In this document: one piece after another, positions 1-35,865 of the stretch
How positions within the stretch are numbered: the stretch's first letter is position 1
Layout of the letters: each line of letters opens with the position of its first letter
Assembly: GCA_018813905.1 (NCBI GenBank)
Contig: JAHJAO010000032.1
Span: 1-35,865 of the forward strand
Source: Candidatus Omnitrophota bacterium
Lineage (GTDB): Bacteria > Omnitrophota > Gorgyraeia > B26-G9
Reading direction: 5' to 3'
Length of the DNA stretch: 35,865 nt
The notes under the pieces: model-generated
What the model saw: the letters and a program-made list of their open reading frames with translations, nothing else
Databases searched by the model: none
Told to the model about the DNA's origin: nothing
Position numbers and translations under genes: made by a program

Positions 1-2
1 AA

Positions 3-227
3 GAAGCTAAAGCTGAACCTGTTACTAAAACTGATACTGAGATGGCTCGTCTATTGACAGAGGGAAGAATTAAACAGCTTACCTCTTTAATAGAAGAAAA
101 GATAGTTGTTAAAGGGGAACTTCCAGATAAAGTTTATCATAAGATAGGATTTGAAGCTGTAAAGATGGGAGCAACTAAGGAGGATTTAAAAACATTTTTC
201 TCAATTTTCTTGCCTGTCTTTATATAA
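3..227 (+). CDS. Partial plus-strand coding fragment, unknown function
   Basis: The frame is open from base 3 without a start, so the gene probably enters from the left edge. The first 14 codons read as a charged linker rich in E, K, T and A. They are followed by a helical-looking stretch (about residues 15-65) with a T-E-G-R-I-K-Q-L core and a K-x-G-A-T-K-E-D-L ending. This loosely recalls small C-terminal domains of some phage recombination proteins, which is a weak impression and not an assignment. Everything after about base 188 is antisense to manC, so the real protein sequence is probably lost at the join. It is the only plus-strand gene candidate in the window and faces the polysaccharide genes. 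Confidence 0.4.
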   Translation, partial: EAKAEPVTKTDTEMARLLTEGRIKQLTSLIEEKIVVKGELPDKVYHKIGFEAVKMGATKEDLKTFFSIFLPVFI

Positions 228-700
228 CCATATCCTGTTTCAGGATAGCTCGGAATAATGCCGAATGTAACAATATCCCCTTTTTGCGCAATCTTTATAC
301 CGGTATTAACTAACTCTTTAAAGCGCTTTTGTTTTTTAATCACATGATCTGATGCCAAAGTCACAAGGATTACATCTTCCCCAAAACGCTCCCGCGCTGC
401 AAGTATGGCCAGGGCGATTGCCGGAGCGGTATTCCGGCTTAAGGGCTCTAGGATAAGCCAGGGTTTAGCTTTTAATCGCAGGCTCTGCCACTGATCCTTT
501 ACCGAAAAATAAAGGTCTTCACTTGTACTGATAAGTATATTCTCAGGCTGAGTAATTTTCGAAACCCTATTTATTGACTGCTGCAGGAATGAACTATCCC
601 CCAGCAATGCGTGTAACTGCTTAGGAAAATGCGCCCGGCTCAGCGGCCAAAGCCGCATCCCTTTGCCTCCGGCCATGATAAAATACACAATTTTTTTCAT
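137..700 (-). pseudogene. manC: Truncated mannose-1-phosphate guanylyltransferase (ManC)
   Basis: The N-terminal nucleotidyltransferase half of ManC, which makes GDP-mannose from mannose-1-phosphate and GTP in the cytoplasm, is plain. It has the signature G-G-K-G-M-R-L-W-P-L-S-R-x-x-x-P-K-Q near residues 11-28, then E-P-x-S-R-N-T-A-P-A and A-S-D-H. Start chosen at ATG 700, which follows a GGAG at about 9 nt; the TTG 15 nt upstream is part of that SD region. Family-like sequence continues to N-V-F-K (about base 185). It then stops where the usual F-x-E-K-P segment should begin, and 15 unrelated residues lead to the stop. Full-length proteins are about 350 residues or more, so half is missing, including catalytic and C-terminal parts. 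It should not be functional as seen. GDP-mannose is the precursor of GDP-fucose and GDP-colitose, which fits the other genes. Confidence 0.8.
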
Positions 701-786
701 TATAATTATCTCCAAATTTAAATTATCAAAATAAATTCTTATTCGCTTTTACCCACTTACTCAATCTGTCTAATCCGGCAACTGTA

Positions 787-1800
787 TCAATAAAATACTG
801 TTGAAAGTGAATGTTTCGGTTGGAATCTTGTCTTAATCATTTTTTGATTATCAAAAATCAAATCAGACGCCAATTTGTCATAACAAGAGCGAATCCATTC
901 TCGCTTATGAAAAAACAGAATACTTGCTATGCGTGTTAAAATCCAAACAAAAAATACTGGCACTGAAATAATAGGCCGCTTCGGATAAATTCCCGATTTC
1001 CTAAAGATTTCAATAATTGCATTAAATTCATAGGCATTTGCGTCGCAAACATTAAGTATCTGTAAATTTTGTCTCTTTTCATCCGCATTAACGCCGGAGG
1101 CCTGTGTCTTTTTCCCCATATTTTGGATTATATGACTAATAAAATCAACCAAATTTGGCCTGGCCAAGGCAGAGATTTTTTGCGTGCCTTTGCCAAAACG
1201 AAGATAAGTTATCTTCTTAGGTGTAAAAACTCTGCGATCAAGGTTAAAACTCCAATCCCGGTCATACACAGCAGCTAAACGCAAAATGATCAAATTATGC
1301 AGTATTCCTTCATATACTAAAGTCACAAGCCTCTTCTCAGCATCAAGTTTACTAACCGCATAATCGCCTGAGGGGCAACATACACTATCCTCAGAAACGG
1401 GCATATTTAAATTCTCTTCCCCATATACAGATACAGAAGAAAGAAAAATAAACTGTACCTTAGAATTATATTTCGTCGCAACCTTTGCCAGATTTTCTGT
1501 TGCTTCGCTATTAACCCGTTTATAGGTATCAAGGTCAACTGCTCCAAATTTCTGATGTGCAATTCCAGCGCAGTGAATTACTACCTCCGGAGAATACTTC
1601 TCACAAATAGCGATTACTAAATTCGAATCAGAGATATCTATCTGTTCGAAAACAATATCCAGCGCTTTATCTTTGGAACCTACAACATCGACCCCAATTA
1701 TTTTATTATTTAAGGCTAATCGATTACAAAGTGCACTTCCAATAAAACCCGCAGCCCCTGTTACTAGAATCTTTTTCATATTCTTCTTTTTCCCATCCAT
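787..1800 (-). CDS. NAD-dependent sugar-nucleotide epimerase/dehydratase (extended SDR)
   Basis: This is an extended short-chain dehydrogenase of 337 residues acting on an unidentified NDP-sugar. The Rossmann motif G-A-A-G-F-I-G is at about 15-21, S-S-V-S-V-Y-G at 121-127 supplies the catalytic Ser/Thr position, and Y-A-V-S-K at 147-151 is the YxxxK pair. The region R-P-N-L-V-D-F-I resembles the A-x-x-N-L-V-D-L-I stretch of WbpV/WbpK-type 4-epimerase/4-reductases, so a 4-keto reductase or 4-epimerase role is likely but the substrate cannot be named. The ATG at 1800 has GAGGAAG 6 nt upstream. A second ATG at 1779 would give the family-typical start M-K-K-I-L-V-T-G. A hairpin covers the upstream SD (see 1803-1857). 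It is downstream of a decayed radical SAM gene and upstream of truncated manC. Confidence 0.85.
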   Translation of the reverse strand: MDGKKKNMKKILVTGAAGFIGSALCNRLALNNKIIGVDVVGSKDKALDIVFEQIDISDSNLVIAICEKYSPEVVIHCAGIAHQKFGAVDLDTYKRVNSEATENLAKVATKYNSKVQFIFLSSVSVYGEENLNMPVSEDSVCCPSGDYAVSKLDAEKRLVTLVYEGILHNLIILRLAAVYDRDWSFNLDRRVFTPKKITYLRFGKGTQKISALARPNLVDFISHIIQNMGKKTQASGVNADEKRQNLQILNVCDANAYEFNAIIEIFRKSGIYPKRPIISVPVFFVWILTRIASILFFHKREWIRSCYDKLASDLIFDNQKMIKTRFQPKHSLSTVFY

Positions 1801-1802
1801 TA

Positions 1803-1857
1803 GACACTTCCTCGACTTGAGTTGATATTTATCCTACTACCAACTCTTCTAAGTGTC
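1803..1857 (-). promoter_or_regulatory. Inverted repeat overlapping the SD of the 1800 SDR gene
   Basis: GACACTT (1803-1809) pairs with AAGTGTC (1851-1857), and an inner GAGTTG (1819-1824) pairs with CAACTC (1841-1846). The minus-strand transcript could therefore form an imperfect hairpin. The SD GAGGAAG (1813-1807) lies partly in the outer stem and partly in the internal loop, so folding could hide it. It could equally be a relic of an insertion-sequence end, since the flank just beyond 1857 has an IS-end-like look. No T-run follows, so it is not a typical terminator. Confidence 0.3.
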
Positions 1858-1959
1858 CACTTTTCGGGGCAAAATCAGGATAAACAATTTCCTATAACAA
1901 ATTTTTACATCACTCTTTTCCATTTTAATCTGTAGAATTGTAAAGCAGCGCAAAAATTG

Positions 1960-2425
1960 TTAAATATTATGCTCGGCTCTATTGTGCAATTTGCAAAAAC
2001 ATCCTCTACATCCTTTTCTTATTCTTTTCCTTGCTTCATTCATTTCTTTTGATCTCCAAATCTCAACAAACCTTTTCTTCCTGACATTTCCTACCGGGGG
2101 CATCTGATAGCAAGAAATAACATCTCCGTTAGCCCTTATAATACACGTTGAAAAACCAGCATGGCACCATCTTATTTTTTGCGGGTGTAAAATTTGTTTT
2201 TTCATGTAAATAAGCTAGGCAGGCAACACAACTATATTATCATATTTTTTGCGAAGTTCTTCAACTTTTTCTATACCTTCCAAAAATTTCTGGAATTTTT
2301 TCTTTTCGCTTCAATATCTTCTATGATTAAACCAATCTCAAATCCAGCAAATGAGATTTGAACTCCGAGTTCTTAAACTACCTCAGGCTATTGTAAACGC
2401 AAATTAAAAATGTCAGGTTTTAATC
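1960..2425 (-). pseudogene. Decayed radical SAM/SPASM gene
   Basis: An intact 81-residue C-terminus (ATG 2205 to 1960) is a SPASM-type domain. It has Cys in I-R-W-C-H-A-G, then N-G-D-V-I-S-C, G-N-V-R-K-K, E-I-W and a terminal C-R-G-C-F-C cluster. Reading upstream on the same strand shows the missing core in pieces. A segment like L-K-P-D-I-F-N-L ... E-L-G-V-Q-I-S-F-A is interrupted by TAG and TAA. A frameshift then leads into E-G-I-E-K-V-E-E-L-R-K-K-Y-D-I-L-V-V-L-P-A, and a TAG sits four codons before ATG 2205. At least four lesions separate it from a working gene. The N-terminal CxxxCxxC is not visible. A short SPASM-only protein could still be made from ATG 2205, but I see no role for it. 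It lies directly downstream of an intact radical SAM/SPASM gene and is not a close copy of it. Confidence 0.6.
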
Positions 2426-2438
2426 TGCAATTGTGCCA

Positions 2439-3497
2439 TTATATATCTAAAATATGCTTCATAAAAAACGGTAAAAATTTAATATTATAAAGAGTATTGC
2501 AGGTATACTGGCACTCGTAAGTACAAAAACATTTTCTATTTCTAATCCATTTTCTTGCTTTATCGGCTAAAATATTTTTCCATAACTTGCTTATATCATA
2601 ATTATAATCACGAAGATTTCCTAATTTATAATCCGGCAGCATCTCGCATGGATAAACATCGCCATTTTCATAGATTACTCCCATAAGGGAGCCGGCATAA
2701 CAATCATAGGACCTTGAATATTTAATAAAGTTTTCGTAAGCAAGCCTCTGGCCTAAAACTTCCCTTGCTCCAATAAAAATGTGCGGTAAACTTTTTTGTT
2801 TGCTATGGATTCTATCATATTCGATTGCATCTATAATCTGTTTATAAATATTAGCATCAACATTCTTTAATTCTGGTGACTTGGGAATTCCTCTTATCAT
2901 CGTTATGCCAGGGTTAATTTTAAATTTAGCATAAATATCTCTCCTTAATTCTTTCATAATATTCTGATTGCCCTTATGCAATGTAATTCCTATACCTACG
3001 TTAAGATTTGAAAAATTATTCTCTAACTTCTTTAACCCCTCCAAAGTACTTATTGCTCTTCCGTAAGCGCCTTTTTTATTCCTATATTTATCATGCTCTT
3101 CTTCAAAACCATCAATCGAAATCCCTATAAAAATATTTGTATTTAAACAACTAGATACTATTTTTTTGGTAATTTTTAAGATATCCTCAGTATTAAAACC
3201 ATTAGAGAATAATACTATATTTTTAGTAACGTTTTTTTTAGATAAAAGTTTAGTAATTTCAAAAAGGTCTTCTCTTAAGAAAGGCTCTCCTCCGGTTAAA
3301 CTTATTGATAATAAAGACGGCAATTTCAATATTACTTTTTGAGCTTCTTGGAAACTTAATTCATTTGAATTTTCTAGATTTCGCGGGTAGTAAAAGCAAT
3401 GGGAGCATCCTAAATTACACTTGGCAGTAAGAAACCATACTAAATGGAGTGGCGGACCTGCTTTATTGAATATCCTACTTAAAAAGAATTTCTGCAT
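2439..3497 (-). CDS. Radical SAM/SPASM domain protein
   Basis: A 352-residue radical SAM enzyme. The cluster-binding motif C-N-L-G-C-S-H-C is at 27-34 (CxxxCxxC), L-T-G-G-E-P-F (the SAM-binding GGE) follows near residue 65, and S-I-D-G-F comes later. The C-terminal SPASM-like region has C-Y-A-G, N-G-D-V-Y-P-C, G-N-L-R and four Cys at about 323, 325, 329 and 333 for auxiliary Fe-S clusters. Such proteins modify peptides, cofactors or, in glycan loci, unknown substrates, so no reaction can be assigned. The ATG at 3497 is 2 nt past the stop of the upstream GT2 gene, with GAGGGGA inside that gene's end as SD, so the two are probably translationally coupled. Its substrate may be related to the sugar handled by that GT. 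Confidence 0.85.
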   Translation of the reverse strand: MQKFFLSRIFNKAGPPLHLVWFLTAKCNLGCSHCFYYPRNLENSNELSFQEAQKVILKLPSLLSISLTGGEPFLREDLFEITKLLSKKNVTKNIVLFSNGFNTEDILKITKKIVSSCLNTNIFIGISIDGFEEEHDKYRNKKGAYGRAISTLEGLKKLENNFSNLNVGIGITLHKGNQNIMKELRRDIYAKFKINPGITMIRGIPKSPELKNVDANIYKQIIDAIEYDRIHSKQKSLPHIFIGAREVLGQRLAYENFIKYSRSYDCYAGSLMGVIYENGDVYPCEMLPDYKLGNLRDYNYDISKLWKNILADKARKWIRNRKCFCTYECQYTCNTLYNIKFLPFFMKHILDI

Positions 3498-3499
3498 TA

Positions 3500-4501
3500 T
3501 TAAACAATCCCCTCTTTTATGGGGGCAATAAAAAATGAGGCTAAAATTGCAATTTCTACTACTATATATTCAATAAATAAAACACCTATGCTTTTTATGC
3601 TAAAGATAATCCCTCTTTTTTTAAATAAAAAGAATAGAAATCTCCAATTATTTATAATAAAAATTAACAGTAAGTACAAATTTAGCCATTTGAATTTAAA
3701 TTTAATTTCTACTATCGCCGCTAACAAAATTAACCCTGGTAAAAAAAGATTAATTATATAAGGTAGGGGGGCTTGTTCTCCTGCTTTATATTTGCCTTTA
3801 GACTTTTTTATAATCTTTATCAGGTTAATAACTCGCTGAAAATCTACCTTGAGCATAGTAAAAAGAGTATATGTTTTTAAATGGTCAACTAAGATATTTT
3901 TATTTATAAACATTAAATTTTTCCCTCTTGTTACCCTATAGCTAAATTCAACGTCTTCAACGCTTGATCCGGAAAAATCCGTTGAAAATCCTCCGGCTTT
4001 TAAAAAAGTTGATTTTTTTATAGCGAAAAAAAAGCTCCCCAAATATTTTACATACGGGGTGTATATGCTACCCCTATAAGCAAGGTCCATATTTTTAAAA
4101 TCAGTAATAAAATTAAAGCTCTGGCTATTTTGAGAATATATGCCTCCTACTGCCAAAATTTCTGGTTTTTGTAGAATGACCTTTACTGCGCTAGAAACAG
4201 CCATAGTTGGAACTCTAATATCGCTATCAATAAAAATAACAATTTCTGATTCTAAGTCCATATTTTTAACGCCGATATTTCTAGAATAAGCTGCGCCGTA
4301 ATTTTTAGAATTAGAAACCGATTTTACAGGATACCTAGCAATTTTTATTAAAGTTTCATCCTTAGAAGCATCGTCAACAACAATTAGTTCTAAATTAGGG
4401 TAATCCTGATTTAAAATTGAATCCAGGCATTCTTCAACAATAGATTGGGAATTATGCGTTGGAATAATTACAGAAACCTTTGGTTGAGATGTCTTATCCA
4501 T
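3500..4501 (-). CDS. GT2 family glycosyltransferase with C-terminal membrane segments
   Basis: A 333-residue GT-A fold glycosyltransferase of family 2. It begins V-S-V-I-I-P-T-H-N-S and continues with V-V-D-D-A-S-K-D at 41-48 and the metal-binding I-D-S-D near 91-94. E-D-V-E-F-S near residue 180 is the likely catalytic-base region. The last third holds hydrophobic stretches rich in L, I and F that read as two or three membrane segments, suggesting action at the inner face of the cytoplasmic membrane on a lipid-linked acceptor. The donor and acceptor cannot be told from sequence. The ATG at 4501 has only a weak SD. It sits between a dead SDR gene upstream and the radical SAM gene downstream. 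Confidence 0.88.
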   Translation of the reverse strand: MDKTSQPKVSVIIPTHNSQSIVEECLDSILNQDYPNLELIVVDDASKDETLIKIARYPVKSVSNSKNYGAAYSRNIGVKNMDLESEIVIFIDSDIRVPTMAVSSAVKVILQKPEILAVGGIYSQNSQSFNFITDFKNMDLAYRGSIYTPYVKYLGSFFFAIKKSTFLKAGGFSTDFSGSSVEDVEFSYRVTRGKNLMFINKNILVDHLKTYTLFTMLKVDFQRVINLIKIIKKSKGKYKAGEQAPLPYIINLFLPGLILLAAIVEIKFKFKWLNLYLLLIFIINNWRFLFFLFKKRGIIFSIKSIGVLFIEYIVVEIAILASFFIAPIKEGIV

Positions 4502-4507
4502 CTGACA

Positions 4508-4771
4508 TTATTTTATTCTTATTAATGAGAGATTCCTTTTCATCGCAAAAGCGATCATCTTTATTGAATTCAGAGTAGAAATATCCTGCCCATCGCTTAC
4601 CATAAAAGTTTCACCTGTTGCCAGTCAGTTTGAGGACCAATATCACCAATCTGGACTACTTCATAATCAATCTGTGCGCACTACCACTCGCAGATCAAAA
4701 CCTGAATTTCGCAAAACTTGGCTCAATGCCTTTCCGATAAAACCTGTCACCCTTGTAACCAATATCGTCAT
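4508..4771 (-). pseudogene. Relic of a WbpV-like SDR gene with internal deletion
   Basis: Between two GT2 genes lies a shortened SDR gene. From ATG 4771 it reads M-T-I-L-V-T-R-V-T-G-F-I-G-K-A-L, a Rossmann start in which the first Gly of GxTGFIG is Arg. It reaches R-V-V-V-R, then needs a frame change to continue as E-V-V-Q-I-G-D-I-G-P-Q-T-D-W, a segment typical of WbpV-like 4-epimerase/reductases. The middle of the gene (about 200 residues, with YxxxK) is gone. The sequence resumes at T-F-M-V-S-D-G-Q-D-I-S-T-L, the family's late V-S-D-G-x-x-x-S-T motif, and ends at TAA 4510-4508. So one frameshift, one large deletion and a damaged nucleotide-binding motif are visible. It accounts for nearly all of the 4502-4806 gap. 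Confidence 0.7.
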
Positions 4772-4806
4772 ATTCTATATTTAATAATGTCTCTTTAATT
4801 CTCTAA

Positions 4807-5721
4807 TTAAGAGCAGTTCGGGGGTGGCGCGCCTGGACCGGTAATTACTCGTTTATCCCGAGAAACCCGGAATTCCAACACCTTAAAAAATTCCCTTATC
4901 CGAATACCAATTCGAACAACCAGGCGTAGCGCAAGTAAATGATGCGGAGCATAATAAATATCATAGAATTTCCTTAACGCCTTATGCAAAACACGAATTT
5001 GTTTAATCCCGCTCTGGTTAATGGACTGACTACCGTAATGCATAACTACTGCTTCCGACACATAGCATATCTTCTGATTATGCTGACCCAGCATACAGCA
5101 GTAGGAAAAATCGCCAAAGAATTGCTCAAACCGTTCATCCAGCAGACCAAATGTTTCCCAGGTCTGGCGGCGGATGATGAATGCTGTAGTACCAATATGA
5201 GGAACCACCTGAGTACGATCATAGTCAATATTAGTACAATAGTATCGGTTCGTAATTGGATTATTCGGCCAGAGTTTATGCAGATTGAGCGTCTGACAAA
5301 TCATTGGAAAAACTCCAGTAAAATTACGGATACATTGTTGAAGCGATCCATCCGGATTGATAAGCTTTGGTCCGGCAGCAGCAATATCCGGATGTTCATC
5401 CATAAAATGCACCAGCGTAGTAAAAGCTCCGGACATGACCTTCACATCGCTATTCAATAACAAGCCATAGCGCCCAGCGGCTGCGCGCAACCCCACATTA
5501 TTGGCTCTGACATATTTCAGATTACGCTCATTGCATATCAAGCGCGCCGCAGGAAAGAACTGGCGTACCATTTCAGGACTTCCATCCTTTGACCCATCAT
5601 CCACCACAATAACTTCAAAGGTAATCCCCGGCGTATTCCGGTAGATAGATTGCAAACATCCCTGTAAAAGTTGCTTAGTATTATAACTAGCTATAATTAT
5701 CGATAAATCGCACCGCTCCAT
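4807..5721 (-). CDS. GT2 family glycosyltransferase, rhamnosyltransferase-like
   Basis: A GT2 protein of 304 residues from ATG 5721. It has L-S-I-I-I-A-S-Y-N-T near the start, V-V-D-D-G-S-K-D-G-S, N-x-G-L-R-A-A-x-G-R-Y and L-L-N-S-D-V as the DXD-equivalent. This layout is typical of the WbbL-type rhamnosyltransferases that transfer 6-deoxyhexoses to lipid-linked oligosaccharides. The frame also opens at GTG 5745, but that codon has no SD. ATG 5721 has a G-rich stretch just upstream and puts the GT2 core at the usual distance, so I prefer it. It follows the WbiB-like epimerase closely, and the two may supply and use the same dTDP-6-deoxyhexose. The sequence looks more GC-rich than the genes around 2400-4500. 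Confidence 0.85.
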   Translation of the reverse strand: MERCDLSIIIASYNTKQLLQGCLQSIYRNTPGITFEVIVVDDGSKDGSPEMVRQFFPAARLICNERNLKYVRANNVGLRAAAGRYGLLLNSDVKVMSGAFTTLVHFMDEHPDIAAAGPKLINPDGSLQQCIRNFTGVFPMICQTLNLHKLWPNNPITNRYYCTNIDYDRTQVVPHIGTTAFIIRRQTWETFGLLDERFEQFFGDFSYCCMLGQHNQKICYVSEAVVMHYGSQSINQSGIKQIRVLHKALRKFYDIYYAPHHLLALRLVVRIGIRIREFFKVLEFRVSRDKRVITGPGAPPPNCS

Positions 5722-5756
5722 TATCCCCCCACTGATGGTTGCCACAATCTAATTCT

Positions 5757-6911
5757 CTATAAATTTCTAGCCTTTAATTCTCGCTCTGCGCTATGCGTTT
5801 TATCCTCAAAGACCGATTGCCCTCTAGCCCAGGTTATAAACTGTGCCAAGCCGGTATCTAGATTCATTATCTTCCAATCCGGCCACAGCTGATACAGCTG
5901 AGTTAAATCCGCCCAGTTGTGTCGAATATCTCCGACTCGAAACGCACCTGTCACCGTAACCGGCGAATCGCTCCTCCAGCACTGCTTTAGAATACCAGCC
6001 AATTCCAAAATAGAAGTGGGCCGCCCGCTACCGATATTAACCACAATACTACGATCTCTAAATTCTATAGCCCGAGTACATGCCTGTACAACATCTTTTA
6101 CAAAAACAAAATCCCGGCTTTCAGCGCCGTCTTCATAAATATTTACCGGCAAATTCTGGCGTAATTGATTGGAAAAAATAGATAAAATTCCCGTATAGGG
6201 ATTTCGCAATGACTGACCCGGCCCATATACATTCTGTAAACGCAAAACAGCAACGGAAATCCCTAGCGCCTTGCCCATAGTCAGTGACATTTGCTCCTGG
6301 GCCAATTTCGTACAAGCATACAAAGAAACAGGGATCGGTATTGCCGTTTCCGGAGTTGCCATTGGCTGAGCTGGTCCGCTGCACACCGGACAAATAGGAT
6401 CCCAGCACCTAGCCTGAAACTCTGTTTTCGTACGCGGTTGTGCCGTAAATAAGCCACAAACGCCCTGGCATTTATACAGTCCTTCTCCATAGATAGCTCT
6501 TGAAGAAGCCAGAACTATTTTTTTTATAGTATTTTTTTTATTTACCAGAACATCCCATAGTATAGCGGTACCTTCGACATTTTCTTTAACATATCTACTG
6601 ATCTCATACATGGACTGCCCGGTCCCTGTTTCTGCTGCTAAATGAACTATTACATCTTGACCATCAATAGCTTCAATCCAATCTTCTTTTACCGTAACAT
6701 CCCCTAATATAAAATTAACCTTGTTTTTAATATTCTGGTATAAGACAGAATTATCCGGACTATCACCGTGAACCTGTTGTTTTAAATTATCTAAAACAGA
6801 CACATTGTAATCTAATGACTTTAAATATAGCGCTAAGTTGCTACCAATAAAACCAGCTCCTCCGGAAATTAAGATGTTTTTATTTTTCTTCATAATTAAA
6901 TTTTTTCCCAT
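5757..6911 (-). CDS. NDP-sugar 4-epimerase, WbiB-like (candidate dTDP-L-rhamnose 4-epimerase)
   Basis: A 384-residue extended SDR. G-G-A-G-F-I-G is at 17-23, A-S-S-R-A-I-Y-G-E-G at about 135-144 and Y-A-C-T-K at 198-202 (YxxxK). Its distinguishing mark is an insert between the Ser and Tyr motifs with Cys at 148, 152, 169, 174 and 177, the last three as C-x4-C-x2-C, which looks like a small metal-binding knuckle. I recall this insert in the WbiB-type dTDP-L-rhamnose 4-epimerases that give dTDP-6-deoxy-L-talose, so that is the best guess. The donor genes rmlABCD are not in the window and would have to lie elsewhere. ATG 6911 has a weak SD; M-K-K-N-K-N-I-L at residue 7 is the alternative start. 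Confidence 0.75.
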   Translation of the reverse strand: MGKNLIMKKNKNILISGGAGFIGSNLALYLKSLDYNVSVLDNLKQQVHGDSPDNSVLYQNIKNKVNFILGDVTVKEDWIEAIDGQDVIVHLAAETGTGQSMYEISRYVKENVEGTAILWDVLVNKKNTIKKIVLASSRAIYGEGLYKCQGVCGLFTAQPRTKTEFQARCWDPICPVCSGPAQPMATPETAIPIPVSLYACTKLAQEQMSLTMGKALGISVAVLRLQNVYGPGQSLRNPYTGILSIFSNQLRQNLPVNIYEDGAESRDFVFVKDVVQACTRAIEFRDRSIVVNIGSGRPTSILELAGILKQCWRSDSPVTVTGAFRVGDIRHNWADLTQLYQLWPDWKIMNLDTGLAQFITWARGQSVFEDKTHSAERELKARNL

Positions 6912-6916
6912 TTATT

Positions 6917-6959
6917 CTTTTCGAAAAGAGTTCGTGCTATCTGTCATGCAGTACAGATA
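6917..6959 (-). other. Two short inverted repeats in the leader of the 6911 epimerase gene
   Basis: The 72-nt gap before the WbiB-like gene holds TATCTGT (6938-6944) facing ACAGATA (6953-6959), a 7-bp stem with an 8-nt loop. It also holds the 12-bp palindrome CTTTTCGAAAAG (6917-6928). Neither is GC-rich or followed by a T-run, so they do not look like a terminator. A structured leader or an operator is possible but unproven. Confidence 0.25.
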
Positions 6960-6983
6960 AAAATTGAAGCTCTTTCCATCACG

Positions 6984-8351
6984 CTACTTGAAGAAAACTT
7001 TCAATTTCCTGAATTTCTGCAGAAAAGAATACCGGTAAAATGCTATTCTCGCATAATATTCCGCCATTGCTTTGACGGTTCCTCGGTTTCGAGCCATTCC
7101 TTTCATTAGGCGGTTCCTCAGAACCTTTAGTTTCTTGACTGTACGTTCGCCGTTGTAATAAATCACACCCTCATTGTGTAGCCAAAATTCATCGTTGATC
7201 ACGCCCTGCTGCTTGGCAATCTCATAAATTTCAGTGTCTGGCAAAACCCAAAGGATCCCTCCCGTGTCACAGAAATATGGTTTAATCTCATACATAAGCC
7301 GAATTGTCTCATCAATTGTTTGTTCGTCTTCCCCGGGATTACCCACCATCAAATAAGCTTTAGGCTTAATTCCGGAGTTATGAACGAGACGAAAGGCATT
7401 CCGAATATGTTCGGGAGTTTGTCCTTTCTTTACACTCTTCAATATTCTCGCACTTCCTGATTCAACACCAAAATCAATCCGAAAGCAACCGGCTTTCTTC
7501 ATCCAAAAAAGCATTTCCTCCCTTATATGGGTAACATGGGAGGAAGCTGTCCATTTAATCTCCAGCCCTCTGTCCAAAATGCCTTTGCATATTTCAATAA
7601 CCCGATCATTGCGTACTGTAAAGTTGTCATCATAGAAGACAAAATTTCGCACATTATAGGTATCGTAAAGCCATTGAACCTCACCTAGAACATTATCCGC
7701 GCTTCTCGCTCTCCATGTATGTTTCCAAAAACGGGCGCCTGAGCAAAAAGCGCATCTGTAAGGGCACCCTCGTGAAGACATGAGGCACGTCGCTCGCCCC
7801 CCGGTCTCTGGAAGTCCAATATAATTATCAAGCTTAAAATCCGAATAACTGGGATAAGGAATCGAATCAAGGTCATCGATTAATTCCCTAGGAGCCGTTT
7901 TGATAATGTTATTGCCTTCGCGATATACTATACCATTAACTTGGGACAAATTGCCACCATCAAGAAAAACTCTCGATACATCGACAATAGTACATTCCCC
8001 CTCGCCAAGCACAACAACATCGGCATAAGCCTGCACGAATAGGTGTTCTGGAAAAGCTGTGGCATGATGCCCACCAAAGACAATCTTAGCATCAGGTAGA
8101 ATCTCACGCACAAGTCTTGCACATCTAAGGCTCTGATGACGCTCTACCGTAAAACACGTAATGCCGATAATGAAAGGAGATATCTCTCGGATATTCGCCG
8201 CCAGTCGACTCCAGGAAAAGGCCGAAGCATCCAGGACTTTAGCGCTAAGCCCAGCTTTTTTGAGCATTGAACACAGGTAAGCAAGTCCAATGGGAGGAAA
8301 ATCAGGTCTCTGGGGAACCTCGCGCGGAGGACTAATAAGCAAAACGTCCAT
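6984..8351 (-). CDS. B12-binding-domain radical SAM protein (BchE/HpnJ class)
   Basis: A 455-residue protein with a class B radical SAM layout. An N-terminal cobalamin-binding Rossmann-like domain (about 1-140) starts V-L-L-I-S-P-P and has V-F-G-G-H-H-A-T at about 91-98. The radical SAM core follows with S-R-G-C-P-Y-R-C-A-F-C at about 193-203 (Cys 196, 200, 203). Later come F-x-x-D-D-N-F-T and V-G-N-P-G-E-D. Relatives carry out methylations and other radical reactions on lipids, tetrapyrroles, antibiotics and sugars. In this locus a sugar or lipid-linked glycan substrate is the natural inference, but no specific reaction can be given. The start is well supported: GAGGAGAT lies 8 nt before ATG 8351. 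It sits between a GT4 gene and the WbiB-like epimerase. Confidence 0.85.
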   Translation of the reverse strand: MDVLLISPPREVPQRPDFPPIGLAYLCSMLKKAGLSAKVLDASAFSWSRLAANIREISPFIIGITCFTVERHQSLRCARLVREILPDAKIVFGGHHATAFPEHLFVQAYADVVVLGEGECTIVDVSRVFLDGGNLSQVNGIVYREGNNIIKTAPRELIDDLDSIPYPSYSDFKLDNYIGLPETGGRATCLMSSRGCPYRCAFCSGARFWKHTWRARSADNVLGEVQWLYDTYNVRNFVFYDDNFTVRNDRVIEICKGILDRGLEIKWTASSHVTHIREEMLFWMKKAGCFRIDFGVESGSARILKSVKKGQTPEHIRNAFRLVHNSGIKPKAYLMVGNPGEDEQTIDETIRLMYEIKPYFCDTGGILWVLPDTEIYEIAKQQGVINDEFWLHNEGVIYYNGERTVKKLKVLRNRLMKGMARNRGTVKAMAEYYARIAFYRYSFLQKFRKLKVFFK

Positions 8352-8377
8352 AATTATTATCTCCTCATCAGTATTTA

Positions 8378-9463
8378 CTATGCTCCGATCATCGAAATCA
8401 AGCCCTGCGCGGATTTTTCCCAGGAAAAATTCCTTGCGGTCATCTTTCCGTTAAGTTTAAGTTCCTGGATTAATAGCGACGAATCAAGCAGTTGAGTCAA
8501 TTTAGCCATTAGTTGTTCGCGGTTCCGCGGCTCGTACATTAGGCAATTCTCTCCATGGACAGCATATTCGTTGACCCCTCCGGAATCCGCGAGGATTACC
8601 GCGCAGCCGCAGGCCATTGCTTCCAATGGCGGCAGGCTAAATCCTTCATTCCACGAAGCTGAAATAAAAATATGGGATTTATTGTAAATATCCACGATCT
8701 GACTGTCCCTATCGGGAGCTATAAGCTCAAAATCCGATAAATCAAATTGCGACAGTTCATCGCCGGAAATAATATATACCCGGGATATTTTCTTAGACAG
8801 GTTCTCCCTGTTTTTCCGCCAGACGCCGAGAAAGTCATCAAGCCCTTTAAAGGGGTGTTTCCTGCCTATCAAACAAAGGTTAATCAGGTTGGCCGGCCTT
8901 ATGTTCTTATCATAAAAAACAGCGTGGTTGATCGCCGGATGGATTATCCGGCACTGGATATCGGTCCGCCTTGAGTGTCTCAAGAAAACATCATAGGAAA
9001 ATCTTGAATTGAATAAATAGGCGGATTTATACCGGAAAGATACCTTCGTTAAAAACTTAAAAATATAAAGGATAAGTTTATTTTTTATCAAAAACCGGTC
9101 GTCAAAAAGCCCATAGTCATCCCCCTGGATAAACCGGTAAACCTTCAGCCCTTTCAGAAAAAAAAGGGCAATACACATAATAGGGTCGGAGATAATAACT
9201 AAAGCTCCCTTTTTATTTTTTCGGACGAATAAAAACGAACGCAGCAAGTTGAAGAGCTTAAAGATTTTATTATTTTTGTATCTTCCTATTTTATAAACAG
9301 TTATTTTCTTATCCAATCTCAGCGAATTGGTTTTATCGGAATTATCGGGGAAGACGATATCGACATCGAATCCTTTAGCGGCTAATTCATTGGATAATTC
9401 CACGGTAACCCTGTTGCCTCCGCTCGCCTTGAACTGTGGCGTTAAAAATACTATGCGCCCCAT
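8378..9463 (-). CDS. GT4 family glycosyltransferase
   Basis: A 361-residue GT-B glycosyltransferase. The N-terminal domain has F-K-A-S-G-G-N-R-V, the acceptor-side glycine loop. The C-terminal nucleotide-sugar domain has the retaining-GT4 signature E-G-F-S-L-P-P-L-E-A-M-A-C-G (E-x7-E), followed by D-S-G-G-V-N-E-Y. It should act in the cytoplasm on a lipid-linked acceptor. The sugar is unknown. ATG 9463 follows a GGGGAT SD at about 5 nt. The gene is 24 nt downstream of the multi-span membrane protein and upstream of the B12 radical SAM gene. Confidence 0.87.
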   Translation of the reverse strand: MGRIVFLTPQFKASGGNRVTVELSNELAAKGFDVDIVFPDNSDKTNSLRLDKKITVYKIGRYKNNKIFKLFNLLRSFLFVRKNKKGALVIISDPIMCIALFFLKGLKVYRFIQGDDYGLFDDRFLIKNKLILYIFKFLTKVSFRYKSAYLFNSRFSYDVFLRHSRRTDIQCRIIHPAINHAVFYDKNIRPANLINLCLIGRKHPFKGLDDFLGVWRKNRENLSKKISRVYIISGDELSQFDLSDFELIAPDRDSQIVDIYNKSHIFISASWNEGFSLPPLEAMACGCAVILADSGGVNEYAVHGENCLMYEPRNREQLMAKLTQLLDSSLLIQELKLNGKMTARNFSWEKSAQGLISMIGA

Positions 9464-9487
9464 ATTAATCCCCGGTTAACATCCTTA

Positions 9488-10741
9488 TCAATACAATAAG
9501 AATGCCCTTATAGTAGCGTTAAAAATCTTGATTATCGAAGAGACAAATAACACAACGCTGAAGATAAGGTAATATTTTGGTTTTAAAAATAACTTGGATT
9601 TCAAAAGATAGCGGTCAAAGATGACAATTAAAAACGGTATTAAAAAATAGTAATACCTGCCCTGGTCAATCACGGGATAAGTAAGCAATATAATATTATA
9701 GGCCGTGAATGACGAAAGCGCGTACAGAAAAAGACTATTCTCCTGCAGGCTTTCCCGCAGAAAGAGCTTTCTCAAGCAATAAACTATTAAAATAAAAAAC
9801 AGAACGTACTCAGGCAAAAAAGCCAATAGACTTACACTCCCCCCCAGATAATAAAGGCCTAAAAAAGTGGTTCCGAATGATTTAAGGGGTTCATATTTAA
9901 AAAGGTAGCACCAGTCAATAATATTAGCCTTAAAAAATGGAAATAACTTAGGGATAACGCCTATATGTATCAACAAACCATAAATAAGAATCAAAATAAA
10001 CGCCATGAATACAAAAAGTATTTTTTTCTTTAAGCTAAAGACTTTTCTTTTAGCCTGTAATAAATAAGAATAAAATACGTAGAAAAATATTACAGCAATC
10101 AACATCATTGCGTTATTATCAAAAAATTTGTACATAATAATACTGCCAAATAGCAGCAAAAAAAAACGGTTATAATAGACTAATAAAATAAAAAATAAGG
10201 CTTCAAAAAAATAGATAAAAAAATCGAGATTAAAAGAAACCAGCGATAAGGAAACCGAGGGCCAGGAAAAAAACAGTAGATTCAGGCGAAAAATAAATGT
10301 TTTCTCATTATTACTTATCTTTATTCGTTTTAGAACAAAATATACCGCAAAAATAAAAAGTATAATAATAAAAATTTGGGCGAATTTAAGCATAACAGGA
10401 AGCATACAATTAAAATCTTTATGAATATATGCCATGGAATTGGAAGCAAAAGTAAAATTTGCGTTTGCTTCAAGATTCCTCCAATCGTTATATTGAAAAT
10501 TGCAGAATAGATTATAAAATTGATGCATCAAAGAATAATAAATGTTTCTGAATGAATTTGTCGCCATGCGAGTAAAATGCAAAGCTTCATCCGGCATTTC
10601 CCATTCCGGAAAAAATACGGCTGTCAGCGCAAGTTTTATTCCTAAAAGGAAGAGAACTACCTTATCGGCATTACCAAGAGTAAAGTTTTTATTACGGTCT
10701 CTTTCGTCTATGCTCATTTGGAAATTCTTATCCCTGTTCAT
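9488..10741 (-). CDS. Multi-span membrane protein with E-M-P-D-E motif (GT-C or polymerase candidate), paralogue 1
   Basis: A 417-residue integral membrane protein with roughly ten hydrophobic segments and a short charged N-terminus. After the first membrane segment comes F-F-P-E-W-E-M-P-D-E-A-L-H-F. An acidic Asp-Glu at this place recalls GT-C glycosyltransferases (PMT/ArnT-like) and DUF2142-type proteins, which use polyprenyl-phosphate sugars outside the membrane. G-L-Y-Y-L-G-G-S and D-Q-G-R-Y-Y-Y-F-L-I-P occur near the C-terminus. It is clearly a paralogue of the protein at 14982-16250. A Wzy-like polymerase role is an alternative, as no other Wzy is evident. Its ATG overlaps the stop of the upstream GT4 gene as ATGA, which suggests coupled translation. 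Confidence 0.7.
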   Translation of the reverse strand: MNRDKNFQMSIDERDRNKNFTLGNADKVVLFLLGIKLALTAVFFPEWEMPDEALHFTRMATNSFRNIYYSLMHQFYNLFCNFQYNDWRNLEANANFTFASNSMAYIHKDFNCMLPVMLKFAQIFIIILFIFAVYFVLKRIKISNNEKTFIFRLNLLFFSWPSVSLSLVSFNLDFFIYFFEALFFILLVYYNRFFLLLFGSIIMYKFFDNNAMMLIAVIFFYVFYSYLLQAKRKVFSLKKKILFVFMAFILILIYGLLIHIGVIPKLFPFFKANIIDWCYLFKYEPLKSFGTTFLGLYYLGGSVSLLAFLPEYVLFFILIVYCLRKLFLRESLQENSLFLYALSSFTAYNIILLTYPVIDQGRYYYFLIPFLIVIFDRYLLKSKLFLKPKYYLIFSVVLFVSSIIKIFNATIRAFLLY

Positions 10742-11862
10742 TGTTCAATTAATTTGCTGTAAATTTTATTCAATTGATTGATTGCTACGTCCCAACTAAA
10801 ACTTTTTGGCTCACTATATTCCGCCTGCCCTCTAAAAATACGTAGGCACCCATCTGCCAATGCTTCCGCAGATGCCGGTCTAACAAAAATATGTTCTCCG
10901 GATACTACTTCCGGTAAAGATCCGGCATCGGTTGCAACAATTTTTTTTGCGAATGTAGCTGCTTCTAAAGCCACAAATCCGAATCCCTCTGACACAGATG
11001 GGATCACTACGCAATCAGCAGCGGAAACATATTCAAAAAGTTTTTCTCTGGACACACCGGGAAAAAATCTATAAATTTCATCCGGCAGCCTTTTAAGCTT
11101 CATGATAATATCATCCCAAATCTCTTCGTCACTTTTAGTAAATACAAATATAAATTTAGCCTGTGGCACTTTTTTAAAAATTTCAGGGACCGCATCAACA
11201 AAGTATTCCATTCCCTTGGTAATCCCTATTCTTCCGTATGCCATATAAACAAAATCATTTTTGTCGACCTCTAATTCCAAACGAACAGCTTCGGGTTCAC
11301 GTTTCAACTTCACTGATTCAACAGTCCTAGCACCGTAAACAAATTCGATCTTTCTATCCGGGATTCCCATGAACCTAAGACAATTACGCGTATAGCGAGA
11401 ATTGGCTAAAAACTTGTCGAAAGGTAAATGTGCAATTATATTTTCACAGAATCGATAAAAACTAGCTTTAACCCAATTAGATTCTAAGCTATTCCATAAT
11501 CCTCCCATGAATTCAAATACCATAAAAATTGATTTTTTACGCAAAATCTTTGCCGATAAAAAAGCAGGCATCGCTCCTCCATATGATGCGCCCTGAATGA
11601 CATCACAACTTTTTGCGAAATAAATAATATAAGGAGTTGCCATGACGCTAAACCAAAGACGATGTATAAACTGGGGTGTTTGGATTCTCACAATTTTAAT
11701 ATTATCCCTCTGCTCAATACAATTTGAGTTTTTATCTGTCTTTGAGGTAATAACAATACACTGATTACCTCTTAGAGCAAACCCTTCGACAAGTTTTTGG
11801 ATGTGCAATTCCGCTCCTCCAATATGCGGAGGATAATAATCCACAACAAAACAAATTTTCAT
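10738..11862 (-). CDS. GT4 family glycosyltransferase
   Basis: A GT-B glycosyltransferase of 374 residues. The N-terminus reads M-K-I-C-F-V-V-D-Y-Y-P-P-H-I-G-G-A-E, the typical GT4 start with the P-P-x-x-G-G-A-E acceptor loop. The C-terminal domain has P-S-V-S-E-G-F-G-F-V-A-L-E-A (E-x7-E) and D-A-G-S-L-P-E-V. I chose ATG 11862 because a GGAGG lies 11 nt upstream; the in-frame TTG at 11880 is part of that SD. It lies just downstream of the methyltransferase gene, and its stop overlaps the ATG of the membrane protein at 10741. Confidence 0.88.
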   Translation of the reverse strand: MKICFVVDYYPPHIGGAELHIQKLVEGFALRGNQCIVITSKTDKNSNCIEQRDNIKIVRIQTPQFIHRLWFSVMATPYIIYFAKSCDVIQGASYGGAMPAFLSAKILRKKSIFMVFEFMGGLWNSLESNWVKASFYRFCENIIAHLPFDKFLANSRYTRNCLRFMGIPDRKIEFVYGARTVESVKLKREPEAVRLELEVDKNDFVYMAYGRIGITKGMEYFVDAVPEIFKKVPQAKFIFVFTKSDEEIWDDIIMKLKRLPDEIYRFFPGVSREKLFEYVSAADCVVIPSVSEGFGFVALEAATFAKKIVATDAGSLPEVVSGEHIFVRPASAEALADGCLRIFRGQAEYSEPKSFSWDVAINQLNKIYSKLIEQ

Positions 11863-11885
11863 ATTTTTCTTTTCCTCCAAACTAT

Positions 11886-12857
11886 TTAAAGATACCTATC
11901 AGTTTTTTGTGCGCAAAAAATTACGAGCCCGGTTTTAATATAAATCGCATTTAATAAAAATACCGGAATAAAAAATACTGCCGTTAATATGCCTACAATT
12001 ATACGATCCGCAATCCCCAAAAAAACGTTTCTGTTTATGCTCTTGAATAAAAGGCCGCGTGGCCACAGACTTAAAGCAATATCGACTGCTGACTCTATAG
12101 GCAATGCCGGAATGATGCGAACTTTTTCAAACCCGAGGCTATTTAATAAAAGCACCATTCCTTTCTGCGTAGGAATATTGGTATGCCGAGGCGCTTCTTT
12201 AATCTGTGTCCAACTTTTACCCAATAGCGCAGAAGATAAACTATCCGCCAACGGAACAGCAAAAATTCCCCAACCTCCAGGAAGAAGCGCTGTATATACT
12301 TTTTTAATAAGCTCTTTGGGTTTAACTAAATGTTCTAATACCCAAAAAACCATAATTACCGAGTATATCTTACTCAAGATGCCCTCAGCTTCTATATCTG
12401 CTTGCCGCACATTAAGTTTGAGTTTGTTTTTAGCATAATAGACGTTTTCCTCAACAAAATCAATACCTTCAACTACATACCCATAACTAGAGATTTTAGA
12501 AATACGCGAACCATTACCACAGCCAATATCAAGCACGGTACCTTTTTCAGGCTTAACATCAATAATTGACTTTAATATTCGTAAAGAATATTCTAACACA
12601 GGCTGATAAAAAATTTTACATTCTAAAATATTCCATAATGTTCGTAATTTAGACTTTGAATTAATAGAAAAATGGTATTGTTTTGGATAGTACAAGACTG
12701 ATTCCGAAAAGGTGGCTAAAGAATCGCATTGTAATGACCCACAGTTTACACACCTCATCCAAGTCCACAATCGTTTAGAGATCCCTAAGCGATCCTCGAC
12801 ATTACTAAAACACAATTTAAACTTATCTGAATCGCAATATACGCACTGATTATTCAT
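11886..12857 (-). CDS. Class I SAM-dependent methyltransferase with N-terminal zinc-ribbon-like Cys pairs
   Basis: A 323-residue methyltransferase. Two CxxC pairs (Cys 5/8 and 36/39) form a probable zinc ribbon at the N-terminus, an arrangement common in sugar C- or O-methyltransferases of this class. Motif I, V-L-D-I-G-C-G-N-G, is at about 108-116, and V-F-W-V-L-E-H-L is the motif II/post-II region. A hydrophobic segment near the C-terminus (about 290-312) suggests membrane association. The substrate is probably a sugar of the repeat unit or its lipid-linked form. The start overlaps the end of the FkbM gene by 8 nt. Confidence 0.82.
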   Translation of the reverse strand: MNNQCVYCDSDKFKLCFSNVEDRLGISKRLWTWMRCVNCGSLQCDSLATFSESVLYYPKQYHFSINSKSKLRTLWNILECKIFYQPVLEYSLRILKSIIDVKPEKGTVLDIGCGNGSRISKISSYGYVVEGIDFVEENVYYAKNKLKLNVRQADIEAEGILSKIYSVIMVFWVLEHLVKPKELIKKVYTALLPGGWGIFAVPLADSLSSALLGKSWTQIKEAPRHTNIPTQKGMVLLLNSLGFEKVRIIPALPIESAVDIALSLWPRGLLFKSINRNVFLGIADRIIVGILTAVFFIPVFLLNAIYIKTGLVIFCAQKTDRYL

Positions 12858-13842
12858 CTTTTTTAAAAGCTTTTAGTAAAATATCGGGATTCTTGCATGC
12901 CACAAAATTATAACTGGACACATCATTAAAATCCGTAACTTTTTTTAAAATTAACTCATTTAAAAAGCGTATTTCAAAAATTAAATATCCAAATTTATTT
13001 AAAAACTGCATCAAATCAATCGGTAAATAATTAAAATACTTGGTATGCGCCTCTTGTAACTCAAACATAATTATGGGAGAAAAACTAGAAAGGGTATGTG
13101 TAGCCCCTTTTAATACCGGTAACTCTGCCCCCTCAATATCAATTTTCATAAAATTAATCTTTGTAATTTCCTTTGCCTTTACATAAGTATCGATTTTAAT
13201 AGCAGGTACATTTATTTTTTCATGCGGTAAGCGATAAGACGTATGTTGTCTTAAAGAAGCGAAAGGCGTCCCTAGCTTATGCGGGACAAAAAGACTTTCA
13301 TCACAGTCCTTGTCAGAGAGAGCAATATTGTTTAATATGCCTATATCCTGGAATCTGTTTAATTGTATATTTTCCTCTAACCGGATCATGATATCCGTGG
13401 GTTCAAAGATGTGAACTCTACCCGATCCCCCCACAAATTTTGAAAAATGACAGCTATACCATCCAAAATTAGCTCCGATATCAAAAACAATATCCCCCTC
13501 CTTAATTAACTCTTTTGCTATAATCACACATTCCGGCTCATAATCCCCTCGCAAAGGCATCCCTATCAAATCTGTATGATCAAAAGGATTCCAATAGAAT
13601 CTAATACCATTGTCTAAAATAATAATGAATTTATTGTTCCTTAATATTTCTAAATTATAACCTTTATTTGATATAAACAGCTGAATTTTTTTTAGAAAAA
13701 ATGAGATTACTAAAGAATTAAACTCATATTTCCAATACTCCCCACCAGGACGAAAAGCGCAAAATAGCCGGCGTAATAAAGAAAGTAAAAAATAGACAGG
13801 AGGCAGTTTTCTAACAATTAGTTTAATTTTTTTAGGAATCAT
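12850..13842 (-). CDS. FkbM family methyltransferase
   Basis: A 330-residue FkbM-type methyltransferase. Motif I D-I-G-A-N-F-G is at 121-127, followed by H-I-F-E-P-T-D, and the family hallmark K-I-D-I-E-G-A-E-L-P-V-L-K-G lies at about 234-247. FkbM proteins O-methylate hydroxyls of polyketides and glycans, and in polysaccharide loci they usually methylate a sugar. The roughly 70 N-terminal residues, with a hydrophobic stretch, are outside the catalytic core. It overlaps the next methyltransferase gene by 8 nt, so two different methyl groups, or one backup, are probably added to the same glycan. Confidence 0.88.
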   Translation of the reverse strand: MIPKKIKLIVRKLPPVYFLLSLLRRLFCAFRPGGEYWKYEFNSLVISFFLKKIQLFISNKGYNLEILRNNKFIIILDNGIRFYWNPFDHTDLIGMPLRGDYEPECVIIAKELIKEGDIVFDIGANFGWYSCHFSKFVGGSGRVHIFEPTDIMIRLEENIQLNRFQDIGILNNIALSDKDCDESLFVPHKLGTPFASLRQHTSYRLPHEKINVPAIKIDTYVKAKEITKINFMKIDIEGAELPVLKGATHTLSSFSPIIMFELQEAHTKYFNYLPIDLMQFLNKFGYLIFEIRFLNELILKKVTDFNDVSSYNFVACKNPDILLKAFKKDE

Positions 13843-13890
13843 TACTTTTGGTATAACTATAATTTTGTTATAAAAATTTTGAACAAAAAT

Positions 13891-14244
13891 TCAAGACTTT
13901 ACACCGGGATTTTTTATTTTTTCATCTAACAAAGCTAATTTTTGGGCAATTTTTTTATTCTGTTCAGTTAAATTTGAAATAATAACACTAAAATGAAGAT
14001 TTATCAAAATAATAAAAATTATCCCTAAAAAGAACAGTGTATTAATCGGGGTCTGTATCCCTAATAATCGGGTTAACCATATCAACGCCTTTTCAAAAAA
14101 GGCGAAAATTAATATTGTTATGCCAGTCGCAAGCCATAAAATCGCATATTTTTGTTTTAATTTTTTCCCTCTGACCAGTCCAAATATAATCAGGACTAAG
14201 CTCAGGCTTATGATAATCGATAAAATTCTTGCCATCATAGTCAT
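13891..14244 (-). CDS. DUF2304 family small membrane protein
   Basis: A 117-residue protein with three hydrophobic helices (about 5-24, 34-52 and 66-90) and a charged C-terminal tail of coiled-coil character, matching DUF2304. Such proteins are normally encoded beside a DPM1-like GT2, as here (GT2 at 14257-14940, 12 nt away), and are thought to help or anchor that enzyme. The start is well supported by AAGGAG 6 nt before ATG 14244. The 47-nt gap to the FkbM gene shows nothing. Confidence 0.8.
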   Translation of the reverse strand: MTMMARILSIIISLSLVLIIFGLVRGKKLKQKYAILWLATGITILIFAFFEKALIWLTRLLGIQTPINTLFFLGIIFIILINLHFSVIISNLTEQNKKIAQKLALLDEKIKNPGVKS

Positions 14245-14256
14245 TTTCTTCTCCTT

Positions 14257-14940
14257 TTAGAATATTTTTACAACTAAAGAAATAAAAACCTTTATCATAT
14301 AATAAATAGACCGTAGCGGCGTTATGGAAGAAATCCCTCCATATCTTCTTGTTATGGAAATTGGTATTTCTTTAATCCGGAATTCTTTATGATATACTAA
14401 AATTTCTGGTTCCGGATAATCCTCTGCGCAATTTTCCGAAAAAAATTGAAAAGCTCGTTTATTCATCGCACAAAATCCCGAAGTAGGATCGGTAATTTTT
14501 CTTTTTGTCAATAAGGTTAAAAAAAATGCAATAATATAAATTCCAATTAATCGAGTTGCTGACGTTTTAAATTCTGAATTTCCTAAAAACCGTGAACCCA
14601 TTGTAATATCCGCTTTGTCTTCTTGAACAGGCTTCAAGATATCATCAATAAAATTAAAACTATGCTGTCCATCCCCATCCATTCTTACGATATATTTATA
14701 ACCGTGTGTCAATGCATATTGGCATCCGGTTTCGAAACTTGCCCCGATACCCATGTTAAAAATATGCATAACAAAATTTACTCTTTTAGACTGTAAGATT
14801 TCCTGCGTTTTATCTGTGGAGCCGTCATTAACGACTAAAATGTCCGCCTTTTTATAATTTTCAATTAAATCATCGATAACCCTTCCAATGCTTTTTTCTT
14901 CATTAAAAACCGGGATAATTATTAACGTTTGATTTTGCAC
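14257..14940 (-). CDS. GT2 glycosyltransferase, dolichyl/polyprenyl-phosphate-sugar synthase-like
   Basis: A compact GT2 enzyme of 227 residues close to DPM1-type synthases. It has I-I-P-V-F-N-E-E-K-S, V-V-N-D-G-S-T-D, N-M-G-I-G-A-S-F-E-T-G near 80 and R-M-D-G-D-G-Q-H as the metal site. G-S-R-F and D-P-T-S-G-F are both typical of polyprenyl-phosphate sugar synthases. It probably makes a polyprenyl-phosphate monosaccharide in the cytoplasm. The two E-M-P-D-E membrane proteins could use that product as GT-C enzymes. The start is GTG at 14940 with GAGG about 7 nt upstream; no ATG fits the family start. It is paired with DUF2304 downstream. Confidence 0.87.
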   Translation of the reverse strand: MQNQTLIIIPVFNEEKSIGRVIDDLIENYKKADILVVNDGSTDKTQEILQSKRVNFVMHIFNMGIGASFETGCQYALTHGYKYIVRMDGDGQHSFNFIDDILKPVQEDKADITMGSRFLGNSEFKTSATRLIGIYIIAFFLTLLTKRKITDPTSGFCAMNKRAFQFFSENCAEDYPEPEILVYHKEFRIKEIPISITRRYGGISSITPLRSIYYMIKVFISLVVKIF

Positions 14941-14981
14941 TAAAAGCCTCGTGAACTAAAGGTTTTATTTGATCAATCTAT

Positions 14982-16250
14982 TTAACCTATTACAAAACCG
15001 CGTAAGGCGGCTTCAGCAAGCTTAATCATTGAAGAAATAAAAAATAAAATGCCTATCGCCAAATAATATTTATTGCTAACGAACAACTTTGACTTCAAAA
15101 AATAACGATCAAACATAACTATTAAAGCGGGAATCAAAAAATAATAATACCTTCCCTGATCAATCGCGTGTAAAGTTAATATTGCTACATTAAAGGTTAA
15201 AAAAGAAGAAAGAATATAAAGAAAAAGCCTGTTTTCTAATAGGCCATCACGTGTAAAAAGTTTCCATAAACAAAGCAATGAAAAAACTAAAAACAGAACA
15301 TACTCGGGCCAAAAAGCCAGTAAGCTCATACTGCCTCCTAAGTAATACAAACCCAAGAATAGGCATCCTAAAGACTTCAAAAGCCTGTAATTAGTAGTCG
15401 TGGATAGGTCACTAATCACCCATTCCAAATAGGGACAGAGCCTGCTTATAATTCCCACGCGGACTAAAACAGCATAAATTAGAATCAATACAACCGATAT
15501 GCCAACTAAGCCTAATTTATTTTTTAAAACTAAGACTCTTTCACCGGCCCTTGTTAGAAAAAAGAAAATTGAATAACAAATGGTCATCGCAATCATAATG
15601 ATCGGATTATTATCAACAAAGATACACATAAGTAAGTTAAAAAGCAACAGTGGGAGAACTTGATTATAATAAATCAGGATAATAAAAAATAACGCTTCGT
15701 AGAGGTAAATAAAAAAATCTGGAGATATCCCCGCCAACGAAGAAGATACCGCAGGCCAAGACAAAAAAAGCAAACTTAACCGAAAAGTAAATATTTTTTC
15801 AAACCCACTAATTTTCTTGATTCGTTTAAGGATAAAATAAAACCCAAAAATAAAAAATAAGGCGCAAAATACATGAACAAATCTAAGCAAAATAACGAAA
15901 AGAGAATTAAAGCTGTTATGAATAAAAATAAACGAGTTCGAGGCAAAGCTAAAGTGTGAATTTAACTCTAATGAGGGGCCGGTAAGATGGAAAAAATTTT
16001 TAAATAAAATATAAAACTGATGCATCCATGAAAAATACAGATTCCCGTGATAATCATAGTTTATATTGAAATTTGTATGGTAGTCTTCATCCGGCATCTC
16101 CAACTCAGGGAAAAAAATAGCCGATAAAAACAATTTTAATACCAGCAAGAATATAACTAGAATATCGAACCTATTTAGTCTAAATTTTACATCTTTTGCC
16201 TTTTCTCTTACGTCTCTGGAAAATACAGGAAAAACATTAATAAGGTTCAT
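14982..16250 (-). CDS. Multi-span membrane protein with E-M-P-D-E motif, paralogue 2
   Basis: A 422-residue membrane protein with about ten hydrophobic segments. It is a clear paralogue of 9488-10741. Shared landmarks are F-F-P-E-x-E-M-P-D-E, F-A-S-N-S, F-R-L-x-L-L-F-x-S-W-P, G-L-Y-Y-L-G-G-S and D-Q-G-R-Y-Y-Y-F-L-I-P. The Asp-Glu after the first membrane segment suggests a GT-C transferase that uses a polyprenyl-phosphate sugar on the periplasmic side. A Wzy-type polymerase is the alternative. ATG 16250 follows an AAAAGGA SD. It lies 10 nt after a GT2 gene and directly before the DPM-like GT2 that could make its donor. Confidence 0.7.
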   Translation of the reverse strand: MNLINVFPVFSRDVREKAKDVKFRLNRFDILVIFLLVLKLFLSAIFFPELEMPDEDYHTNFNINYDYHGNLYFSWMHQFYILFKNFFHLTGPSLELNSHFSFASNSFIFIHNSFNSLFVILLRFVHVFCALFFIFGFYFILKRIKKISGFEKIFTFRLSLLFLSWPAVSSSLAGISPDFFIYLYEALFFIILIYYNQVLPLLLFNLLMCIFVDNNPIIMIAMTICYSIFFFLTRAGERVLVLKNKLGLVGISVVLILIYAVLVRVGIISRLCPYLEWVISDLSTTTNYRLLKSLGCLFLGLYYLGGSMSLLAFWPEYVLFLVFSLLCLWKLFTRDGLLENRLFLYILSSFLTFNVAILTLHAIDQGRYYYFLIPALIVMFDRYFLKSKLFVSNKYYLAIGILFFISSMIKLAEAALRGFVIG

Positions 16251-16260
16251 AGCTGTCCTT

Positions 16261-17310
16261 TTATGCCGGAACTGAGAGTTTATATTTATTGATTACCCGG
16301 AATAATCCAACCCCTAATCCAGGTAAACCAAAATTTATTGAAATTAACAAAATAAGAAAAATAATGATTATACAGAAATTCCTTTTATTCTTAAACCCGA
16401 ACAAAAATCTTTTCCAAGAAAACAACCTTAAAAGAACACTTTTAGCTTCATTTAACCGGTTGAGTTTTAAAAAATTCTTGGCTATCATCATATCATCAAA
16501 AAACTTGTTGAATTCATATTGGGCTAACAAAGTTCTATCTACCTCTCTTACCAGGCCGGAGCAAGCCAGGTAATCATCAATTACGGTAAAATGATTTGCC
16601 CGTGTGATACGCTTTAACTCATACGTAGATGAATCCTGGGTCGTGCTTATTCTCCTTTTTATCAAACGTTCATTAATTATGCCTATTTTAAAACTCTGAG
16701 CGATTTTTAACCACATATCGGCATCACCTGCTCCGCCAAAAACCCCGTATTTACAATCCGGATCAAACAAGCCTACCTTAGCTAAAACATCACTTCTGGT
16801 CATAAAAGTAGGGCATACCAAAAAACTACCATTTTTCTTAATCATCGCCTGCAATATATCATGGAAATTATATATATTTTTCTCCATCACCGGCGGAAAT
16901 TGCCTTACTCCAGTCCCTATAATTTTGTCATTTCGGTCTATTAAAGTATCTAAGGCAAAAACCGCGCCGGCTTCAGGATAATTTAGTAGAAACTGCAATT
17001 CCTTTTGAACTATAGTCGGTTCATATATATCATCCGAATGGTATACTGCAATAAAGTTTCCTTTAGCCAATTGAATGGCCTTATTAAAATTAAATAAGCC
17101 ATTAATATGTTTATCGATTCGGCAATATCGCAGACGATTGTCGCTAAACGTCTTAACTATCGCGTAAGTTTGGTCAGTAGAAGCATTATCGGAAATCACG
17201 ATCTCAAGATTTTTATACGATTGGTTTATTACGGATGTTAATGTCTTCGCAATATACTGGCCGTTATTATAAGTTGGAATACAAATACTGACTAAAGGCT
17301 CATTTGGCAT
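16261..17310 (-). CDS. GT2 family glycosyltransferase
   Basis: A 349-residue GT2 enzyme. It starts V-S-I-C-I-P-T-Y-N-N-G, then has V-I-S-D-N-A-S-T-D at about 33-41, and the metal site reads Y-H-S-D-D-I-Y. G-G-A-G-D-A-D-M-W is the E/D-D-x-D/E-W-like catalytic region. The C-terminus carries a strongly hydrophobic segment (about 312-333) after a basic stretch, so it is probably membrane-tethered. Donor and acceptor are unknown. It is 32 nt downstream of the flippase gene and 10 nt upstream of the second membrane paralogue. Confidence 0.87.
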   Translation of the reverse strand: MPNEPLVSICIPTYNNGQYIAKTLTSVINQSYKNLEIVISDNASTDQTYAIVKTFSDNRLRYCRIDKHINGLFNFNKAIQLAKGNFIAVYHSDDIYEPTIVQKELQFLLNYPEAGAVFALDTLIDRNDKIIGTGVRQFPPVMEKNIYNFHDILQAMIKKNGSFLVCPTFMTRSDVLAKVGLFDPDCKYGVFGGAGDADMWLKIAQSFKIGIINERLIKRRISTTQDSSTYELKRITRANHFTVIDDYLACSGLVREVDRTLLAQYEFNKFFDDMMIAKNFLKLNRLNEAKSVLLRLFSWKRFLFGFKNKRNFCIIIIFLILLISINFGLPGLGVGLFRVINKYKLSVPA

Positions 17311-17342
17311 GTTCGACTCTTTTCTTAAAAAATATATTTGTT

Positions 17343-18923
17343 TCAGTCAAAAACCACCTTAACATCCACTTCGGTTTTTAGAGATCTGTTTCTAACTTTT
17401 TGATATAGTTCTCGTAGGGCATGTTTATTCTCCGGGGTTAACCTTAGATAAGAAAACAACAGATACAGGAATATAACAATCGTACTAAGCGTTAGTCTAA
17501 AAATTTGGCTATTTATAAAATAGTGTATAAAAAGAATACAGACTAGTGTCGGTAAAATTATTATAAAAAAGTATTTTTTAGTCTCTAAAAAGTTAAATCT
17601 AATCTTTCCATGCGTCCTGCAATATATTTCCCGAGGAATCAACCAAAATACGGTTGACAATGCCGCCAGGAATGTCCCAAGCGCTACGCCTCCAATCCCC
17701 AGAAATCTTATTAATATCAATGAAAAAATTAGATTTGCTGCTGCTTCGCTCCAGCCGATATAAACAGCGTTTTTTATTTCATTAATGCTTGAAAGTAATC
17801 CACTATGGGCATGAACGAGTGATAGGCTATATCCGTATCCCCCCAATGCAAAAACCACAAGCATGCCTGCGTATCCGGAAGGCCCTGTCAAAAGATTTAT
17901 TATGTCTTTTGTAAAAGCAACAGCAACTATCCAAACCAAACCGCCCAATATTTGTTCAATGGCCGTAATTCTGTTATAATTATTTTCAATCCATTTGTAA
18001 TCCTTTGCAGCAAAAGCCTTCCCATACATCGGGTTGAGCGCCATATTAAGAGTGGTAAAAATAACAAACATGCCCGCAATTAATCGAAAGGTAATATTAT
18101 AAGGGGTGACGGCCTTTAATCCAATGATATTACTTATAACCAAATTATCCGTGTGCCAAACAACCAAAGCCGCTATACCGCACGCAAAAATCCTAAAACC
18201 GGTCACAAGAATAGATTTTGTCGAAAACTCATACGTCGAAGCGGGTTGAAATAACTTATTAAAAGAATATTTTAATGTGCGTAAGTTGTCTTTTTCAAAA
18301 AAGTTAAAATGTATAACACTAATAATGCTAATGATTAAGGTAAAAACACCTTTTAATACAAAGTAATAAACAATACTTCTTTGTGAAAATACCGTTATTA
18401 TAAGCGCCAGAAATGAAAAAATGATTGCGCTAATGTCATATAATCTAGCGATATACACTTTTTGTATAGCAACAAATCCTTGCAAAAATAATGCAAAAGG
18501 AAGATTGAATAAAAATAAGGCTGCCGCAAAAAATGCAGCCTTTGCCACTTCATCATGGATATGCGCAGGAATTTTTCCGATTATTTTTATCCAAAACGGA
18601 TAGCGCGTAAAAAATGCAAGAATACCAAAAAAAACAATAGCTATAAGAGTTACTAAAACAAAGGCTTTGGCAATAATTTTTAGTTGTTCTAATTTATCTA
18701 ATGCTTTCGCAGTAAGAATTCCCGCAGCCGTCGAAATTCCCAAATTTGTAATTGATAAGTAAATTAATAAAGTGGTGATGATGGCAAATGCACCGTATCT
18801 TTCGACACCAAAATAGGTAAGGCTCATCGGTATAGAGATAAGACTAATACTTACGGAGATAAAATTATACAAATAACCAGCGCCAGCCCCTAAGAAAAAA
18901 ACTTTTTTTCGCTGTCGAAACAT
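17343..18923 (-). CDS. wzx: Lipid-linked oligosaccharide flippase (Wzx / MOP superfamily)
   Basis: A 526-residue membrane protein with about 12-14 hydrophobic helices. The N-terminus shows the G-A-G-A-G-Y-L-Y-N to P-M-S-L-T-Y-F-G-V-E-R-Y-G pattern common to polysaccharide MOP exporters (RfbX/Wzx). It should flip the undecaprenyl-diphosphate-linked repeat unit across the inner membrane. Length is slightly above the usual 400-500 residues, with a basic C-terminal tail. Its presence with a Wzz-like gene argues for a Wzx/Wzy-dependent system. Substrate specificity cannot be read from sequence. Confidence 0.85.
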   Translation of the reverse strand: MFRQRKKVFFLGAGAGYLYNFISVSISLISIPMSLTYFGVERYGAFAIITTLLIYLSITNLGISTAAGILTAKALDKLEQLKIIAKAFVLVTLIAIVFFGILAFFTRYPFWIKIIGKIPAHIHDEVAKAAFFAAALFLFNLPFALFLQGFVAIQKVYIARLYDISAIIFSFLALIITVFSQRSIVYYFVLKGVFTLIISIISVIHFNFFEKDNLRTLKYSFNKLFQPASTYEFSTKSILVTGFRIFACGIAALVVWHTDNLVISNIIGLKAVTPYNITFRLIAGMFVIFTTLNMALNPMYGKAFAAKDYKWIENNYNRITAIEQILGGLVWIVAVAFTKDIINLLTGPSGYAGMLVVFALGGYGYSLSLVHAHSGLLSSINEIKNAVYIGWSEAAANLIFSLILIRFLGIGGVALGTFLAALSTVFWLIPREIYCRTHGKIRFNFLETKKYFFIIILPTLVCILFIHYFINSQIFRLTLSTIVIFLYLLFSYLRLTPENKHALRELYQKVRNRSLKTEVDVKVVFD

Positions 18924-18962
18924 TTAATATCTTTCGGTTTAATGAATATTTTTATCGTGTAT

Positions 18963-19916
18963 TTACATTTGCGATAATATTGACTTCCAGAACGCATACA
19001 ATTTCCACAAAAATCTGAAAATTATATTGGGGATAAAAAAAAGTGGTAAGTCTATAAGCCAAAAGCTTGGAAAACCTTTATATAAATCAATACATTCTTT
19101 AATCAAATTTTTGTCTACTTTTAATCCTTTTGCTTTTGCACTCGGAATCATTCGCCAGTAACTTCCTTTAATTGATAGAAATGCTTTCCTTATTATCTCC
19201 TTACTATAATTATATTGATTCATTGTCCGGTAAACCTTTACAGTTTTAATCCCCACCATCAAGAATGAACCATTCTTCCCCCATCTTTTAGTTACATTCT
19301 TCAGCTCTGACTTAAAACTATCTCTACAAATTAAACTCGGATATTTTGAAAGAGCGACAATTAAAAACCCTAAATGAATCCAGCCCGATCCAATATAGTT
19401 GGTTAAATCGGTTTCTTCCCAAACAAATTTATTTACAACATTTCCAGATAAACCTCCGGCCCGAAATTTGGTAATCGCAAAAAAGTCATCTCCATTGTGG
19501 CATAAATAATCTTCTTTGAGGTTCGCGCAGCGTTTGTAACTATCGACAAATATTTCGGCAACACCAGGATATTTTTTAATAACACCTAAAACATGACTAA
19601 TTGCGCCTTCATTCATGAAATCGTCATCAGCAAATAACCAAACAAAACTCCCATTCGCCCTTCTTACTACAGCATCGACATTTTTGTCAAATTCAAGGTT
19701 GCTATTGTTACTAAAATATCTAATTATCGGAAACCTACTCTGATATTCTCGAATAATTTTCGCAGTATCATCTATTGAGCCATTATCGGAAATAACAATT
19801 TCCACTCCGGGTTCAAGCTGTTTTACAATGCTATCCAAAGTAATTCTAATTGATTGAGAACCATTAAATGTCGGAATGCCAATTGTAAGTTTAATATTTT
19901 TGCTATTATCTACCAT
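18963..19916 (-). CDS. GT2 family glycosyltransferase
   Basis: A 317-residue GT2 enzyme starting L-T-I-G-I-P-T-F-N-G-S, with V-I-S-D-N-G-S-I-D-D at about 39-48. The metal site is L-F-A-D-D-D-F near 93-99, with a run of three Asp. This type resembles abequosyl- and other dideoxyhexose transferases of GT2 in its F-A-D-D-D motif, which is suggestive given the CDP-dideoxyhexose genes here but not decisive. A hydrophobic stretch rich in F, L and I near the C-terminus (about 285-305) probably contacts the membrane. It lies between the CgeB-like GT and the flippase. Confidence 0.85.
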   Translation of the reverse strand: MVDNSKNIKLTIGIPTFNGSQSIRITLDSIVKQLEPGVEIVISDNGSIDDTAKIIREYQSRFPIIRYFSNNSNLEFDKNVDAVVRRANGSFVWLFADDDFMNEGAISHVLGVIKKYPGVAEIFVDSYKRCANLKEDYLCHNGDDFFAITKFRAGGLSGNVVNKFVWEETDLTNYIGSGWIHLGFLIVALSKYPSLICRDSFKSELKNVTKRWGKNGSFLMVGIKTVKVYRTMNQYNYSKEIIRKAFLSIKGSYWRMIPSAKAKGLKVDKNLIKECIDLYKGFPSFWLIDLPLFFIPNIIFRFLWKLYAFWKSILSQM

Positions 19917-19947
19917 TAGTTTCTCTATTCATAAAAGTTTGTTATTG

Positions 19948-21210
19948 TTAAATCTTTGAGGGTCTTCCAGTTAAACCTAATATTTTTTTAAATCTTCTGC
20001 TTAATTTTCGCAAAATCATAACAATCTGCTTAATAATAACTACGGGTATCAAAAAAATACTACGTGATTTAATGCTCGCTGATATTTCCTCCCAGACAAG
20101 ATGGAATTTAAAACATCGCATAAAATATAGAATATATCTAATCCTGCTTAAACAAATCGCCTCGAGAAAATAATTGTCAATAATCACATTCGAGTTGCGG
20201 TATTTTTTATTTTTTGCCCTATAATAAATCAATTGCAGAAGCCTTTTCCAAAGCCGGCGAGAATCATAATCTTTTAATGCCCTTTCATAAGCATTTTGCG
20301 CCATTTGTTTCCTTTTTTCTTCATTCTTTAAATATAAATTTACCTTCTCCAGTAAATCATTCTTATCATAAAAAACATCTATTTCAGAGCCTATTTCGAA
20401 AATCCGGTTAATTATCAAAGAGTATTCCGTCAACACAAACGACTTGGTTAAAGCAATCTCCTGACAGTGGCCCTTAAGCTGCTTTATCCTGGATTCTATT
20501 TTATTCTTAAAAACCTCAGAAATCCCCGAAAAATTTAGGTTAATTTTACTGTTATTGAATATCTCTATCATTTCTTTTTTATCGACGACCCCGTTTTTTG
20601 AACCCCACCCAAAAACTTCAACCTTAATCCCATTTTGCTTCAGGAAAGCAATGAATTCTTTTCTTCCTACCCTATCCAATCTCCCGACAAAAGACACATC
20701 GTATTTCTTGTTTCCTATTCCAAGCGGAACATATACTTGTGCGTCCATTGCCGCCGGCAGCAATAAACTCTCAATGCCGTATATCATAAATTCAAATTTG
20801 TCATAATAATCGTCGACCAAAATCAAATCCAATGCCTGTGACAAGTAGCGGTAACTATTGTGAAAATGTTCCGGGACGTCTCCGAAATAATTAAAAATAA
20901 AGTAATCTTTTCTTAACCGTTCTATAAAATTTAAATCCATCTCAGAGACAGGCATATTCCTGAAATATATGATGCGGATATTGTTTTTTTCAAGATACTC
21001 GTAAAGGTATTTTTTAAATCCTCGGCAACCCAATTGTTTGTAAATGGTTCGGTAATCCAGGTTAAATGTAGGGCCGTGTATTTGCTGAATAATACTTGCA
21101 TAATCCTTATCTATCGTGCAATAACAATCGACATTGGAATCTTCCAAAATCAATATCGGCAAAGTGCCGAATTCTTGTTCTTCAATTTTACTAAAATCAA
21201 CGTCAATCAT
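19948..21210 (-). CDS. CgeB-like GT-B glycosyltransferase
   Basis: A 420-residue protein with no strong N-terminal family mark. The middle reads Y-D-V-S-F-V-G-R-L-D-R-V-G-R near 180-195 and G-W-G-S-K-N-G. Later comes I-G-S-E-I-D-V-F-Y-D-K-N-D-L-L-E-K-V near 275-292, the pattern of CgeB-like glycosyltransferases (Glyco_trans_1_2 domain), where this segment sits in the nucleotide-sugar domain. The basic C-terminus (K/R-rich, with a hydrophobic segment about 385-398) may bind the membrane. Its role is transfer of an unknown sugar. The usual E-x7-E is not obvious, which is normal for this branch. ATG 21210 has a weak GGGAC SD. Confidence 0.7.
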   Translation of the reverse strand: MIDVDFSKIEEQEFGTLPILILEDSNVDCYCTIDKDYASIIQQIHGPTFNLDYRTIYKQLGCRGFKKYLYEYLEKNNIRIIYFRNMPVSEMDLNFIERLRKDYFIFNYFGDVPEHFHNSYRYLSQALDLILVDDYYDKFEFMIYGIESLLLPAAMDAQVYVPLGIGNKKYDVSFVGRLDRVGRKEFIAFLKQNGIKVEVFGWGSKNGVVDKKEMIEIFNNSKINLNFSGISEVFKNKIESRIKQLKGHCQEIALTKSFVLTEYSLIINRIFEIGSEIDVFYDKNDLLEKVNLYLKNEEKRKQMAQNAYERALKDYDSRRLWKRLLQLIYYRAKNKKYRNSNVIIDNYFLEAICLSRIRYILYFMRCFKFHLVWEEISASIKSRSIFLIPVVIIKQIVMILRKLSRRFKKILGLTGRPSKI

Positions 21211-21235
21211 TTTTATTGTCCCTATTCTGTAAAAT

Positions 21236-22282
21236 TTATTTTATTTGTGAATGAGAATTTAATACACTTATAAGAGTATCGGCGAATGCCGGAGATAAAA
21301 AAGACGCAAAAAGTGGGCTTGCTAAATATCTACTTATTGCTGTCTGATATTGTTGATATTCTTTTTCAGTTACACTAATTAAATAATCAGCTAAAGCTTT
21401 ATTTGATTTGAATTTTCTTTTATCGATAAACGCCGAAGGATCAACATAATCAGTAATATTCGAAGCTCCTAGGTAAATTGGGACACAGCCGCTACGCATA
21501 CAATCAAACATCTTTTCAGTAATCCAACCTGGAACACAGGCATTTTCGTAACATAAGGCAAAACGATATCTTGGAAATACAGTTGATTTGTTATTAACGA
21601 CACCTCGATAAGAGTTATAAAATGGGGTAGTAAATTTTAATAAATGCTGGCTTAGGGCAACCGGATGATTCCAGCCAATACCATACAGATCAAAATCATG
21701 AGGCAAGTATTTTTCGAAATATTTTATAGCAACGCGTCTTTCATAATATAATTCTAACGGGTGTTTACTATATTTATTAGCAGAAATATTAACCAAAAGT
21801 TTTCGATTCTTAAATGGCATTGTTATAATATCTGGCCATTGAACAGGTTGAGGCATTTTAAACTTAAAATAATGTTTACCGTCTACCAAAGTATCATTCC
21901 AAGTAAATACAACTGGGAACATTGCATGAAGTTTGGGGTTATAGTTTTCAGGCAAACCCACTAATCCTTCCATAAGTAAAAGTGCAATTCTATTTTGCAG
22001 GCCACGCTCCTGTACTTCTTTATAAACATTCCTTCTTGATATACTGTGAGGTTTGACTATTTGTCTTAAAATATTTATTATCTTTCTTCTAATACTAACC
22101 ATCCCAATTGAACTAGCTTCGAAAAATAATACCATATCGCCTCTATCTATTGGCGCTTTGTCTGACAACGCAAAATTGTAGCCCAAAGATTGAAGCCTGG
22201 TTAAAAAATATGGGTCAGCACTAACATTATAATGTGCCCAAAATGACTTAAATGAGCTTGCATGAAATACTAGTGTCTTCAT
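21236..22282 (-). CDS. GT10 family alpha-1,3/4-fucosyltransferase-like protein
   Basis: A 348-residue protein. Its C-terminal half carries the GT10 signature: R-F-A-L-C-Y-E-N-A, then W-I-T-E-K-M-F-D-C-M-R-S-G-C-V-P-I-Y-L-G-A, then a D-P-S-A-F-I-D segment. These residues bind GDP-fucose in characterised members. An upstream W-N-H-P region and a basic R-R-x-V motif are also present. The expected reaction is transfer of L-fucose, or a GDP-linked relative such as colitose, to a GlcNAc/Gal-type acceptor. Two GDP-fucose-synthase homologues in the same locus support use of such donors. ATG 22282 has GAGG about 6 nt upstream. Confidence 0.85.
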   Translation of the reverse strand: MKTLVFHASSFKSFWAHYNVSADPYFLTRLQSLGYNFALSDKAPIDRGDMVLFFEASSIGMVSIRRKIINILRQIVKPHSISRRNVYKEVQERGLQNRIALLLMEGLVGLPENYNPKLHAMFPVVFTWNDTLVDGKHYFKFKMPQPVQWPDIITMPFKNRKLLVNISANKYSKHPLELYYERRVAIKYFEKYLPHDFDLYGIGWNHPVALSQHLLKFTTPFYNSYRGVVNNKSTVFPRYRFALCYENACVPGWITEKMFDCMRSGCVPIYLGASNITDYVDPSAFIDKRKFKSNKALADYLISVTEKEYQQYQTAISRYLASPLFASFLSPAFADTLISVLNSHSQIK

Positions 22283-22321
22283 AATCTGCCTCTATCAAAT
22301 GTCTTCGTATTTAACTTAACT

Positions 22322-24256
22322 TTAGTGTCCGTTCTTTCCATCTTCAGAATAATTAAAACTTATCTCTTCCAACCTGGCCTTGTAATTTGATTTACGCCGG
22401 CCATACCAAATTGCTTTTGTGTTCCAATCAAAATCATCCTTGTATTGAGTAATCTTATTTTTATAAGTATACTTACAAGGTTGCGGAGACATCTCTCCAG
22501 TGGAGAAATATTTTATCCAATCTATGTTGAATTGTCCCTTTATAAGTTTTGACAGGTTATTTTTATTTACAAGTGTAAACAGTTGAAATTCTATGAGATC
22601 TTCCGTTTCATTGTTAAACTGAAGACTAAACTGTTCAGCTATAAACATGCATATCTCTTTTCTGAGTTCATCCTTGTCGTTGGTAACTCTCAACCATGTG
22701 GCTTCGTCAACCGGCCAAACTATATGACCAAGTTCAGGGTCGATGTGATTCCAGCCTTTACCGTCATATCCATTTTTAATGTAGGATTTCATGTACCAAT
22801 ACTCTTTGCCAAATAAAGAGTTGGGATTGCATTCACAGTACGTCTCAAACCTGGAAAAGAATTCTGAGTAAGTTATGTTTGCTTTCTTAACAATATATTT
22901 GGTTATGTAGTTTATGACGCCCAGATGTTGAAAAGCCAATATATACCACGAATACAAATACATATTCTCCATATCATCTCGTGTAAATGTGGTGGAAGAA
23001 ATGAGCAAATCCTCGTATTCCACAATATCCTTTGTATTTATGGATACGTGTCCAAAATAGAGAGGAACCCTGACCGTCTTCACTTTATACTTCCTTCTAA
23101 ACGCTTTATTTTTAATCTCAGTATTTTCCAATACTGTGAAGTTGTAAATATAAACCGTATCTACACAACTTTCAAATATAACTTTGTTTAATCCCTCTTT
23201 GAAACTTTCCAAGGTTTCCCCTGGTAATCCACGAATAAGTTCTGTAAAACATTGAGTTCCTTTTCGCTTGAAATTATTCGTGATGACCACAAATTCTTCA
23301 AAGTCCACACTCTTTCTATTTACAGCAGTTAATGCCTTTTTGTCTAGTGATTGTAGAGAACACCCAACAGAAGCAAGAAGGTCTGCACTTTTAAGCTCTT
23401 CGGCAATACCCAGTAGCCTATCAGTTACTTTCTTGTCCCAACTTGGTTTAAAAATCATCGGATATCCTGTGGCCACCTTTATCTTCTTTATATACTGAGC
23501 AATCTCAACGTCTCTAGAAAACATGCCAAAGTTGGCGTCGGCACAATCAATGTATACGATCTTATTTTTGGAGAACCAATCTACCTCTTTATACAATCGG
23601 TTGACATTAAACTTTCGAACGGTATTATAGGCAGATTTACCCCAAGCACAATAAAAACACCCATAGGGACACCCACGCATGGTTTCCCACGTAGCAATCC
23701 AACTAGCTGCTTTGGGGTCAACCAATTTATGCATAGTTCCGTCAAGATATGGGCTAGAAATTTCATCCGAGTTTTTTATGAAAGTCTCCGGAAACCACGA
23801 AGGGCTTGTGCGTGTGCTAAGACCTTTTATGCTATCAAAAGATTTGTTGTCAAGATATGCCGTGAATATGTTTTTGAGGATAACCTCTCCTTCATTATGA
23901 ACTATGAGATCTATGTATTCGTGGGTCTTCAGTAGTTCTTCACATTTACCAGGAAGTTGTGGGCCACCAAATATAGTAAGACATTTAGAATTCCTTTTCT
24001 TAACTTCTTGCGCCAATACTTTTGTTATTTCCCAGTTCCAAGAATAACACGAACACAGCAGTATGTCAGATTCGCTGTATTTTTCTGCGTATTCGTATAT
24101 CTTTGGCCTATCAACAGCCGTAGGAAAAAATTCAAAGTTATTTCTGATTTCTTCAAACTGGTTAAGGTAAGAAACTAATATAGCTATAGCATATGGCATA
24201 TGGAGCTGATCTCCGAATCTATATCCAAACTGACAGGATGCTACTCTATATTTCAC
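22322..24256 (-). CDS. Large radical SAM protein with probable B12-binding N-terminal domain
   Basis: A 644-residue enzyme. Residues about 1-150 resemble a cobalamin-binding domain: L-L-C-S-C-Y-S-W-N, then T-I-F-G-G-P-Q at 94-100 and H-N-E-G-E at 120-124. The radical SAM motif R-G-C-P-Y-G-C-F-Y-C is at about 194-203 (Cys 196, 200, 203), followed by G-L-P-G-E-T and V-G-C-S-L-Q-S. About 250 C-terminal residues past the core have no motif I recognise, which makes it longer than most B12 radical SAM methyltransferases (450-550 residues). The start is GTG 24256 with GGAG about 9 nt upstream. It lies downstream of the ColD-like gene, separated by a remnant of another gene. The substrate is unknown; a sugar is inferred from context. 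Confidence 0.82.
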   Translation of the reverse strand: MKYRVASCQFGYRFGDQLHMPYAIAILVSYLNQFEEIRNNFEFFPTAVDRPKIYEYAEKYSESDILLCSCYSWNWEITKVLAQEVKKRNSKCLTIFGGPQLPGKCEELLKTHEYIDLIVHNEGEVILKNIFTAYLDNKSFDSIKGLSTRTSPSWFPETFIKNSDEISSPYLDGTMHKLVDPKAASWIATWETMRGCPYGCFYCAWGKSAYNTVRKFNVNRLYKEVDWFSKNKIVYIDCADANFGMFSRDVEIAQYIKKIKVATGYPMIFKPSWDKKVTDRLLGIAEELKSADLLASVGCSLQSLDKKALTAVNRKSVDFEEFVVITNNFKRKGTQCFTELIRGLPGETLESFKEGLNKVIFESCVDTVYIYNFTVLENTEIKNKAFRRKYKVKTVRVPLYFGHVSINTKDIVEYEDLLISSTTFTRDDMENMYLYSWYILAFQHLGVINYITKYIVKKANITYSEFFSRFETYCECNPNSLFGKEYWYMKSYIKNGYDGKGWNHIDPELGHIVWPVDEATWLRVTNDKDELRKEICMFIAEQFSLQFNNETEDLIEFQLFTLVNKNNLSKLIKGQFNIDWIKYFSTGEMSPQPCKYTYKNKITQYKDDFDWNTKAIWYGRRKSNYKARLEEISFNYSEDGKNGH

Positions 24257-24273
24257 GCTATTTGTCTCCGTTT

Positions 24274-24354
24274 TTAATGTAAGCCATGCATACTGAAGAT
24301 AATCGCGAGCCGACCAATCTCTCCACTATTTCTAACAAGAACTACTTTTATCAT
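24274..24354 (-). pseudogene. 5' remnant of a gene coupled to the ColD-like gene
   Basis: An ATG at 24354 overlaps the TGA of the ColD-like gene (ATGA). It opens a 26-codon frame reading M-I-K-V-V-L-V-R-N-S-G-E-I-G-R-L before a TAA. The ATGA coupling and the hydrophobic beta-strand start look like the head of a real gene whose remainder was replaced by the radical SAM gene at 24256. The family is not recognisable. It could also be chance. Confidence 0.35.
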
Positions 24355-25619
24355 ATGTATCGACGAATAAACTGCTCAAAAATTTCTGCAAGCCGATCTA
24401 AGTTTTTTTTAGCTTCAAAAGGATGCAAACCGAGATAGAACCCTCGCTCATGTACAGCATCAGCACCGGGCAGATCTCCTTCCTGTAGTTCAGGATATAG
24501 TCTACATACCGGCTGCCGCGCCAAATTACCAGCCACAATTGGACGTGTTTCAATGCCATGTCCTTCCAAGTACGCCAGAAAATCCGCCTTTTTAAAGGGA
24601 CATTCGGGCGTAAGCATTATTGGCAGAGCAAACCAAGAACATTCTACGTCTGGTAAAACTTCCATTAATCGCATCATGTTCGAATGACGACTAAGGTATT
24701 TCTGAAAGTAAACAGCGTTTTGGAGACGTTGAGCGCTAAAAGCAGGTAATCTTCTAAGCTGTTCAAGCCCAAAACCAGCCTGAAGTTCAGTAGGTCTCAC
24801 ATTAAATCCCCAATTTAAGAACATATACCTAGGATCAAGGCCTTCTTCGGGTTCAAGCTTGGCATACTTTGCGTTACGCGCCCAACCATGAGCACGCAGC
24901 AAACGAAAAAGATCAGATAAAGGTTGATCCTGACAAATAATCATTCCCCCTTCCATCGTGGTAATATGATGGGAAAAGAAAAAGGAAAAACTACTTGCGA
25001 CGCCAAATGTCCCCACTGATTTTCCTTTGTATTTCGCTCCCAATGCCTCACAGCAATCTTCGATCAAAATCAAGTTGTGTTTCCGACAAATAGCCAAAAC
25101 GCGATCCATATTGCAAGGATTACCCATCAGATGTACAAGCGATATTGCGCGCGTCTTTGGCCCGATTTTAGCTTCAAGATCATTTAAATCTATGTTGAGA
25201 GTATTGGGATCCGTATCTATAAATCGAACTTTCAATCCTGCCATCATTGAGGACCAAAGCTGTGTAGGCCAAGTAACTGATGGCACCAAAATTTCATCCT
25301 GCTGATTAAGAAGTTTAAACTGCGGGTTTATTAATGCAAAAGCAATTAATAGATCAGCAGAAGACCCACTGTTAACCATAATTGCCTCTGGACAACCTAC
25401 AACATACGCAAACTGTCGCTCAAATTCGCTCGTTTTCTCCCACATCGTCGTCCGAAAAGAGCATAAAGAATCTACCGCAGCTAAAATTTCTTCTATATCA
25501 TAAGTAGCCATACTAAGAGGATACCAGTATTTCTGAGTTTTATAGCTATTAATACGCGATGCTTCATGTAACAAAGCCTGAACGGGCCCACGTAATTGAT
25601 AAGTGTATTTTAAATTCAT
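24351..25619 (-). CDS. PLP-dependent sugar 3-dehydratase, ColD/RfbH-like (DegT/DnrJ family)
   Basis: A 422-residue DegT/DnrJ/EryC1-fold protein. N-S-G-S-S-A-D-L (about 83-90) binds the PLP phosphate and E-D-C-C-E-A-L-G (about 187-194) holds the pyridine-contacting Asp. The usual Schiff-base Lys is replaced: the sequence reads F-F-S-H-H-I-T-T-M-E-G-G at about 214-225. The His is the mark of 3-dehydrases such as ColD and RfbH. Unlike RfbH it lacks the DCWC Fe-S Cys cluster, which favours ColD (GDP-4-keto-6-deoxymannose 3-dehydratase, on the way to GDP-colitose). The immediately upstream Fcl/ColC-like gene fits. Start: ATG 25619 with AAGGA about 11 nt upstream; ATG 25631 also follows the upstream stop but its SD is too close. 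Confidence 0.75.
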   Translation of the reverse strand: MNLKYTYQLRGPVQALLHEASRINSYKTQKYWYPLSMATYDIEEILAAVDSLCSFRTTMWEKTSEFERQFAYVVGCPEAIMVNSGSSADLLIAFALINPQFKLLNQQDEILVPSVTWPTQLWSSMMAGLKVRFIDTDPNTLNIDLNDLEAKIGPKTRAISLVHLMGNPCNMDRVLAICRKHNLILIEDCCEALGAKYKGKSVGTFGVASSFSFFFSHHITTMEGGMIICQDQPLSDLFRLLRAHGWARNAKYAKLEPEEGLDPRYMFLNWGFNVRPTELQAGFGLEQLRRLPAFSAQRLQNAVYFQKYLSRHSNMMRLMEVLPDVECSWFALPIMLTPECPFKKADFLAYLEGHGIETRPIVAGNLARQPVCRLYPELQEGDLPGADAVHERGFYLGLHPFEAKKNLDRLAEIFEQFIRRYI

Positions 25620-25635
25620 AGATATGCTCATCCTT

Positions 25636-26583
25636 CTATTTGGGATAACGTACTTCAAAATCTGCAACAACTGACTGGATACCTGCTATTAAATCAATCT
25701 TATGTCTCCAGCCGAGTGCATGTAATCGACTAACATCCAGTAATTTAATTGGCATTCCGTCGGGCTTGGTTAAATCCCATTCTAATTTACCGGCATATCC
25801 TGTAATTGTTGCTATGGTTTCAGCCAATTCACGTATGGTTAGATCTTGACCGAATCCAACATTAATGATCTCATGCGAATCGTAATGTTTTATTAGAAAC
25901 AAACATGCATCCGCTAAATCATCTACATGCAATAGTTCTCTACGAGCATTGCCTGTGCCCCACAGAGTCACTCCTGGCGTATTATTCCTCTTGGCTTCAA
26001 TAAAACGCCTAACCAAGGCAGATACGACATGCGAACGCTCAAATTCAAAATGATCACCCGGACCATATACATTGGCAGGCATCGGACAAATAACATCCAT
26101 GCTAAATTGCTGCCGAAGCGCCTGTGCCAAACGAATACCAGCAATTTTAGCAACTGCATAGGATTCGTTTGTTGGTTCTAACGGGCCGCTCATGAAGTAA
26201 TCTTCCCGCATAGGTTGTGGTGACTCACGCGGATAAATACATGAACTCCCCAGAAAAACAGTTTTCGTCACCTGAAAATACTGACACGTCAGTAAAATAT
26301 TGTTTTGAATTTCCAGATTTTCCACTAAAAAATCTACAGGCGCGGCCATATTAGCGAAAATTCCACCCACTTTTGCCGCAGCAATAATGACATACTCTGG
26401 TTTTGTTGTCTCAAAAAAACGCCAAACTAATTCGCGAGACATTAAATCCAGCTCAGAACGCGTCCGTAGAAGGAGATTGCTAAATCCATTTCGTTGGAAA
26501 CACCGCACCAACGCTGCCCCAACGAGCCCTTCATGACCCGCAATATAAATCTTTGACTTAGACGTCAAATTACCCACTTTCAT
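25636..26583 (-). CDS. GDP-L-fucose synthase/GDP-L-colitose synthase-like SDR (Fcl/ColC type)
   Basis: A 315-residue SDR of the GDP-4-keto-6-deoxymannose 3,5-epimerase/4-reductase type. G-H-E-G-L-V-G is at 16-22, the active-site L-G-S-S-C-I-Y-P at 111-118 and S-Y-A-V-A-K at 141-146 (YxxxK). The catalytic His lies in R-S-H-V-V-S-A-L-V-R-R-F. G-P-L-E-P-T-N-E and E-L-L-H-V-D-D-L-A-D-A-C are also present. Fcl and ColC share these residues. Because a ColD-like 3-dehydratase follows directly, production of GDP-colitose is as likely as GDP-fucose. Length is standard, without the insert of the second Fcl homologue at 33865-34941. The start ATG 26583 is 1 nt after the stop of a gene remnant. gmd, needed by either route, is not in the window. 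Confidence 0.82.
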   Translation of the reverse strand: MKVGNLTSKSKIYIAGHEGLVGAALVRCFQRNGFSNLLLRTRSELDLMSRELVWRFFETTKPEYVIIAAAKVGGIFANMAAPVDFLVENLEIQNNILLTCQYFQVTKTVFLGSSCIYPRESPQPMREDYFMSGPLEPTNESYAVAKIAGIRLAQALRQQFSMDVICPMPANVYGPGDHFEFERSHVVSALVRRFIEAKRNNTPGVTLWGTGNARRELLHVDDLADACLFLIKHYDSHEIINVGFGQDLTIRELAETIATITGYAGKLEWDLTKPDGMPIKLLDVSRLHALGWRHKIDLIAGIQSVVADFEVRYPK

Positions 26584-26584
26584 T

Positions 26585-26665
26585 TTATTTTATCGGTTCC
26601 CGCCACCATGCGTTTCGGCGCGCGCCCAGAATATATACTACCTCCTGTACGCCCCAAAGACCATA
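26585..26665 (-). pseudogene. 3' remnant of an unidentified gene upstream of the Fcl/ColC-like gene
   Basis: The 83-nt gap between rfbH and the Fcl/ColC-like gene is more GC-rich than its surroundings. In one frame it reads W-G-V-Q-E-V-V-Y-I-L-G-A-R-R-N-A-W-W-R-E and ends at TAA 26587-26585, 1 nt before the next ATG. This is the same TAA-A-ATG spacing seen at 33863. It looks like the tail of a former upstream gene cut by a junction near 26660. The protein is not recognisable, and chance openness over 26 codons cannot be excluded. Confidence 0.3.
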
Positions 26666-26666
26666 T

Positions 26667-27986
26667 TTATAGATTGAGTTTTTTAAAATAAGCATCGAAG
26701 ACTTTAAAAATATAATTTATTTTTTCTTTGTTTATCCCGGGATAAACCCCTATCCAAAATAAGTTATTCATCACTAAATCTGTATTATTTAAATTATCTA
26801 CAAGCCTGTATTTCATATTCATATAAGCCGGCTGTTTAGTTAAATTGCCGCCAAAAAGCATACGTGTGGCAATTTTATTTTCTTCAAGATACCATACTAT
26901 TTCGGCTCTTGTAAAAGGAGCTCCATCTTTTACCAATAAAGGAAAACCAAACCAAGCAGGAATGGCCTTTTTGTCCCATTGTGGTAAGATAAAGTATTTT
27001 TCATATTTTTTAAAATAATTAAATAAACAATTAAAATTATCCCTTCGTATTTTTATAAATCCGGCTAATTTATCCAATTGGGCTACTCCAATTGCGGCTT
27101 GCATATCAGTTATTTTTAAATTGTAACCAATATGCGAATAGACATATTTATGGTCATAGCCAAAAGGAAGCTTTCCAAACTTTTGAGTAAAACGCCGGTA
27201 GCAGGTATTATCATATCCCGGCTCACACCAGCAATCTCTGCCCCAATCCCGAAAAGATAAGATTATGCGCTTTAACAAGGGATCATTAGTTAAAATCGCA
27301 CCCCCTTCACCCATAGTTATATGATGCGCTGGATAAAAGCTGCATGTAGAGATATGCCCAAACGTGCCTGTGAATTTATTCTTAAATTTTGAACCCAGAG
27401 CATCACAGTTATCTTCAATTAAGAATAAATTGTTTTTTTCAGCAATCTTTATAACCGCATCCAGATTAAACGGGTTACCCAAGGTATGGGCGAGAAAAAT
27501 TGCTTTCGTCTTTTTTGTGATCGCTTTTTCCATTCTTCGTACATCAACATTATATGTACCCAGTTCAACATCAATAATTACCGGCTTTAAGTGATTTTGC
27601 AGGATCGGATTAAGTGTGGTAGGAAAGCCACAAGCCATGGTAATTACTTCATCTTGCGGCTTTAATCTCCGATGCTTGAGTAAGGGCGAAGTCAAAGCTG
27701 AAATTGCCAAAAGATTAGCTGATGAGCCAGAATTGGTCAGTAAACAAAATTTGATTTTGAGAAATTCAGCTAACTTTTTTTCAAACTTCTGAGCGTACCT
27801 TCCGGCCGTAAGCCAGAAATCAAGTGAAGCATCAACCAAATTTATCAACTCCGCATGATCATAAATTCTACCGGCATAATTTATTTTTGATTTTGAAGGC
27901 ACAAAGCTGCTTTTTTCCTGTCTCAGCTTATATAACTTTTTAATCTTGGAAAATATTTCTTTTCTAATTATTTTTTCTGTCTTCAT
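26667..27986 (-). CDS. rfbH: CDP-4-dehydro-6-deoxyglucose 3-dehydrase (RfbH/DdhC, E1)
   Basis: A 439-residue PLP enzyme that removes the 3-OH from CDP-4-keto-6-deoxyglucose, working with a reductase (E3/DdhD) and an Fe-S cluster. N-S-G-S-S-A-N-L is at 85-92 and E-D-N-C-D-A-L-G at 191-198. His replaces the Schiff-base Lys in Y-P-A-H-H-I-T-M-G-E-G-G (His 221/222). The signature R-D-W-G-R-D-C-W-C-E-P-G and D-N-T-C gives Cys 252, 254 and 262. In family members I recall, the motif has a fourth Cys where this one has Tyr 258. F-G-Y-D-H-K-Y-V-Y-S-H-I-G-Y-N-L-K-I-T-D-M follows, as expected. It is the last gene of the CDP-sugar cassette, 9 nt after the ThDP enzyme gene. No E3 gene is visible nearby. 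Confidence 0.92.
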   Translation of the reverse strand: MKTEKIIRKEIFSKIKKLYKLRQEKSSFVPSKSKINYAGRIYDHAELINLVDASLDFWLTAGRYAQKFEKKLAEFLKIKFCLLTNSGSSANLLAISALTSPLLKHRRLKPQDEVITMACGFPTTLNPILQNHLKPVIIDVELGTYNVDVRRMEKAITKKTKAIFLAHTLGNPFNLDAVIKIAEKNNLFLIEDNCDALGSKFKNKFTGTFGHISTCSFYPAHHITMGEGGAILTNDPLLKRIILSFRDWGRDCWCEPGYDNTCYRRFTQKFGKLPFGYDHKYVYSHIGYNLKITDMQAAIGVAQLDKLAGFIKIRRDNFNCLFNYFKKYEKYFILPQWDKKAIPAWFGFPLLVKDGAPFTRAEIVWYLEENKIATRMLFGGNLTKQPAYMNMKYRLVDNLNNTDLVMNNLFWIGVYPGINKEKINYIFKVFDAYFKKLNL

Positions 27987-27995
27987 AACTCTGCT

Positions 27996-29741
27996 TTATA
28001 ATAACTCAACTATCATATTTGATTTAAGTTCCTTGTAAGAAAGCAATGGATCCTGCTCTTCCAAGGGCCTGTTCACCGACAACTTAGGCAATACCTTAGA
28101 GCATGGTTCAATTCCAATTTCAAGAAACTCAGGAGTTTTGGTTTTAAAAAGTTTATTTAGGGCTTTTGTTATTTGATTTTTTTTGGTTATTTTGGCCGTT
28201 TTAATCTTATATGCAGAAACAACTTTTTGAAAGTCCGGCTCGCTATAACCAATCACTGTTGACTGCAACCTGGATTTAAAATATTGTTCCTGAAACTGCC
28301 TGACCATGCCATAACAACGATTGTTTAACAATATTATCTTTATCGGTAACTTGTGATGATATACTGTTTGAAGTTCCTGGCTATTTAACTGAAATCCCCC
28401 ATCTCCAGTTATAACAACAATTGTTTTGCGCGGCTGAGTGCAAGCTGCACCAATAGCCATTGACAAAGCAGAACCCATCGCTCCCATTCCTCCTTGCGTA
28501 AGAAATCTTTGGGATTTAGCAAGCTTAAGTGATTGAGCAGCCCACATCTGGTTCTGCCCCACATCCACGCATACAACCGCTCCCTGAGGGATAAACTCCG
28601 AAAGTTTATGTATAAAAAAATTAGGCTCAATAACTTTACCCCTGTAATTCTGAAAAGACGGATACTTTTTTTTGTAAGCACTTATTCTTTTTAACCAAGG
28701 CGTTATCCGCTGTTTATCAAAACTGGTAAGTTTACTATTCAATGTTTTTAGAAACACTTTCAAATCAGAGTTTATGGCAATATCTACCTTGACCTTGTTA
28801 TTTAACTCATATCTATCAATATCTACATGGATAATTTTTGCGAATCTGGCAAATGTTTTTGGATTTGTTCCTGTCTGTCTTGTATCCAGTCTTATACCCA
28901 GAGCCAAAATTAGGTCTGAGTTTGCAACTGCCAGATTAGCATAGCGGTTACCATAACTGCCAAACATGCCCACAAATGAGGGATGATCATGAGGAAAAGC
29001 ATCTAAACCCATTAGAGAAGAAACAACAGGTACTTCTGTTTTTTTAATTAACCGGAAAAGCTCATCCCCGGCTTTTGCTAATCTTACTCCGCCTCCGATT
29101 AAAACAATTGGCCGCGAAGAAGCATTTAGAAATTCTCTGATCCTTTTAATCAGTTTTTGATTCAATACATTAGATGATTTGCGCTGATAAGGAATATTGA
29201 AGGATTTAAGCAGCTTTGGATTAATATCGGCACGTTGGATATTCATGGGAATATCCAATAATACCGGACCAGGCCGCCCGGTTTTTGCAATATAAACTGC
29301 TTTTTCAAGACAATATCTTATTTTTTTTGCATCTTTAATCAGAACAACATCCTTTACTATCGGCCTTACTATACTAACAATATCAGTTTCCTGGAATCCT
29401 ATTTGCCTTACCGGCTGATTAAATTTAAATTCATAAGTATTTACCTGACCGGTTATAAAAAGCGCTGGGATTGAATCAAAAAAACAACTCCCGATCCCGG
29501 TAATTAAATTTGTCGCTCCTGGACCGCTTGTCGCCATGGCCACGCCGATATTGCCGTTTGTCCTTGAGTATCCCTCTGCAGCAAAAGCAGCTGCTTGTTC
29601 ATGATGCATGGACAAAGTTAGAATTTTTTTTCGCCCATACAAAGAATCCAGCAAATGCGTAACCGCACCACCGCAGATTTCAAAAACATGCGTAATATTT
29701 TCCTTAATTAAAAATTTAACAACATAATCAGATAATTTCAT
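27996..29741 (-). CDS. ThDP-dependent acetolactate-synthase-like enzyme, candidate YerE-type acetyltransferase
   Basis: A 581-residue protein with the full three-domain layout of acetohydroxyacid-synthase-like ThDP enzymes. The N-terminal catalytic Glu is in H-H-E-Q-A-A-A-F-A-A-E-G (Glu 48). The central domain has I-G-G-G-V-R-L-A. The C-terminal ThDP motif is G-D-G-G-F at 446-450 through N-N at 473-474. Placed between CDP-dideoxyhexose genes, it matches YerE of Yersinia, which uses pyruvate to put a two-carbon acetyl unit on C4 of CDP-3,6-dideoxy-4-ketohexose. Plain acetolactate synthase for branched amino acids is less likely: no small subunit follows and the neighbours are all sugar genes. 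It starts at ATG 29741, 9 nt after the upstream SDR stop. Confidence 0.82.
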   Translation of the reverse strand: MKLSDYVVKFLIKENITHVFEICGGAVTHLLDSLYGRKKILTLSMHHEQAAAFAAEGYSRTNGNIGVAMATSGPGATNLITGIGSCFFDSIPALFITGQVNTYEFKFNQPVRQIGFQETDIVSIVRPIVKDVVLIKDAKKIRYCLEKAVYIAKTGRPGPVLLDIPMNIQRADINPKLLKSFNIPYQRKSSNVLNQKLIKRIREFLNASSRPIVLIGGGVRLAKAGDELFRLIKKTEVPVVSSLMGLDAFPHDHPSFVGMFGSYGNRYANLAVANSDLILALGIRLDTRQTGTNPKTFARFAKIIHVDIDRYELNNKVKVDIAINSDLKVFLKTLNSKLTSFDKQRITPWLKRISAYKKKYPSFQNYRGKVIEPNFFIHKLSEFIPQGAVVCVDVGQNQMWAAQSLKLAKSQRFLTQGGMGAMGSALSMAIGAACTQPRKTIVVITGDGGFQLNSQELQTVYHHKLPIKIILLNNRCYGMVRQFQEQYFKSRLQSTVIGYSEPDFQKVVSAYKIKTAKITKKNQITKALNKLFKTKTPEFLEIGIEPCSKVLPKLSVNRPLEEQDPLLSYKELKSNMIVELL

Positions 29742-29750
29742 ATTCGGGTT

Positions 29751-30713
29751 TTATCTCCCCATAGTATCTTTTTCAAACAAAAAGTTATTTTTTTTAAGCC
29801 ATTCAATGCTCATCTTAAGCCCCTTTTCTAAATCATATTTGGGCTTCCAGCCTAATAACTTCTGGGCCTTAGAAATATCTGCCTGCCAAATTTTAGGTTC
29901 AAGACGAGAATTAGGACTCTGCCCCCATTCCGGTTTAACAGAGCTACCGGTAAGCTTAATAATCTTATCGACAACGTCACCTATAGAATACTGCATCCCT
30001 GAGCCGATATTTATAATTTGGCCTTTAACTTTTTCCTTGTTTTCTATTACCTGGGTATAGGCATCTATTACATCTTTGATATATATGAAATCTCTTACGC
30101 AACTCGCAGCTGAAACTTTAGGATTTTCATCTTTTAAGCAAGAAATGCTTGTATAAGGAATTAAACGCGTCGGTTCATCATAATCGCCGTAAGGAGAAAA
30201 TAAACGCAAGGTTACGATTGGTTTGTTTTCACGCTTGGCGAGTAACTGAGCATATAATGTTGCTGCCAACTTTGATAGGCCATAGTCAGTTACAGGCTCC
30301 GGCAAATCATCTTCTTTTAAAGGGTGCGACTTTATCCCGTATTCTGATGAAGAGCCGGTATTTATAAAGAGTTCATATTCTATATTATTACAAGCAGTTA
30401 GTAAATTCACTGTACCTTGAAAATTAGTGTTCATAATCCGTTGTGTTTCTTTTTGAAATATATGTCCACCGTAAATAGCAGTATGAAAAATCAATTGTGG
30501 TTTAAAAGATAAAACCGCATTTTTTGTTTTTTCCTCATTTCGCAGATCAACCGAGTATTCGCAAACATCATTTAAGATATCTTTGATTCTCCATGTATCC
30601 TCACCTTCCAAAGCAAATACGGCAATATCTGCCCCCTGTTTTAGAAAATAGCGGGTGATATTTGATCCCACAAAACCTGTAGCGCCTGTGATCAAAATTT
30701 TCTTGTTCTTCAT
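29751..30713 (-). CDS. SDR reductase of the CDP-dideoxyhexose cassette (YerF- or abequose/paratose-synthase-like)
   Basis: A 320-residue extended SDR. G-A-T-G-F-V-G is at 10-16, N-T-G-S-S-S-E-Y-G at 118-126 and D-Y-G-L-S-K at 143-148 (YxxxK). R-D-F-I-Y-I-K-D-V and L-G-W-K-P-K-Y-D-L are typical of NDP-sugar SDRs. Its place between CDP-glucose 4,6-dehydratase and the ThDP enzyme suggests it reduces a CDP-sugar ketone. That could be the acetyl side chain in yersiniose synthesis (YerF role), or C4 as in CDP-abequose or CDP-paratose synthases. Sequence alone does not decide. It lies 7 nt after the CDP-glucose dehydratase gene and 9 nt before the ThDP gene. Confidence 0.8.
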   Translation of the reverse strand: MKNKKILITGATGFVGSNITRYFLKQGADIAVFALEGEDTWRIKDILNDVCEYSVDLRNEEKTKNAVLSFKPQLIFHTAIYGGHIFQKETQRIMNTNFQGTVNLLTACNNIEYELFINTGSSSEYGIKSHPLKEDDLPEPVTDYGLSKLAATLYAQLLAKRENKPIVTLRLFSPYGDYDEPTRLIPYTSISCLKDENPKVSAASCVRDFIYIKDVIDAYTQVIENKEKVKGQIINIGSGMQYSIGDVVDKIIKLTGSSVKPEWGQSPNSRLEPKIWQADISKAQKLLGWKPKYDLEKGLKMSIEWLKKNNFLFEKDTMGR

Positions 30714-30720
30714 AATATTG

Positions 30721-31689
30721 TTAAAAAATGCTGCTATACCAATCTAAAGCATTCTTTAGCCCCATTGTTAAAGAATATTTAGGCTTCCAGCCAAGAACTT
30801 TTCTTGCTTTTCTAGATGAAAGATACTGATGTTTGATCTCGTATTTTGCACGGCTTTGTATTTGATAACTGGGTATTTTATTTGCCTGTTTATAAATTTT
30901 TCCGACTAACTCCAAAACAGATATAGGATGCTCATCACTGAAATTAAACGCCTCGCCAGATAGATTAAGCTTCTTTAGTTTTTCTGCCAGTAATATGTAT
31001 CCGTTAACAATGTCTTCAACATAAACATAATCTCTTGTAAACTTACCATCACTACGGATAAGCAGTTTTTCCCCCTTGAGCACACAACGTATAGCATCGG
31101 GGACAATCCTGGAAAAATTATAATCCCCAGGGCCATATATATTCCCGCAACGGGTTGTCGCCACGGGAACTCCATATGTATAAGCATATGTACATCCAAT
31201 AAGATCTGCACAGCTTTTTGAAACATCATAAGGATGTTTTCCTTTTAATGCCGCTTCTTCAGTGTATGGTAAGATTTTGTGGCTACCATAGGCCTTATCG
31301 CTTGAAGCCATTACAATCGCTTGAATTGATTTATTGCTACGCGCTATTTCCAAGATGTTCCAAGTGCCTTGAATGTTTGACTTAAAGGTTCTTAAAGGGC
31401 TTTTATTAGCCCTGGCCACAATTGCCTCAGCTGCTAAATGAAAAATTATTTGCGGTTTATGTTTATCTATTATTTTTTTCATTGATTTAAAATCAGCAAT
31501 GTCCCCTTTTACCCCTTTGATCTTTTCTCTTTCACAAAACGAAAGAATAGAACCTCTACGATTTTTTACAATATCAACACCAGTGATAATCGCACCTGAG
31601 CCATTCAATGTTTTTACCATCCAAGAGCCTAAAAATCCTTCGTGCCCCGTAATTAAGACTCTTTTATCTTTCCAAAATTTTCGGTTCAT
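30721..31689 (-). CDS. rfbG: CDP-glucose 4,6-dehydratase (RfbG/DdhB)
   Basis: An extended SDR of 322 residues from ATG 31689. The start W-K-D-K-R-V-L-I-T-G-H-E-G-F-L-G-S-W is diagnostic of the CDP-glucose dehydratase branch. It has A-S-S-D-K-A-Y-G at 128-135 (catalytic Asp-Lys in place of the Thr-Asp-Glu of RmlB) and P-Y-D-V-S-K at 153-158. R-C-G-N-I-Y-G-P-G-D and R-D-Y-V-Y-V-E-D-I follow. It converts CDP-glucose to CDP-4-keto-6-deoxyglucose with bound NAD. I chose ATG 31689 because it lies 7 nt past the rfbF stop with AAGG 5 nt upstream; a more distal in-frame start would overlap rfbF by 38 nt. It is slightly shorter than the usual 350 or so. Confidence 0.92.
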   Translation of the reverse strand: MNRKFWKDKRVLITGHEGFLGSWMVKTLNGSGAIITGVDIVKNRRGSILSFCEREKIKGVKGDIADFKSMKKIIDKHKPQIIFHLAAEAIVARANKSPLRTFKSNIQGTWNILEIARSNKSIQAIVMASSDKAYGSHKILPYTEEAALKGKHPYDVSKSCADLIGCTYAYTYGVPVATTRCGNIYGPGDYNFSRIVPDAIRCVLKGEKLLIRSDGKFTRDYVYVEDIVNGYILLAEKLKKLNLSGEAFNFSDEHPISVLELVGKIYKQANKIPSYQIQSRAKYEIKHQYLSSRKARKVLGWKPKYSLTMGLKNALDWYSSIF

Positions 31690-31696
31690 ATAAACC

Positions 31697-32485
31697 TTAT
31701 CTCCACTTTTTCCAAGGAACCTCATTTTTTTCAATCATTTCCTCAAGTTCAACTTTATCCCGTAAAGTATCCATACACTTCCAAAAACCATTATGTTTAT
31801 AAACGACCAGATTACCATCCGCAGCTAATTTACGCAACGGGTCTCTCTCCCATATTGTCGCATCGCCTTTTTTAATATAATTAAATATTTCAGGTTCCAA
31901 CACAAAAAATCCGCCATTAATGCGATTGCCTTCACCCTTTGGTTTTTCCATAAAAGACTTAACTGAATCTTTTTGAATATCTAAAACCCCAAATCTTCCA
32001 GCAGTCAGAACGCCTGTTAACGTCGCTAACTTCTTATTCCTCTTATGTGTCTTAACCAATTTATTAATATCGATATCCGCTACTCCATCCCCATATGTCA
32101 ACATAAATGTTTCTTTTCCTATATATTTCTGAATTCTTTTTATTCTTCCTCCGGTCATCGTGCCGATACCTGTATCAACCAAGGTAACTTTCCATGGCTC
32201 AGAAGTACTACTATGTATATCCATCTTATTATTCACCATATCAATAGTCACATCACTCATGTGAAGCAAATAATGTGAAAAATATTCTTTGATCAAGTAA
32301 CCTCGATACCCTAAGCAAATAACAAAATCATTAAATCCATAATGGGAAAAAATTTTCATAATATGCCAAAGTATCGGTTTGCCTCCAATTTCAATCATCG
32401 GCTTTGGAATTGTATTTGTTTCCTCACTTAGACGCGTCCCCAGACCTCCGCATAAAATAACAACTTTAATGTTATCTTTAACCAT
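31697..32485 (-). CDS. rfbF: Glucose-1-phosphate cytidylyltransferase (RfbF/DdhA)
   Basis: A 262-residue nucleotidyltransferase forming CDP-glucose from CTP and glucose-1-phosphate, the first step of the CDP-dideoxyhexose branch. It shows L-C-G-G-L-G-T-R-L-S-E-E-T at about 12-24, K-P-M-I-E-I-G-G-K-P-I-L-W-H-I-M and Y-G-D-G-V-A-D. The late E-R-D-P-L-R-K-L-A and Y-K-H-N-G-F-W-K-C-M-D-T are both characteristic of RfbF. Length is right for the family. AAGGAG stands 7 nt before ATG 32485, one of the best SDs in the window, so this could be a main translation entry for the five-gene cassette. Confidence 0.94.
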   Translation of the reverse strand: MVKDNIKVVILCGGLGTRLSEETNTIPKPMIEIGGKPILWHIMKIFSHYGFNDFVICLGYRGYLIKEYFSHYLLHMSDVTIDMVNNKMDIHSSTSEPWKVTLVDTGIGTMTGGRIKRIQKYIGKETFMLTYGDGVADIDINKLVKTHKRNKKLATLTGVLTAGRFGVLDIQKDSVKSFMEKPKGEGNRINGGFFVLEPEIFNYIKKGDATIWERDPLRKLAADGNLVVYKHNGFWKCMDTLRDKVELEEMIEKNEVPWKKWR

Positions 32486-32516
32486 TTTTTTTCTCCTTAT
32501 GATAAACTTGGTTTAG

Positions 32517-32594
32517 CTATTTTGCTAGCGTTCTTTCTATTTCATAACCTTCCATTAATAATGACAGAGGATATCGATAGCATAAGAAACGGAA
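32517..32594 (-). other. In-frame 25-codon extension after the UGM-like gene's stop
   Basis: Directly after the TAA of the UGM-like gene, the same frame stays open for 25 codons (F-R-F-L-C-Y-R-Y-P-L-S-L-L-M-E-G-Y) before TAG 32519-32517. The text looks protein-like, so either the upstream gene once ended here or this is chance. It covers most of the 109-nt gap before rfbF. Confidence 0.25.
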
Positions 32595-33863
32595 TTATTT
32601 GTATTTCCGAGTAATATCGCCTGCAGTATCAAATGCCCTCTTCATACAAACATCCATATTGTAATATTTCCATTCCGCGAATCTGCCCGTGCGCAATATC
32701 CCGTAATTATCAAGACACTTATTTATAGAGTCTAAATTATGCTTATAACCCTTATCAAAAATGATATACGCATATTTAACAAATGCCGAATCAATGATAT
32801 TCCGGACTTTTAAGTTATCTATTTTGCGGTATCGATTAAACTCCTTTGCATCCTGCTCCGGATCAGTCATCCCTATCATTTCTAAAGTCGCAGATGAGCC
32901 ATTACCGGATGGACAATTAAAAGAAGAAAGATTTCCCTGATACGACACACGATGCGCTCTTATTTTTTTATCCGGGATATAAAACCAGGAAATATCATTC
33001 TTCGCGCATTTACAAAAAGCCGTAGTTAGTGAATTATATTTTAAATCAGCCGCCTTTTTACGCACGCTTACCGATAAACCCCTGACAGCTTCAATTAAAT
33101 CCCTCAAACAAATAGTTGAGATAATTAAATCGAATTTATCTTGGCCATTGATAATAAATTTTCGTTTTATTTTATCTATATCAACCACCGTACATTCAGT
33201 TACGATTTCAGCTTTAATATTTTTTGCCATAATATTAATCAAGGACTGGATACCCCCTTTATTGGGATAATAAAAAGTAGCATGTGGTATTTCTGCCTTG
33301 GAGGAATTCCTTTTTAGCAGCGAAGCAATAATCTGCTTCACATTGCTAATTGGCATTTTACCGTCAATCCAATCAATACTCATTTTCTTCAAATTATAGG
33401 CCCATATTTTCTCATTATAGGGAATCATGTATTTATGCGCAATTGCGTCTCCGAACGCATAAATCAACCAATTATAATAATTATCGGGCTTGGGTTTATT
33501 TTTGGCGGTTATAAAATCAACAACACACTCGATAGCTTCATCTTCGGATAATTCCAATAAAGCATATTCAAATGGATAATTAATTAAACGGTTGCCATAT
33601 AAAATCTTGGTATTCCTAGTCTGAAATTTCCAGTCTTTCTGTTTAAGCATGTTAAAAACCCATGTTTTCACATCTGGGAAGTTTGAATTAAAAACATGTC
33701 CTCCGTGTAGATCAAAAACATATCCGTTCTTAATTCTTGACTTGGCTAAACCGCCTATCTGTGAATCTTGTTCGAATATTGTTATATCTTCGAAACCAAA
33801 CTCATTTAGCTTTAAGCCGCAAGAAAGACCTGAGATACCTGCCCCTAAAATTGCGATTTTCAT
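32595..33863 (-). CDS. UDP-galactopyranose-mutase-like FAD protein (amine oxidase fold)
   Basis: A 422-residue flavoprotein. The FAD dinucleotide motif is I-L-G-A-G-I-S-G-L-S-C-G at the N-terminus, followed by E-x-D-S-Q-I-G-G-L-A, the second GG motif. F-D-L-H-G-G-H-V-F, Y-N-E-K-I-W and a late G-R-F-A-E-W-K-Y-Y-N-M-D follow. The last resembles the G-R-x-x-x-W-x-Y-x-x-x-D flavin/substrate segment of UDP-galactopyranose mutase relatives. The classic enzyme converts UDP-Galp to UDP-Galf. This is a divergent relative, so a ring contraction or another redox-neutral reaction on an NDP-sugar is inference. The start is 1 nt after the Fcl stop (TAA-A-ATG), indicating tight coupling. Confidence 0.72.
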   Translation of the reverse strand: MKIAILGAGISGLSCGLKLNEFGFEDITIFEQDSQIGGLAKSRIKNGYVFDLHGGHVFNSNFPDVKTWVFNMLKQKDWKFQTRNTKILYGNRLINYPFEYALLELSEDEAIECVVDFITAKNKPKPDNYYNWLIYAFGDAIAHKYMIPYNEKIWAYNLKKMSIDWIDGKMPISNVKQIIASLLKRNSSKAEIPHATFYYPNKGGIQSLINIMAKNIKAEIVTECTVVDIDKIKRKFIINGQDKFDLIISTICLRDLIEAVRGLSVSVRKKAADLKYNSLTTAFCKCAKNDISWFYIPDKKIRAHRVSYQGNLSSFNCPSGNGSSATLEMIGMTDPEQDAKEFNRYRKIDNLKVRNIIDSAFVKYAYIIFDKGYKHNLDSINKCLDNYGILRTGRFAEWKYYNMDVCMKRAFDTAGDITRKYK

Positions 33864-33864
33864 T

Positions 33865-34941
33865 TTACGCTGTATGCCCCAAATAGTAATTATAGGTTAA
33901 ACGGATGCCGGATTTCAACTCGGTCCTGGCTACCCATCCTAAAGAAGACATCCTGTCTACATTCAGGAGTTTTCGTGGAGTCCCATCTGGCTTGGTTAAA
34001 TCGAATCTGATTTCTCCCTTGAAACCCACTATATCTTTTATAATTTTGCCCATATCTTTAATTTTCATATCCTTTCCAAGACCAATATTTACAAATTCTC
34101 CAATATCACTGGAATCGTATTTATTCATCAAAAATATACAAGCGTCTGCAAGGTCATCCGAATATAGGAACTCCCGATAAGGCTCTCCTGTGCCCCAAAT
34201 AACCACGGCATCTTTGTAAATACCAAAACTAGCCAGATGCGCGTTTAAAAGCTTAACCGCAACCTTAACATTATTTTTTTTGACTGCCGGATAATTACCA
34301 AATTTATTTAAATCATTTAAAATTGCATGGTATTTCTTTTCTAAAAGAAGTTTGGCTAAATGGAATTTACGAATCAACGCGGGAAGCGCATGGCCGGTCT
34401 TTAAATCAAAATTATCGCCTTTACCGTATAGATTTGTCGGCATAACCGATATAAAGTTAGTCTTGTATTGAAAATTATAATACCGGCATAATTTTATTGC
34501 CGCAATTTTTGCTATAGCATAAGACTCATTAGTTGGCTCTAATGGACCGGAAAGCAGATACTCTTCTTTTAACGGCTGCGGCGCTAATTTAGGGTAAATA
34601 CAGGATGATCCCAAGTTTAAAAGCTTTTTTACCCCAAATTTATAAGCCAAATTTATTACATTAGCGACTATCATAATATTATCATAAATAAATTCGGCTT
34701 TATAAGTATCATTAGCATATATCCCCCCAACTTTACCAGCAGCTAAAAATACATACTGGGGACGCTCTTTAGCAAAGAACTTCTCAACATCAAGCTGCCG
34801 CCTTAAATCTAAAACGCCGCTGGGTCTTACTATTATATTTTTATACCTTTTTGCCTGTAACTGCCTTATTAAAGCAGAACCTACCAACCCCGCATGCCCA
34901 GCAACATATATCTTGGAATCTCTATCCATATCTCTTTTCAT
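33865..34941 (-). CDS. fcl: GDP-L-fucose synthase (Fcl/WcaG), long variant
   Basis: A 358-residue SDR. G-H-A-G-L-V-G is at 15-21, L-G-S-S-C-I-Y-P at 110-117, S-Y-A-I-A-K at 140-145 and the catalytic His in T-G-H-A-L-P-A-L at about 184. It carries out 3,5-epimerisation and 4-reduction of GDP-4-keto-6-deoxymannose to GDP-L-fucose. About 45 residues (roughly 200-243, charged, helix-like) are inserted before V-I-W-G-T-G-E-P-Y-R-E-F. I recall such an insert in one Fcl subgroup, so it is not a defect. It is the better GDP-fucose-synthase candidate for the GT10 enzyme. ATG 34941 is used; ATG 34929 is also possible. Confidence 0.88.
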   Translation of the reverse strand: MKRDMDRDSKIYVAGHAGLVGSALIRQLQAKRYKNIIVRPSGVLDLRRQLDVEKFFAKERPQYVFLAAGKVGGIYANDTYKAEFIYDNIMIVANVINLAYKFGVKKLLNLGSSCIYPKLAPQPLKEEYLLSGPLEPTNESYAIAKIAAIKLCRYYNFQYKTNFISVMPTNLYGKGDNFDLKTGHALPALIRKFHLAKLLLEKKYHAILNDLNKFGNYPAVKKNNVKVAVKLLNAHLASFGIYKDAVVIWGTGEPYREFLYSDDLADACIFLMNKYDSSDIGEFVNIGLGKDMKIKDMGKIIKDIVGFKGEIRFDLTKPDGTPRKLLNVDRMSSLGWVARTELKSGIRLTYNYYLGHTA

Positions 34942-35248
34942 CTGTAGCTCTCAACAATTCTTTCATATAGAAAGAAATCATGATCTGTTAAGTTAAAATC
35001 TTTCCGGGTCGTAGCTGCCACTTTTACTCTTCTTTTTATGTTTTATATAATCCTGCATAAAAGCAATAAAAATTACCAATATTAATCCTATATTAACGGC
35101 AATAACAATTATTAATTTTTTATTTGGTCTAATAGGAGCGGCGGGGAGTATCGCTGGCTTAATAATTTCATAATTCTTAGAATTTGACATTTTATCTTTT
35201 AAGAAAAATATTTTGTCTATTAATAGATCGTAAATATACACATGAATC

Positions 35249-35391
35249 GCTAGTATATCCTTTGTTGATTTAGGATTAACTCTCTCTTGGCTACTAAACT
35301 TTCGTATCAACTCATCAACCTCGATTTTTTCTTTGACAAGCTCTTTAATCTGCTTTTTTAGCAATTCAATTCTTGCATTATATATATCTCC
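35249..35391. repeat. Tandem repeat copy 2 (C-terminal unit) in the Wzz-like coil
   Basis: Near-identical to 35402-35544, with a 153-nt period (exactly 51 codons). It encodes the second G-D-I-Y-N-A-R-I-E-L unit through K-S-T-K-D-I-L-A. The few differences include L for I at residue 11 of the unit and S for L before T-K-D-I-L-A. Confidence 0.95.
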
Positions 35392-35401
35392 ATAATTCTT
35401 A

Positions 35402-35544
35402 GCTAGTATGTCCTTGGTTAATTTAGGATTAACTCTCTCTTGGCTACTAAACTTTCGTATCAACTCATCAACCTCGATTTTTTCTTTGACAAGCTCTTTA
35501 ATCTGCTTTTTTATCAATTCAATTCTTGCATTATATATATCTCC
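35402..35544. repeat. Tandem repeat copy 1 (N-terminal unit) in the Wzz-like coil
   Basis: About 143 nt matches 35249-35391 almost base for base, separated by a 10-nt spacer, so the period is 153 nt and the duplication keeps frame. The encoded unit is charged and heptad-like (K-K-Q-I-K-E-L-V-K-E-K-I-E-V-D-E-L-I), as expected for Wzz periplasmic helices. Confidence 0.95.
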
Positions 35545-35865
35545 CCCTTCAATAACAAAACTATTAGCAACAGCATTAGCAATTTCAAGAATTTTATGAG
35601 GATCAACACCAGTCACCTTAACTTTCAAAAAATCTGGTTGTCCATTTATTTACGCTGCCTTAATCTTGATATCAAGAGAATTAGGGTTAATATTAAGATT
35701 ATCTAAAACAGTATTTAATTTCTTATTGTTTTATATATTCGCTATCGCTTCGTTTTTATTTACCAAATATTCTGAAACGTAGCCTATTCTAACTATAGCT
35801 GTCGTTTCATAAATTTTAGGCAAAAAGAAAGCCAAACAAGATGCAACAGCTAGAGTTATGATAAT

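Follow-up and report, generated by a model that had tools for sequence, protein, structure and literature searches.

A TokK/CysS-type cobalamin-dependent radical SAM protein, predicted to act as a methylase, in a bacterial glycan locus

Why does a bacterial glycan locus carry several radical SAM genes, and which of them, if any, might alter a sugar at an unactivated carbon? TokK-type methylases have been described in antibiotic biosynthesis. Across the window (the whole stretch of 35,865 nucleotides analysed here), we identified one full-length relative of these enzymes, which probably C-methylates a cell-surface sugar.

Radical SAM genes of the window

The window holds three radical SAM open reading frames, each uninterrupted, each on the minus strand and each encoding a CxxxCxxC motif, and all three products score above the Pfam Radical_SAM cut-off (65, 89 and 47 bits for the proteins of 352, 455 and 644 residues, respectively). 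The original prediction of three intact genes, two of them with B12 domains, thus held: the B12 domain is clear by Pfam in the 455-residue protein and recognizable through homology to TokK in the 644-residue protein. The corresponding features are:

1960..2204, minus strand: SPASM-domain fragment of 81 codons (Pfam SPASM, E 3.2e-12)
2439..3497, minus strand: 352-residue radical SAM/SPASM protein (CNLGCSHC), directly downstream of a GT2 glycosyltransferase gene
6984..8351, minus strand: 455-residue BchE/HpnJ-like B12 radical SAM protein (CPYRCAFC; Pfam B12-binding, 75.6 bits; NCBIfam BchE, E 9e-68, below cut-off)
22322..24256, minus strand: 644-residue TokK/ThnK/CysS-type radical SAM protein, predicted methylase (CPYGCFYC; phmmer to TokK and CysS, NCBIfam KedN5, Foldseek)

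A dead fourth radical SAM gene had been proposed at 1960-2425. Stops lie upstream of the SPASM segment, and the reading frames contain no CxxxCxxC core. Since this piece lacks the core and shares just 27% identity with the SPASM protein next to it, we consider it a fragment rather than a recent duplicate, and a fourth radical SAM gene was discarded. An Rfam search of the window returned no match.

The number of radical SAM genes, which had been thought rarely needed in a polysaccharide locus, is unremarkable here: with 88 radical SAM places, this 2.15-Mb genome would be expected to hold 1.47 per 35.9 kb, with a probability of about 0.18 for at least three (Poisson estimate from this genome's density). 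Denser clusters occur on four other contigs of the same genome (C16, C46, C34, and C72), and an unusual number of such genes was therefore rejected as a feature of the locus. The 455-residue protein is by sequence a member of a hugely expanded BchE-like family, with about 31 relatives (paralogue count) in this genome. The 352-residue protein has no B12 domain, and its C-terminal end is SPASM-like by Pfam. Both would be enzymes separate from the 644-residue protein, and need not share its sugar.

Family and architecture of the 644-residue protein

The 644-residue protein aligns with TokK over residues 19-599 (phmmer, E 3.4e-72) and, with a lower similarity, with CysS (E 9.8e-51). It comprises a B12 region (residues ~1-180), a CxxxCxxC motif at 196-203 (C196, C200, and C203), and a C-terminal domain (~400-644). 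Although the B12 domain falls under the Pfam cut-off (27.4 vs. 32.1 bits), the alignment to TokK runs without gaps through residues 19-120 in this region, and on the basis of this homology the protein clearly appears to possess an N-terminal B12-binding Rossmann domain. The alignment also pairs Trp73 with TokK W76 and Trp205, two residues past the last cluster cysteine, with TokK W215. In TokK, W76 lies under the cobalt, and W215 is positioned between SAM and cobalamin (PMC9692996, PMC12846815). Trp73 is retained in 29 of the 30 rows of the family alignment.

About 250 C-terminal residues had been left unplaced in the original prediction, which suggested a new sugar-modifying type. Both suggestions gave way to a known architecture: the phmmer alignment extends to residue 599, a profile built from the C-terminal domain alone matched TokK and CysS and nothing else in the PDB, and the best Foldseek matches of the whole model were again TokK and CysS, over ~620-650 columns. 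Because AlphaFold, run on four sequences, gave a model of low confidence (mean pLDDT 58.5), the Foldseek result serves as support only. A new domain in this region was accordingly ruled out. Identity to TokK and to all other relatives is only ~23-31%. Taken together, the homology to TokK across residues 19-599, the shared C-terminal domain, and the conservation of both tryptophans lead us to assign this protein as, most likely, a cobalamin-dependent (class B) radical C-methylase.

The sugar locus and the neighbourhoods of relatives

The 644-residue protein is encoded among sugar and glycosyltransferase genes, and genes for natural products, such as those for NRPS or PEP mutase, were not seen in the window. 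Its surroundings include:

21236..22282, minus strand: glycosyltransferase of the GT10 fucosyltransferase family, directly downstream of the 644-residue gene (Pfam Glyco_transf_10, E 6e-16)
24351..25670, minus strand: ColD-like sugar 3-dehydratase, immediately upstream of the 644-residue gene (best PDB match ColD 2gms, E 1e-76; His replaces the PLP lysine in an SHHIT motif)
25636..26583, minus strand: GDP-fucose/colitose-synthase-like SDR (sequence; Pfam Epimerase)
26667..27986, minus strand: RfbH, CDP-4-keto-6-deoxyglucose 3-dehydratase (NCBIfam RfbH, 698 bits, cut-off 423)
27996..29741, minus strand: member of the acetolactate-synthase/YerE superfamily of ThDP enzymes, flanked by RfbH and an SDR (534 bits to NCBIfam acolac_lg, whose cut-off is 538; PDB acetolactate synthases)
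29751..30713, minus strand: SDR that may serve as the cassette's branch ketoreductase or epimerase (Pfam Epimerase, E 4e-44)
30721..31734, minus strand: RfbG-like CDP-glucose 4,6-dehydratase (NCBIfam TIGR02622, 242 bits, cut-off 278)
31697..32485, minus strand: RfbF, glucose-1-phosphate cytidylyltransferase (NCBIfam TIGR02623, 406 bits, cut-off 300)

RfbF, the RfbG-like protein (below its cut-off), RfbH, and the ThDP enzyme stand side by side as in a yersiniose-type cassette, and the same ThDP cassette was found in one other locus (L129). The ThDP enzyme, which may be a YerE or an acetolactate synthase, narrowly misses the cut-off for biosynthetic acetolactate synthase.

Full-length relatives of the 644-residue protein are, judging from sequence searches, rare and scattered. 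At E 1e-60, they were detected in 22 of 285 genomes sampled across the phylum, and within the window's own taxonomic family no sampled genome other than its own passed this threshold; phage records yielded one weak partial match and no close homologue. A well-supported sister clade (100/99) unites proteins from this phylum, Nitrospina, Pelagibacteraceae, and Azospirillum sp. TSA2s, encoded near SDRs, GDP-sugar dehydratases, GHMP kinases, and aldo/keto reductases. ThDP carboligases, counted as E1-alpha/beta pairs, transketolase pairs, or acetolactate-synthase types, occurred near 9 of 14 close relatives, compared to 1 of the 16 loci that represent the remaining two radical SAM families (Fisher p 0.0014) and 0 of 20 random stretches (p 4e-5), for loci that are partly non-independent, have unequal flank lengths, and were labelled with small home-made profiles. 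Branching of keto-sugars is known from these three ThDP superfamilies (PMC12247030).

The expectation that homologues travel with sugar and ThDP genes gave a mixed outcome, with one sister clade located in sugar loci. Five relatives from the same phylum (L098, L099, L106, L107, and L110) have no sugar genes nearby, others lie in carbapenem or NRPS clusters, and two (L009 and L097) adjoin PEP mutase genes, in phosphonate loci that also hold sugar genes and may encode phosphonate-decorated glycans. The window protein had seemed, from neighbourhoods alone, to belong to the sugar/ThDP clade, a placement that the tree does not support. It falls outside this clade on a long branch (1.99), grouped with L097, G337, and G372 and adjacent to ThnK and to an enzyme from an NRPS cluster (94/94). 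This position is unsure, since moving the protein was not rejected by the AU test (p 0.13-0.17). The genes around G337 encode DegT, SDR, GMD-like, and GT2 proteins. Because the window protein is outside the sugar clade and nearer to ThnK, we can only infer its substrate.

Proposed chemistry, alternatives, and known counterparts

We propose, with a probability of about 0.6, class B radical SAM methylase activity for the 644-residue protein, on a deoxy or branched sugar in nucleotide-activated form or on a glycan precursor carrying this sugar, because it is a TokK relative and other relatives are repeatedly found beside branched-sugar genes. Methyl transfer itself, a sugar as substrate, and the carbon attacked are what we infer here. 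In this scheme, one SAM would remethylate cob(I)alamin held in the N-terminal Rossmann domain, while a second would be cleaved at the 4Fe-4S cluster bound by C196, C200, and C203 to generate a 5'-deoxyadenosyl radical. This radical would remove a hydrogen from an sp3 carbon, which would then pick up the methyl group from methylcobalamin, with the C-terminal domain shaping the substrate channel. The surrounding RfbF/G/H-ThDP and ColD/SDR genes would supply the sugar, and the resulting surface glycan would bear a C-methyl substituent or an extended branch. Among the reactions originally suggested for the glycan (C-methylation, epimerisation, or ring rearrangement), C-methylation of a sugar is the best guess for this protein.

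The same TokK-type methylase could instead modify a phosphonate, a lipid, or a small natural product whose genes lie outside the glycan locus or are interspersed with it. The nearest characterised relatives do act on a carbapenam and a pantetheinylated aromatic (PMC12846815), the tree places the window protein closer to ThnK than to the sugar clade, and some relatives sit in NRPS clusters or beside PEP mutase genes; we nevertheless regard a non-sugar substrate as unlikely, given the sugar and glycosyltransferase neighbours in the window and the sugar genes of the phosphonate loci. Still less probable is a different B12 radical reaction on a sugar, such as epimerisation, dehydration, or ring rearrangement without methylation. 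Such reactions are known from B12 radical SAM enzymes that do not belong to the TokK group, OxsB and AprD4 among them, and the 455-residue neighbour weakly matches these two, yet the 644-residue protein is far closer to TokK and CysS in sequence and fold, and keeps both tryptophans linked to methyl transfer.

A broader alternative concerns all three radical SAM genes, which may be unexceptional members of a lineage-wide expansion, having entered the locus separately and sharing no glycan role. The genome's density of radical SAM places and its many BchE-like paralogues would fit this scenario, as would the varying neighbourhoods of the 455-residue and 352-residue homologues, with some SPASM relatives adjoining haem-synthesis genes. 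Conversely, 455-residue homologues are found chiefly among glycosyltransferases, a GT2 gene repeatedly adjoins the 352-residue homologue (L122, L123, and L124), and the 644-residue family is rare, so that we view separate arrival as a serious contender that nonetheless falls short of an even chance.

If C-methylation of a sugar is the correct reading, surface glycans would include sugars that standard glycan analysis could misassign. The recurrence of full-length TokK relatives beside nucleotide-sugar and branching genes suggests that methylation of unactivated carbons also diversifies bacterial surface glycans, and the relative in the named strain Azospirillum sp. TSA2s (gene E6C67_RS04265, product WP_136701551.1), which shares 46% identity with the sugar-clade protein L094, makes this idea directly testable in the laboratory. 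More tentatively, and on balance doubtfully, these loci might represent an undescribed, widespread surface-glycan route that starts with branching of a keto-sugar by a ThDP carboligase, either YerE-like or of the two-subunit keto-acid dehydrogenase or split transketolase kind; a TokK-type methylase would then methylate or lengthen the branch, yielding sugars whose alkyl branches are of a type so far linked to antibiotics. An incomplete search of open papers found nothing relevant on B12 radical SAM or TokK-type enzymes in polysaccharide loci.

Several known systems resemble parts of this locus. The yersiniose pathway combines RfbF, RfbG, and RfbH with YerE, and the window has RfbF, an RfbG-like protein, RfbH, and an adjacent acetolactate-synthase-like ThDP enzyme, whereas the known route as reviewed includes no radical SAM enzyme. 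BchE and HpnJ are the best-matching models for the 455-residue protein, yet its scores remain far under their cut-offs (229 of 481 and 167 of 578 bits, respectively). For the 644-residue protein, the best NCBIfam model is KedN5 (NF033712; E 2e-69 over ~450 residues), but we do not file it as a member because it reaches 234 bits against a curated cut-off of 700, a threshold that ThnK (272 bits) also misses. GenD1 is a precedent for the C-methylation of a sugar by a B12 radical SAM enzyme (PMC4340712); GenD1 and GenK methylate sp3 carbons of aminoglycoside sugar rings, a likeness of action, and their substrates are finished pseudotrisaccharides, unlike the sugar proposed here. CysS, the iterative cystobactamid methylase (PDB 9n1b), shares the three-domain architecture and lower-axial tryptophan, at a lower similarity (E 1e-50) and with a pantetheinylated aromatic as its own substrate. 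The closest counterparts are the carbapenem C6 methylases TokK and ThnK (PDB 7kdx), with full-length homology at 25-27% identity, the same succession of B12 domain, radical SAM core, and C-terminal domain, and both W76 and W215 equivalents. While these two are encoded in carbapenem clusters, the 644-residue protein lies in a glycan locus and, by its predicted function, is a variant of the TokK/ThnK/CysS methylases from this setting.

Radical SAM genes and their background rate

Three open reading frames, each with a CxxxCxxC motif, exceed the Pfam Radical_SAM cut-off, in agreement with the original prediction of three intact radical SAM genes:

2439-3497, minus strand, 352-residue SPASM protein
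6984-8351, minus strand, 455-residue protein, BchE/HpnJ-like, below the cut-offs of those models
22322-24256, minus strand, 644-residue protein

The proposed B12 domains in two of them were also recovered, strongly by Pfam in the 455-residue protein and, in the 644-residue protein, through an alignment to the carbapenem methylase TokK starting at residue 19, the Pfam B12-binding score lying under the cut-off. Pfam found no B12 domain in the 352-residue protein, whose C-terminus resembles SPASM at a score just under the cut-off. The supposed dead fourth gene (1960-2425) amounts to 81 codons of SPASM (1960-2204) lacking a radical SAM core, with 27% identity to the neighbouring SPASM protein.

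The 455-residue gene lies among glycosyltransferases in the window and in many relatives, and glycosyltransferases and methyltransferases predominate around its homologues. The neighbours of 352-residue homologues are mixed: relatives in loci L122-L124 also adjoin a GT2 gene, and others sit in haem-synthesis regions. At locus L114 (1-2116), the gene directly upstream of the nearest 455-residue homologue is GT10-like and related to the one at window 21236-22282.

So many radical SAM genes had been thought unusual for a glycan locus. The window's own genome (2.15 Mb, the window being contig C108) holds 88 radical SAM and 27 B12-binding places, 31 of its places match the 455-residue query, and relatives of this protein occur in 29 of 29 genomes tried; gene number is therefore no sign of anything special. 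The Poisson expectation per window is 1.47 radical SAM genes (P(>=3) ~0.18) and, with 25 taken for the genome, 0.42 B12-type genes (P(>=2) ~0.07). More than one B12 radical SAM gene in a single sugar locus also occurs in homologue loci L032, L105, L111 and the Nitrospina locus L010. Radical SAM clusters far denser than the window are present on contigs C16 (>10 within 45 kb), C46, C34 and C72.

Chemistry and phylogeny of the 644-residue protein

A phmmer search of the PDB matched only two molecules, TokK (E 3.4e-72, query residues 19-599) and the cystobactamid methylase CysS (E 9.8e-51, residues 60-482), and these also ranked first, over ~620-650 columns, in a Foldseek search with a low-confidence predicted structure (pLDDT 58.5). 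The ~250 C-terminal residues, originally considered unplaceable, can be assigned, as a profile of this domain from twelve family members matches TokK, CysS and nothing else. The top NCBIfam model is KedN5 (234 bits, cut-off 700), on which the carbapenem methylase ThnK itself scores 272. In the alignment, Trp73 corresponds to TokK W76, below the cobalt, and Trp205 to W215, two residues past the last cluster cysteine (roles in PMC9692996, PMC12846815); Trp73 is present in 29 of 30 rows, and Trp205 is variable in the far clade. Methyl-transfer chemistry is well supported because of this homology, the fold matches and the two tryptophans, by inheritance rather than experiment, and the sequence very probably encodes a methylase-type enzyme.

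Thirteen rows of the tree, including Azospirillum, Nitrospina and Pelagibacteraceae, form a clade from nucleotide-sugar loci (support 100/99). The window protein falls outside this sugar clade, grouped with relatives L097, G337 and G372 beside ThnK and an NRPS-cluster enzyme (support 94/94). The joining of the window and G372 proteins, both long branches, may be false, and AU tests did not reject forcing the window protein into the sugar clade, by itself (p 0.165) or with its near kin (p 0.128). The G337 locus is of glycan type (DegT, SDR, GMD-like, GT2), G372 has SDRs and a nucleotidyltransferase, and L097 has phosphonate genes and an SDR. Given this placement outside the sugar clade, the sugar reading is based on the window's own locus together with G337 and G372, the sister clade being supporting evidence.

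Sugar genes around TokK-like enzymes

The window locus encodes, in transcription order, a Wzz-like protein, an Fcl-like SDR, a UDP-galactopyranose-mutase-like protein, RfbF, an RfbG-like protein, an SDR, a ThDP enzyme and RfbH, followed by an Fcl-like SDR, a ColD-like dehydratase, the 644-residue enzyme, a GT10, more glycosyltransferases, a flippase and further genes. RfbF and RfbH exceed curated cut-offs; the RfbG-like protein is below its own. Replacement of the PLP lysine by histidine is a hallmark of sugar 3-dehydratases (ColD, RfbH), and both DegT-type window proteins carry this histidine: RfbH and the ColD-like protein (24351-25670, closest match ColD). This gene set predicts a CDP-3,6-dideoxy-4-keto sugar, branchable by a YerE-like enzyme, and possibly also a GDP-colitose-like sugar. 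We consider a sugar the probable substrate of the 644-residue enzyme (about 0.65), with adjacency slightly favouring the ColD product over the CDP-sugar.

The RfbF-RfbG-(SDR)-ThDP-RfbH cassette (26667-32485) is yersiniose-like and recurs in another genome of the class (L129, 2276-7522), where two BchE-like B12 radical SAM genes adjoin it. The Wzz-like protein (34993-35628) has a near-perfect ~50-residue tandem repeat (GDIYNARIEL...TKDILA, twice). The window also encodes paralogous membrane proteins (9488-10741, without a Pfam match, and 14982-16250), an SDR (5757-6911) with a possibly metal-binding cysteine-rich insert (CQGVCG...CWDPICPVCSG), and, close to the contig end, an apparently truncated ManC-like mannose-1-phosphate guanylyltransferase of just 192 residues (137-715).

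Within the phylum, matches passing E<=1e-60 occurred in 22 of 285 genomes, and close full-length ones in about nine, spread over families; a further class survey added three relatives. A scan of named genomes returned three: those of an unclassified bacterium and a Pelagibacteraceae MAG lie in clear sugar loci, and that of a Nitrospina has further B12 radical SAM genes, an aldo/keto reductase and an SDR as neighbours. Plasmid records added Azospirillum sp. TSA2s (46% identity to sugar-clade member L094), with annotated neighbours GDP-mannose 4,6-dehydratase, oxidoreductase, transketolase, epimerase, glycosyltransferase and aldo/keto reductase; a 'hypothetical protein' next to the transketolase is its pyrimidine-binding half. 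Pfam assignments for 108 neighbours of eleven close loci comprised Epimerase (20), GDP_Man_Dehyd (19), Transket_pyr (9), Transketolase_C (8), E1_dh (5), GHMP kinase (4) and aldo/keto reductase (4).

ThDP carboligases (E1-alpha/beta pair, transketolase pair or acetolactate-synthase type, excluding phosphonopyruvate decarboxylase) were detected with small profiles. On the original question of whether homologues always travel with such genes, one lay near 9/14 close relatives (the 13 loci of the sugar clade and L097) and near 5/16 distant ones. The rates were 1/16 in control loci (455- and 352-residue homologues) and 0/20 in random stretches (Fisher p for the close group, 0.0014 and 4e-5, respectively), in counts where loci share ancestry, flank lengths are unequal, the random stretches tend to be shorter, and the choice of ThDP families followed inspection of the first loci. 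According to a 2025 review (PMC12247030), it is these three superfamilies that branch keto-sugars or ketones.

A conserved ~767-residue protein without a Pfam match recurs with an E1-alpha/beta, DegT, SDR and TokK-like cassette (L032, 10688-12997; L094, 13956-16259). PEP mutase and phosphonopyruvate decarboxylase adjoin TokK-like genes in L009 (16169-20054, additionally with AEP transaminase) and L097 (10724-16838), where methylated phosphonate glycans are possible.

As far as we found, the recurrent association of TokK-type and branched-sugar genes has no description in the literature searched, and the window gene belongs to this pairing. The 644-residue protein has the TokK architecture and is very probably a methylase within a glycan locus: a real and interesting finding, of a category already represented by TokK.
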